In this document: positions 1-64,000 of the stretch, piece after piece
Position numbering within the stretch: position 1 is the stretch's first letter
Layout: each line of letters starts with the position of its first letter
Assembly: GCA_022376925.1 (NCBI GenBank)
Contig: JAIOJX010000006.1
Coordinates: forward strand, 58,551,394-58,615,393
DNA: 64,000 nucleotides
Source: Tragulus kanchil
Taxonomy: Eukaryota > Chordata > Mammalia > Artiodactyla > Tragulidae
Reading direction: 5' to 3'
Program-made: the position numbers and the translations under genes
Notes under the pieces: model-generated
Seen by the model: only the letters and a program-made list of their open reading frames with translations
What the model was told of the DNA's origin: nothing
Databases searched by the model: none

Positions 1-663
1 ATAGTGGCTATATCAGTTCACATTCTCACTCACAATGCAAGAGGGTTCCCTTTTCTCCACACCCCTTCCAGCATTTATTGCTTACAGACTTTTTGATGAT
101 AGCCATTCTGACTGGTGTAAGGTGATACCCAATTGTAGTTTTGCATTTCTCTAACAATGAGTGATGTTGAGCATCTTTTCATGTGTTTGTTGGGTATCTG
201 TATGTCTTCTCTGGAGACGTGTCAGTTTAGGTCTCTTTCCTACTTTTTGATTGGGTTGTTCTTTTTTTTTTCTTTTTTTGGTGTTGAGTTGTCTGAGTTG
301 CTTATATATTTTCGAAATGAATTCTTCCTTGGTTTTTTTCATTTGCTATTATTTTCTCCCATTCTGAAAGTTCTATTTTCACCTTGTTTATGATTTCTTT
401 TGCCTTTTCAGCTTCATTATGTCCCACTTGTCTATGTTTATTTTAATTTCCATTACTCTAAGAGGTGGGTCATAGAAGATCTTGCTTTGATTTATGTCAC
501 TGAGTGTTCTGCCTAAGTTTTCCTCTAAGAGTTTTAAGGTCTCTGGCCTTATATTTACGTCTTTAATCCATTTTGAGTTTATCATTCTGCATGGTGTTAG
601 GTAGAGTTCCAGCTTCATTCTTTTACATGTAGCTGTCCAGTTTTCCCAGCACCAATTATGAAG
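1..663 (-). mobile_element. L1 ORF2 3' fragment (minus strand)
   Basis: Reading the minus strand gives L1 ORF2 C-terminal sequence. The open stretch at 388-681 contains WCWENWTATCKRMKLE and INSKWIKDVNIRPETLKLLEEN, which are typical of the part of ORF2p beyond the reverse transcriptase. Towards position 1 the fragment runs into the Cys-rich end of ORF2 (the complement of the segment around 'PVRMAI'). Stops and frameshifts show it is dead. It is interrupted at 664 by a Bov-tA SINE. Most of it is repeated at 1193-1755 (see the duplication entry). Confidence 0.85.
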
Positions 664-779
664 TACTGGAGTGGGTGGCATTTCCTTCTCTAGGGCATCT
701 TCCTGACCTAGGAATCAAATCTGAATCTCCTGCATTGCAGGCAAATTTTTTACCATCTGAACTACTCATGGAGGCCTCA
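664..779 (-). mobile_element. Bov-tA SINE fragment
   Basis: Complement of the Bov-tA tRNA-like head and central part: the phrases tactggagtggg, cttcctgacctaggaatc and cctgcattgcaggc are diagnostic. It is truncated and diverged. It sits between L1 pieces of opposite orientation. A second copy at 1756-1871 belongs to tandem duplication 1. Confidence 0.8.
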
Positions 780-780
780 A

Positions 781-967
781 TGTATAAGACAAATATTAGC
801 AACTATAAAAGGGGAAATTGACAATAACACAATAATAGTGGGGCATTTTAACAACCAACTCACACCAATGGACAGATCATCCAGACAGAAAATTGTTAAG
901 GAGACAGAAGCTTTAAATGTATATTGGATCATATGGTTCTAATTGATATTTATAGGACACTTCATTT
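781..967 (+). mobile_element. L1 ORF2 endonuclease-domain fragment
   Basis: Plus-strand translation resembles the L1 endonuclease segment around [15 protein letters not shown] and the following DLIDIYRTFH, with the catalytic Asp-Phe-Asn degenerated to GHFNNQ. Its orientation is opposite to the L1 piece at 1-663, so the pair may come from one inverted L1 insertion or from two insertions. Repeated at 1873-2059 by duplication 1. Confidence 0.7.
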
Positions 968-1192
968 AAAAATTTTGTAATTTGTATTATGGAAATTATA
1001 GTCATCAGCTAAACAAATACATTGAGCTCTATGCTGTGTACTAGAAGACGTGCTGACAGCAGATGAAGTCAATAATAAGTAGCAGAAATTGGCCTATAAT
1101 TAATTGCAAAGTGTGTGCTGAAATTTTAAGAAGGACAAATTTGTCCATTTCGGAAATAAGCAATGGGTAATATTTACTGATTTTGGTTGATT

Positions 1193-2059
1193 AGCCATTC
1201 TGACTGGTGTGAGGTGATACCCAATTGTAGTTTTGCATTTCTCTAACAATGAGTGATGTTGAGCATCTTTTCATGTGTTTGTTGGGTATCTGTATGTCTT
1301 CTCTGGAGACGTGTCAGTTTAGGTCTCTTTCCTACTTTTTGATTGGGTTGTTCTTTTTTTTTTCTTTTTTGGGTGTTGAGTTGTCTGAGTTGCTTATATA
1401 TTTTCGAAATGAATTCTTCCTTGGTTTTTTTCATTTGCTATTATTTTCTCCCATTCTGAAAGTTCTATTTTCACCTTGTTTATGATTTCTTTTGCCTTTT
1501 CAGCTTCATTATGTCCCACTTGTCTATGTTTATTTTAATTTCCATTACTCTAAGAGGTGGGTCATAGAAGATCTTGCTTTGATTTATGTCACTGAGTGTT
1601 CTGCCTAAGTTTTCCTCTAAGAGTTTTAAGGTCTCTGGCCTTATATTTACGTCTTTAATCCATTTTGAGTTTATCATTCTGCATGGTGTTAGGTAGAGTT
1701 CCAGCTTCATTCTTTTACATGTAGCTGTCCAGTTTTCCCAGCACCAATTATGAAGTACTGGAGTGGGTGGCATTTCCTTCTCTAGGGCATCTTCCTGACC
1801 TAGGAATCAAATCTGAATCTCCTGCATTGCAGGCAAATTTTTTACCATCTGAACTACTCATGGAGGCCTCAATGTATAAGACAAATATTAGCAACTATAA
1901 AAGGGGAAATTGACAATAACACAATAATAGTGGGGCATTTTAACAACCAACTCACACCAATGGACAGATCATCCAGACAGAAAATTGTTAAGGAGACAGA
2001 AGCTTTAAATGTATATTGGATCATATGGTTCTAATTGATATTTATAGGACACTTCATTT
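1193..2059. mobile_element. Second copy of the L1(-)/Bov-tA(-)/L1(+) block
   Basis: Offset 1092 copy of positions 101-967: L1 minus at 1193-1755, Bov-tA minus at 1756-1871, L1 endonuclease fragment plus at 1873-2059. Differences from copy 1 are minimal, for example one T to G change beside the poly-T at about 1370. Probably not a separate genomic locus. Confidence 0.85.
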
Positions 2060-2472
2060 AAAAATTTTGTAATTTGTATTATGGAAATTATAGTCATCAG
2101 CTAAACAAATACATTGAGCTCTATGCTGTGTACTAGAAGACGTGCTGACAGCAGATGAAGTCAATAATAAGTAGCAGAAATTGGCCTATAATTAATTGCA
2201 AAGCGTGTGGTACTGATTACAATTTCTAAGAAGGACTGATGAGTAAGATGTAAAGGAATCCACCATGGTTTCCAAAAGGTGACATAATTAAGCTTATTTA
2301 AGCAATGGGTAATATTTACTCAGACAACAAGGATAAAGTATGAATTAGATTGGAAGGATGTTGGAGACCTGACTAACTAGAATGATTTTAGAGTGAAATT
2401 GGGGAATTAATTTTAATTTGGTGATGGTATTCTAAGAAAAATACAGAAGCTTACAGTGTTAAATTAAGAGTT
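2060..2472. other. No recognised feature
   Basis: AT-rich sequence without a repeat family or open frame that I recognise. The first 150 bases belong to copy 2 of duplication 1. The phrase taagcaatgggtaatattt at about 2299 recurs in garbled form at 1157-1176, inside the junction of that duplication. Confidence 0.5.
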
Positions 2473-2487
2473 AGAATGTAACCATAG

Positions 2488-2824
2488 GGGCTTCCCCTGG
2501 TGGTCCAGTAGATAAGGACACCGCCTTGCAGGGCAAGGGGCGCCGGTTCGATCCCTGGCCTGGAAAGATCCCACGTGCTGCAGAGCGGCTGGACCGATAT
2601 GTCCAATCACCTAGCCGGAGCTCTGGAGCACACGCGCCCAGAGCCAGCGCTCTGCGATGACAGAGGCCACCATGATGGGAGGCCCACAGGAGCCAAAGAA
2701 CAAAGACGGATAAAAAATAGAGAAATGGAAGACCAATGGAAGTGGCCCGCCCGCTCCCCTCCGTCCCCAACCCAACCCCCGCCCAAAATAAATAAATAAA
2801 TAAATAAATCTTTTAAAAAAAAAA
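2488..2824 (+). mobile_element. Young tRNA-Glu-derived (CHR-like) SINE, copy 1
   Basis: Full-length SINE. The head resembles tRNA-Glu, with an A-box-like stretch at tggtccagtagataagg and a B-box at ggttcgatccc. A GC-rich body contains 'ccagagccagcgctctgcg', followed by a C-rich stretch and an (AAAT)n/poly-A tail. A perfect 15-bp TSD (agaatgtaaccatag) lies at 2473-2487 and 2825-2839, so insertion is recent. CpGs are still abundant, which also argues for youth. The element carries no protein gene; open frames across it are incidental. Confidence 0.92.
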
Positions 2825-2931
2825 AGAATGTAACCATAGATCCCCAAATCTTACTATATAATCAAGTTACCTGATTATTCATGTTTGTAGAACCAAAGTA
2901 GTTTAATTTTTCCTTGTTGCATAATTGACCT

Positions 2932-3098
2932 GCCAAGTGGTTCTGCTGGTAAAGAACCCACTAATGGAGGAGACATGAAATGTGAGTTTGATTCCAGGGT
3001 CAGGAAGATCACCTGGCCAGAGAAGTCTGGAGGGCTGTAGTCCATACGATTGCAAAGAATTAAACATGACTAAAGGTACTTAGCACACACAAATACCA
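2932..3098 (+). mobile_element. Bov-tA SINE, old copy
   Basis: Recognised by ttctgctggtaaagaaccca, the 'ttccagggtcaggaagatc' block and the tail 'ggctgtagtccata...gattgcaaagaatt...aacatgact'. Diverged and internally shortened. Confidence 0.8.
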
Positions 3099-3344
3099 TA
3101 ATCATCTTCTAAAGGTGCATACAACCCATTAAGCCTTCATTCTATAACTGTGCTTGACAATGAGCTTTATTTATTTCTTTTATGTCATCTAAACACATTT
3201 ATTAAAGTACTTCTCATATGTCATTGCTTCTAATGTAGTGCCTTCTGGATAGTTTCTGATTTATTTGGGCTTCTTTCTTCTCATTAATAAAAATATTAAT
3301 AAGATATTAAAGTTTGCATTCTATGGAAAAGAAAGATAATTGAT
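3099..3344. other. No recognised feature
   Basis: AT-rich single-copy-looking sequence between two SINEs. No open frame or motif of note. Confidence 0.5.
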
Positions 3345-3581
3345 AAACTTTCTTGAGGGCTTCCCTGGTGGTCCAGTGGGTAAGGACACCGCCTTGCAGT
3401 GCAAGGGGCGCCGGTTCAATCCCTGGCCTGGGAAGATCCCACGTGCCACGGAGCGGCTGAACTGATGTGTCCAATTACCTAGCCGGAGCTCTGGCGTGCT
3501 TGCGTCCAGAGCCTGTGCTCTGCAACAACAGAGGCCACCACGATGGTAGGCCCACATGGGCCAAAGAACAAAGATGCATGA

Positions 3582-4104
3582 TGCGGGGAGCTGCCCTGTT
3601 TCAAGGGGTTTCTTTTGAGGAAACATAGCTCTGGGAGCTGCCCTGGAAACAGGGGCTGATAACAGCATAGCTCTCTGTCCCGCCACCCCAGGTATTGTGA
3701 AGACATTCCTGAGCTATCTAAAGGACACCTGGAGCCTCAGTACAGATAAAAAGGGCTTGAGGGGCATTATGCCCCGGAACCATTGTAATCTGAAGAACTT
3801 TGAATATGTTAATGACTTACAGGAGGTAATACCTAGTTAATGGCCTGTCTTAGGGAGAGGATGCTAGGTCTGAGAAACCTGGCCTAAAGCATGTATACAC
3901 TACTGTTTGCTGTGTGTTATCTGATTTTGAGAAGTATAAAATGTATGAGCGAATTCAATAAACTTGTCAGCAACTTGTCAGCAACCTGTAGAGTTGTCTG
4001 CCTTCTTGCTGTCCCTCTCAACCCCATCTTTTCTGTCCTTCTTTCTTTTCTTAGCCTATCTGCCCCTCTCTTCAGGATCTGTTCGACTGCCGGCTGGCCC
4101 GGCA
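3582..4104 (+). mobile_element. Solo LTR, class II-like (6-bp TSD)
   Basis: A 523-bp element beginning TGCGGGG and ending CCCGGCA, flanked by GCATGA (3576-3581) and GCATGC (4105-4110), that is a 6-bp TSD with one mismatch. The promoter-like TATAAAA is at 3935-3941 and the polyadenylation signal AATAAA at 3957-3962, only 22 bp apart, implying a very short R region as in betaretrovirus-type LTRs. It carries no coding region. An imperfect internal repeat (ggagctgccctg, at about 3587 and 3640) is visible in U3. Confidence 0.82.
3935..3962 (+). promoter_or_regulatory. LTR core promoter and poly(A) signal
   Basis: TATAAAA at 3935-3941 followed by AATAAA at 3957-3962 in the solo LTR 3582-4104. Functional status is unknown. 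Confidence 0.6.
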
Positions 4105-4216
4105 GCATGCAAATAGACAAATGAAAGACCAACAGAAGTAGCCCGCCTGCTCCCCTCCCTCCTCATCCCCCCCAAAATAAATAAATAAATCTTTAAAAAA
4201 AAAAAAACTTTTTTGA

Positions 4217-5418
4217 ACGTTTTATAAGGAAATCATCAGTAGCTATGAATGCATTAATCTATTACTTAGTGTAAGTTTGGTACAACCAGTTAAAAATGTT
4301 CAGAGGAAAATAAATTCTACTTCAGTTATTTACAGTCACTTTATTTTATAAAGAAGATACTTCTTTCTTATTTTGTAAGTTTGCCATGTGTTTATATTAA
4401 CATAAACACCTATTTGTCTTCTCTTGTACCTCACAGGATATGGAAGAATCAGAAGACTGATGAAAATTACCATACAGAGGAGACTTGTTGAAGGTAAATT
4501 AAGAAATGACCCTACATTTATCAAATATTGAAAATTTTTTACTACAGTGAACACTGATACTCATGAGACTAGTTAGAGTAGAGATAAATGCTTTAAAAGG
4601 CCAGCTAATAGTTTCCAGAGTTCACTTCTTTTCTCTAACATATATAACTTAAAAAATAACTTAAAATATTTATATATTTTATAAAATGTATACATAAATA
4701 TATGTATACCATAATAAATATATTTATATATTTACTTAAATATAATATTAAATATAATTTAATTTAATTGTGTATATTATAATAAATTAATATATGAATA
4801 TGTTATATTTATGATATCTAAAGTCATATGCAAAATAATTATATATAAACTAAATCACAGTTCTGTCATACTTTAGTGGATTTAGAAAGAAAGTAACAGG
4901 TTTAAGTTTTAATCAACAGAAAATATCCCAATATATGAATGCATGCTAGAAAGAGCAAAATTTTGGATAATCTTGCTGAACAGTGTACTGCATTTGATTT
5001 TAGATTAATGGATTAATTGGATGAAATCAATGAAAATATTGAATTTTATCCTGGGGAACAAGCTGCACAGGAAACAGAGTATTTGGCTAAAGATAAAGTT
5101 ATAATTGAAGCAACTGATATAAATGTCCTTTAAAATGATACAACTCATTAACAAAACGCTATGTCTAAACTAAAGCTTAGAACGATGATTAAAATGGGTT
5201 TCACTGCAAGCAACGTAATGTTAGTTTTTCTTGCATGGACTCACTGTTGAAATGGCATTTGACATCTGCTGAATCTTACTTTCTTTAACCACCAAAAGAG
5301 ATGTAAATGTTTGTATTAGGAAAGACCAGTTAATTTATGCTACTTATAACAAAATAATCCTAGTTATGTTGCATATGAAGACATAACAAGCATTGATACT
5401 CTAGCACATGCTGATTTT
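4217..5418. other. AT-rich sequence, no gene recognised
   Basis: Strongly AT-rich. Positions 4630-4860 are low-complexity TATAAAT-like sequence. A 38-codon open stretch at 5017-5130 was considered and rejected as a gene. No recognised repeat family. Confidence 0.5.

Positions 5419-5458
<40 letters not shown>
5419..5458. repeat. (TA)n microsatellite
   Basis: About 20 uninterrupted TA units immediately next to the tail of the minus-strand SINE that follows. Confidence 0.9.
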
Positions 5459-5461
<3 letters not shown>

Positions 5462-5770
5462 ATTTATTTATTTTGGGCGGGGGTCGGGTTGGGGAGGGAG
5501 GGGAGTGGGTGGGCCACTTCTATTGGTCTTTCATTTCTCTATTTTCATCCGTCTTTGTTCTTTGGCTCCTGTGGTCCTCCCATCGCGGTGGCCTCTGTCG
5601 TTTCAGAGCGCCGGCTCTGGGCGCATGCGCTCCAGAGCTCCGGCTCAGTAATTGGGCACATGGGTCCAGCCGCTCCGCGGCACGTGGGATCTTCCCAGGC
5701 CAGGGGTCGAACTGGCGCCCCTTGCACTGCAAGGCGGTGTCCTTACACACTAGGCCACGAGGGGAAGCCC
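5459..5770 (-). mobile_element. Young CHR-like SINE, copy 3
   Basis: Complement of the same SINE: the tail side (ttatttattttgggcggggg) comes first and the tRNA-like head (ctaggccacgaggggaagccc) last. Near full length and CpG-rich. A clear TSD is hard to define because of the adjoining TA repeat. Confidence 0.9.
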
Positions 5771-5810
5771 TTTTTCTATATTTTTTTTTCAGACAATCTT
5801 CCTGAGTTAT

Positions 5811-6255
5811 TGTAACAATTTTAATTGGTCTCCCTTCTTAATGCTTACCCTCATCCAATATGAATTCACTGCAGAGTGAGCTTTTACTCTATTTTTAAAA
5901 CTCCTAAATACCTTCCTATCATCCTTAGAATAAAGTGTAAACTCCTTTGAGCATGATCTTACATTGCCTAACTGTAACTTTTCAGCTTGTGTCTCTTACC
6001 TTCTAAACACTCACATCCTCTCCTCACACATTCACACTCTGGTTCCTTTCACAATAAACATCCTTCAGCATCCTGTACATGAATTCTCTCCTACTAATTT
6101 TTCAGAGGAAGCAGGGCATGAAAATCCTTGCAAGCCATCTCATTTATCTGTGTATGTGACAGCATTCTGTTTGTACCATATCTGTACATTTGACATAGTA
6201 TTGAATAATAATTACTTGTTTAATTTCTTCTATACCTCTAGACTAGAGTTCTTAA
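5811..6255. mobile_element. Ancient L2 LINE remnant
   Basis: Matches the L2 pattern from memory of the family: 'aattggtctcccttctt...', 'agaataaagtgtaaactcct', 'catcctctcctcacacattc', 'gactagagttcttaa'. Highly diverged, no open frame. Orientation not assigned. Confidence 0.55.
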
Positions 6256-6272
6256 CAAATTTTGGTATCATG

Positions 6273-6850
6273 TGTGGGGCTCTGAATTGAAAGAGGACCG
6301 TTGCAAGCATAAAGAAGCTTAAGCACATGTTTGCAGTTTGGAGCTAAGATGGCGCCTACAGGAAGGGGTGTGGGAGTGAAAAGAAGCTTAAGCACATTGT
6401 TTCAGCTTGGAGCTAAGATGGCGCCTACAGGAAGGGACGTGGGAATGAAGGGAAGCTTAAATGCATTGTTTAAAGAAGCTTAAGCACATGTTTGCAGCTA
6501 AGATGGCACCTACAGGAAGAGACAGGGCGTGATCTAAATTGTTAATTGATGGTCAAAATTTCTGATTGATTCCCTTGGTTTCCACGCTCATGAATGATTG
6601 CTTGGCCTTTAGCTTGATTGGTGTAATCTATAGGAAGTCCCGTGCAAAACCCCCTTCACTTGTCTATAAAAGCTGTAGATCTACATCAATAAACCAGAAC
6701 TACTTCGATGGAACCCCTGTCGCGTCTGATTGTCCTCTGCCTGAGCCAGGGGGCTGCGGGGCAGACAGTCAAGATTTGCCTTTCTCCAAGATCTCCTGGG
6801 TCAGCCAGGGGCAATCCCGCTGCCTTCCCTTTCTGCGGAAGGTCCCCGCA
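6273..6850 (+). mobile_element. Solo LTR with U3 repeats (class II-like)
   Basis: Begins TGTGGGGC and ends CCCCGCA (578 bp), flanked by TCATG at 6268-6272 and 6851-6855. U3 holds three tandem units starting 'agaagcttaagcacat', each with a YY1-like motif (AAGATGGCGCC at 6346 and 6415, AAGATGGCACC at 6500). TATAAAA at 6665-6671 and AATAAA at 6688-6693 are 23 bp apart. The U5 start 'tgtcgcgtctgattgtc' is shared with the LTR at 35020. The 3' part is copied at 7690-7938 by duplication 2. Confidence 0.85.
6306..6525 (+). promoter_or_regulatory. U3 tandem repeat array with YY1-like sites
   Basis: Three imperfect units spaced 69 and 85 bp, each 'agcttaagcacat.gttt.cag...gctaagatggc[ga]cctacagg'. The AAGATGGCGCC core fits the YY1 consensus. 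Array repeats in U3 are typical of LTR enhancers. Activity is inferred, not shown. Confidence 0.55.
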
Positions 6851-6855
6851 TCATG

Positions 6856-7651
6856 AATCTATTTAGTATTCTGGTAAGGTCTATTAATTCCCTTCTCAGA
6901 ATAATGTTTTTAAAGGCATAGATTACTCAGGATAACAAGAGAACTGGTTATACTGAAATACAATTTTAAGACATTAAAATTAAATTGATTGTATACTATT
7001 ATTCTTCCTTTTTAACTATTGCATTAAGTAATAAAACCTAGTGCCAAGTCAGTAGCAAAGAATTTAAAAATCATGATGAACAAAATTGTATTTTAGATGC
7101 CTGCAATGCTGAAAGGTATTATCTGTGATTTTTAATGGTGACAGAGTCAGAGTTACTACTGATATACATCTATGATCTCTGGCCGATTTTAATAATTAAG
7201 CATAATACTAATTTTCAGTTATAGGTATTGAAAAACAAAGATGTCATTTCTTCCCCATACATAAGGGAATAGCCTGGTATACTTACAAGTGGTAGAAAGG
7301 AAAGATACACAACCAAGAAGGATTTTATTTAAGAAAGCTACCTGACAAGGCTTCCATTCAGGCTTGAAGGAGAGATCAAAAGTTCTACAGGCTCGCAAGG
7401 AACTCAGCATCATGAAACCAGTTTTACAGGAAATGTTGAAAGGCCTTTTCTTAATAGAAAATGAAAAGCCACAACTAGAAATATCAAATGGATGAAAGGA
7501 AAGATCTTAATGACTAAGGCAAGTATATAGTGAAGTTAATATATCAACCATACATAGAGCTAGTAGGAATGTTAAAAGACCAAAGTAGTAATATCTATAT
7601 CCACAGTAAGTAATTAATGAATACACAAAGCAAAGGTATGTAAAATATTAG
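6856..7651. other. Unique AT-rich sequence (copied at 7944-8739)
   Basis: No recognised family. Incidental minus-strand open frame at 7219-7413 (copied at 8307-8501) lacks any family signature. Confidence 0.5.
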
Positions 7652-7689
7652 TAATTAATGAATACACAAAGCAATAGTCATGAATGAGC

Positions 7690-7938
7690 TTGGCCTTTAG
7701 CTTGATTGGTGTAATCTATAGGAAGTCCCGTGCAAAACCCCCTTCACTTGTCTATAAAAGCTGTAGATCTACATCAATAAACCAGAACTACTTCGATGGA
7801 ACCCCTGTCGCGTCTGATTGTCCTCTGCCTGAGCCAGGGGGCTGCGGGGCAGACAGTCAAGATTTGCCTTTCTCCAAGATCTCCTGGGTCAGCCAGGGGC
7901 AATCCCGCTGCCTTCCCTTTCTGCGGAAGGTCCCCGCA
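7690..7938 (+). mobile_element. Partial second copy of LTR 6273-6850
   Basis: Duplicate of 6602-6850, including TATAAAA and AATAAA, produced by duplication 2. It lacks the U3 repeats, so it is not an independent insertion. Confidence 0.88.
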
Positions 7939-8849
7939 TCATGAATCTATTTAGTATTCTGGTAAGGTCTATTAATTCCCTTCTCAGAATAATGTTTTTA
8001 AAGGCATAGATTACTCAGGATAACAAGAGAACTGGTTATACTGAAATACAATTTTAAGACATTAAAATTAAATTGATTGTATACTATTATTCTTCCTTTT
8101 TAACTATTGCATTAAGTAATAAAACCTAGTGCCAAGTCAGTAGCAAAGAATTTAAAAATCATGATGAACAAAATTGTATTTTAGATGCCTGCAATGCTGA
8201 AAGGTATTATCTGTGATTTTTAATGGTGACAGAGTCAGAGTTACTACTGATATACATCTATGATCTCTGGCCGATTTTAATAATTAAGCATAATACTAAT
8301 TTTCAGTTATAGGTATTGAAAAACAAAGATGTCATTTCTTCCCCATACATAAGGGAATAGCCTGGTATACTTACAAGTGGTAGAAAGGAAAGATACACAA
8401 CCAAGAAGGATTTTATTTAAGAAAGCTACCTGACAAGGCTTCCATTCAGGCTTGAAGGAGAGATCAAAAGTTCTACAGGCTCGCAAGGAACTCAGCATCA
8501 TGAAACCAGTTTTACAGGAAATGTTGAAAGGCCTTTTCTTAATAGAAAATGAAAAGCCACAACTAGAAATATCAAATGGATGAAAGGAAAGATCTTAATG
8601 ACTAAGGCAAGTATATAGTGAAGTTAATATATCAACCATACATAGAGCTAGTAGGAATGTTAAAAGACCAAAGTAGTAATATCTATATCCACAGTAAGTA
8701 ATTAATGAATACACAAAGCAAAGGTATGTAAAATATTATGTCATGATAGTATATGGGGGTGGACTGCTAAAATTCATTTGAACTTAGAACAGCAGCTTAA
8801 AATATCCATGTATGCCATAGATGCTATATATAGCCCTCATGATAACCAC

Positions 8850-9085
8850 TCCAATACTGGACACCTGATGCAAAGAGCTCACTCAATGGAAAAGACCTTG
8901 ATGCTGGAAAAGACTGAAGGAAAGAGAAGAGGGTGACAGAGAATGAGATAGTTGGTTGGCATCATGACTCAATGGACATGAGTCTGAGCAAACTTCAGGA
9001 GATGATAAAGGACAGAGAATCCTCGTGTGCTTCAGTTCATGGAGTTGCAAAGAGTTGGACACAACTTAGCTATTGAACAACAACA
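8850..9085 (+). mobile_element. BovB LINE 3' end
   Basis: Recognised by 'aagagctcactcaatggaaa', 'agaatgagatagttggttgg', 'gactcaatggacatgagtct' and 'tgcaaagagttggacacaact', the 3' terminal part of BovB/Bov-A. Diverged and 5'-truncated. Ends in an (AAC/AAT) simple tail. Confidence 0.85.
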
Positions 9086-11812
9086 ATAATAATAGTAACC
9101 ACAAACCAAAAATATATCATAGATTCACCTACATAAAAGAGGAAAATATTTGAAAATATCATTAAAGATGGTCATGAAATCACAGGGGACGATATCAAAA
9201 GAAGAAGAAAACACTCAGCAATAATCAAAAATCAATTAACAAAATGGCAGTGAATACATATCTACTAATAATTACCTTAAATGTAAATGGACTAAATATA
9301 CCAACGAAAAGACGCAAAGTGGCTGAATCGATACAAAAATAGGACCTATACAGATGTTGCCTACAAGAGGCTTCAGATATAAAGACACACACAGATTTCA
9401 ATTGAGATGTAAAAATATATTCCATGAAAATGAAGAAAGCTGAAGTACCAATACATATATTAGACAAAACAGATATTAAAATAAAGACTAACAAGATGAT
9501 CAAGGGATCGATCTAAGAAAAAGATGTAACGTTGTAAATATATATATACCCAACATATAATCACCTAAATATATAAAGCAAATATTAACAGATATGAAGT
9601 GAGATATCTACAGCAACACAATAATAATAGGGGACTTTATGCCCTCATTTGCATGAATGGACAAAGCATCTGGATGGAAAATCAGCAAGGAAACCCTGAT
9701 CTTAAATGACACATAAAGCCAATGGACTTAAATGATAACAGAACATTCCATCCAAAGCATCAGCATCAACTTATTTTTCTTATCAAAGTGTACATGGAAC
9801 GTTCTGTAGGAAAGGTCATGCTAAACCATAAAATATTTCTCAATAAATATAAGAAGATTGAAATTATATAGGGCACTTTTTGTGACCAGAATGCTATGAG
9901 AATAGAGATCAACTTTAAGGGGGAAAATGTAAAATATCACAAATATATGAAGGGTAAACAATTTAACAAACAACTAGTGGGCCATGAAGAAATCAAACAG
10001 GAAACCAAAAAGTATCTGGAAAGAAATTAAAACACAATAATCTAAACTCCATGAATGCAACAAACTACTTGTCAGTGAGAAGTTTACTGTGATACCTCAG
10101 AAAATAAAAAAATCTCAAATAAATGACCCAATTGCATGTTTCATTAAAGTAGAAAAAGTAGAATCGGGAAAACCCAGTAGAAAGAAAAAATATAAATAAT
10201 AGAGTAGAGATAAATCATACAGAAACTAAAAAAAGAAAAGAATGAAATCAAGCGTTGGTTATTCCAAAAAATTAAGCAAAATCAATAAACTTTTGGACAG
10301 AATCATCACAAAAAACAGAGAGGTTCAAAATTAATAAAGTTCGAAGTGAAAAAGGAGATCTCACAACTGATACCACAGAAATACAAAGGGTCATAAAAGA
10401 TTATTATGATGAATTATATGCTAATAAAGTTGATGGCCTAGAGTAAATGGACAAATTTCTCGTAATTCCTCATATCTCAAGACTAAATCAGGAAGAAATA
10501 GAAAGATCAATTACTTGTAATAAAATTGAATCATTAATTAAGAAAAAAATCCCCCCAAACAAATGTCAGGAACCAGACGACCTCACAGGTAAATTCTACT
10601 AAACATTTGAAGGAGTATTACTACTCACAGTTCTTAAGTTAGCCAAAAAAAAAAAAAATTGCAGAGAAAGAAATAGTTTTAAACTCTTTCCATGATGTCA
10701 AACCAAAGATATCACACACACAAAAAAGTTATAGGCTAATGTCTCTGATGAACATAGATGAAAAAATTCTCAATACAATATTAGTAAACACAATTAGATG
10801 ATCCATTAAAAAATCATACAAAATGATCAAGTGGAATTGATTCCAGGGGTACAAGGATAGTTCAATATCCCCATATTAATCAATGTGATTACTATGTTAA
10901 CAAACTGAAGAATAAAAAAAATCATATAATCACTTCAACAGATGTAGGAAAATCTTTCAACAAAATCCAACAAACAATTACAATAAAAAATAACCAACAA
11001 AATGGATATAGAGGAAATACATCTCAATATAACGAAGTCCAAATGAAAAATCTACAGTCAGTATAATGTTCATTAGTAAAAGCCAAAAGAATTTCTTCTA
11101 ATATCAGGGATAAGACAAGGATGCCCACTCAAATAAATATTGTTTGATACAGCTAAATGCAAAATAATCAAACTCAACTGCTTTCCTACATCACATACAA
11201 AGATGAACTCAAAATAGACTAAACACTTAAATGCAAGACCTGAAACTAAGTCTCCTGATATTAAATAGACAGTACGCTCTTTAAACTTGGTCTTAGCAAT
11301 GATTTCATGGATACGCATCCTCAAGTAAGGTAAACAAACCAAAACAAACAAATGAGATTACATTTGTAATCTTGCTTGCACAGTGAAGGAAAGTATCAAC
11401 AAAATGAAAAGGCTGCCTGCTAATGCTAGATATTTAGAAATGAAATATGCCATAGGGACTCATATTAGATATTTTTCCAAAGAAGACAGAGATGGTCGAC
11501 AGGAACATGAAAATATAGTCAACATAACTAATAATCAGGGAAATGTAAACTTAATCCATGATGAAATATCACCTCACACTTGTCAGAATGGCAAAAAAAA
11601 CAACAAATAGCAAGTGTTGGCAATAATATGGAGAAAAGGGAACCATTGTGCACTACTGATGGGAATGTAAATTGGTGTGGTCACTATGGAAAACATGATG
11701 AAAATTTCTTAAAAAATTAAAAATAGAAATACTGTATGATATAGTAACTTCACTCTTGGGTATTTATCTGAACACTAATTCAAAAGGATATATTTATTCC
11801 TATGTTCAATTT

Positions 11813-12021
11813 GGGCTTCCCTGGTAGGTCGGTGGTAAAAAAAATCTCCCTGCAATGTAGGATACCTGGATTTCATCCCTGGGTTGGGACAATTACCAGG
11901 AGGGGCAGGACCACTCACTCTGGTACTCTTGTTGGAGAATTCCATGGACAGAGCAAGCTGGCAGGCTGCAGTCCATAGAGTTTCAGAGTTGGACACGACT
12001 GAAGTGACTAAGTAGCAGCGG
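11813..12021 (+). mobile_element. Bov-tA SINE inserted in L1
   Basis: Complete head-to-tail Bov-tA (gggcttccctggtaggtcgg ... gagttggacacgactgaagt). TSDs tatgttcaattt (11801-11812) and catgttcatttt (12022-12033) flank it and join the L1 sequence on either side, proving insertion into L1. Confidence 0.9.
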
Positions 12022-12111
12022 CATGTTCATTTTAGCTTTATTTATAACAGAAAAGATACAAAAGGAACCCAAGTTCCAATCAATGGATGAATGGAAAGAT
12101 GTTGTTTGTGT

Positions 12112-12112
<1 letters not shown>

Positions 12113-12160
<48 letters not shown>
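12113..12160. repeat. (CA)n(TA)n microsatellite
   Basis: About 17 CA units followed by seven TA units inside the L1 3' UTR. Confidence 0.92.
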
Positions 12161-12841
12161 ATGATTTATCACTCAGCTATGAAAGAAGTGAATGAAATCA
12201 TGTCCCCTGTGACAACCTGGAGGGACGTAGAGAATATTATGGTAAGTGAAATAAGTTCAGATAATTATGTATCAATAGTATACGATTCAACTTATGTGAA
12301 ATGTAAATGAAAAAGTAAATAAGTAAACATAAAAAAAAACAAAACAGAAATGGAGTCACAGATTTAAAGAACAAACAAGTGCTTGCCTGAAGAGGGGTTT
12401 AGAGAGAAAATAGAAATGTCAGGGAGATTAAGAAGTGAAAACTTATAGCTGCAAATAAATGACTCATGAGTATAGCATTTAGTGTTTGGAATATAGGAAA
12501 TAATTATGCAATATATTTTTATAGGGACAAATAGTAACTGGAGTTATTGTGACCATTTTGAAAATAATAGAAATATTGAATCACTATGTGATGCACTAGA
12601 AATTAACATAGCGTTGTAGATCAGTTACACTTTTAAAAAAATGAGTAAAGAAACAAATATAATTATAGAAAAACAGATCAGATTTATGTGTACTAAAGGT
12701 GATGGCAGGAGAATAGGTAATTGAACAAACCAGTCAAAGGATGCACACTTCCAACAAGAAGATAAGTGAATGTTAGAAATGTAATGCATAGCATGATAAA
12801 TACAGTGAACACTCTTGTATGGTATACATGAAAGTTAAGAG

Positions 12842-13944
12842 TGTCACAGGCACTGTGCTGCTGCTTACTCTGATTATTATTCTTGTTAGTTCTCACTAAG
12901 AGATACTATCTTAAATAGATCAGAGATGGTTTACAGTCACAGCGTAGTCCCCTCAGAGTCGAGAGTCTCGGATTTGGACAATAAAGTGTTGTGGTCTTGA
13001 GTATTGTCAAACCAAGAGTAGTTTTATCAATCATAAAACATATAATAATCAGAATCAAGATTCCATTAATCAGAATTCAAATAAAGGTAAGCACAAATAA
13101 TCAGAGCTCAATCAAATAAGCAGAAGTTCTTACCCCCAGAGCTGGAGAGTCTCAATCTCACGTTGGGAGTAGCCAATCTCCGTGATCTCCGTGAGTGAGC
13201 CTCCCACACAATCTTACCTTACCCTTTTATATTTTCTCAACTAGAAATCTCAAGTTAACTACTAATCACGAAAGTGGCTATTACAAGAGCTTTTTGCTCC
13301 TCTAGAGATGCAAAAGTGGTTACCACTGGAGCTTTTTGCTCCTCTGCTAGCACCTAGATAAACAAATTTGTCCTCTGGTGGGGGGGAAACGTGTTTGTAC
13401 AGAAAACATTCTTACAACTCTTAAATTACAAAGGAAACTACGAGTTGTAAAAAATGTATTACACTGTAACTTAAAAGCAGAAGTACAAGAGCTTTTGTGC
13501 TCTGCACTAGCACCTAGGTAAACATCTCTATCAATGTTTGTCAAAGGTGATAGTCTAAACCTACAAACTGCTAGTTTTATGAGTGGGGCTATTTCAGGCC
13601 CAGGTTTCCTATCAGTAACAATACTAGTTACTTAGAGGTCTAGGAGAGGCGGGGCTGCAGGCAGTGCTTATCGCTCGTGTGTAAAAATATTTGCCTGGGT
13701 ATCCTTTCTTGATCTTTCCTGTGAGAAGTGAACATGGAACCATCCCCTTGTACTAATGACCACCCTTGTGGGAGCATTTGACATACCCACCAAGTTAGAG
13801 TAGAGGGGTCTTCTTTCCTGCATACTGGCATTCCCTGCACATAACCTAATTTCTCTTCCTCATCACTTTCTCCATCAGAACTGCTCTCCTCATAATTAGG
13901 GTCCCCATGTCTGTCAGTGAAATTGCTTTTCCTTGCCCATGACA
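12842..13944 (-). mobile_element. Solo LTR of the long TGTC/GACA family, copy 1
   Basis: Element of 1103 bp. In the sense (minus) direction it starts TGTCATGGGCAAGG and ends CCTGTGACA. On the plus strand the flanks are AGAG at 12838-12841 and 13945-13948, a perfect 4-bp TSD, which fits class I (gammaretrovirus-like) ERVs. The TATA region (atataaaagggtaa) and TCTGATT-rich R region match the copy at 59648. The poly(A) signal has decayed to GATAAA. The L1 3' UTR lies on the 12.8-kb side. Confidence 0.85.
13640..13941 (-). pseudogene. Acidic open frame at the 5' edge of the LTR
   Basis: From the very first bases of the LTR a frame without an in-element ATG stays open for about 100 codons: LSWARKSNFTDRHG, then the acidic run SSSDGESDEEEKLGYVQG, then a segment ending ...CLQPRLS. 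The same frame and acidic core are open in the copy at 59648 (62 codons). Such a frame could be the tail of an internal gene running into U3, or chance. No family recognised. A proviral copy with an internal region would decide. Confidence 0.35.
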
Positions 13945-13964
13945 AGAGCACTATTTCTTTTCAT

Positions 13965-14147
13965 TATTCACTTAAAAAGACTTTCTTATCTCTCCTTGAT
14001 GTTCTTTAGAACTCTGCATTCAGATGGGTGTACCTTTCCTTTTCTCCTTCACCTTTAGCATCTCTTCTTTTCTCAGCAATTTGTAAAGCCTCCTTAGACA
14101 ACTATTTTTCTTGTTGCATTTCTTTTTCTTGGATTATTTGCTTGGAT
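13965..14147 (-). mobile_element. BovB LINE fragment, inverted
   Basis: Complement of an internal BovB segment: 'gaactctgcattcagatggg', 'tttccttttctccttcacct' and 'cctccttagacaac...ttgcatttctttttcttgg'. It abuts plus-strand BovB at about 14150, so it is either a 5' inversion of the same insertion or a separate insertion. Confidence 0.72.
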
Positions 14148-16271
14148 TTTGTGTGTGCACCCCAACCCGAGGAAAGGAACCCCACAAGACACTGAGCCAG
14201 ACTCACCTGTGATTCTTTCAAGGTCTCCTGTGGCGGCATGGGTCAGCAGTGACCTGCCACAGAAACAGAGGCACTATCAGCAGCACTCCCAGGTGGTATG
14301 GCATGGAGTATAACTCCTCTTGAAGGTAGTCACCATTATTCCCATCATAGAACCACTGTGTTGGTGATGCACAAACTGGAGAACAGTCATACCAAAGCAG
14401 TGATAGCACTGTTGTGAATCTTCTAGATCCCACAATAGACTTTCCGACTTGGGGATCTGGAGAAGGCACTGAGACTCTCCAGGATATCTGACTTTGAAAG
14501 TCAGTAGGATTTGATTACAGAATTTCCTCAGGAAATTGGAAATTCTGGTGAAACAGACAGTTTTGGAAGGCACAAACAAAACCTTATGTGTAAGAGACCC
14601 AGAAGAATGGAGCAGTGACCACATAAGAGACTGAGCAGATTTCCCTGTGTCTATTTGAGAGTCTCTAATGGAAGGGTCGGCTGACTGGCACACTGTAGGG
14701 CCAGGGGCACTGACAGCAGCATTTCTGGGAGGCACAGAATGTCAGCATAAATCTTCTTGGTGGATATTGGCATTAGGCCTAACACAGAGATGATAGCCCT
14801 TCCATAAAGAATAGAAGACTCTGTGACTGGACCACCTCAGGTCAATACAGGGAGGGAGTAACAGCCCCATACATCAGCAGAAATTTGGATTAAAGAATTA
14901 CTCAGCATGTCCCTGCCCTCAGAACAAGACTGTTTTCCTTACAGCCAGCCCCTCCCATTAGGAAGTTTGTACAAGCCTCTTATCCTCATTCATAAGAAGG
15001 CACACAGAATGGAAATCACAGTCATAGAAAAGTAACCAATATATTCACATGGATGACAGACTTGTATAACTCAATGCAGCTATGAGTCATCTAGGGCCAC
15101 CTAAGATAGATCAGTTATGGTGTCAAGTTCTAACAAAACATGTTCCATTGGAGAATAGAAAAGAGCAATATATTCACTGGGCCTTGTTTAAAAAATCCTT
15201 AGACAACTATTTTTCTTGTTGCATTTCTTTTTCTTGGATTATTTGCTTGGATTTTGTGTGTGCACCCCAACCCGAGGAAAGGAACCCCACAAGACACTGA
15301 GCCAGACTCACCTGTGATTCTTTCAAGGTCTCCTGTGGCGGCATGGGTCAGCAGTGACCTGCCACAGAAACAGAGGCACTATCAGCAGCACTCCCAGGTG
15401 GTATGGCATGGAGTATAACTCCTCTTGAAGGTAGTCACCATTATTCCCATCATAGAACCACTGTGTTGGTGATGCACAAACTGGAGAACAGTCATACCAA
15501 AGCAGTGATAGCACTGTTGTGAATCTTCTAGATCCCACAATAGACTTTCCGACTTGGGGATCTGGAGAAGGCACTGAGACTCTCCAGGATATCTGACTTT
15601 GAAAGTCAGTAGGATTTGATTACAGAATTTCCTCAGGAAATTGGAAATTCTGGTGAAACAGACAGTTTTGGAAGGCACAAACAAAACCTTATGTGTAAGA
15701 GACCCAGAAGAATGGAGCAGTGACCACATAAGAGACTGAGCAGATTTCCCTGTGTCTATTTGAGAGTCTCTAATGGAAGGGTGGGCTGACTGGCACACTG
15801 TAGGGCCAGGGGCACTGACAGCAGCATTTCTGGGAGGCACAGAATGTCAGCATAAATCTTCTTGGTGGATATTGGCATTAGGCCTAACACAGAGATGATA
15901 GCCCTTCCATAAAGAATAGAAGACTCTGTGACTGGACCACCTCAGGTCAATACAGGGAGGGAGTAACAGCCCCATACATCAGCAGAAATTTGGATTAAAG
16001 AATTACTCAGCATGTCCCTGCCCTCAGAACAAGACTGTTTTCCTTACAGCCAGCCCCTCCCATTAGGAAGTTTGTACAAGCCTCTTATCCTCATTCATAA
16101 GAAGGCACACAGAATGGAAATCACAGTCATAGAAAAGTAACCAATATATTCACATGGATGACAGACTTGTATAACTCAATGCAGCTATGAGTCATCTAGG
16201 GCCACCTAAGATAGATCAGTTATGGTATCAAGTTCTAACAAAACATGTTCCATTGGAGAATGGAATGGCAA
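14091..16271. repeat. Direct tandem duplication 3 (unit about 1.07 kb)
   Basis: Positions 14091-15165 recur at 15196-16271 with offset 1105. The only clear differences are single bases, such as C/G at 14678/15783. The spacer 15166-15195 ('agaaaagagcaatatattcactgggcc...') is a compressed version of the sequence that follows copy 2 (16272-16375). Confidence 0.9.
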
Positions 16272-16321
16272 ACCACTTCAGCTTTCTTGTCTTGAGAAAT
16301 CCATAAACAGTACAAAAAGGC
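14150..16321 (+). mobile_element. BovB LINE 5' region (with duplication)
   Basis: Matches the BovB 5' portion: 'agcagcactcccaggtggta', 'tggaccacctcaggtcaata', 'catacatcagcagaaatttgg', 'tctagggccacctaag', 'ccattggagaatggaatggc'. Sequence continues after the LTR at 18298, so the LTR interrupts it. Antisense open frames of 83 and 152 codons here are incidental. Length is inflated by duplication 3. Confidence 0.8.
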
Positions 16322-18076
16322 TGTCTTGGGCACACTTTGGAGAATTCCTAGGAATATACTGGGCCTTAGGGTATAAGAAATTAGTGATGAAGGGAGTGAC
16401 TCAGACGATCCTCAAACCCTAGATAAGCTCTTGAGACCCAGAAGACCTTTGGAAAGTGATGTTAGCTCAGATGGGGTCGAAGAGTGGGTGAATATGATGA
16501 TACCTAAAGTGGCATATATACTAACCCTAAAGTGAATAAGTTTATCTCTAAGAGAAATTACAACCAGGTGAGCCAAAGCTCGTCCTCCAGCAATGAGGAA
16601 TTTGTAACTCACCACCAGCCGCCTTGGCAGAGTTCTACCCACAAGCAAAGCTTGAAAGCTGCTAGTAAATAAGAAAAGCCCTAATGGCAACATTCCAACC
16701 TTATCTACTTACTTTCCTAAGAACAAGTTAGCTTAATGCTTGACCTGAGTAACCTGCTCTGGTCTAGCTCATGATTGTAAGCTCGCATGGAAGCCAGGAG
16801 CAGTGTTTTTCCTTTGATCTCTTAGGATTGTAACTAGAAGTAGAAGTAAAAGTATATGCAGCTGTGTCTGAGATTTTTCCTATAAGTGGGGGGAGAGTAG
16901 ATTGTATGAGAGCTCACTCACAGAACCTAGCTGCGTCTGAGGTGAGGTTGAAGCTCTCCAGCTCTGGGGTAAGATCTTTCTCTTCACATTTGATTGAGCT
17001 CTGATACCCAAAATGACCCATGTAAAAGGAGGAGTAACAGCCCCATACATCAGCAGAAATTTGGATTAAAGAATTACTCAGCATGTCCCTGCCCTCAGAA
17101 CAAGACTGTTTTCCTTACAGCCAGCCCCTCCCATTAGGAAGTTTGTACAAGCCTCTTATCCTCATTCATAAGAAGGCACACAGAATGGAAATCACAGTCA
17201 TAGAAAAGTAACCAATATATTCACATGGATGACAGACTTGTATAACTCAATGCAGCTATGAGTCATCTAGGGCCACCTAAGATAGATCAGTTATGGTATC
17301 AAGTTCTAACAAAACATGTTCCATTGGAGAATGGAATGGCAAACCACTTCAGCTTTCTTGTCTTGAGAAATCCATAAACAGTACAAAAAGGCTGTCTTGG
17401 GCACACTTTGGAGAATTCCTAGGAATATACTGGGCCTTAGGGTATAAGAAATTAGTGATGAAGGGAGTGACTCAGACGATCCTCAAACCCTAGATAAGCT
17501 CTTGAGACCCAGAAGACCTTTGGAAAGTGATGTTAGCTCAGATGGGGTCGAAGAGTGGGTGAATATGATGATACCTAAAGTGGCATATATACTAACCCTA
17601 AAGTGAATAAGTTTATCTCTAAGAGAAATTACAACCAGGTGAGCCAAAGCTCGTCCTCCAGCAATGAGGAATTTGTAACTCACCACCAGCCGCCTTGGCA
17701 GAGTTCTACCCACAAGCAAAGCTTGAAAGCTGCTAGTAAATAAGAAAAGCCCTAATGGCAACATTCCAACCTTATCTACTTACTTTCCTAAGAACAAGTT
17801 AGCTTAATGCTTGACCTGAGTAACCTGCTCTGGTCTAGCTCATGATTGTAAGCTCGCATGGAAGCCAGGAGCAGTGTTTTTCCTTTGATCTCTTAGGATT
17901 GTAACTAGAAGTAGAAGTAAAAGTATATGCAGCTGTGTCTGAGATTTTTCCTATAAGTGGGGGGAGAGTAGATTGTATGAGAGCTCACTCACAGAACCTA
18001 GCTGCGTCTGAGGTGAGGTTGAAGCTCTCCAGCTCTGGGGTAAGATCTTTCTCTTCACATTTGATTGAGCTCTGAT
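15960..18076. repeat. Direct tandem duplication 4 (unit about 1.05 kb)
   Basis: Positions 15960-17005 recur at 17031-18076 with offset 1071. The unit starts in BovB and ends in the LTR. The 25-bp spacer 17006-17030 (acccaaaatgacccatgtaa...) matches neither flank well. Overlaps duplications 3 and 5, forming a chain of three. Confidence 0.9.
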
Positions 18077-18297
18077 TATTTCTGATTATTTGTGCTTGCC
18101 TTTAATGATTAATAAACCCACTCTTGGTGTGACAATACTTGAGAACACGACGCTTTATTGTCAAGGTCTGAGGCTCACACCCTGAGGGGGCCATGCCGTG
18201 TTCACGAAAAGGTCTCTGAGCTATTCAATATAGTTTCTCTTAGTGAAAGCTAATAAGAATAGTAATCAGAGTAAGCTCTGACACGGTGCCCACGATA
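16322..18297 (+). mobile_element. Solo LTR of the long TGTC family, copy 2, inserted in BovB
   Basis: Starts TGTCTTGGGCAC and ends by homology at ...TGCCCACGATA. Flanked by AGGC at 16318-16321 and 18298-18301, a 4-bp TSD, with BovB sequence on both sides. The R/U5 part (agctctccagctctgggg, AATAAA at 18111-18116, acactc...gaggggg-like block) aligns with the LTRs at 12842 and 59648. Apparent length 1976 bp includes duplication 4; the collapsed length is about 905 bp. Confidence 0.8.
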
Positions 18298-18915
18298 AGG
18301 CAGAACAATGAAGGGGTCGAATCAAAGCATAAATGACACCCAGTTGTGGATGTGTTTGGCGGTGAAAGCAAAGTCTGATTTTGTAAGAAACAATATTACA
18401 TAGAAACCTGAAACATTAGGTCCATGAATCAAAGTAAATTGGAAGTGATCAAAAAGGAGATAACAAGTGGGAACAGCGACATTTTAGGAATCAGTGAACT
18501 AGGATGGGATTCAGTGAACTTAATTCAGATGACAATTATATTTATTATTGTGGGCAAGAATCCCTTAGAAGAAACATAGTAGCCCTCAAAGTCAACAAGA
18601 GTCTGAAATGCAGTACTTGGGTGAAATCTAAAAAATGAAAGAATGATCTTGGTTTGTTTACAAGGCAAACCTTTCACTATCACAGTGATCCAAGTCTATG
18701 CCCCAACCACAAATGCCAGACAAGATGAAGTTGAATGATTCTATGAAGATCTACAAGACCTCCTAGAACTAACAACAAAACATGATACCCTTTTCATATT
18801 AAGGGGGCTGGAATGCAAAAGGAGGAAGTCAAGTGGTACCCAGAATAACAGGAAAGTTTGTCTTTGGAGCACAGGGCAAAGACTAACTGAGTTTTGCCAA
18901 TAAAATGTACTAGAA
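18298..18915 (+). mobile_element. BovB LINE, endonuclease-encoding part (copy A)
   Basis: Continuation of the BovB interrupted at 16321. Degenerate translation shows the RTE endonuclease: KLEVIKKEI, ILGISELGWD and VIQVYAPTTNARQDE, with several stops. The first bases AGGC are the right LTR TSD. Confidence 0.85.
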
Positions 18916-19422
18916 AGAACAAGTTAGCTTAATGCTTGACCTGAGTAACCTGCTCTGGTCTAGCTCATGATTGTAAGCTCGCATGGAAGCCAGGAGCAGT
19001 GTTTTTCCTTTGATCTCTTAGGATTGTAACTAGAAGTAGAAGTAAAAGTATATGCAGCTGTGTCTGAGATTTTTCCTATAAGTGGGGGGAGAGTAGATTG
19101 TATGAGAGCTCACTCACAGAACCTAGCTGCGTCTGAGGTGAGGTTGAAGCTCTCCAGCTCTGGGGTAAGATCTTTCTCTTCACATTTGATTGAGCTCTGA
19201 TTATTTCTGATTATTTGTGCTTGCCTTTAATGATTAATAAACCCACTCTTGGTGTGACAATACTTGAGAACACGACGCTTTATTGTCAAGGTCTGAGGCT
19301 CACACCCTGAGGGGGCCATGCCGTGTTCACGAAAAGGTCTCTGAGCTATTCAATATAGTTTCTCTTAGTGAAAGCTAATAAGAATAGTAATCAGAGTAAG
19401 CTCTGACACGGTGCCCACGATA
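18916..19422 (+). mobile_element. Second copy of LTR 3' part
   Basis: Offset 1125 copy of 17791-18297. Product of duplication 5, not a separate insertion: it starts in mid-LTR with no TSD at its left end. Confidence 0.88.
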
Positions 19423-20390
19423 AGGCAGAACAATGAAGGGGTCGAACCAAAGCATAAATGACACCCAGTTGTGGATGTGTTTGGCGGTGAAAGCAAAGTC
19501 TGATTTTGTAAGAAACAATATTACATAGAAACCTGAAACATTAGGTCCATGAATCAAAGTAAATTGGAAGTGATCAAAAAGGAGATAACAAGTGGGAACA
19601 GCGACATTTTAGGAATCAGTGAACTAGGATGGGATTCAGTGAACTTAATTCAGATGACAATTATATTTATTATTGTGGGCAAGAATCCCTTAGAAGAAAC
19701 ATAGTAGCCCTCAAAGTCAACAAGAGTCTGAAATGCAGTACTTGGGTGAAATCTAAAAAATGAAAGAATGATCTTGGTTTGTTTACAAGGCAAACCTTTC
19801 ACTATCACAGTGATCCAAGTCTATGCCCCAACCACAAATGCCAGACAAGATGAAGTTGAATGATTCTATGAAGATCTACAAGACCTCCTAGAACTAACAA
19901 CAAAACATGATACCCTTTTCATATTAAGGGGGCTGGAATGCAAAAGGAGGAAGTCAAGTGGTACCCAGAATAACAGGAAAGTTTGTCTTTGGAGCACAGG
20001 GCAAAGACTAACTGAGTTTTGCCAATAAAATGTACTAGTCATAGCTAACAGCCTTTTCTACCAAGACAAGATACCACTTAACACATGGACATCGCCAGAT
20101 GGTCAGTACAGAAATTGGATAGATTATATTCGTTGCAGCCAAAGGTGGGAAAATCTATACAGTCAGTGAAAACAAGACAGAGCTGACTGTGGTTCACATC
20201 TTGAGCTTCTTATTGCAAAATTCAAATTTGAAGAAAGTGGGGAAAATCACTAAGCCATTCAGGTATGGCCAAATTCCTTGTGATTATACAGTGAAAGTGA
20301 CAAAGAGATTCAAGGGATTTTATTTGATAGAGTGCCTGAAGAATTATGGAGAGTGGTTGGTGATATTGTACAGGAGACAATGACCAAAAC
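19423..20390 (+). mobile_element. BovB LINE, endonuclease and following region (copy B)
   Basis: Repeats 18298-18915 and then runs on through 'aacagccttttctaccaaga', 'cagaaattggatagattata' and 'ccattcaggtatggccaaat' to 'caatgaccaaaac', after which BovB homology is lost. The reverse-transcriptase region is absent, so the LINE is 3'-truncated here or interrupted. Confidence 0.82.
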
Positions 20391-20585
20391 TATCTCTCTT
20401 ACAGATAAATGTTGAAATAACAAAGGAAATATCATTAGGTATTTTAAAAATATCTGTTCTTTAGTTTTAAAACCTACATCTTCAAATATAATTAATGAAT
20501 ATAAAATTATATTGGGGAAATTGTACTTATTTGATCATCAATTTCGTGATGAAGAGTTGTGGTGTTCTTCAAGAGTTGTGGGTTG

Positions 20586-20935
20586 TCAGGCTTCCTTGGT
20601 GACTCAGTGGTGAAGGGTTGGCCTGTTAATGCAAGAGACACTGGTTCTCTCCCTGATCCAGGAGGATCCCACATGCTGCGGAGAAATTTGAGCCCATGAG
20701 ACACAACTATGGAGCCTGTGCTCTAGAGCCTCAGAGCCACAACTATTGAGCCCATGTACCACAACTATTGAAGCCAGTATGTCCTAGAGCCTAAGTTCCA
20801 CAACAAGAGAAGTCATTGCAACAAGAAGCTTGCTCACTTCAACTTGACAGAAGCCCCCACTCTCTGCAATGAGAGAAAATCCCGTGGCAGTAGTGAAAAT
20901 CCAAAATATCCAAAAATAAACAAAATTTAAAATAT
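20586..20935 (+). mobile_element. Older CHR-type tRNA-Glu SINE
   Basis: Head 'ggcttccttggtgactcagt', B-box-like 'ggttctctccctgatccagg', then 'gatcccacatgctgcgg' and a body with repeated 'ccacaactattgagccc'. More diverged than the young SINE family. Ends in an A-rich tail. Confidence 0.75.
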
Positions 20936-20943
20936 AATATTTA

Positions 20944-21257
20944 GGGCTTCCCTGATGGTCCAGTGGGTAAGGACACTGCCTTACAGTGCAAGGGGCGCTG
21001 GTTCAATCCCTGGCCTGGGATGATCCCACATGCCACGGAGCGGCTGGATGGATGTGTCCAGTTACCAAACTGGAGTTCTGGCGTGCTTGCGCCCAGAGCT
21101 GGTACTCTGTGACAACAGAGGCCACCGCGATGGGAGGCCCACACGGGCCAAAGAATGAAGATGGATGAAAATAGTTAAATGAAAGACCAGTAGAGTGGCC
21201 CTCCTGACCCCTCCCTCCCCAACCCACCCTCCACTAAATAAATAATAAATATTAAAA
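20944..21257 (+). mobile_element. Young CHR-like SINE, copy 4
   Basis: Full-length: head 'gggcttccctgatggtccag', body 'gagctggtactctgtgac', C-rich stretch and A-rich tail. TSD ataatattta at 20934-20943 and 21258-21267. Confidence 0.9.
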
Positions 21258-21267
21258 ATAATATTTA

Positions 21268-22008
21268 ATAATAATCACATATTTAATTAATTTGAATATT
21301 AACAAATAAATATTTACTTAATTTAAATACATAACATTTAATAATAATAAATTTATTTAAATAAATAAAATTAAAGAAAAAAAAGAGCTGTGTTGCTTTT
21401 CCATTATTTAAAGGACCGAATTTTCTTCTTGCCAAGAAATCTCTAGGATGATATAAATAACTTATACATATTAAAGTTTTAATTTTAAGGTGTTAAAATT
21501 TTTCTCACTACTAATATCAAACAAACTTTCTTTATAGGCACTCTTTTGACTAAATTTAGGCAAAAGAAGTTGCATATTTGTCCATTCCCATTGCACATTA
21601 GTTTTTGCATCTAAATATATTTAAAATATTTAAAATAATATAGATTCCTTTGATGTAGGTTTGTTTCTTGTAATTTATGTCTACCTTTCCAATTTCCATA
21701 ACCTGGCACTGACTGTGATCTTACAGACTTAATAGTTAGATGGAGTTCAGTTCTATTTAATTTTTCTTTTTCATATGAGAAGAACCAAGTATAATTTTAC
21801 TTGTCATTTCTGAAAATTTTTTCTGTTGTCTTTAATATGTGGCATTTATACACTATATTTTAAAAGCATTCAGCTACCCTCATAAGGGGAAGTGATGGTT
21901 TTACTTTGTCTATTTACAATTAGCCAAAATTACATTGGGTATGTAGAGCCAACTTTCTTACATGACTTTCCATGACCTTTTTAGCCTCTCCTATTGATCA
22001 TGTGGGAT
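21268..22008. other. AT-rich sequence, no feature recognised
   Basis: Runs of AATAATAAT and TTTAAAT near 21270-21370, then unremarkable single-copy-looking sequence. No convincing open frame. Confidence 0.5.
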
Positions 22009-22054
22009 AAATCATTTTACTAAGCTTCAATGTTTTAGAACACTGATGATATTT

Positions 22055-22271
22055 GCATGCTTAGTCTTTTCAGTAGTGTTTGATTTTTTGTGGCCCTGTG
22101 GACTGTAGCCTGCCGGGCTCCTCTTTCCATAGAATATTCTATGCAAGAATATTGGAGTGGATTGCCATGTCCTCCTCCAGGGGATCTTCCTGAGCCAAAG
22201 GTCAAACCCATGTCTCTTGCATCACTTGTATTATAGGCAAACTCTTTACAGCTGATCCACCAGGGAAGCCC
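22055..22271 (-). mobile_element. Bov-tA SINE
   Basis: Complement of a full Bov-tA: 'gtggccctgtggactgtagc', 'ggagtggattgccatgtcct', 'gatccaccagggaagccc'. Copied at 23160-23375 by duplication 6. Confidence 0.88.
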
Positions 22272-23113
22272 ATTGATGGCATTGCCCAAATGTAATTCAT
22301 TTTGGGGTTAAATCTCTAATGTTAATTTCAAATGGATATTCAACTAATAGCAAAATTTGTATTTCTATGGCATCTTTGTACCTACTTCAGGAATATGGGT
22401 GTGTCATCTTCATGAAGCCTTGTGCAGATACATGTTCCAAGTAGTTGATAAAATAGGACATGGCCAGAATTTGGCACTCTGTGGCACATATGTTGATTGG
22501 TGAAGAAAAATAACTAAGAATTTAGGAATGAAATGGGGGCACTCTCCCTTAACAACAAATATAGCAGGCTCACATGTATACTGAGTGTGTAATGTTTATA
22601 AACTTTAAAAAGTGAATTATAAAAATAATTCTGATGACATTTATAGGACAGTGTGTATGAAGTTCACATTGTTTTTGAGACCCAGAAACAAAACTGAGCA
22701 TACTTGAACATGTTAGCAATGATACACATAAACACATATCATATTTTTTTTTCTTCTTTAGCACTGTGGAAGATACCTTTACTGTCATTAGTTTTTAAAG
22801 AAGCACTGTAATGCATAATTCAAGTATATTATTTTTTATTGGATCAGAACAAACTGCCTCAGATAAACCCTATATTAAATGAGCCAACTTAGGTGGGAAA
22901 CAAAAGAAAACAAAACATTCTTCTGGCATAATTAGTAAGAAGGCCATCTGGGATGGAAGTCCAGCACATACAGGCATAGAATACTTAAACTCATGTTTTA
23001 CCCAGTGACAAAGTAACACAGACAGAAGCCATTTGATCTACTGATACAGACTTTAGGTGATGATAAATTGGGTGGAATTCTGTCAATGGGAAGAGGGATT
23101 TTCAATGGAGAGA
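22272..23113. other. Unique sequence, copied at 23376-24218
   Basis: No repeat family or gene recognised. Minus-strand open frames of about 71 codons in both copies (22570-22788, 23674-23889) differ by homopolymer length and show no domain. Confidence 0.5.
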
Positions 23114-23159
23114 AAATCATTTTACTAAGCTTCAATGTTTTAGAACACTGATGATATTT

Positions 23160-23375
23160 GCATGCTTAGTCTTTTCAGTAGTGTTTGATTTTTTGTGGCC
23201 CTGTGGACTGTAGCCTGCCGGGCTCCTCTTTCCATAGAATATTCTATGCAAGAATATTGGAGTGGATTGCCATGTCCTCCTCCAGGGTTCTTCCTGAGCC
23301 AAAGGTCAAACCCATGTCTCTTGCATCACTTGTATTATAGGCAAACTCTTTACAGCTGATCCACCAGGGAAGCCC
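23160..23375 (-). mobile_element. Bov-tA SINE, second copy
   Basis: Duplicate of 22055-22271 with a small indel (ccagggttc for ccaggggatc). Same sequence flanks, so not an independent insertion. Confidence 0.88.
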
Positions 23376-24496
23376 ATTGATGGCATTGCCCAAATGTAAT
23401 TCATTTTGGGGTTAAATCTCTAATGTTAATTTCAAATGGATATTCAACTAATAGCAAAATTTGTATTTCTATGGCATCTTTGTACCTACTTCAGGAATAT
23501 GGGTGTGTCATCTTCATGAAGCCTTGTGCAGATACATGTTCCAAGTAGTTGATAAAATAGGACATGGCCAGAATTTGGCACTCTGTGGCACATATGTTGA
23601 TTGGTGAAGAAAAATAACTAAGAATTTAGGAATGAAATGGGGGCACTCTCCCTTAACAACAAATATAGCAGGCTCACATGTATACTGAGTGTGTAATGTT
23701 TATAAACTTTAAAAAGTGAATTATAAAAATAATTCTGATGACATTTATAGGACAGTGTGTATGAAGTTCACATTTTTTTTGAGACCCAGAAACAAAACTG
23801 AGCATACTTGAACATGTTAGCAATGATACACATAAACACATATCATATTTTTTCTTCTTTGGCACTGTGGAAGATACCTTTACTGTCATTAGTTTTTAAA
23901 GAAGCACTGTAATGCATAATTCAAGTATATTATTTTTTATTGGATCAGAACAAACTGCCTCAGATAAACCCTATATTAAATGAGCCAACTTAGGTGGGAA
24001 ACAAAAGAAAACAAAACATTCTTCTGGCATAATTAGTAAGAAGGCCATCTGGGATGGAAGTCCAGCACATACAGGCATAGAATACTTAAACTCATGTTTT
24101 ACCCAGTGACAAAGTAACACAGACAGAAGCCATTTGATCTACTGATACAGACTTTAGGTGATGATAAATTGGGTGGAATTCTGTCAATGGGAAGAGGGAT
24201 TTTCAATGGAGAGAAAATGTTCTTTAGGGTAGAAAAGTAAGAAAATGATCAAATGATCATGTAAGAAGTAAATGAAAATATACATTATTCACATGCAGTG
24301 ACCATCACTTTAATTTGCCTCAGGCCTTAGCTCTTCTCACCATCTTCTTAAGATCTACAACAACCATTTTTTTAATATACAGATATTTCATACAGCTGAT
24401 TATCAAAAAAATAAAAAAGGCAACAATCCAATAAAAAATTGTGGACAAAATATCTAAAGAAACATTTCTCTGAAGAATATACGTGTGAGTACATGC

Positions 24497-24709
24497 ATGT
24501 CAAGTTGCTTCAGTCGTGTCCTAGTTTGTGCTAGCTTATGGATTTGTAGCTTACTAGGCTTCTCTATTCATAAGATTCTCCAGACAACTATACTGGAGTG
24601 GGTTGCCATGCCCTCCTCAGGGATCTTGCCAATGCAGGGATCAAACCTGCATCTCTTACATCTGTGTTGGGAGGCAGGATCTTTACCACTAGTGCGACCT
24701 AGGAAGCCC
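24497..24709 (-). mobile_element. Bov-tA SINE inserted in L1
   Basis: Complement of Bov-tA, ending 'gcgacctaggaagccc'; interior includes 'tactggagtgggttgccatg' and 'gggatcaaacctgcatctct'. L1 continues on both sides. Confidence 0.88.
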
Positions 24710-25324
24710 AAAGAAGACATACAGATTGCCAAAAGGTATAGGAAAACATGCTTAGAATTGTTAATTTTTAGAGAAATGTAAATGAAAACCACAGTGAGGT
24801 ATGAACTCGCACCGGTCAGAATGGTCATCATCAAAAAGTCTACAAATAATAAATACTGGAGACAGTATAGAGAAAAAGGAACTTCCCTAACACTGTTGAT
24901 GGGAATGTAAATTGATACAGCTACTATGGAAAACAATAGGGAGATTCCCATCAGAACTAAAAATAGAGTTGCTATATGATCCATCAATCTGACTCCTGGT
25001 TATATATACAGAAAAAACCATCATTTGAAAAGATACATGCACCCTGTTGTTCACGACAGTACTGTTTACAATAGCCAAGGCATAGAAACAACATAAATGC
25101 CCACTGACAAACAAATGCATAAAGAGGATGTGGCATATATACACATATATAAGTGTGGCTGTATCCCAATACTTTATTGACAACACATAGGTAAGGGGCA
25201 TAACTTTCTGACCCCTGAATCTTAGAATTGACAATCAAGATGGTAGAGATGAAAATGCAGATAAATTAAAGCAGTAGCTGTAGTATCAGAAATGGATGTT
25301 TGTAGTTTATATTAGTTCTGGGGA

Positions 25325-25410
25325 TCTAAAGTACAATTACTCATTTAATCTTGACAATAATTTTATGAAATAGACACTATCTAGCCCCATTTTATAGGCT
25401 AAGAAACTAT
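25325..25410 (+). mobile_element. MIR SINE fragment
   Basis: 'actcatttaatcttgacaat' followed by 'tttatgaaatagacactat' and 'ccccattttataggctaaga' is the MIR core 3' part. It lies within a roughly 260-bp non-L1 block in the middle of the old L1. Confidence 0.65.
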
Positions 25411-25692
25411 ATATATAATGGGATATTACTCAACCATACAATAGAATGGTATAATATCATTTTCAACAAAATGGATGGGCCTATAAAATTATCATACTAA
25501 GCACAGTAAACCAAACAGAGAAAGAAAAATACCATATGATACTGCTTAGATGTGGAATCTAAGAAAATTGATACAAATGAACTTATATACAAGACAGAAT
25601 TAGACACACAGACATAGAAAACAGCTTATGATTATCAAAGGGGAAAGGGTGTGGAGGGATAAATTAGGAGACTGAGGTTAACATATATACAC

Positions 25693-25736
25693 TACTCTCT
25701 CTCCTCTTTCTCTCTCTCTCTATCTATATATATATA
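25693..25736. repeat. (TC)n / (TA)n low-complexity stretch
   Basis: CT-rich run followed by TATATA units in the L1 3' UTR. Confidence 0.8.
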
Positions 25737-25782
25737 TAGCAGATAAAAGCCAAGATCTGTAATGTATATATATGCACCACAG

Positions 25783-25992
25783 TTGATGTTAGTGATAAAG
25801 GACCTGACTGCCCAATGCAGGGGGCATAAGAGATGTGAGTCTTATCCCTGGATCAGGAAGATCCCCTGGAGGAGGACATGGCAGCTCATTTCCAGTATCC
25901 TTGCCTGAAGAATCCCATGGACAGAGCAGTTTGGCAGGCTACTGTCTATGGAGTCCCAAAGAGTCGGACACAACTGAAGTGACAGCACACCT
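25783..25992 (+). mobile_element. Bov-tA SINE
   Basis: 'gtgataaaggacctgactgc', 'tatccctggatcaggaagat', 'gaatcccatggacagagcag' and 'aaagagtcggacacaactga' define it. The 3' end runs directly into a TG microsatellite, a common association for Bov-tA tails. Confidence 0.88.
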
Positions 25993-26106
25993 TTGTGTGT
26001 GTGTGTGTGTATGTGTGTGTGTGTGTGTATTATATATACATATATACACACACACACACACACATATATATACATGCATATATATGTATATATGCATATA
26101 TATATG
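25993..26106. repeat. (TG)n / (TA)n / (CA)n compound microsatellite
   Basis: TG run, then TATATACA, CA run and TATGCATA units. Alternating purine-pyrimidine throughout, so it has Z-DNA and hairpin potential. Confidence 0.88.
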
Positions 26107-26215
26107 AGTTACTTTGTTGCATACCTGAAACTAGCAGAACTTTGTAAATCAGCTACATCTCAATAAAAGAAATACATTAAATAAAATTACTGAATACCAA
26201 AACTAAATAAATAAA

Positions 26216-27381
26216 AGCATTAGATTAGAATGCATATAGCAGTAGAATTAGCTCCTGTATCTTGCATATTCTCTACTAAGGCCTCCACAGATTCTCACAT
26301 TGTTCACCTTATAGCATTATACTTAATCCTTTTAGTTTCTAGACTTGAGAGACAGAAAGAGGAAATGTAATGGAAGAATGGTATACAAGAGCATTAACGT
26401 TATATTACAGATGCTTTGAATTTTTTCTTAATTCTCTGCTTGACAGAGTATTTTAAAAATTGGCAGGGATTTATAGAGGTAGAAGCAGTCATTTCTACAC
26501 ATAGGAGTAGGTAACTGGGCTCACAAATCACCTGCTCTCGGTGTCTGAAGTTGAGGATAGGCAGCACACATGCCCATAGTGATTGACTCAGAGTTTCCAG
26601 ATGTAGCTTATTACGATGTGCTGTGGAACATTGGCACTGAATAACCAAAGCATGACATATACCAACGTGCAATGGCTTCTGTAAAGGTAACAGATGTCTC
26701 TTTGACAGGTTGGCTAGAGAAACAGTTTGTATAGAAAAAGGATGTAGACAGAATAAAGAAATTTGGAGAAGTTCCCACACAGCCTGTGGATCCCACCCAT
26801 GCAGGTGGTAGGAAGGAAAATATTATCTTCTCTCAGATTTTGATAGTCAGTTTTGCATTTGGAATAGCTAACAGCGTTTCATAGTTGTGTGTGAGTGATA
26901 GAAAAAAAATCTGTATTTTTCTCCTCATTTGCAGAAGCATAAAGTCCATTTGTGTGACTCAGACTGCCTTGGTCATCCATCAGTCCTGCTGTCTGTGATT
27001 TTCTAAAGAGGAGAGTGCTTCAGAAGAAGCACCCTATTCTTCAAATTAACATTTAGTACTGTTAGGAATATTACAATGACTTCACTCAGCATTTGTGTTT
27101 GTGTGTGTGTGTGTGTGTGTGCTTGATGCTGCTTTTTGGTCAGTAAAGTTATCCTGAACAACAATAAAAGATATTCATTTAGAGAATCTGCTTATGTAAA
27201 CTTAAATTTCACGTCAATCAGTCAGAATATTATCTCCTGTGTTCTTCTTTTGAGTAATGTCAACACAAATAGATAACATAATTTGAATGGTTGATGCTGT
27301 AATCAGTTCAGTGTATAATTGACTCTAACAACTTTCTAGCTGGAAAAAAAAAAAACAAACAAAACAAAAAAACAAGACTCA
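26216..27381. other. Apparently unique sequence with a (TG)n
   Basis: No family recognised. A (TG)n microsatellite lies at about 27094-27122. A 126-codon minus-strand open frame (26400-26780) has no recognisable domain and is probably chance. The 3' side is A-rich just before the L1 insertion. Confidence 0.5.
27094..27122. repeat. (TG)n microsatellite
   Basis: About 14 TG units. Confidence 0.9.
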
Positions 27382-27430
27382 AAAGGAGAAAAGTGGAAAA
27401 GCTATGAGAGAATTTTTGAAAAGGTTCTAG

Positions 27431-27848
27431 TTGAAAATTTCACCAACATGGGAAAAAAAAATAGTCAATCAAATCCAAGAAACACAAAGAGTACCATATA
27501 GAATCAATCCGAGAAGAAACACACCAAGACACATATTAATGAAGCTAACACAAATTAAACACAAAGAGAATTCTCAAAGCAGCAAGGGAAAAGCAGCTAG
27601 TGACATACAAGGGAAAATCCATACGTTTAACAGCTGATCTTTCCACAGAAACTCTGCAGGCCAGAAGGGAATGGCAGGACACATTTAAATGGCTAAAAGA
27701 GAATAATCTGCAACAAAGAATCCTCTACCCTGCAAGGATCTCATTCAAAATTGATGGAGAAATCAAAAGGTTTACAGATAAGCAAAAATTAAAAGAATTT
27801 AGTCACACCAAACCAGCCTTACAACAAGTGTTAAAGGGACTTATATAG
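27431..27848 (+). pseudogene. L1 ORF1p C-terminal region (RNA-binding), copy A
   Basis: Encodes the L1 ORF1p nucleic-acid chaperone's RRM end and C-terminal domain in two frames: [20 protein letters not shown] in the first, then a frameshift, then YKGKSIRLTADLSTETLQAR and ending QQVLKGLI with a stop at 27846-27848. The N-terminal coiled coil is missing because of 5' truncation. ORF1p forms trimers that coat L1 RNA; this copy could not do so. The part from 27502 recurs at 28601-28947. Confidence 0.85.
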
Positions 27849-27908
27849 ACAACAAGTACAAGAGAAGAAAAAGATCCACAACACAAACCCATCAAAACAT
27901 CTAAGACG

Positions 27909-28421
27909 GTGACAATAGGATCATTTGTATCAATGATTACTTTGAATGTCAATGGACTAAATGCCCCAACCAAAAGACAAAAAGCAGCTGAATGGATTCA
28001 AAAACACGACCCATATATATTTTGCCTCCAGGAAACTCACTTCAGACCTAGAGATACTCATAGACTGAAAGTGAGAGGCTGGAAAAAGATATTCCTTGCA
28101 AATGGAAATCAAAAGAAAGCTGGAGTAGCAATCCTCATATCAGACAAAATAGACTTCAAAATAAAGAAGATTGGAAGAGACAAGGCAGGACACTACATAA
28201 TGATCAAGGGATCGATCCAAGAAAAAGACATAACAATCATAAATATCTATGCACCCAACACAGGAGCACCCCAATATATAAGACAAACACTTTCAGACAT
28301 AAAAGAAGGCATCGACACTAACACAATCATAGTGGGAGACTTTAACACTCCTCTCACACCAATGGACAGATCATCCAAACAGGAAGACAGGCAGAGACAA
28401 CACAAAAAAGGAAAACTATAG
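27909..28421 (+). pseudogene. L1 ORF2p endonuclease domain, copy A
   Basis: Apurinic/apyrimidinic-like endonuclease that nicks genomic target DNA to prime L1 reverse transcription. Visible catalytic motifs: TLNVNGLN (Asn), CLQETHF (Glu), IINIYAPN (Tyr) and GDFNTPLTP (Asp, Asn). The domain is then cut: after SSKQED the sequence jumps to QRQHKKGKL and a stop, so the later Asp and the SDH catalytic region are missing. An intact domain is about 240 residues; about 160 remain. Copied exactly at 29008-29520. Confidence 0.9.
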
Positions 28422-28434
28422 GCCAATTTCACTG

Positions 28435-28600
28435 ATGAATCTAGATGCCAAAATCCTCAACAAAATACTAGCAAACAGAATTCATCAACACTTCACAAAG
28501 CTCATACATCACGATCAAGTCGGGTTCATCCCAGGCATGCAAGGATTCTTCAATATCCGCAAATCAGTCAATGTGATACACCATATCAACAAATTGAGAG
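28435..28600 (+). pseudogene. L1 ORF2p reverse transcriptase start, copy A (cut)
   Basis: [19 protein letters not shown] and [13 protein letters not shown] belong to the N-terminal part of the L1 reverse transcriptase. The frame stops making L1 sense at the duplication junction at 28600, where ORF1 sequence restarts. Confidence 0.88.
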
Positions 28601-28698
28601 AATCAATCCGAGAAGAAACACACCAAGACACATATTAATGAAGCTAACACAAATTAAACACAAAGAGAATTCTCAAAGCAGCAAGGGAAAAGCAGCTA

Positions 28699-28947
28699 GT
28701 GACATACAAGGGAAAATCCATACGTTTAACAGCTGATCTTTCCACAGAAACTCTGCAGGCCAGAAGGGAATGGCAGGACACATTTAAATGGCTAAAAGAG
28801 AATAATCTGCAACAAAGAATCCTCTACCCTGCAAGGATCTCATTCAAAATTGATGGAGAAATCAAAAGGTTTACAGATAAGCAAAAATTAAAAGAATTTA
28901 GTCACACCAAACCAGCCTTACAACAAGTGTTAAAGGGACTTATATAG
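28699..28947 (+). pseudogene. L1 ORF1p C-terminal domain, copy B
   Basis: Offset 1099 copy of 27600-27848; identical predicted 82-codon product. Same comment as copy A. Placed after the reverse-transcriptase start, which is impossible in a genuine single L1. Confidence 0.88.
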
Positions 28948-29007
28948 ACAACAAGTACAAGAGAAGAAAAAGATCCACAACACAAACCCATCAAAACATC
29001 TAAGACG

Positions 29008-29520
29008 GTGACAATAGGATCATTTGTATCAATGATTACTTTGAATGTCAATGGACTAAATGCCCCAACCAAAAGACAAAAAGCAGCTGAATGGATTCAA
29101 AAACACGACCCATATATATTTTGCCTCCAGGAAACTCACTTCAGACCTAGAGATACTCATAGACTGAAAGTGAGAGGCTGGAAAAAGATATTCCTTGCAA
29201 ATGGAAATCAAAAGAAAGCTGGAGTAGCAATCCTCATATCAGACAAAATAGACTTCAAAATAAAGAAGATTGGAAGAGACAAGGCAGGACACTACATAAT
29301 GATCAAGGGATCGATCCAAGAAAAAGACATAACAATCATAAATATCTATGCACCCAACACAGGAGCACCCCAATATATAAGACAAACACTTTCAGACATA
29401 AAAGAAGGCATCGACACTAACACAATCATAGTGGGAGACTTTAACACTCCTCTCACACCAATGGACAGATCATCCAAACAGGAAGACAGGCAGAGACAAC
29501 ACAAAAAAGGAAAACTATAG
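29008..29520 (+). pseudogene. L1 ORF2p endonuclease domain, copy B
   Basis: Identical predicted 170-codon product to 27909-28421, including the internal deletion after SSKQED. Product of duplication 7. Confidence 0.9.
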
Positions 29521-29533
29521 GCCAATTTCACTG

Positions 29534-30726
29534 ATGAATCTAGATGCCAAAATCCTCAACAAAATACTAGCAAACAGAATTCATCAACACTTCACAAAGC
29601 TCATACATCACGATCAAGTCGGGTTCATCCCAGGCATGCAAGGATTCTTCAATATCCGCAAATCAGTCAATGTGATACACCATATCAACAAATTGAGAGA
29701 CAAAAATCACATGATCATCTCAATAGATGTAGATAAAGCCTTCGACAAAGTACACCATCCACTTATCATAAAAACTCTTCAGAAAATGGGAATAGAAGGA
29801 ACCAATCACAACATAGTGAAAGCCGTATATGAGAAGCGCACAGCGAACATTATCCTCAATGGTGAAAAACAGAAAGCATTTCCTCTAAGATCAGCAACAA
29901 GACAAGGGTGTCCACTCTCACCACTCTTATTCACATACTCCTGGAAGTTCTAGCAATAGCAATAAGAGAAGAGAAAGAAATAAAAGGAATCCAGATTGGA
30001 AAGAAAGAAGTCAAAATCTCTCTATTTGCAGATGACATGATCTTATCCATAGACAATCCCAAAGACACTATTACAAAGCTACTAGAGCTAATCAACGAAT
30101 TCATCAAAGTCGCAGGATACAAAGTCAACACACAGAAATTACTGGCATTTCCATACACAAACAATGAAAAATCAAAAACGAAATCAAAGAGGCAATCCCC
30201 TTCACCATCACAACCAAAAGAATCAAATATCTAGGAATAAACCTACCCAAAGAAGCAAAAGAACTCTACACTGAAAATTACAAGACACTCATGAGACACA
30301 TTAAAGAAGACTTAAACAGATGGAGAGATATTCCATGTTCCTGGGTCGGAAGAATCAATACTGTGAAAATGACCATACTACCAAATGTCATCTACAGATT
30401 CAGTGTGATCCCTATCAAACTCCCAATGACATTCTTCACAGAACTAGACCAAAGAATAACACAGTTCATTTGGAAACAAAAAGACCTCAGATAGTCAAAG
30501 CAATCCTGAGGAAGAAGAATGGAGCTGGAGGAATCAGCCTCCCCAACTTCAGACGCTACTACAAAGCAACAGTCATTAAGACAGTATGGTACTGGCACAA
30601 AAACAGAAATATCGACCAATGGAACAAGATCGAGGACCCAGAGATAAACCCACGCACCTATGGGTGCCTTATTTTTGACAAAGGAGGCGAAAGTATAAAA
30701 TGGGACAAAGACAGCCTCTTCAACAA
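29534..30726 (+). pseudogene. L1 ORF2p reverse transcriptase, copy A
   Basis: Target-primed reverse transcriptase of L1. Motif A ([11 protein letters not shown]) and motif B ([11 protein letters not shown]) are in the frame that starts at 29534. A frameshift at about 29935 follows and motif C FADDMIL is at about 30025-30045 in the next frame. Further frameshifts fall near 30170 and 30490, then the thumb and C-terminal side ([30 protein letters not shown]). The catalytic Asp pair is intact but the frame is broken at least three times. The piece from 29635 recurs at 30764-31855. Confidence 0.9.
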
Positions 30727-31855
30727 TGGGATGCCAAAATCCTCACAAAATCCAAAAAAACCCCATGCAAGGATTCTTCAATATCCGCAAATCAGTCAAT
30801 GTGATACACCATATCAACAAATTGAGAGACAAAAATCACATGATCATCTCAATAGATGTAGATAAAGCCTTCGACAAAGTACACCATCCACTTATCATAA
30901 AAACTCTTCAGAAAATGGGAATAGAAGGAACCAATCACAACATAGTGAAAGCCGTATATGAGAAGCGCACAGCGAACATTATCCTCAATGGTGAAAAACA
31001 GAAAGCATTTCCTCTAAGATCAGCAACAAGACAAGGGTGTCCACTCTCACCACTCTTATTCACATACTCCTGGAAGTTCTAGCAATAGCAATAAGAGAAG
31101 AGAAAGAAATAAAAGGAATCCAGATTGGAAAGAAAGAAGTCAAAATCTCTCTATTTGCAGATGACATGATCTTATCCATAGACAATCCCAAAGACACTAT
31201 TACAAAGCTACTAGAGCTAATCAACGAATTCATCAAAGTCGCAGGATACAAAGTCAACACACAGAAATTACTGGCATTTCCATACACAAACAATGAAAAA
31301 TCAAAAACGAAATCAAAGAGGCAATCCCCTTCACCATCACAACCAAAAGAATCAAATATCTAGGAATAAACCTACCCAAAGAAGCAAAAGAACTCTACAC
31401 TGAAAATTACAAGACACTCATGAGACACATTAAAGAAGACTTAAACAGATGGAGAGATATTCCATGTTCCTGGGTCGGAAGAATCAATACTGTGAAAATG
31501 ACCATACTACCAAATGTCATCTACAGATTCAGTGTGATCCCTATCAAACTCCCAATGACATTCTTCACAGAACTAGACCAAAGAATAACACAGTTCATTT
31601 GGAAACAAAAAGACCTCAGATAGTCAAAGCAATCCTGAGGAAGAAGAATGGAGCTGGAGGAATCAGCCTCCCCAACTTCAGACGCTACTACAAAGCAACA
31701 GTCATTAAGACAGTATGGTACTGGCACAAAAACAGAAATATCGACCAATGGAACAAGATCGAGGACCCAGAGATAAACCCACGCACCTATGGGTGCCTTA
31801 TTTTTGACAAAGGAGGCGAAAGTATAAAATGGGACAAAGACAGCCTCTTCAACAA
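29635..31855. repeat. Direct tandem duplication 8 (offset 1129 bp)
   Basis: Positions 29635-30726 recur at 30764-31855 with identical frameshifts. The spacer 30727-30763 contains 'gatgccaaaatcctcacaaa', a shortened version of the sequence at about 29545, which precedes copy A. The spacer therefore replays the upstream flank in damaged form before copy B begins. Confidence 0.93.
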
Positions 31856-31865
31856 GTGGTGCTAG
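30764..31865 (+). pseudogene. L1 ORF2p reverse transcriptase, copy B
   Basis: Same motif order and the same frameshifts as copy A (FADDMIL at about 31154-31174). It continues past the end of copy A to ...SLFNKWC followed by a stop at 31863. The shared frameshifts show the copies are not independently evolving. Confidence 0.9.
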
Positions 31866-32330
31866 GAAAATTGGACAGCTACATGCAAAAAAAATGAAGT
31901 TGGAACATTCCCTGACACCATACACAAAGATCAACTCAAAATGGATTAAAACCTAAATGTAAGACCAGAAACCATCAAACTCTTAGAGGAGAATATAGGC
32001 AAAACCCTCAAGGACATCAATCAAAGCAAGATCTTCTCTGACCCACCTACTAGAATAGCGGAACTAAAAAGACAAATGAACATGTGGGACCTCATGAAAT
32101 TTAAAAGCTTTTGCACAGCAAAAGAAATTACAAAAAAGCTGAACAGACAGCCCACAGAGTGGGAGAAAATCAAAGCAAATGAAACAACGGACAAAGAATT
32201 AATCTCCAAAATCTACCAGCAACTCATACAACTCAGCACTGGAAAAATGAACAACCCTATCAAAAAATGTGAAAAGAACCCAAGCAAACACCTCCCAACG
32301 ATGACATACAGATGGCCCAAAAGCACATGA
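31866..32330 (+). pseudogene. L1 ORF2p post-RT region, copy A
   Basis: Broken by stops and frameshifts: the ENWTATCK segment, NVRPETIKLLEENIGKTLKD, MWDLMKFKSFCTAKE and KANETTDKELISKIYQQLIQ are recognisable in order. It links the reverse transcriptase to the Cys-rich end. Repeated at 32957-33421. Confidence 0.85.
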
Positions 32331-32665
32331 AACGATGCTCAACTTCACTTATCATTAGAGATATGCAAATCAAAACTACAATGGGATATCACCTCACACC
32401 CGTCAGAATGGCTATCATCCACATATTGACAGACAATAAATGCTGGAGAGGGTGCGGAGAAAAGGGAACACTCCTGCATTGCTGGTGGGAGTGTAAATTG
32501 ATACAGCGTCTATGGAAGACAGTCTGGAGATTTCTTAAAAAACTAAAAATAGAAGCACCATACGACCCAGCAATCCCACTCTTAGGCTTATACCATGATG
32601 AAATCAAATCTGAAAGAAGCACCTGTACCCCAATATTCATTGCAGCCCTCTATACAATAGCTAGA
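32312..32665 (+). pseudogene. L1 ORF2p Cys-rich C-terminus, copy A
   Basis: [30 protein letters not shown] and the Cys-His cluster [18 protein letters not shown] (C-x3-C-x7-H-x4-C), which is thought to bind nucleic acid. In copy A the frame passes through the duplication junction at about 32660 into reverse-transcriptase-end sequence, so the long open frame to 32956 is chimeric. Confidence 0.88.
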
Positions 32666-32956
32666 CCAAAGAATAACACAGTTCATATGGAAACACAAAA
32701 GACCTCGAATAGCCAAAGCAATCCTGAGGAAGAAGAATGGAGTTGGAGGGATCAGCCTCCCCAACTTCAGACGCCCCTACACAAAGCAACATTCATTAAG
32801 ACAGTATGGTACTGGTACAAAAACAGAAATATCGACCAAAGGAACAAGATCGAGAACCCAGAGATAAACCCACGCACCTATGGGTGCCTTATTTTTGACA
32901 AAGGAGGCGAAAGTATAAAATGGGACAAAGACAGCCTCTTCAACAAGTGGTGCTAG

Positions 32957-33421
32957 GAAAATTGGACAGCTACATGCAAAAAAAATGAAGTTGGAACATT
33001 CCCTGACACCATACACAAAGATCAACTCAAAATGGATTAAAACCTAAATGTAAGACCAGAAACCATCAAACTCTTAGAGGAGAATATAGGCAAAACCCTC
33101 AAGGACATCAATCAAAGCAAGATCTTCTCTGACCCACCTACTAGAATAGCGGAACTAAAAAGACAAATGAACATGTGGGACCTCATGAAATTTAAAAGCT
33201 TTTGCACAGCAAAAGAAATTACAAAAAAGCTGAACAGACAGCCCACAGAGTGGGAGAAAATCAAAGCAAATGAAACAACGGACAAAGAATTAATCTCCAA
33301 AATCTACCAGCAACTCATACAACTCAGCACTGGAAAAATGAACAACCCTATCAAAAAATGTGAAAAGAACCCAAGCAAACACCTCCCAACGATGACATAC
33401 AGATGGCCCAAAAGCACATGA
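32957..33421 (+). pseudogene. L1 ORF2p post-RT region, copy B
   Basis: Offset 1091 copy of 31866-32330 with the same stops. Leads into the genuine 3' end of the element. Confidence 0.85.
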
Positions 33422-33768
33422 AACGATGCTCAACTTCACTTATCATTAGAGATATGCAAATCAAAACTACAATGGGATATCACCTCACACCCGTCAGAAT
33501 GGCTATCATCCACATATTGACAGACAATAAATGCTGGAGAGGGTGCGGAGAAAAGGGAACACTCCTGCATTGCTGGTGGGAGTGTAAATTGATACAGCGT
33601 CTATGGAAGACAGTCTGGAGATTTCTTAAAAAACTAAAAATAGAAGCACCATACGACCCAGCAATCCCACTCTTAGGCTTATACCATGATGAAATCAAAT
33701 CTGAAAGAAGCACCTGTACCCCAATATTCATTGCAGCCCTCTATACAATAGCTAGAACATGGAAGTAA
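33403..33768 (+). pseudogene. L1 ORF2p Cys-rich C-terminus, copy B
   Basis: Same Cys-His cluster as copy A, here continuing normally to [14 protein letters not shown] and a stop, followed by L1 3' UTR. In intact L1 about 60 more residues follow, so the end is eroded. Confidence 0.88.
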
Positions 33769-34257
33769 CCTAGATGCCCATCGACAAATGAATGGATCCA
33801 AAAGCCCTGGTACATATATACAATGGAACAGTACACAGGTGTAAAGAGAAATGCAGAAGAATCAGCCCTAATGAGGTGGCTAGATCTAGAATGTATCATA
33901 AAAAGTGAAGTCAGTCAGAGAGAGAAGAACAAATACAGTATACTAACACATATATATGGAATCTAGTAGGATGGTGATGATGGCACATGCAGTGAAGCAA
34001 CGGAAAGACAGACATGGACAGTGGACATGTGGACATTGTGGGGAAGGAACAGAGGGTGAGAGGCGTAAAGGAAGTAGCATGAAGGCCTGTACTCTCATAA
34101 GTGAAGAAAATAGCTATAGTCATTGCTCTGTGAGAAAAGGGGATCCTTCAGGGGTGCTGTGTGATGGTCGGGAGGGGTGGCAAGGGGGGGATATACATAT
34201 GACTAATCTGGGAACATACATATCTGTAAACAACAAAATGTTTTTGTTTTTTTTTTT
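33769..34257 (+). other. L1 3' UTR
   Basis: 'ctagatgcccatcgacaaat', 'aagtgaagtcagtcagagag', 'acacatatatatggaatcta' and a G-rich block at about 34165-34190 are typical of artiodactyl L1 3' ends. It ends 'caacaaaatgtttttg' plus a T run, then the TSD. Confidence 0.82.
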
Positions 34258-34499
34258 AAAGGAGAAAAGTGCTCAGGGCAGGTAAAGTAAAGGGCCCTTC
34301 AGGTTCAACACTGAGTCAGATTACCATGAATTACTTTTATTCATCTATGAATTATTTTTATTGATAATTATGTAATTTAGTTTCTTTCTTAATTTTGTCA
34401 CATTAATCATATCTTTCCAAATCCAAGTATAATAACTTTGATAATTGAAATAATTTTGGGTCTGCTTATATTACCTATGAAGTTTTTTCTTTTAATTTT

Positions 34500-34855
34500 T
34501 TAAATTTTATTTATTTATTTTTGCAGAGTTTTGCTGTTTACTGCCACACATCAACCTGAATCCACCATAGGTATATATATATATATATGTCCACCCTTCC
34601 CCCAAACCCCCCTTGCATCTCCTTCCCCATCCCACTCCTCCAGGTTGCCAAAGAGCCCTTGTTTCATATCCCTTAGTCTCACAGCATATTCCCCTCCCTC
34701 ACCCTAATGTCCATAAGTCCGTTCCTTATGTCTGTTTATCCATTGGTGCTCTGCATATACATTCATCAGTACCATTTTTCTAGATTCCTTATATATATAT
34801 ACATGTCAGTATATAATATGTATCTCTTTCTTTCTGATTGAGTCAGATTATGTTA
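34500..34855 (-). mobile_element. L1 3' UTR fragment (minus strand)
   Basis: Complement of an artiodactyl L1 3' end: 'ttttgctgtttactgccaca', 'cctgaatccaccataggtat', 'gaccatttttctagattcc'-like and 'atctctttctttctgattga'. Contains a short (TA)n at about 34570-34589. 5'-truncated. Confidence 0.8.
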
Positions 34856-35019
34856 CAAAAAAGATTGTAATAGGACATATGCACCTTGCCTCTGAATGTT
34901 TCAGAAACTGGCAAAAGTACATACTACAATTGGTGTTAGATTCTTCATGATCTAGATGAATTCAGAGAAAATAAAAATTAGTGGGGGCTTGAGTAGTTTG
35001 TGATCAGCACCTTGACATA

Positions 35020-35513
35020 TGTGGGGCTCTAAATTGAAAGAGAACCGTTTGTTGCAAGCATAAGGAAGCTTAAGCACATTGTTTCAGTTTGGTGCTAAGA
35101 TGACACCTACAGGAAGGGACGTGGGAGTGAAAGAAGCTTAAGCACATGTTTGCAGTTTGGAGCTAAGATGGCGCCTACAGGAAGAGATGAGGGTGTGATC
35201 TAAATTGTTAATTGATGGTCAAAATTTCTGATTGGTTCCCCTGGTTTCCGCGCACATGGATGATTGCTTGACCTTTAGCTTGATTGGTGTAATCTATAGG
35301 AAGTCCCATGCAAAACCCCCTTCACTTGCCTATAAAAGCTGTGAGTCTTCACTAATAAAGCGAAACTGCTCTGACGGAACCCCTGTCGCGTCTGATTGTC
35401 TCCCGCCTGCCGGGGGGGCTGGATGGCGGGCAGCAAGATTCACCCCTCTCCGAGATCTCCCGGTTCAGCTGGGGGCAATCCCGCTGCCTTCCTTTCTGTG
35501 GAAGGCCCCCGCA
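35020..35513 (+). mobile_element. Solo LTR, class II-like, related to 6273-6850
   Basis: 494 bp, TGTGGGGC...CCCCGCA, flanked by GACATA (35014-35019) and GACATG (35514-35519), a 6-bp TSD with one mismatch. Two U3 repeat units rather than three, with YY1-like cores at 35097 (decayed, AAGATGACACC) and 35165 (AAGATGGCGCC). TATAAAA at 35331-35337 and AATAAA at 35354-35359. No coding region. Confidence 0.87.
35331..35359 (+). promoter_or_regulatory. LTR core promoter and poly(A) signal
   Basis: TATAAAA and AATAAA 23 bp apart, exactly as in the LTR at 6273 (6665 and 6688). Confidence 0.6.
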
Positions 35514-35519
35514 GACATG

Positions 35520-36799
35520 TAATGTAAACCTTGAACCATTAGTAAAATTCTAACATCAATGACCTTCTCTAGTTGTGATTCAGTGGACTAAAAGCCCATT
35601 ACAATTTTTATAGACATTTATTTCATCCTATCATGGAATTGATACTTAATTTGTCTTGTATACTTTTATGTTTTCTGGTTTATATCAGTTCTATTTTTTA
35701 ATTATACCAAACGTTATGTCCTTTCGTCCCAAAACTGCTTATTTACCTTTTGGTTCAATTTCATCTTCCGAATGAGAGGAGAATCCATTGAATGCTTTTA
35801 TCTACCTGTGTGTGGCTAAAAAGGTCTCACTCCCACGTTTGACTGTAGATATTTTAGTCATGAGCCATAATTGCCTTTGACTCGAGAATTCTAGAGTTCA
35901 TCATCTATTTTAAGAATAACTTTTATGTTTATTTTATATGAATATACTTCATCAAAATTTTTAATTATCAGAATTTTCAAGGGCTTTAACAGATTTTCCT
36001 TATTTCATACCTGACTTCCAATTAGTCCTGAATGTGTTGACTGGTGGTTGGAAAACCTTTTATATCTACCATTTATTTGCATAGATACTTGTGGCTGCTT
36101 ATTGAAATTAACAGTGATAATGTAGAATATCATAATTTTATTAATTTTAGAACCATCACATAGTTTTATAGGCTGTTTATATTATGTTTAGAATATTTTA
36201 ATGCTGTTTTAGCATAGCATGTTTTAATTTGTAAAATGATATTTTTGCCATGTAGTTATTCAATTTCAATTTTTTATTGAACATTGACTTATTGTCAATA
36301 TTAATTTTTAGTATTCATGTTATTGATCAAGCATGGACTAATTCCATTTTGTTTCTTTGGTTTATGGGCAGAATCTCTTGTAATGAACTGTCAATATACT
36401 CCCATTTATTAAATAGAACTAGACTATTTAGGCATTATATTTTCGGTACTAAGGCTAATAAAACAATAACAAAACAAACATAAAAGCCCAAACTAAGGAC
36501 ACTTTCAATTTGCTTTTCATTTTGCTACAAACAATATTAAGCAATATTCCAAATCATTAAAGTTGTATGATGTCAATTTATCTCATAATTCTCCCAGTCT
36601 CAGTTTTCCTGTTTCTGAACTTCAAGAACAGCTCAATAAACAGAATTCTTCACCTCTTACAGCTTGTCAACTCCATGTCTGTAGGGACAACAGTTCTACA
36701 GAAAAAAAGGGGCTTCATGTCCTTTTAATTGAGTGGGAAAAAATAATCACCATTGCTCATTCATTAGGTCTTCTCAAATTTACATTATAAAGTATTATA
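35520..36799. other. AT-rich sequence, no feature recognised
   Basis: No repeat family, gene or long open frame recognised. Confidence 0.5.
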
Positions 36800-36811
36800 T
36801 GATAATTTATT

Positions 36812-37154
36812 TTTTTATTTATTATTTTTTTTAAGATTTATTTATTTATTTATTTTTGGGCCGGGGTCGGGTTGGGGAGGGAGGGGAGCAGGCGGGCCAC
36901 TTCTATTGGTCTTTCATTTCTCTATGTTCATCCGTCTTTGTTCTTTTGGCTCCTGTGGGTCTCCCATCGCGGTGGCATCTGTCGTCGCAGAGCGCCGGCT
37001 CTGGGTGCATGGACTCCAGAGCTCTGGCTCGGTAATTGGACACATCAGTCCAGCCGCTCCGCGGCACGTGGGATCTTCCCAGGCCAGGGCTCGAACTGGC
37101 GCCCCTTGCACTGCAAGGCGGTGTCCTTACCCACTGGACCACCAGGGGAAGCCC
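36812..37154 (-). mobile_element. Young CHR-like SINE, copy 5
   Basis: Full-length complement, from the (TTTA)n tail to 'ccaccaggggaagccc'. Perfect 12-bp TSD tgataatttatt at 36800-36811 and 37155-37166. High CpG content; one of the least mutated copies. Confidence 0.93.
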
Positions 37155-37232
37155 TGATAATTTATTAATTACTTTGACTATAGTCTAGTAGAGCCAAATG
37201 TTTTTTGACTCAAAAGATCCATTTTTTCACAG

Positions 37233-37422
37233 AAAAAATGGATTTTGAACAGTTTTGAAATTCTTTGGCCTGAATTACCAGACCAGAATGCTAAAAGTGG
37301 AGATGACTGCAATGTGCAACATGTACTAAGTGAAACATGCACTAAGGAAAAAGTGCTTTTTAGCTCTATTTTTTTGAAGAGAAGCCCAAAATTCAGAGAA
37401 AAATGCCTCCATCTCCATGGGG
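37233..37422 (+). other. Exon-like open segment (uncertain)
   Basis: A 190-bp stretch preceded by a plausible acceptor (ccattttttcacag, ending at 37232) and followed by a strong donor (GTGAGT at 37423-37428). One frame is open across the whole stretch: it starts KKWILNSFEILWPELPDQ, and ends REKCLHLHG. I recognise no protein family. Open length in AT-rich DNA and both splice-like sites make it worth a check, but chance is quite possible and no neighbouring exon is visible. Confidence 0.2.
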
Positions 37423-37428
37423 GTGAGT

Positions 37429-37914
37429 ACTGGCTCTGATAGCTTACCTATACCTCTTCTTTAAAGGAGATTTCTCTCTTTGAGTGAAGAAGTCTATATA
37501 TTTTTTCTAAAAGTCCAGAATGTACTTTACCAGCATGTTTACAGTCTGATTCCTTGTGGAATTGATAGTGATTCATGTAAGACCACTGTTTTGCAGACTG
37601 AATGTTTAAACAGAACCTCTCCTCCAGATTAATGGTAGCATTACTTTTATGCTTACCTTGCAAGGAAAAAAAAAAAAGGCAAAGGAACCTTGTTTAATAA
37701 ATGACCTTGACTGTGGAGCAAGATTTTTTCCCATACTGAATTACAAGGGAAATAATAATATGTACTATATCTTGTTTATGGTTTGACCATCAGAATCTAC
37801 CACAGTACATTGTACATCAGCACATGAAAATCCTTTGCTAAATAAATTAACTAATGACTTTATCAATATAATTAATTAATCCAGTCTTGGATTCTGTTTA
37901 GTATGCTTTCACCT
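37429..37914. other. No recognised feature
   Basis: AT-rich sequence with a short poly-A at about 37662. No gene or repeat family recognised. Confidence 0.5.
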
Positions 37915-37930
37915 AAAAAAATTATGGAAG

Positions 37931-38260
37931 GGGCTTCCCTGGTGGTCCAGTGTGTAAGAACACTGCCTTGCAGTGCAAGGGGTGCCGGTTCAATCCCTGG
38001 CCTGGGAAGATCCCACGTGCTGCAGAGCGGCTGGACCGATGTGTCCACTTACCGAGCCGGAGCTCTGGAGTGCATGCATCCGGAGCTAGTGCTCTGCGAC
38101 AACAGAGGCCACCGCTATGGGAGGCCCACATGGGCCAAAGAACAAAGATAGATGAAAATAGAGAAATGAAAGACCAATAGAAGTGGCCCGCCCGCCCCCC
38201 TCACTACCTCCTTCCCCACCCCACCCCACCCAATAAATAAATAAATAAATAAATGTTTTT
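37931..38260 (+). mobile_element. Young CHR-like SINE, copy 6
   Basis: Full-length, 'gggcttccctggtggtccag' to (AAAT)n tail. TSD about 15 bp: aaaaaattatggaag ending at 37930 and aaaaaatcatggaag at 38261-38275. Confidence 0.92.
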
Positions 38261-38275
38261 AAAAAATCATGGAAG

Positions 38276-39200
38276 GAGAAATTAAAACATTATGTTGAAC
38301 AAATCAATAATATATTAAGAAGTAAAATCTATACTTCTTAAAATTTGTTATAAATGAATGAGCATCTAAATAAAGAAACAATTTAGTGCTTCACTTCTAT
38401 CATGACTTGTGATAACCACTATACTAGTAGATGTAATTCAATGATGTGATCTTAAGGACTGTAACAAGGGCACTAATATTTTTAAAAATGTCATAATCTG
38501 CTGACTAATAACAGACATTTCATTCTAGGCATGAATACCTTTATCCCAGTCAGTAGTTACCAATGGCAAGGGTTCTCTAATATTTTCATATTTCAATTAT
38601 TTGATTTTAGAAAGCAGAATACAACAGTTAAGAGCGATTAGCTAGATGTTAATTAAGTATGGAACAACTTTGCTGTTATATAACTTTAAAGATGTGAGCA
38701 TAACTTGATTATATACATTGTAAATTTCCTATGAAAGGGCTGTTATTTAAAAATATATTAAAAGTGTAAATTATATAACCATATGCCTAGCTCAGCTTTA
38801 TTAAATATGTAAACGTGATGATTAGTTGCAGCTCACCAGAAACAATTTATGTCTTTGTGGTACTTCATAGAAATACATTCAATCAACACTAATTGCTATT
38901 TTATTTATTTATAACACTTTTAACTATGTCCTTCCTGTAATTTCTTACTGGTTACCCATTTGATACTGAAAACAGCATTGATTGCCTTTCAGATTGATAT
39001 AATCAATCAGTATAAAACAATAATTAATATATGCATATTTTATGAATACATGAAAATAACTGTCAATATGTATTGGTGAGTTTTTTTGGATTCCTGAAAT
39101 CCATCCCATATTCACTGGATCAGAATCTCTATTGAGAATCACAGATATAATCTATCCGATTAAGTGATACCTAATTTTTAAAATTATGTTTTCCTTGAAA
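38276..39200. other. AT-rich sequence, no feature recognised
   Basis: No repeat family or open frame of note. Confidence 0.5.
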
Positions 39201-39215
39201 AAGTGTTTGCATTTT

Positions 39216-39321
39216 TTTTCTTTCTTTCTTTTAAATATTGCAGCATCCCAGATCACTGAAGTGACCAGTGTGCAGGCGTGGCCGCTCGCTCACCGGCGCA
39301 TCCCCAGGGTCCTTATTTTTT
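39216..39321 (-). mobile_element. Short CpG-rich retrocopy of unknown source
   Basis: A GC- and CpG-rich core (about 39241-39311, with 'ggcgtggccgctcgctcacc') sits in AT-rich DNA. On the minus strand it ends in an A-rich tail (aaaagaaagaaag plus poly-A). Imperfect 15-bp TSDs, aagtgtttgcatttt (39201-39215) and aagtgtttacatttt (39322-39336), bracket it. This is the structure of an L1-mobilised, 5'-truncated retrocopy. The source transcript is not recognised. Confidence 0.6.
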
Positions 39322-39544
39322 AAGTGTTTACATTTTAATAAGCCTTTCCTTTTAACAACACAAACCTGATTTATGCCAGCAAAACAAGTGTGGTTAAATA
39401 TTTGACTGCAAGAAACACTTGTAAATTTTGAATTCTGCATAACTTACAAGTGGAAAATTTGTACTTTACTACAGTACAAAGTAAAAGATGCATTTGTATT
39501 AAAAAAAATACAAAGTTTCAAGAAGTCGAAGTTAGTCTCCACTA

Positions 39545-39680
39545 TTTACTAAATAGGCCTCAGTTATTCAACATATACTGACTGAGTGCAAATACATGCC
39601 CAGTACTGTGCCAATTACCAGAGATATAAAGATGAGTAAGTGGACACAGACTCCTGTACTCATGCCATCTAAACAATGGA
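39545..39680 (+). mobile_element. Ancient L2 fragment
   Basis: 'tgactgagtgcaaatacatg', 'cccagtactgtgccaattac' and 'agatataaagatgagtaag' resemble the L2 '...gagcacctactatgtgccaggcactg' block. Diverged. Confidence 0.5.
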
Positions 39681-39847
39681 ATGTTCATATTCAAGAATTA
39701 ATATTGAATCAACTACTTCAATAACAGAATTGAATTTTTAATAGCTATCTGTCTAGTTTGTATGTAAATTATAGAAATGTGATGCCTAACAGACTACAGA
39801 AAATGTTTCTTTTGTCTTCCAAAGTAAATGTCTTCCAAATTAAATCT

Positions 39848-40050
39848 TATTAGTCACTCAGTCATGTCTGACTTCTTGTGACCTCATAGACTGTGGTCTG
39901 TGAGGCTCCTCTGTCCATGAAATTCTCTAAGAAAGAATAATGGAGTGGGTTGCCATTCCTTTCTCCAGGTGATCTTCCTGACCTAGAGACTGAACCTGGA
40001 TCTCCTAAATTGCAAGAAGATTCTTTACTATCTGAACCATCAAGAAACCC
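39848..40050 (-). mobile_element. Bov-tA SINE
   Basis: Complement: 'agtcactcagtcatgtctga', 'gtgacctcatagactgtggt', 'ggagtgggttgccattcctt', ending 'tctgaaccatcaagaaaccc'. Confidence 0.87.
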
Positions 40051-40134
40051 AATTACAAAGTCATCAAAAGATATTGCAATTAATTTGCTAAACTAACCTA
40101 AGGATAAATTTATGGGATAATGTTAAATAATACT

Positions 40135-40335
40135 AATATTAAAAACAATAACATATAATATTTATAAATGTCCAAGCACTGTTCTAAACCTTTTCATAGA
40201 TGCTTCAATCTTCCAGAATAAATGTATAGGGAAGGTAGTATTATTGTCTTCATTTGACAAGTTAAGGTGATGTACAGAGAAATAAGCAGCCCAAGGTCAT
40301 ATACAGGAGGTAAAGTCAGGTTGTACATGCAAATA
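40135..40335 (+). mobile_element. MIR SINE
   Basis: 'aatgtccaagcactgttcta', 'ggtagtattattgtcttcat', 'ccaaggtcatatacaggagg' follow the MIR consensus in order. Confidence 0.7.
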
Positions 40336-40894
40336 GGCTTGCATTGAAAACAATTATGCTCTAATAATTTGGCCACATATGAATCAACATATAAATGATT
40401 AATGTATTTCAATGCAACTTCACATAATTGAGTAATATGAAGCTAAATGCAGGTGCATAAGAATTTTTTCTCTTTTTTTCAAACACACAAAACCAGAGGC
40501 TATTTTACCTCTTCTTATTTCAAAGTCTGCCATATTTTGAACAGCACAGTTGAGAAATGTTTTAATACTATACTTTAATAAAAAGTGCCCAATATAATTT
40601 TGGATTTGCAACTGTCAGGGAGAAACATATGGATGACAAAGGATGCTTTGCAACATTTCCAATGAGCAGCTGTTCCAGTTGGTTGAATTCTTCCATTGGA
40701 TGACTGTTATTGAGTCTTTATACTTCTGCACTGGTATTATGCATCCTCTGAAAGGAATTCAGAATTATGCAAATGAATGGAAAAAGATCTATCTCTGTGC
40801 AATTGGATAATTCCCAGTGTAACAGCTGTGTGAGGCTTAGACTGAAAGTGACTCTGCAAACAAGAAGATTGTGGGGCTTTGTGTTTCCTTAATT
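40336..40894. other. No recognised feature
   Basis: Single-copy-looking sequence of mixed composition. Short incidental open frames only. It could include conserved non-coding sequence but nothing here shows that. Confidence 0.45.
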
Positions 40895-41123
40895 TTAGAT
40901 TTAAACTTTCCCAAATGTTTGAGAAATGCACACAGTAAATTCTTTCATATTAGATTAGTTTAAAATGCCTTTTAATCCACTGTAATGATAAAGTTAATAC
41001 ATTTATTTTATTCATTGGAAACAGAAAAGAACAGTAAAAAAAAAAAAAAGAAAAAGAAAGAAAACATTACTCCTTGAATTATTTTACTTTTGTTTTTATT
41101 TAAAGGGTAACTTGGTATTATAA

Positions 41124-41324
41124 GGGCTTCCCTGGTGATTCAGACAGTAAAGAATCTTCCCACAGTGCAGGAGACCTGCGTTCTATACCTGGGTCAGGAA
41201 GACCACCTGGAGAACGAAATGGCAACCCACACAAATGTTTTTTCCTGGATAATTTCATCAACAGAGGAGTCTGGGTACCAAACAGTTGGACACGACTGAG
41301 AGAGTAGCACTTTTCAACTTCACT
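41124..41324 (+). mobile_element. Bov-tA SINE
   Basis: 'gggcttccctggtgattcag' to 'gttggacacgactgagagag'. TSDs ttggtattataa (41112-41123) and ttggcattataa (41325-41336). Copied at 42242-42442 by duplication 10. Confidence 0.9.
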
Positions 41325-41439
41325 TTGGCATTATAAAGGTAAAACCATGGAATTCACTGTCAGAGTAGCTCAGTTTTCTGCTAAATGCTGAGTTAAGTGG
41401 GAATAACCTCTACTAAACAGCTATTATGGGACTAGTATT

Positions 41440-41620
41440 GATTTGAATACTGATATAACTTCACACTTATTATTTCAGTCTATCCTCAGCCCTACCCGAG
41501 GTTTAGAAAGTTAAATAAGCAGCCAGAAAAACAGAACCCAAACCTGAACCAGGTCTGTTTGAATCCAGAGTCCTTGACCTTTCCATAGCATAGCATTTCT
41601 CTACCTTTATGAAGTCACAC
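41440..41620 (+). mobile_element. MIR-like remnant
   Basis: 'tcacacttattatttcagtc', 'gaggtttagaaagttaaata', 'gaatccagagtccttgacct' are compatible with a diverged MIR. Copied at about 42560-42746. Confidence 0.45.
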
Positions 41621-41740
41621 TGGGCTTTTGTTGATAAGAAGTGGGGTGTTCCTTGGTATGATCTGAGAAATACACAGATATCTACCTACAAAAATGCCTG
41701 CATCCTGCCACTTACCCATTTGATTCAGTTTTGAAGCTAA

Positions 41741-41854
41741 GGCAGTGCTTTTCAAACTTGGGAAATCACAAACCAAAAAGAATATCTTCAGACCTCTAGA
41801 ATTCTATGGATGGTAATGTGAGAAACACTGCCTTAAAAACTGAGCCATGTCACT
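41741..41854. mobile_element. Small hAT-type (MER5-like) DNA element remnant
   Basis: Ends form terminal inverted repeats: 'ggcagtgcttttcaaac' on the left and 'gtgagaaacactgcc' on the right. About 110 bp, no coding capacity. Copied in duplication 10 at about 42867-42980. Confidence 0.5.
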
Positions 41855-42241
41855 TTGCTTTACTGTTTGATTCTGGTAATTGAGAGAAAAAGTTAATTTG
41901 CACATTGATATAAATACTGAAATCATGCACTCCTTATTGAATATCCTTAATTACAAAGGATATTCAGTAGCCCTTTGCTAGTTTTCGGTGGCTATAATCA
42001 TTTAAACAAAAGCTTAGATTTAAACTTTCCCAAATGTTTGAGAAATGCACACAGTAAATTCTTTCATATTAGATTAGTTTAAAATGCCTTTTAATCCACT
42101 GTAATGATAAAGTTAATACATTTATTTTATTCATTGGAAACAGAAAAGAACAGTAAAAAAAAAAAAAGAAAAAGAAAGAAAACATTACTCCTTGAATTAT
42201 TTTACTTTTGTTTTTATTTAAAGGGTAACTTGGTATTATAA

Positions 42242-42442
42242 GGGCTTCCCTGGTGATTCAGACAGTAAAGAATCTTCCCACAGTGCAGGAGACCTGCGTT
42301 CTATACCTGGGTCAGGAAGACCACCTGGAGAACGAAATGGCAACCCACACAAATGTTTTTTCCTGGATAATTTCATCAACAGAGGAGTCTGGGTACCAAA
42401 CAGTTGGACACGACTGAGAGAGTAGCACTTTTCAACTTCACT
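42242..42442 (+). mobile_element. Bov-tA SINE, second copy
   Basis: Offset 1118 duplicate of 41124-41324 with identical TSDs and flanks; not an independent insertion. Confidence 0.9.
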
Positions 42443-43142
42443 TTGGCATTATAAAGGTAAAACCATGGAATTCACTGTCAGAGTAGCTCAGTTTTCTGCT
42501 AAATGCTGAGTTAAGTGGGAATAACCTCTACTAAACAGCTATTATGGGACTAGTATTGATTTGAATACTGATATAACTTCACACTTATTATTTCAGTCTA
42601 TCCTCAGCCCTACCCGAGGTTTAGAAAGTTAAATAAGCAGCCAGAAAATGCTGAAAACAGAACCCAAACCTGAACCAGGTCTGTTTGAATCCAGAGTCCT
42701 TGACCTTTCCATAGCATAGCATTTCTCTACCTTTATGAAGTCACACTGGGCTTTTGTTGATAAGAAGTGGGGTGTTCCTTGGTATGATCTGAGAAATACA
42801 CAGATATCTACCTACAAAAATGCCTGCATCCTGCCACTTACCCATTTGATTCAGTTTTGAAGCTAAGGCAGTGCTTTTCAAACTTGGGAAATCACAAACC
42901 AAAAAGAATATCTTCAGACCTCTAGAATTCTATGGATGGTAATGTGAGAAACACTGCCTTAAAAACTGAGCCATGTCACTTTGCTTTACTGTTTGATTCT
43001 GGTAATTGAGAGAAAAAGTTAATTTGCACATTGATATAAATACTGAAATCATGCACTCCTTATTGAATATCCTTAATTACAAAGGATATTCAGTAGCCCT
43101 TTGCTAGTTTTCGGTGGCTATAATCATTTAAACAAAAGCTTA

Positions 43143-43797
43143 AATTTTAAAAGTCTCAAACCTTAATAACTTCTTAGTATGAAAGCTTTGGATGTGAAAT
43201 TTTATTTCTAAGAAACTGTATTAACATCAAACATATTTTCATAGGAAGCATATTTACTCAGAATCATTCATTAAAAAGTTCATACTGATGAATTTGTGAG
43301 ATTAGTTAGCAAATATCTTGTAGGAATGAGGCAAAAGTCAGGTAAATTTCCCTGTGGGAAAGAAGTTTAAGCTGCACAGGTCAAGGGTTACTGATACTAC
43401 AATTAAGAACTTAGCCCCAGGCCAGATGCAGTATGTTTGACCTCATTATGACTAGTCCTAAATTCAGTGAGGGGAATAGTTTGCAAGCTTATACTTATAC
43501 TTTAGAAAACATAGTGATTAGGCATCATCTTCTGCTTTATGTGTGTTTATTTACCACTTAGCAATTATTAAGTCTATCTCTCATCTGGATCTTTAAGCAA
43601 ACATTATTCAAAAAGCATAATCCTCTTTTGTTAATTGTCAACATAAAACTGTAGTGGAGAAATAAATGGTTCTCTTTTATGGAAGTGGGCAGAGATTCTT
43701 TTACCAACTATATTTTTTCTAGCCTACCTATGTATAACTTACCCTTGGGTTCACTGGAACTTTAAGACTAAACATTTTTAGAATTTTCTACATATCA
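43143..43797. other. No recognised feature
   Basis: AT-rich sequence without a recognised family. Confidence 0.5.
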
Positions 43798-44006
43798 GGT
43801 TTTCCTGGTGGCTTATATGGTAAAGAATCTGACTGCAACACAGGAGACATTGGTTAGATTCCTGAATTGAAAAGATTCCTTGGAGAAGAGAATAGCTACT
43901 CATTCCAGTATTCTTTCCTGGAGAATTTCATGTGTAGAGGAGTCTGGTTGACTACAGTCTATGGGATTGCAAAGAGTTGGACACAACTGTGCGACTAACA
44001 CTTCCA
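43798..44006 (+). mobile_element. Bov-tA SINE
   Basis: 'ttttcctggtggcttatatg', 'tcattccagtattctttcct', 'gagttggacacaactgtgcg'. Diverged head. Inserted at the edge of the following L1. Confidence 0.85.
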
Positions 44007-44007
44007 C

Positions 44008-45605
44008 ATGTATAGTATCATGTCATTTGCAAATGCTGACAATTACTTCTTTTTTCCCAGTTTTGATTCCTCTTATTTCTTTTTCTTTTTCTTTTCTGAT
44101 TGCTGTGGCTAGGACTTCCAAGGCCATGTTGAATAAAAGTGGGGGGAGTGGACATTCTTATCTTATTCCTGATCTCAGTGGAAATCTTTTCAGTTTTTCA
44201 TTATTGTATATAATGTTAGCTATGAGTCTGTCATATGTTTCCTCCATGATCATTTTCTGAAGAGTTTTTATAAAAATTCATAGTTGAATTTTATCAAAAG
44301 CTTTTTCTTCATCTATTGAATTGTTTTATCATTATCATTATTTATCATTATTATTTAATGATATTTATCAATATCATTATTATTCAATTTGGTTATGTGG
44401 TGTAGCACCCTGACTGATTTGTAGGTATTGAAAAATCCTTGCATCCCTGGGATAAATGCCACCTGTTCATGGTATATGGTTTTTTAATGTATTGATGGAT
44501 TCAGTTTGCTAGTGTTTTATTGAGGATTTTTGAATCTATGTTCATCTGTGATATTGACCTGTAATTTTCTCTTTTTTTGTATTATCTTTTTCTGGTTCTA
44601 TTATATTATGAGTGTGATGTTGGCCTCATTGAATGAGTTTGAAAGTATTCCAGCCTCTGTAATTTTTGGAATAGTTTCAGAAGAGGTGTTAACTTCTCTG
44701 AATGTTTGTTAGAATCTGCCTGTGAGGCCACCTGGTCCTAGACTTTTGTTTGTTAGGAGTCTTTAAATTATAAAATCATTCCAATACATTGTAATCAGCC
44801 TGTTCATATCTTCTATTTCTTCCTAGTACACTGTGGGAAATTGTACCTTTCTTTGAATCTGTCCACTTCTTTTACCTTATCCTTTTTATAAAATAGTTGC
44901 TCATAGTAGACTATTATGGCCCGTTATATGTCTGTGGTGTTTGTTGTGAAAAACTGAAAATAGAGCTATCATACGAAACTGCAATTTCACTGCTCAGCAT
45001 TTGTCCAGAGAAAACTATAATTTAAAATGATGCATACACACCAGCATTCACTGTAGCAATATTTGCAGAAGCCAACATGTGGAAGAAATCTAAATGGCCA
45101 TTAACAGGCAAATGGATAGATGTGGTGCATAGATACAATAGAATATTACTCTGCAATAAAAATAAATGAAATTGTGGCATTGTGAAAACATGGATGGGCC
45201 TGGAGATTAACCTCTTAAGTGAAGGAAATCATAGAGACAAATACCATATAATATCACTTGTATGTGAAATCTAAAAAAAAGTGATACAAATGAAACAGAA
45301 ATAGACTCATAGACACAGAAAATAAGCTCATGTTTACCAAAGAGAAAAGGAAGGAATAAAATAGAAATTGGAGGTTCCTAATTTATTTAACACATATGCG
45401 ATTCTATATATAAAACAGATAACCAACAAGGGCTTAATGAATAGCACAAAGAACTATACTCAATGTTTCGTAATAACCTATAGGGGAAAATAATCTAAAA
45501 AAGCATAGATCTATATAGATGGATAACTAAATAACTTTGCTCTCCACCTGAAACTAACACAACATTGTAACTCAACTGTACTTCAATATAAAACAAAATA
45601 AAAGA
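44008..45605. mobile_element. L1 LINE with 5' inversion (twin priming)
   Basis: Positions 44008-44940 are minus-strand ORF2 reverse-transcriptase sequence (complement of the SPLLFN...FADDM region, 'cattcttatcttattcctga'). At about 44945 orientation flips to plus, with ORF2 C-terminus and 3' UTR to 45605 ('acatggatgggcctggagat', 'cctgaaactaacacaacatt', A-rich end). Opposite-facing halves of one element ending in a normal 3' end are typical of twin-primed L1 insertions. No intact frame. Confidence 0.8.
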
Positions 45606-45784
45606 AGTTCTACAAATAGGCAATATACACTTTAAAATGCATATGTATTAAAAATAGGGAATAAAGACAGCTCAGAGAAAAAATTCACATAATCAAATAA
45701 AAAAACAGTCAACTTCAAAACACAGTGAGTGGAAGTTACACTGTGTATTATTGCCTAGGTGATAGGAGTGTATAAGTGCTTTTT

Positions 45785-46018
45785 TGGGGGCCACTTCTAT
45801 TGATCTTTATTTATCTTTGTTCTTTGGCCTGTTTGGGCCTCCCATCACAGTGGTCTCTGTCACTGCAGAGCACCGGCTCTGGGAGCATGCACTCCAGAGC
45901 TCTGGCTCAGTAGTTGGACACATCTGTCCAGCTGCTCCGCGGCATGTGGGATTTTCCCAGGCCAGGGATCCAACCGGCACCCCTTGCACTGCAAGGCACT
46001 ATACCACCAGGGAAGCCC
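45785..46018 (-). mobile_element. Young CHR-like SINE, copy 7 (tail-shortened)
   Basis: Complement lacking the A-rich/C-rich 3' part. Head ends 'ataccaccagggaagccc'. TSD tataagtgcttttt at 45771-45784 and 46019-46032. Confidence 0.9.
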
Positions 46019-46611
46019 TATAAGTGCTTTTTAAAAATAACTCTGAGTTGAATTAATCCTACCTATAAATTGAAAGAGTACCAATGAGAAAACAGTGCTT
46101 TTTTTCTATAAGATCTGATTCTGTATAGAAGCATTAAGTTTTATTTTCCATGAGGCATGAAATAATCACCAATATAAAATGAAGTATGCTCTAGAAATTG
46201 TGAAGCAAAATTTTTTTAAATAGTTATGCAATTTATACATCTAGAAACTTCATCTTTGATTTTAAAAAGATAAACTCTGAATGGTGGGAGAAAAAGACAA
46301 GGATCAGGAGTATGTTTGGATGAACAAAGATAGGAGAAGAACTAGAGATCCATAGCTATGCGCTTGTTGGAGTCCAACATTCAGAAGGCTTTCAAAGTGT
46401 GAGGGAAGGCTAAATGAGGAGACTGTTCTAAGAAGTCAGTAGGGTAAGCTTGAAGCATTCATCTTTTGACAACTAATCAGAGTTCTGTAATTCCATTATC
46501 CTAATGCTTTTATTCATTCAAACATCTCCTTGAGTCAACTGATGCCCCATTGAAAACAGACATTCCACAGCTTTCAAATAATATATTCCTTTAAAATGCA
46601 AAGTCTTGGGA

Positions 46612-46745
46612 CTTCCCTGGCAGTCCAGGGGTTAAGACTCTGCATTTCCAATGCAAGGCACAGGTTCAATCCCTGGTCGACAAAGGAAGATCCCACATGT
46701 CTTGTGGCACGGCCAAAATAAATAAATAAATAAAATAAAAATGTT
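46612..46745 (+). mobile_element. CHR-1-like tRNA-Glu SINE
   Basis: 'gggacttccctggcagtcca', 'ggttcaatccctggtcgaca', 'gatcccacatgtcttgtggc', 'acggccaaaataaataaata'. Short form with an (AAAT)n tail. Copied at 47646-47785. Confidence 0.85.
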
Positions 46746-47238
46746 TTAAAAATAAAATAAAATGCAAAGTCTTCAAATGTAAGCTATTGAATATAAATGT
46801 GCATATTTTTATTATTTGGTTGAGTTACTATGATCGTAAAAACGGAGCATGAGCTGAGCTGTAACACTGGTGAGACTTTTAATAATGTTTTCCTATGCTT
46901 GATTGGTGTCTTAAATATCTCTCCTTCAGCTTACTGATTTCAAGATTTTATTTACATTCACTTAATAAAACAAGAAAGTCATTTTTAACAGACGTGTGCA
47001 TCTTTACAAAAAATATACTTAAGGATTTTCACAAGACGCAGATGATATTCTTTTCTGAAGACACAATTTATAAAGTTGAATCCCTGAATTTATGATGAAA
47101 TAACATACAGTAAGAGAAACTAAAAGAACTTTAAAAGCATCAGGGGAACTACACATGAGATCACTATCTTTAGTTCAAGGGGAATTCCTTATCAAATTTG
47201 GGCCAAGAATTCCCCTTAATAGAAATTTGGAATAAAAA
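46746..47238. other. Unique AT-rich sequence, copied at 47786-48276
   Basis: No family recognised. The identical 66-codon open frames at 46895 and 47933 are duplicates of one chance frame. Confidence 0.5.
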
Positions 47239-48276
47239 AAAACTCTGAATGGTTTTAAGTTATGCAATTTATACATCTAGAAACTTCATCTTTGATTTTA
47301 AAAAGATAAACTCTGAATGGTGGGAGAAAAAGACAAGGATCAGGAGTATGTTTGGATGAACAAAGATAGGAGAAGAACTAGAGATCCATAGCTATGCGCT
47401 TGTTGGAGTCCAACATTCAGAAGGCTTTCAAAGTGTGAGGGAAGGCTAAATGAGGAGACTGTTCTAAGAAGTCAGTAGGGTAAGCTTGAAGCATTCATCT
47501 TTTGACAACTAATCAGAGTTCTGTAATTCCATTATCCTAATGCTTTTATTCATTCAAACATCTCCTTGAGTCAACTGATGCCCCATTGAAAACAGACATT
47601 CCACAGCTTTCAAATAATATATTCCTTTAAAATGCAAAGTCTTGGGACTTCCCTGGCAGTCCAGGGGTTAAGACTCTGCATTTCCAATGCAAGGGGCACA
47701 GGTTCAATCCCTGGTCGACAAAGGAAGATCCCACATGTCTTGTGGCACGGCCAAAATAAATAAATAAATAAAATAAAAATGTTTTAAAAATAAAATAAAA
47801 TGCAAAGTCTTCAAATGTAAGCTATTGAATATAAATGTGCATATTTTTATTATTTGGTTGAGTTACTATGATCGTAAAAACGGAGCATGAGCTGAGCTGT
47901 AACACTGGTGAGACTTTTAATAATGTTTTCCTATGCTTGATTGGTGTCTTAAATATCTCTCCTTCAGCTTACTGATTTCAAGATTTTATTTACATTCACT
48001 TAATAAAACAAGAAAGTCATTTTTAACAGACGTGTGCATCTTTACAAAAAATATACTTAAGGATTTTCACAAGACGCAGATGATATTCTTTTCTGAAGAC
48101 ACAATTTATAAAGTTGAATCCCTGAATTTATGATGAAATAACATACAGTAAGAGAAACTAAAAGAACTTTAAAAGCATCAGGGGAACTACACATGAGATC
48201 ACTATCTTTAGTTCAAGGGGAATTCCTTATCAAATTTGGGCCAAGAATTCCCCTTAATAGAAATTTGGAATAAAAA

Positions 48277-48964
48277 CTAAAAGGACTTAATCCGGTTAAG
48301 CCTAGCTTAGCCTTATGAACCAGTATCTGTGGAGTGAATGTATCTAACCCACTCTTGAAATATGGGAATTGTAAGTAAAAACATGAACGGGAAGAATATC
48401 CTCTTTCCTAACCTGGTGATTTTTCTGCTCTTGGTCCTTTTCCCTTACTGAGACCTTTTTGTATTTCTGATTTTGGGACCAATGAAGCACCTCTGTGTAC
48501 TCACTGTCACCACTTTCTGTTACTTTCAAGTGAGAAGTTGAAGGAGTAACGTCTTTTGGGGACTATTATTGTACTTTAATTATTCATATAAAAATTACTG
48601 GGATCAATGGCTGCCATTCTAATATGTAAAATGGACTCTAGAAGCTGAACTTTTCTAGGCATGCTTTCATATTTCCATGAACTATGAACACTTTATCCTG
48701 ATGAAATTCAAAATCACAAAAAAAATAAAAGATATTATTTGATTAATATGTCATTTAGGACACCGTTGAAACAATGCTAATGATTTTCCTGAATGATCAT
48801 GTACTAAAAGGAGGACTTATTTTAATCAAATGAATATAAATTTTATTTAAATAAACTATGAGAATGTAAGGTAAGACATATGAATATTAAATAGAATGTT
48901 TCATCTCCATGGAGGGTGAATGGGGACCTGTTTAACAATAAACAGGTGAAAATTTCCTGTTTTA
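48277..48964. other. No recognised feature
   Basis: Mixed AT-rich sequence. A 61-codon minus-strand open frame at 48344-48529 has no recognisable domain. Confidence 0.5.
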
Positions 48965-49115
48965 TTGTTGTTACAGTTTAGTCTCTAAGTCTGTTCGACT
49001 CTTTCATGACCTCATGGAATGTAGCCTGCCTGGCTTCTCTGTCCTTGGAATTTTCCAGCCAAGATTACTGGAACAATTGCCATTTCCTACTCCAGGGTAT
49101 CATCCCAAACCAGAG
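48965..49115 (-). mobile_element. Bov-tA SINE fragment
   Basis: 'gttacagtttagtctctaag', 'catgacctcatggaatgtag', 'ccatttcctactccagggta'. Truncated on the head side. Confidence 0.75.
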
Positions 49116-49715
49116 ATATTCATATATATTGTCCATATGTATTAATTTCTGCTCTTGACTGCATTATTTATTTTTTCTGCATATTATATAAATTATATAT
49201 ATACATAAAGAGCATTTTTTTGATTTTTTTAAGCTTCTTGAGTTGAAAGCTTAGTTTATTTGTATCCAGATTTTTGGTTTTTGATAAATGTCTTCTAAAG
49301 TATGAAATTTCCTCTCAGTACTTTAGTACATCTTACATATTTTTGTAATTTATATTTGAGAGTAATTTCAATTTACAGAAAAGTTTAAGAATAAAAAAAA
49401 TGCACAAAACCCACATGCACAAATTTGCCTATAGTTAACAATTTCACACACATACATATATTTTATATGTGTGTGTGTCTGTGTGTGAGCTTGTATATAA
49501 TCTGTGGGTTATTCATACATTTTATTTGAAACAAAATGTATATATCATGACCCTTTAATACTAATTATGTCAGTGTTTATTCTTTAAATATTTGCTATGT
49601 TAATCAATACTAAGCTTATTTAAAAATGTTGATTATACCATCTTTTTCTGGATTTAGCTTGTGATTATTTTTTATTTAAAATTTATCTGTGAGGTTTAAT
49701 TTTTCTTTGTTCTTT
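49116..49715. other. AT-rich sequence with short (TG)n
   Basis: Contains a (TG)n-like run at about 49467-49487. No gene recognised. Confidence 0.5.
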
Positions 49716-49721
49716 TTTTTT

Positions 49722-49988
49722 TTTTTTTTTGGTCACTTCTATTGGTCTTTCATTTATCTATTTTGATCCATCTTTGTTCTTTGCCCTGTGTGGGCCTCCC
49801 ATCACAGTGGCCTCTGTCCCTGCAGAGCACCGGCTCTGGGCGCATGCACTCCAGAGCTCCAGCTCAGTAGGTGGACACATCAGTCCAACCACCCCGCAGT
49901 ACATGGGATCTTCCCAGGCCAGGGATCGAACCGGCACCCCTTGCACTGCAAGGCAGTGTCCTTATCCACTGGAGTACCATGGAAACCC
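49722..49988 (-). mobile_element. Young CHR-like SINE, copy 8 (tail-shortened)
   Basis: Poly-T, then 'ggtcacttctattggtcttt' to 'actggagtaccatggaaaccc'. It lacks the C-rich part and is more mutated than other copies. TSD not clear. Confidence 0.85.
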
Positions 49989-50399
49989 CTGATTGTACCT
50001 TCTTAAAGGAACTTGTTTGAAAAAAGACTGAACCTTTAGCATGCATTCATATAGATGTAGGGTTTTGCAAATCATTCAGATCAAAATTATTTAAAAGCAT
50101 TTTTACCATTAAGCAATGGTACAGTTGGGATGGCTATAGTGGCCAGTGTCTTGATGGTGACAACACCTTTAGCTTACTGCCGTGAGAGGCGACTTTCTTC
50201 ATCTACAGCTCTAAAAACAGTGACTGATATTCTTCTGAGAAGAGGAGAGGACAAGGGGAGACATTAAGAGAAGATGGCTGTGTGAGGAGGAAGGCAGAGA
50301 CTGAGTGACACAGCCAAACCTGAGGGGATTCAGGATGAAGAAAAGCAGGAAACTGACTCTAGATAGTTAAGCTGCATATTGAAGGAATGATTTAAAATT
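49989..50399. other. Mostly unassigned sequence
   Basis: The purine-rich part at about 50230-50330 ('gacattaagagaagatggct', 'ggcagagactgagtgacaca') looks like an old interspersed repeat whose family I cannot name. Confidence 0.4.
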
Positions 50400-50640
50400 A
50401 AAAAAAAATTAATTGAAGTGTAGTCGTTTTGCAATATTGTGTTAATTTTCACTGTACAGCAAGGTGATTTGGTTATACATGCATATATATGTATATAATC
50501 TTTTTCAGATTCTTTTTCGTTATATTTTATTACATAATATCAAATACAGTTCCCTGTGTTTTATAGTAGGACCTTGTTGTATATCTATTTTTTATGTAAG
50601 AGTTTGTTTCTAATAAGCCCAGACTTTTTCATTTTCCCAT
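50400..50640 (-). mobile_element. L1 3' UTR fragment (minus strand)
   Basis: 'ttgaagtgtagtcgttttgc', 'aatattgtgttaattttcac', 'tttatagtaggaccttgttg' are the complement of the artiodactyl L1 3' end ('...gaaactaacacaatattg...'). Confidence 0.75.
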
Positions 50641-50995
50641 ACATAGAAAAGCACTAAATTCAGTTACCTGAGATGCCTGATTTTCCTTTAATTAACAATA
50701 ATCTTTTGAAGTTCCAATTACCTGGATTTTGCTTTAAAAAAGTGTTAAATGTCTTAGCTCCTAACTCACCTCTTTGGAGGAGCCCTTCAGAATTTTCTGA
50801 GAACCTGTCTCCCAGGCCTAAGTCCACAACAAGTCTTCCAAATAAAATATAATTCTAAAAATAAAATAAAAGCAGTCATAAAAACAGCATTGGCTCCAGA
50901 GAGAATGTTAAGAGAGCAGTGTTGAGCAGTAAGGACTGAATGTAGAGAGTACTAATGCTTATAATCACAAACAAAAGGCAGAGAACAAACAGCAC

Positions 50996-51260
50996 AGTTG
51001 TCCCTTAGCATCCACAGAGTATCAGTTTCAGGACACCTGTTGATTCAAAATCCACAGTTGTTCAAGTCCCTTATAGAAAATGTAGCATTTGTATGAAATC
51101 TCTGCATATCCTCCCACATTCTTTAATAGCCACTAGATTACATGTAAGACCTAATGCAACATAAATATAATGAAAATAGTTTTGATTTAGGGAGCTTCCT
51201 GGAATTTTTTCTGACTGTTTTTGATTTGCAGTTTGTGGTATCTTCATGTTTGGAATATAT
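50996..51260 (+). mobile_element. Tigger/pogo-type DNA transposon remnant
   Basis: 'cagttgtcccttagcatcca' at the left end, followed by 'caaaatccacagttgttcaa' and 'gtcccttatagaaaatg', matches a mammalian Tigger-group MER element as I remember it. Non-coding and degraded. Confidence 0.6.
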
Positions 51261-52441
51261 GCTTTTGGAGGAATGACTATACTGAAGTTTGAAAACTAAG
51301 GATTTGGAGGAATGACTATATTGAAGATGATTATGGAAATATGTTTTAAAAATCAGTGCAAAATAAGATCAGATACCAAAGAGTAACTTAAGAGGATAAC
51401 AAATAAGAAACATTTAAAGATATGAAATATCTGGAACATCTTTTTATTTGGAAAGTTTAAGGTTAATTTTTGAAGAGGTTAAATTCTGTAGAGGGATAGT
51501 AGGTAGAATCCAAATTGCAAAAAGTTAATGAATGAAAATGTAGGAAGAATTTTGTAGACTATGTTTCAGTGAATCTGATGAGGAGAGGCTTAGCATACTG
51601 GCTCAGGAGAGTTCAGGTTATGCAGAGTGCTGAGTGTTTGTTTACAGCTGGAGAAATTTTGGTCATGTATATAGGCAAAGAGGGAAAAATGAAGGTTAAA
51701 GAATTTGTATAGATGACCAAATAAAAATATGAGAGAAAACATTTGGAGAGTTAGCCTTGAATGAAGTCAAAGCCTATTTCTTGAAGGTAAAAAGAACATG
51801 GAAGAATACCAGGTCATTTCTGACGTGAATAGAATGCTGAGGTAGCTTTTGGCCTCAATAAAAATACCCCAAACCACAGAGATTTAAGGGAGAAAAAAAA
51901 ATCCAGTTTGATAGCTGTGAAAAGTAGAAAATACTTTAAATAAGAGCTTTGAGTAAAGTAATAAGGTTTTAATTAAGGATGAGCAGAAATAACTCATCAG
52001 AAGTGAGGGTCTAGATCTGTTTGTAATGGTACAAGGTGACCCCATTTTATGTCTTTCTTCAAGACTACTTGGCAGCCTAGAAATAGAAAATGATTAAATG
52101 ATTGTGTCCATTTTAAAAATTATGTTAAACTGAAGGATATTAAACTATGCATTTAAAAACTTCACATTTTATCTATTCAAGGGTCATCACAGTTAAACTT
52201 CCCTTGCATTGCATTCTATGTGCACTACAAGGCTGTAGCAAACTAGAGCACTTTGTCATCCATATTCTATATATGTATCATGTAAGTACAGCAAACAGTA
52301 ATATAACTTATATATTGTGACATAAATAAAATGTATATATTGATGTTACTAGCATCTTCTGTACACATTGAAAAACAATTAACGTAGGAATCTGTTAAAG
52401 TAATACCTTATAATTTGTTACTTAAAAGTATCTCAAAAGTT
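51261..52441. other. No recognised feature
   Basis: AT-rich. An imperfect direct repeat 'tttggaggaatgactata' occurs at about 51269 and 51303. From 51797 on the sequence is copied at 52958. Confidence 0.5.
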
Positions 52442-52459
52442 ACAATGGGGAAACTGTTT

Positions 52460-52754
52460 GGGGGAGGAGGGGGTTGGGGAGGAAGGGAGGCAGGTGGGCC
52501 ACCTCCATTGGTCTTTCATTTATCTATTTTTATCCATCGTTGTTCTTTGGCCCGTGTGGGCCTCCCATCGCAGTGGCCTCTGTTGTCGCAGAACACCGGT
52601 TCTGGGCACACACTCTCCAGAGCTCTGGCTCAGTAATTGGACACATCGGTCCAGCTGCTCCACAGCACATGGGATCTTCCCAAGCCAGGGATCAAACTGG
52701 TGTCCTTTGCACTGCAAGGCGGTGCCCTTACCCACTGGACCACCAGGGAAGCCC
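52460..52754 (-). mobile_element. Young CHR-like SINE, copy 9
   Basis: Complement, from 'gggggaggagggggttgggg' to 'ccaccagggaagccc'. Imperfect TSD acaatggggaaactgttt (52442-52459) and acaacagggaaactttttt (from about 52756). Copied at 53617-53911 by duplication 12. Confidence 0.9.
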
Positions 52755-53616
52755 CACAACAGGGAAACTTTTTTAAAAATAAATTCTCACTTCAGATCCC
52801 AAATGATAAATTTTGACTAAAAGCCAGCCTACATGAATGATTCATGTGCTTAACACCTTCTTAGCATTTATGTATATTGGTTTTGCTATGCCCATTTTTA
52901 CTTGTTTATATGTCACATTTTAATTTTAATGGTTGCTTTCTTCTTGCCATATGAATGCATGGAAGAATACCAGGTCATTTCTGACGTGAATAGAATGCTG
53001 AGGTAGCTTTTGGCCTCAATAAAATACCCCAAACCACAGAGATTTAAGGAGAAAAAATCCAGTTTGATAGCTGTGAAAAGTAGAAAATACTTTAAATAAG
53101 AGCTTTGAGTAAAGTAATAAGGTTTTAATTAAGGATGAGCAGAAATAACTCATCAGAAGTGAGGGTCTAGATCTGTTTGTAATGGTACAAGGTGACCCCA
53201 TTTTATGTCTTTCTTCAAGACTACTTGGCAGCCTAGAAATAGAAAATGATTAAATGATTGTGTCCTTTTTAAAAAATTATGTTAAACTGAAGGATATTAA
53301 ACTATGCATTTAAAAACTTCACATTTTATCTATTCAAGGGTCATCACAGTTAAACTTCCCTTGCATTGCATTCTATGTGCACTACAAGGCTGTAGCAAAC
53401 TAGAGCACTTTGTCATCCATATTCTATATATGTATCATGTAAGTACAGCAAACAGTAATATAACTTATATATTGTGACATAAATAAAATGTATATATTGA
53501 TGTTACTAGCATCTTCTGTACACATTGAAAAACAATTAACGTAGGAATCTGTTAAAGTAATACCTTATAATTTGTTACTTAAAAGTATCTCAAAAGTTAC
53601 AATGGGGAAACTGTTT

Positions 53617-53911
53617 GGGGGAGGAGGGGGTTGGGGAGGAAGGGAGGCAGGTGGGCCACCTCCATTGGTCTTTCATTTATCTATTTTTATCCATCGTTGT
53701 TCTTTGGCCCGTGTGGGCCTCCCATCGCAGTGGCCTCTGTTGTCGCAGAACACCGGTTCTGGGCACACACTCTCCAGAGCTCTGGCTCAGTAATTGGACA
53801 CATCGGTCCAGCTGCTCCACAGCACATGGGATCTTCCCAAGCCAGGGATCAAACTGGTGTCCTTTGCACTGCAAGGCGGTGCCCTTACCCACTGGACCAC
53901 CAGGGAAGCCC
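53617..53911 (-). mobile_element. Young CHR-like SINE, copy 9 duplicate
   Basis: Offset 1157 duplicate of 52460-52754, same flanks and TSDs. Not a separate insertion. Confidence 0.9.
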
Positions 53912-54109
53912 CACAACAGGGAAACTTTTTTAAAAATAAATTCTCACTTCAGATCCCAAATGATAAATTTTGACTAAAAGCCAGCCTACATGAATGATTC
54001 ATGTGCTTAACACCTTCTTAGCATTTATGTATATTGGTTTTGCTATGCCCATTTTTACTTGTTTATATGTCACATTTTAATTTTAATGGTTGCTTTCTTC
54101 TTGCCTGCA

Positions 54110-54595
54110 GGATCTTTCCACTTTCACTTCATTCTCCACGTTGCTCTTGTGTTATATTTTTGAAGCATAAACTTCTATAATGTCAATAGTCTACTTGAAA
54201 GTTGCTATCACCTCCCATCATCACCCTTGTCTATGGCACAGAGTCTAAATTATAAAGAGGGAACATACAATCCAATATTATGTGTTCTCAGGTGTCTCAA
54301 ACATGCTAAGTCAGCCCCATTCTTCCTGTTAGTCATCTCCACTCCCTTTTTAGTTGAACTATATTGAATAATTTGCCATTTGCACAATATAGTATACTGT
54401 GATATATACTGTTGTCTCTGAGAAATACAATTCTTCCCTCACTGCATTTGGAAGTCTCTTAATCACTCTTTAAAATCTGCTTAGCTCAAATATGATAATT
54501 TCTAGAAGTCTCCTCTGACTGTCTAGGCAAATTAATCTGCCTTCTTCGTACCTGTGCAGTTTCATATGTGCCTTAATTATAGTATAGTTTACATT
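54110..54595. mobile_element. Ancient L2 LINE remnant
   Basis: 'tagtcatctccactcccttt', 'aatctgcttagctcaaatat', 'agaagtctcctctgactgtc', 'gcagtttcatatgtgcctta' follow the L2 3' region. The part from 54391 is copied at 55491. Confidence 0.6.
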
Positions 54596-54599
54596 GATG

Positions 54600-54772
54600 T
54601 AGTGGTGAAGAATCTGCTTAATATTACAGGAGTCACAGGTTTGATCCCTGGGTCAGGAAGATCCCTTGGAGTAGGAAATAGCAACCCTCTCCAGTATTCT
54701 TGCCTGGAAAATTCCATGGACAGAGGAGTTTAGCTACAATCCATGGGGTTTCAAAGGATTGGACACAACTGT
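54600..54772 (+). mobile_element. Bov-tA SINE
   Basis: 'agtggtgaagaatctgctta', 'tttgatccctgggtcaggaa', 'tccagtattcttgcctggaa', 'aaggattggacacaactgtg'. Followed directly by a CA microsatellite. Copied at 55700-55872. Confidence 0.9.

Positions 54773-54805
<33 letters not shown>
54773..54805. repeat. (CA)n microsatellite at Bov-tA tail
   Basis: About 16 CA units; identical length in the duplicate at 55873-55905, which is unusual for independent loci and supports a very recent or artefactual duplication. Confidence 0.92.
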
Positions 54806-54808
<3 letters not shown>

Positions 54809-54989
54809 TTACATTGCATAATGATCTGCATGGATATCATTACACAAATTGTTTCACTTAACATTTCACCTACAAGTCATTTAATTTCACCAACATTCCA
54901 AATGCCTGTTATATATCAGCTACTGATCTGGGGAGACTGAACAAGGCCTAGGACTTGTCCTTTGGATCACAGTTCTCTTACTAGACTCT

Positions 54990-55380
54990 AACCTTATCCA
55001 GCTTACTGATCAAGTGTCCCAGAAAATGTGAACAGCTCTCCATTCGTGTTGAAATTTTACCTTCCCATCTCTTTCTCCTTGCAGCCACTCTGTTCCCTAT
55101 CCTTGGAATGCATCCTTTTCCTGGTTGAAAGCAAGCGTTAACTTCTTAGGCACCAACTCAAATTCTACTTCCTACTTAGGGTCATCTTAGTCTGGAATCT
55201 AATATGGGGGTCTTCATCCTTTGAACCCCAACATTTTCTTTGCAATTTTCATCTATTACTTTGTTAACACATTTCTATTGCAATGATTTGTGTTCTGTCT
55301 TTTTCTCTTTTTTTGCAATAAAAATCTATAGTTTATCTGTATTTCATCTTGTAATAGCAGACATGAATCCACAAACATTT
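54990..55380. mobile_element. Ancient L2 LINE remnant
   Basis: 'ccctatccttggaatgcatc', 'gcaccaactcaaattctact', 'tgcaataaaaatctatag' follow the L2 pattern. Copied at about 56090-56480. Confidence 0.55.
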
Positions 55381-55699
55381 GTTTGATTATGTTAGATGAT
55401 TCATCTTAATAAGGATTTTTAAAAAAAGGTCGATCTTTTGTAATTTTTAAAACTCTGTTTATGGTTCATTTATTCACTTTTCTTTGCACTAGTATACTGT
55501 GATATATACTGTTGTCTCTGAGAAATACAATTCTTCCCTCACTGCATTTGGAAGTCTCTTAATCACTCTTTAAAATCTGCTTAGCTCAAATATGATAATT
55601 TCTAGAAGTCTCCTCTGACTGTCTAGGCAAATTAATCTGCCTTCTTCGTACCTGTGCAGTTTCATATGTGCCTTAATTATAGTATAGTTTACATTGATG

Positions 55700-55872
55700 T
55701 AGTGGTGAAGAATCTGCTTAATATTACAGGAGTCACAGGTTTGATCCCTGGGTCAGGAAGATCCCTTGGAGTAGGAAATAGCAACCCTCTCCAGTATTCT
55801 TGCCTGGAAAATTCCATGGACAGAGGAGTTTAGCTACAATCCATGGGGTTTCAAAGGATTGGACACAACTGT

Positions 55873-55905
<33 letters not shown>
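55700..55905 (+). mobile_element. Bov-tA SINE and (CA)n, second copy
   Basis: Offset 1100 duplicate of 54600-54805. Confidence 0.9.
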
Positions 55906-55908
<3 letters not shown>

Positions 55909-56513
55909 TTACATTGCATAATGATCTGCATGGATATCATTACACAAATTGTTTCACTTAACATTTCACCTACAAGTCATTTAATTTCACCAACATTCCA
56001 AATGCCTGTTATATATCAGCTACTGATCTGGGGAGACTGAACAAGGCCTAGGACTTGTCCTTTGGATCACAGTTCTCTTACTAGACTCTAACCTTATCCA
56101 GCTTACTGATCAAGTGTCCCAGAAAATGTGAACAGCTCTCCATTCGTGTTGAAATTTTACCTTCCCATCTCTTTCTCCTTGCAGCCACTCTGTTCCCTAT
56201 CCTTGGAATGCATCCTTTTCCTGGTTGAAAGCAAGCGTTAACTTCTTAGGCACCAACTCAAATTCTACTTCCTACTTAGGGTCATCTTAGTCTGGAATCT
56301 AATATGGGGGTCTTCATCCTTTGAACCCCAACATTTTCTTTGCAATTTTCATCTATTACTTTGTTAACACATTTCTATTGCAATGATTTGTGTTCTGTCT
56401 TTTTCTCTTTTTTTGCAATAAAAATCTATAGTTTATCTGTATTTCATCTTGTAATAGCAGACATGAATCCACAAACATTTGTTTGATTATGTTAGATGAT
56501 TCATCTTAATAAG

Positions 56514-57236
56514 GAAGGCTCTTGAATAAAACATCACCTAATATGGTCATTGAATCCTCTATTTATACAAAGTACCAGGTGTTTTTAAAGCTCTGTTTAT
56601 GGTTCATTTATTCACTTTTCTTTCTTTTTGTAAATAGTTTTTTCCTATGAAAACATAAGGGAGACTTTGACTTCCTAAAATAGAGTTATATAGATTCTGA
56701 TTGTTACTTGATATTCAAGTGATTATTCCTTTCTGTAACTGTCTGGTTTCATTACTCCATTCTATTCAATTTTTAAACAAAATTTTAATTTTCCAAGCCT
56801 ACTAATGCTACTATTTTTATGCCAGTACTATCCTTTATCCATCCACAGATGATGTTTATAGAAGACAGCTTTGTTTTTATTCAATAAAAATGCATTTAGA
56901 AGAAAAGTGGCACATGCACATCTTTGACTTTCAGTGTTAAACTTGGCACATTATCACTTGAGGCTGGCAGACCCCACTATGCTTGCTTTGTCATCCTCCA
57001 TTATGTGCTGTGGTAGTACAGCGAACACCTGTGACCACACAAAAGACCATACACAGCAGCTGCAGGACTCAGATGTCCATGCTGAAATAAATTACTAAAG
57101 CTGAAATAGTTGGATCTGTGACTGGTTGTTTTTGTGAGCCTTTTAGGAATTGTTGGGATTTCCTGGTGCTGCATAGTGATACATATGAAGTGTCCAGGGT
57201 TGGCTTACTCTGTGATTTTTTGGCTATTTCTGATTC
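56514..57236. other. No recognised feature
   Basis: Mixed sequence. From 56998 on it is copied at 58117. No gene recognised. Confidence 0.5.
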
Positions 57237-57357
57237 ATTTTATCTTATTTTTCTGTCACGTGGCTTGCAGGATCTTAATTCCCTAACCAGGGATGGAACC
57301 TTGGCTCCGGCAGTGAAGGTACTGAGCTTTAACCACTGAACTTTCAGGGAATTTCCT
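57237..57357 (-). mobile_element. CHR-type SINE fragment
   Basis: Complement: 'gtggcttgcaggatcttaat', 'ccaaccagggatggaacctt'-like and 'gagctttaaccactgaactt'. Copied at about 58356-58476. Confidence 0.7.
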
Positions 57358-57394
57358 GGCTATCTCTGATTCAATTTAAAGGTGGAAGTCTTCA

Positions 57395-57665
57395 TTGGTA
57401 GCATAGTATAGTGTGTTGAGCACAGATTTTGAAGTCAAACTACCCATATTTGAAACCTGGATCTGCCAGGAACTTGCTGTATGATCTTGAAAAAGTTATT
57501 TAACCTCTGTAGATCTCAGATTTGTTATTTTTACAGAAAGAAATAGTAATACACTACCACAAAATGCCGTGTTGGTGAAATGAGTTAAGATATGTATAGT
57601 TTTAGAACCATGCCTGCATATTGTATGCCCTATATAAGTGTTTGCTATTATTATTAAAGTCTACA
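57395..57665 (-). mobile_element. MIR SINE
   Basis: Complement-sense MIR in order: 'gagcacagattttgaagtca', 'gaaacctggatctgccagga', 'atttaacctctgtagatctc', 'gaaatgagttaagatatgta', ending 'gtgtttgctattattatt'. Nearly full length. Copied at about 58514-58785. Confidence 0.8.
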
Positions 57666-59299
57666 TTTTTGAAAAACCTCAGACACTACTAGAAAGCAAC
57701 ATTCTTCTAATATCTATGACTAGCATTTTCACTGTAATTTCTCTTTCCATTTGCCTTTCATAGCATATGCTCCTCATTTATAAAAAATGAATGAATCATC
57801 AAAAACACACTGGACTTACACTTAACCCTGGTGAATTTAGAACAAAATATGTTAGAATTCCCCCCAGTTTTAGAATCTTTTAAGAACATATTTTGCCACT
57901 TATTTATATAGTCACAGGTTGTTATGTTAAAATTAGAAAAACAATTTTTTCTTAGTTCAGGTATAAATAACTTAAGTGACAACATGTCAGATATTTCATG
58001 GGTCCCATGTATGTCCTTGAAGTCAAGCATTCCTGACCATTCATTCCTGAGCGTGAGAAACTCCAGATCATCATCGCCTACAATAGCCAGTAAATGATGG
58101 TACATGACCATTCATTCCATTATGTGCTGTGGTAGTACAGCGAACACCTGTGACCACACAAAAGACCATACACAGCAGCTGCAGGACTCAGATGTCCATG
58201 CTGAAATAAATTACTAAAGCTGAAATAGTTGGATCTGTGACTGGTTGTTTTTGTGAGCCTTTTAGGAATTGTTGGGATTTCCTGGTGCTGCATAGTGATA
58301 CATATGAAGTGTCCAGGGTTGGCTTACTCTGTGATTTTTTGGCTATTTCTGATTCATTTTATCTTATTTTTCTGTCACGTGGCTTGCAGGATCTTAATTC
58401 CCTAACCAGGGATGGAACCTTGGCTCCGGCAGTGAAGGTACTGAGCTTTAACCACTGAACTTTCAGGGAATTTCCTGGCTATCTCTGATTCAATTTAAAG
58501 GTGGAAGTCTTCATTGGTAGCATAGTATAGTGTGTTGAGCACAGATTTTGAAGTCAAACTACCCATATTTGAAACCTGGATCTGCCAGGAACTTGCTGTA
58601 TGATCTTGAAAAAGTTATTTAACCTCTGTAGATCTCAGATTTGTTATTTTTACAGAAAGAAATAGTAATACACTACCACAAAATGCCGTGTTGGTGAAAT
58701 GAGTTAAGATATGTATAGTTTTTAGAACCATGCCTGCATATTGTATGCCCTATATAAGTGTTTGCTATTATTATTAAAGTCTACATTTTTGAAAAACCTC
58801 AGACACTACTAGAAAGCAACATTCTTCTAATATCTATGACTAGCATTTTCACTGTAATTTCTCTTTCCATTTGCCTTTCATAGCATATGCTCCTCATTTA
58901 TAAAAAATGAATGAATCATCAAAAACACACTGGACTTACACTTAACCCTGGTGAATTTAGAACAAAATATGTTAGAATTCCCCCCAGTTTTAGAATCTTT
59001 TAAGAACATATTTTGCCACTTATTTATATAGTCACAGGTTGTTATGTTAAAATTAGAAAAACAATTTTTTCTTAGTTCAGGTATAAATAACTTAAGTGAC
59101 AACATGTCAGATATTTCATGGGTCCCATGTATGTCCTTGAAGTCAAGCATTCCTGACCATTCATTCCTGAGCGTGAGAAACTCCAGATCATCATCGCCTA
59201 CAATAGCCAGTAAATGATGGTACATGCTTTAGTCTTTGTTTCATTATCATTATGCATGCCATTTTTATTCATGTATAAAACTTAATTTGATATAGGTAC

Positions 59300-59647
59300 G
59301 GTACATCTTCTATGGACAAGGTACAAATCTAGACCCTGAGTGTTTAGTAGTGAATAAATAAACACAAGTTTCTGTTTAATGGAACCCATATTAAGCAAGT
59401 AAATGCTTAGAATGAAGAGTGGTGAAATGTGCTGTAGAGAAAAATAAGACACAGGAAAGGAGACTGGAGAATACCAGGATGGAGAATGGAGGTGTTCAGA
59501 GAGAATCTCACTGAGAAAGTGACATTAAAGCAAAGCCTTGGAGGAGGAGAAGATGAGAGGTCTTCTTACACCTGCAAAAAGACACAACCAGGCAGAGCAA
59601 AGAGAAGGTACAAAAGCCCTGAAAATAGAGTATAACTGGCATGCCAT
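59300..59647 (+). mobile_element. L2 LINE, 5' side of LTR insertion
   Basis: 'gagaatctcactgagaaagt', 'gacattaaagcaaagccttg', 'cacaaccaggcagagcaaag' are L2-like. The element resumes at 60807 after the LTR. Confidence 0.6.
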
Positions 59648-59652
59648 TGTCT

Positions 59653-59826
59653 TGGGCAAGCAAAAGCATCTTCACTGACAGACATTGGGACCCTAACTAT
59701 GAGGCGAGCAGTTCTGATGGGGAAAGTGATGAGGAAGAGAAATTAGGTTATGTGCAGGGAGTGCCAGTATGCGGGGAAGAAGATGCCTCTACTCTAACTT
59801 GGAGGGTATGTCAAATGCTCCCATGA
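59653..59826 (+). pseudogene. Acidic open frame at the 5' edge of the LTR, copy 3
   Basis: Frame open from the LTR's first bases: LSWASKSIFTDRHWDPNYEA, then SSSDGESDEEEKLGYVQG, then VCGEEDASTLTW and a stop at 59824. The upstream ATG at 59641 lies in flanking L2, so it is not a native start. The acidic core is identical to that of the copy at 13640-13941, although base-level differences exist elsewhere. Function unknown. Confidence 0.35.
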
Positions 59827-60357
59827 GGGTGGTCATTAGTACAAGGGGATGGTTCCGTGTTCACTTCTCACAGGAAAGATCAAGAAAAGATACCTGGGCA
59901 AATATCTTTACACACGAGCCATAAGCACTGCCCACAGCCCTGCCTCTCCTAGACCTCTAAGTAACTAGTATTGTTACTGATAGGAAACCTGGGCCTGAAA
60001 TAGCCCCACTCATAAAACTAGCAGTTTGTAGGCTTAGACTATCACCTTTGACAAACATTGATAGAGATGTTTACCTAGGCGCTAGTGCAGAGCACAAAAG
60101 CTCTTGTACTTCTGCTTTTTAGTTATAGTGCAATACACTTTTTACAGCTCATAGTTCCCTTTGTAAATTAAGAATTGAAAGAATGTTTCCTGTAGAAACA
60201 TTCATTTCCCTCCAAGGACAAAGGTGTTTGCCTAGGCGCTAGTAGAAGAACAAAAAGCTCCAGTAGTAACCACTTTTGCATCTCTAGAGGAGCAAAAAGC
60301 TCTTGTAATAACCACTTTTGTGATTAGTCGTTAACTTGAGACTTCTAGTTGAGAGAA

Positions 60358-60625
60358 TATAAAAGGGTAACTTAAGATTGTGTGGGAGGCTCGCTCACAG
60401 AGATCGAGTGTGCCCGATGTGAGATTGAGACTCTCCAGCTCTGGGGCAAGTACTTGTGCTTGCATTTGATTTACTTCTGATTAGTTAATTGAATTCTGGT
60501 TTTACTTAATTGAGTTCTGATTATTAGTGCTTGCTTCTAATTGTGCTCTGATATTAGTTATTTGAGTTCTGATTCTGATTAATGGAATCTTGATTCTGAT
60601 TATTATACATTTTATGATTAATAAA
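60358..60625 (+). promoter_or_regulatory. LTR TATA box, R region and poly(A) signal
   Basis: TATAAAA at 60358-60364, then 'agctctggggcaagtactt', repeated TCTGATT-like units, then AATAAA at 60620-60625. The last 180 bases of the LTR after this would be R end and U5. Confidence 0.55.
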
Positions 60626-60806
60626 GTTACTCTTGGTTTGACGATACTCGAGACCATGACACTTTATTGTCTAAGTCCGAGACTCACGAGTCTGAGGGGG
60701 CTACACTGTGACCATAAAAGGTCTTTGATCTATTTAAGATAATATCTCTTATTGAGAACTAAAAAGAATAGGAATCGGAGTAAGCTGCAGCACAGAGTCA
60801 GTGACA

Positions 60807-60985
60807 CCATCATAAGAACTTTGATTTTCATTGACTGTTTAGGAAGCTATTGAATAGTTTGAGGCAGAGGCTACCTATCTGAAAAAGTTATTGCCACCTG
60901 AGTATTGCGTTATGAGGATACAAATTGGGGTAAGGACAGAAAGAGAATAATCAATTAAGAAGCTACAGTAGCAATCCACAGCAAT
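60807..60985 (+). mobile_element. L2 LINE, 3' side of LTR insertion
   Basis: 'aggcagaggctacctatctg' and 'gaagctacagtagcaatcca' match the L2 segment '...aggctactgcaataatcca'. Continuity with 59300-59647 confirms the LTR insertion. Confidence 0.55.
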
Positions 60986-61180
60986 GACCTACTCTATAGC
61001 ATAGGGAATGCTGCACAATATTGTGTCTTAACCTGAATGAGAAAATAATTTATAAAATAATAGACACATGTACATGTATAGCTGAATCACTTTGCTGTAC
61101 ACCTGAAACCAACACACCATTGCTAATCAACTATGCTCCAATGTAAAATAAAAATTAAAAAAGAAAAAATAATAAAGAAT
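60985..61180 (+). mobile_element. L1 3' end fragment
   Basis: 'gacctactctatagcatagg', 'gctgaatcactttgctgtac', 'cctgaaaccaacacaccatt' and an A-rich end. Copied at 62122-62317. Confidence 0.82.
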
Positions 61181-62023
61181 ACTAAAATAATAATACAGCA
61201 TACCAAATATACAAAATAATAATCTTGTTATGTCAAGTAATAATAATAAAGAATACCAAAATAGTAGAGACCAGAGCAGATAAGAACAAAAAAAGGAAGC
61301 TATTGTCAAACAACAGCTAGCTTACATATGATGGTGTCTCTGCCTTTTATCTACTTTTTATTTGAATTAGTATGTAAGTCACAAAACAAAGTTAAATCAT
61401 ATATGCACAGCCAATTAAACGTTTGGAAATATGTGTAAACGTATTCTAAGGTTAACAGTGTTATTGTTCCAAGTTTAAGTTCCAAAGTCCATATCTATTA
61501 CTTTACAAATGATATAAAGCAGCATAAAACAAACAAAAAAGCTAAATATAACTTGAGATAAGTAAAATTATTTTGTTATTTTTATTCACCTACATGTATA
61601 TATACATAAACAGTAAAACTTCCATACACTTAGATGTCCTTGAGAAATATTTTAAAAAGGCATCTGATGGTAAAAGCAAACAATCTGTACTTTGATATTT
61701 CATATTAGAGGTTTTTGATCAGGATTATGGTCATAGTGTACCCTGAAGAACAGAAAATATCATTGTTTATATAGAAAGACTTGAGTTCTACTTTTTCTAG
61801 TAATTGGAAGGAATAGTTCATTATTACTGTGAAAGATAAGAAAACTAAAGCTTTGTTAGGTCATTTTAGTTTCTAGAAATGTAGTATATCAAGTGTAAAC
61901 TCCTGTATTCTGGGTATAATAGATTTAAAATAAATGCTATTTCCATGGTACTCATACTTACATTCTTATATAGATACTGAAATCCACTTCTCCATTTTAG
62001 TGAGTTATTTTTATGAATCATTT
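61181..62023. other. AT-rich sequence, copied at 62318-63160
   Basis: ATAATAAT-rich start (L1 tail), then unassigned sequence. No gene recognised. Confidence 0.5.
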
Positions 62024-63242
62024 GGTTTTTTTTAATAGCCATTTTAGCAAACTGAAACAAATTGGGGTAAGGACAGAAAGAGAATAATCAATTAAGAAGC
62101 TACAGTAGCAATCCACAGCAATGACCTACTCTATAGCACAGGGAATGCTGCACAATATTGTGTCTTAACCTGAATGAGAAAATAATTTATAAAATAATAG
62201 ACACATGTACATGTATAGCTGAATCACTTTGCTGTACACCTGAAACCAACACACCATTGCTAATCAACTATGCTCCAATGTAAAATAAAAATTAAAAAAG
62301 AAAAAATAATAAAGAATACTAAAATAATAATACAGCATACCAAATATACAAAATAATAATCTTGTTATGTCAAGTAATAATAATAAAGAATACCAAAATA
62401 GTAGAGACCAGAGCAGATAAGAACAAAAAAAGGAAGCTATTGTCAAACAACAGCTAGCTTACATATGATGGTGTCTCTGCCTTTTATCTACTTTTTATTT
62501 GAATTAGTATGTAAGTCACAAAACAAAGTTAAATCATATATGCACAGCCAATTAAACGTTTGGAAATATGTGTAAACGTATTCTAAGGTTAACAGTGTTA
62601 TTGTTCCAAGTTTAAGTTCCAAAGTCCATATCTATTACTTTACAAATGATATAAAGCAGCATAAAACAAACAAAAAAGCTAAATATAACTTGAGATAAGT
62701 AAAATTATTTTGTTATTTTTATTCACCTACATGTATATATACATAAACAGTAAAACTTCCATACACTTAGATGTCCTTGAGAAATATTTTAAAAAGGCAT
62801 CTGATGGTAAAAGCAAACAATCTGTACTTTGATATTTCATATTAGAGGTTTTTGATCAGGATTATGGTCATAGTGTACCCTGAAGAACAGAAAATATCAT
62901 TGTTTATATAGAAAGACTTGAGTTCTACTTTTTCTAGTAATTGGAAGGAATAGTTCATTATTACTGTGAAAGATAAGAAAACTAAAGCTTTGTTAGGTCA
63001 TTTTAGTTTCTAGAAATGTAGTATATCAAGTGTAAACTCCTGTATTCTGGGTATAATAGATTTAAAATAAATGCTATTTCCATGGTACTCATACTTACAT
63101 TCTTATATAGATACTGAAATCCACTTCTCCATTTTAGTGAGTTATTTTTATGAATCATTTTTAAAGTATATTTTGTTGTTTTGCAAATTAGACTTATTTA
63201 GCAATGTATGCCATATACAGAACAAACTGAAACAAACTTTTT

Positions 63243-63568
63243 TTTTTTTTTAAAGATTTATTTATTTATTTATTTTGGGGGGGTGGGGTGGGGAGGGAGG
63301 GGAGCAGATGGGCTACTTCTATTGGTCTTTCATTTGTCTATTTTCATCCATCTTTGTTCTTTGGCCCATGTGGACCTCCCATCGCGGTGGCCTCTGTTGT
63401 CGCAGAGCACCAGCTCTGGGTGCATGCACTCCAGAGCTCCGGTTCGGTAATTGGACACATCAGTCCAGCAACTCTGTGGCACGTGGGATCTTCCCAGGCC
63501 AGGGATCAAACTGGCCCCCCTTGCACTGCAAGGCGGTGTCCTTACCCACTGGACCACCAGGGAAGCTC
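63243..63568 (-). mobile_element. Young CHR-like SINE, copy 10
   Basis: Full-length complement, from poly-T/(TTTA)n to 'ccaccagggaagctc'. Perfect 15-bp TSD tgaaacaaacttttt at 63228-63242 and 63569-63583. Confidence 0.93.
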
Positions 63569-63639
63569 TGAAACAAACTTTTTGACATAAGATGATTCTA
63601 TTGACATAATTAATTTTCAATGAATGCTCTAAGTCACAG

Positions 63640-63860
63640 GGGTTAGAAAGCTTCTCTAAAGGGTCTGGTTATATGCATATTTAGGTTTTGTGGACTGTAC
63701 ATTTTCTGCTATAACTACTCAGTGCTGCCATTTTAGTGAGATGCAAGCCACAGATGATACATAAATGAGTGTGTGGCTGTTCTCCGATGCAATTTTATTA
63801 GCAAAAAGTACTGACCAGAATGGATCCTACAGATGTAGTTTGCTCAGTCCTGTTCTAGAA
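63640..63860. mobile_element. Old hAT-Charlie-type DNA transposon remnant
   Basis: 'ttaggttttgtggactgtac', 'ataactactcagtgctgcca', 'gatgcaagccacagatgata', 'gtggctgttctccgatgcaa' and 'gtagtttgctcagtcctgtt' follow a common mammalian MER-type hAT consensus as I remember it. Degraded and non-coding. Confidence 0.55.
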
Positions 63861-64000
63861 GTTAGGAGTGAAAAGTTTCAGGTACATGAATATTTGTGGT
63901 AAGTGGTAAATTCTAGTTAGTAATGATGCTCAAAGGCACAATTCTCAGAGTTGGTCCTGTCTTATGCCCTTCAGCATTATCCATTCCACGTTCATTTCCA

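Follow-up and report, generated by a model that had tools for sequence, protein, structure and literature searches.

The closest described counterparts of the pattern analyzed here are the homotype false duplications of the Vertebrate Genomes Project (VGP), which, in the passages of its reports cited here, are placed near contig boundaries and include a false doubling of exons in GABRG2; a figure legend traces a false duplication in a hummingbird assembly to a bug in the FALCON algorithm (PMC8081667, PMC9516828). Most published false duplications lie beside a gap, and the copies are sometimes joined without one (PMC9516828). Further characteristics of the class are very low read depth over the copies and a k-mer copy number exceeding that of the reads.

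We analyzed a window of 64,000 nt (the whole stretch of DNA under study) from an assembly of 3.17 Gb, in which near-identical copies of about 1.1 kb follow each other in tandem. Biological tandem duplication with microhomology likewise produces copies in direct orientation that abut each other and share a few bases at the junction, and both kinds of origin are considered below.

Tandem pairs in the window

Self-BLAST of the window recovered 15 direct, abutting tandem pairs with copies 98.3–100% identical, offsets of 1036–1161 bp (mean 1105.1, sd 29.4, n = 15), aligned copy lengths of 1017–1152 bp and distances from the end of the first copy to the start of the second of −17 to +74 bp. An earlier note on this DNA had reported 15 near-identical direct tandem duplications with units of about 1.0–1.16 kb that fill about half of the window; the measured offsets agree with it to within a few bases, and the copies occupy 31,612 of the 64,000 bases (49.4%). 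The pairs are as follows.

D1, 82..2209, + strand: copies 82-1117 and 1174-2209; offset 1092; 99.2% identity
D2, 6588..8738, + strand: copies 6588-7650 and 7678-8738; offset 1090; 99.8% identity
D3, 14091..16265, + strand: copies 14091-15160 and 15196-16265; offset 1105; 99.7% identity; chained to D4
D4, 15956..18076, + strand: copies 15956-17005 and 17028-18076; offset 1072; 99.9% identity; chained to D3 and D5
D5, 17790..20038, + strand: copies 17790-18913 and 18915-20038; offset 1125; 99.9% identity
D6, 22009..24218, + strand: copies 22009-23117 and 23114-24218; offset 1105; 99.4% identity
D7, 27500..29700, + strand: copies 27500-28601 and 28599-29700; offset 1099; 100% identity; L1 ORF2, endonuclease part doubled
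D8, 29635..31859, + strand: copies 29635-30729 and 30764-31859; offset 1129; 99.9% identity; L1 ORF2; chained to D9
D9, 31573..33769, + strand: copies 31573-32677 and 32661-33769; offset 1088; 98.3% identity; L1 ORF2
D10, 40895..43151, + strand: copies 40895-42024 and 42014-43151; offset 1119; 99.0% identity
D11, 46222..48276, + strand: copies 46222-47238 (1017 bp) and 47258-48276 (1019 bp); offset 1036; 99.8% identity
D12, 51797..54105, + strand: copies 51797-52948 and 52958-54105; offset 1161; 99.4% identity
D13, 54390..56515, + strand: copies 54390-55415 and 55490-56515; offset 1100; 100% identity
D14, 56997..59226, + strand: copies 56997-58106 and 58116-59226; offset 1119; 99.9% identity
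D15, 60917..63160, + strand: copies 60917-62023 and 62054-63160; offset 1137; 99.8% identity

Where pairs are chained (D3/D4, D4/D5 and D8/D9), about 290–310 bp stand in triplicate, and D7 and D8 overlap by 66 bp. At 95% identity or more and a length of at least 60 bp, the repeats listed for the window include nothing else apart from short matches of 310, 287 and 66 bp, which follow from the chaining of pairs. Junctions are separated by stretches of 1.8–9.4 kb, and no gap letters (N) occur within the window or mark its junctions. A 3′-end motif of ruminant SINEs and the Rfam models, the latter at gathering scores, gave no matches in the window. The pairs D7–D9 all sit inside a single L1 ORF2, in which the protein coordinates step back at each pair; in a Pfam search of seven translated frames, two matched (both L1) and five had no match, two of these also being L1.

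The window copies differ by 47 events, 27 of them substitutions and 20 including a gap. The homopolymer-type differences reported earlier are borne out among the gap-containing events, 12 of which are single-letter homopolymer changes, but do not describe the whole set, in which substitutions are in the majority. The outer 10% of the copies holds 21 of the 47 events (14 of 32 without D9), and the differences of D9 are confined to its first 192 and last 12 bases. At the eight junctions with at least 12 bases between the copies (the other seven had too few), the tail of the first copy resembled the true continuation overlaid with noise in three cases at p < 0.05 (D1, D3 and D8), whereas at this threshold no such remnant was found in the other five tails or in any of the eight heads of second copies; these remnants lean slightly towards a technical origin. 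Four junctions (D6, D7, D9 and D10) have 3–17 bases in common between the copies, and three (D2, D11 and D14) carry short, locally repeated bits.

The pattern across the assembly and in conserved genes

The earlier note had proposed looking for the same pattern throughout the assembly. In a seeded sample of 20 ten-kb stretches, searched for pairs with offsets of 950–1300 and identity of at least 95%, all 20 carried one or more complete pairs. The 49 complete pairs have offsets of 1066–1218 (mean 1110.7, sd 28.8) and a median identity of 99.6%, the lowest value being 97.8%. Copies make up 55% of the sampled bases and second copies 31%, from which we estimate that the real sequence amounts to about 2.2 Gb. 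A broader search for direct repeats (at least 97% identity, at least 300 bp, offsets of 50–10,000) placed 61 of 66 rows at offsets of 1000–1299 and the other five at 2100–2299, approximately the sum of two chained offsets, with none below 1000; inverted repeats (95%, 300 bp) were absent from the sample. Because near-identical direct repeats occur in the sample only near an offset of about 1.1 kb or at two such offsets added together, chance is excluded as their source.

Exons of well-known gene families are affected in the same manner. Three of the eight p53-family exon groups are doubled, at offsets of 1094, 1094 and 1149–1158, and the two places concerned correspond to pairs in which 1096 and 1153 bases align at 99.8 and 99.7% identity, respectively. 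Among the T-box exon groups, 15 of 37 occur more than once, at an offset matching that of the window pairs. The additional exon copies in both families are presumably false.

Origin of the pairs

Given the presence of the pattern in all sampled stretches and the doubled exons of well-known gene families, the pairs are almost certainly false duplications created during assembly by unmerged overlaps of consensus units, in keeping with the technical cause favored in the earlier note; the constant size and the crowding of differences at copy ends are, like these two features, direct observations. The contig was very probably built as a chain of consensus units that were made separately, with about 1.1 kb common to each successive two. 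Merging of this common stretch would have broken down at a great number of joints; with the units placed end to end, the common 1.1 kb would then stand twice in a row. The shared stretch would thus mark where two assembly units overlap rather than anything inherent in the DNA. Against this explanation, failure at so many joints is, in our judgement, unusual, and the window junctions lack N, unlike most of the false duplications covered in PMC9516828.

A different technical route, in which a scaffolder joined overlapping contig ends or gaps were filled with reads repeating the flanks, involves no fixed unit. It would produce abutting near-identical copies of the same appearance, the three noisy tails resemble read sequence, and incorrect gap filling between false duplications is among the cases reported in PMC9516828. 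However, ordinary contig overlaps should vary widely, whereas the offset is nearly constant in the window and the sample (sd 29), and the distances between junctions are very short for long-read contigs. Since the overlap is so constant and the window is free of N, gap filling, the other technical variant raised in the earlier note, fits less well than unmerged overlaps, and we regard this route as very improbable. Still further from what we observe would be real tandem duplication through a hitherto unknown mechanism whose step is fixed at 1.1 kb, the probability of which we consider negligible. The direct, abutting arrangement, the shared bases at four junctions and the local repeats at three others speak for such a process, but real duplications should span a range of sizes and ages, whereas the sample contains no second size class and its complete pairs all exceed 97% identity despite a search down to 95%. 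The same offset in every sampled stretch, the concentration of differences at copy ends and the doubled exons of conserved gene families also speak against it.

As to the program responsible for unmerged overlaps, an assembler of the wtdbg/wtdbg2 kind is a tentative guess, to which we give slightly less than an even chance. A node of wtdbg type is 1024 bp long, made up of four 256-bp bins, and two nodes may have no more than 256 bp in common. Bins of 256 bp are documented in PMC9902641. A sika deer assembly built with wtdbg v1.2.8 is an example of this route, with nothing linking it to the window. Spacings of pairs in the window (n = 14) seemed to fit a 256-bp grid (midpoints, p = 0.0001; ends, p = 0.0005; starts, p = 0.03); over a scan of periods of 180–420, the values were p = 0.0035, 0.014 and 0.55, respectively. 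The independent sample showed no such grid (p = 0.63–0.77, n = 29), and pooling window and sample gave p = 0.015–0.24. Insertions and deletions in the raw reads could obscure regular spacing. We therefore dropped the grid as evidence, its appearance in the window being probably due to chance, and the program remains only a guess. The open-licence literature searched yielded no description of unmerged wtdbg nodes.

Consequences and relation to known systems

The 1.1-kb pairs are best read as no biological feature; their significance lies in data quality. With second copies making up about 31% of the sampled sequence, genome size, gene models, exon counts and estimates of duplication and copy number are unreliable for this assembly, and apparent false exons are present in p53-family and T-box genes. 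The fingerprint, namely abutting direct pairs with an offset of about 1.04–1.22 kb and identity above 97%, can easily be screened for in further assemblies. In the portions covered of the open-licence literature (including PMC6341167, PMC9902641, PMC7026727, PMC10372904, PMC9516828 and PMC8081667), we found no description of false tandem duplication with a constant 1.1-kb unit. It is, in our view, an evenly balanced proposition that a systematic unit-joining failure of one assembler, undescribed in the literature searched, left a chromosome-scale mammalian assembly with about 1 Gb of false tandem copies of 1.1 kb, and that assemblies made by the same route share the fingerprint.

In wtdbg/wtdbg2, neighboring units share a node of 1024 bp, close to the smallest offset among the 64 pairs of window and sample (1036 bp); the mean offsets are 1105 and 1111, respectively. 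A maximum overlap of 256 bp implies a shortest spacing of 768 bp, and the smallest of the 43 spacings between neighboring pairs (681, 746, 755, 760 and 762 bp) lie near but below this value. Beyond the window, the 256-bp grid did not recur. Tandem duplications with microhomology are similar in their direct, abutting copies and in the few bases shared at some junctions, but differ in that here every sampled stretch is affected and no range of sizes or ages is apparent. Finally, the VGP cases, as far as the cited passages describe them, form a small part of an assembly, often have about the length of a read and lie mostly beside a gap, whereas here about 31% of the sample consists of second copies, unit length stays constant at close to 1.1 kb and the window junctions are gapless. 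Nevertheless, homotype false duplications share with our pairs the near-identical, uncollapsed copies on a single scaffold (15 of 15 pairs in the window) and the doubling of exons, here in 3 of 8 p53-family and 15 of 37 T-box groups, where we infer that the extra copies are false.

Tandem pairs in the window and across the assembly

Self-comparison of the 64,000-base window recovers 15 direct tandem pairs (D1–D15, numbered by position), 98.3–100% identical and offset by 1036–1161 bp (mean 1105 bp, sd 29, n = 15), so that the list of fifteen duplications in the earlier note proves correct. In these pairs, the end of one copy lies −17 to +74 bp from the start of the next. Bases within copies amount to 31,612 of the 64,000, and second copies make up 25.5% of the window. 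Beyond the pairs, the repeats listed for the window (at least 95% identity, at least 60 bp) comprise only three short matches, of 310, 287 and 66 bp, which arise because the pairs are chained: D3/D4, D4/D5 and D8/D9 overlap strongly, leaving about 290–310 bp present three times, and D7/D8 overlap by 66 bp. By eye, bits of about 11–24 bases at the junctions of D2 (7650–7678), D11 (47238–47258) and D14 (58106–58116) repeat sequence about 40–70 bases off, perhaps as joining or polishing noise. The window also holds two short arrays (6311–6471 and 35065–35198), with 2.3 and 2.0 copies of similar 68–69-bp units.

The pattern is not local. The genome-wide check asked for in the earlier note covered the first 20 of a seeded set of random positions, 10 kb each (200,000 bases on 13 contigs, with 208 N in one stretch), and found at least one complete pair in every stretch. 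The 49 complete pairs have offsets of 1066–1218 bp (mean 1110.7, sd 28.8) and a median identity of 99.6%. Among the 66 direct repeats in the sample (at least 97%, at least 300 bp), 61 lie at 1.0–1.3 kb and five at 2.1–2.3 kb, about two single offsets added; inverted repeats numbered zero. The assembly search that places the window at C7:58551394–58615393 likewise gave weak repeat matches, many of them paired about 1.07–1.15 kb apart on several contigs. Copies hold 55% of the sampled bases and second copies 31.1% (standard error 2.0 points), in a sample that comes from the lower parts of these contigs and is an imperfect genome average. Given 3,167,203,957 bases in 32 contigs, this implies about 2.18 Gb of real sequence (roughly 2.06–2.31); a chromosome-scale 3.17-Gb assembly may therefore contain just 2.2 Gb or so.

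Coding sequence carried by the pairs

D7–D9 lie in an L1 element, in which the ORF2 product reads as follows.

Segments of L1 ORF2, in order along the element
27849–28421: endonuclease part, matching the same kind of domain as the next
28948–29520: endonuclease part, letter-identical to the first, matching residues 6–161 of the solved LINE-1 ORF2 protein
next: residues 519–669
next: residues 850–934, repeated as 850–936
next: residues 1082–1209, then, in the same open frame, 879–936
last: residues 1082–1208, a second time

Each backward step in residue order is explained by D7–D9. In the frames read within 27500–33769, this L1 copy also jumps from residue 161 straight to residue 519, which looks like an internal deletion unrelated to the false pairs.

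Exons of conserved families are doubled as well.

Repeated exons in the assembly
C2:165378881–165380418: p53-family exons, twice; fetched and confirmed
C23:203341585–203342925: p53-family exons, twice; fetched and confirmed
C15:212315735–212318135: T-box exon, three times; assembly search

For the p53 DNA-binding family, 11 matches form 8 exon groups, three of them present twice (offsets 1094, 1094 and 1149–1158 bp); two adjacent exons on contig C2 are doubled together, and all three groups on C17 are single. Each of the two fetched places proved to hold one pair; the aligned lengths are 1096 and 1153 bases (99.8 and 99.7% identity). For the T-box family, our own grouping rule sorts 55 matches into 37 groups, 15 of which hold more than one copy, one of these being the C15 triplicate; the offsets of this triplicate and of the p53-family copies are 1.09–1.16 kb. 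One C27 group is really two overlapping exon matches, both doubled, and one C30 group, which carries stops, may be a pseudogene. The exon order of both families is conserved across vertebrates, and it is not credible that a living mammal has recently duplicated 18 of 45 exon groups at a single offset. That the source is a mammal is indicated by the L1, p53-family and T-box matches; the small number of very large contigs (up to 297 Mb, an inflated length) and zero matches to a pecoran SINE motif would, as a guess, suit an early-branching ruminant such as a mouse-deer.

Differences between copies and the proposed origin

The copies of D7 and D13 are wholly identical; the other 13 pairs differ by 1 to 15 events each. 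Of the 47 events in total, 27 are substitutions and the remaining 20 involve gaps, among them 12 homopolymer changes of a single letter. The outer 10% of copies holds 21 of the 47 (binomial p = 9e-10), or 14 of 32 without the aberrant D9 (p = 8e-7), p values that treat events as independent and counts that depend on where BLAST ends an alignment. Across the 1105 bases of D9, 12 of 15 events fall within the opening 192 and three in the last 12, with none between; one copy might have taken its beginning from different reads, which may stem from another L1.

The pairs are most simply explained by unmerged overlaps between consensus units. Contigs would be chains of consensus units, each having about 1.1 kb in common with the next, and where the common ends of neighbours were left unmerged, this stretch would be written twice. 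Such an origin would account for the constant offset, the abutting copies, the minimum spacing of 681 bp (n = 43), the minimum offset of 1036 bp (n = 64) and the differences at unit ends. At the eight testable junctions, three first-copy tails resemble a noisy version of the sequence that truly follows, a resemblance not seen in the other five tails or in any of the eight heads.

Comparison with known systems

In wtdbg-type assemblers, nodes are 1024 bp, are common to neighbouring layout units and overlap by at most 256 bp. Reads are cut into 256-bp bins, according to PMC9902641. The numbers of our pairs recall these bin and node sizes. Spacings in the window fit multiples of 256 (p = 0.0001 for midpoints, 0.0005 for ends, 0.03 for starts), but the 29 spacings of the independent sample do not (p = 0.63–0.77). 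Thus, the class of cause is near settled, whereas a program of the wtdbg type is a guess to which we give somewhat less than even chances.

In the literature searched, we found no description of exactly such a constant-size, extensive and gapless false duplication. The Vertebrate Genomes Project calls such under-collapsed sequence homotype false duplication, which, according to PMC8081667 and PMC9516828, often lies at contig boundaries, results in falsely doubled exons and was in one case traced to an assembler bug. Compared with those cases, the present pairs are unusual in their constant size, their extent and the lack of any gap at the window junctions.
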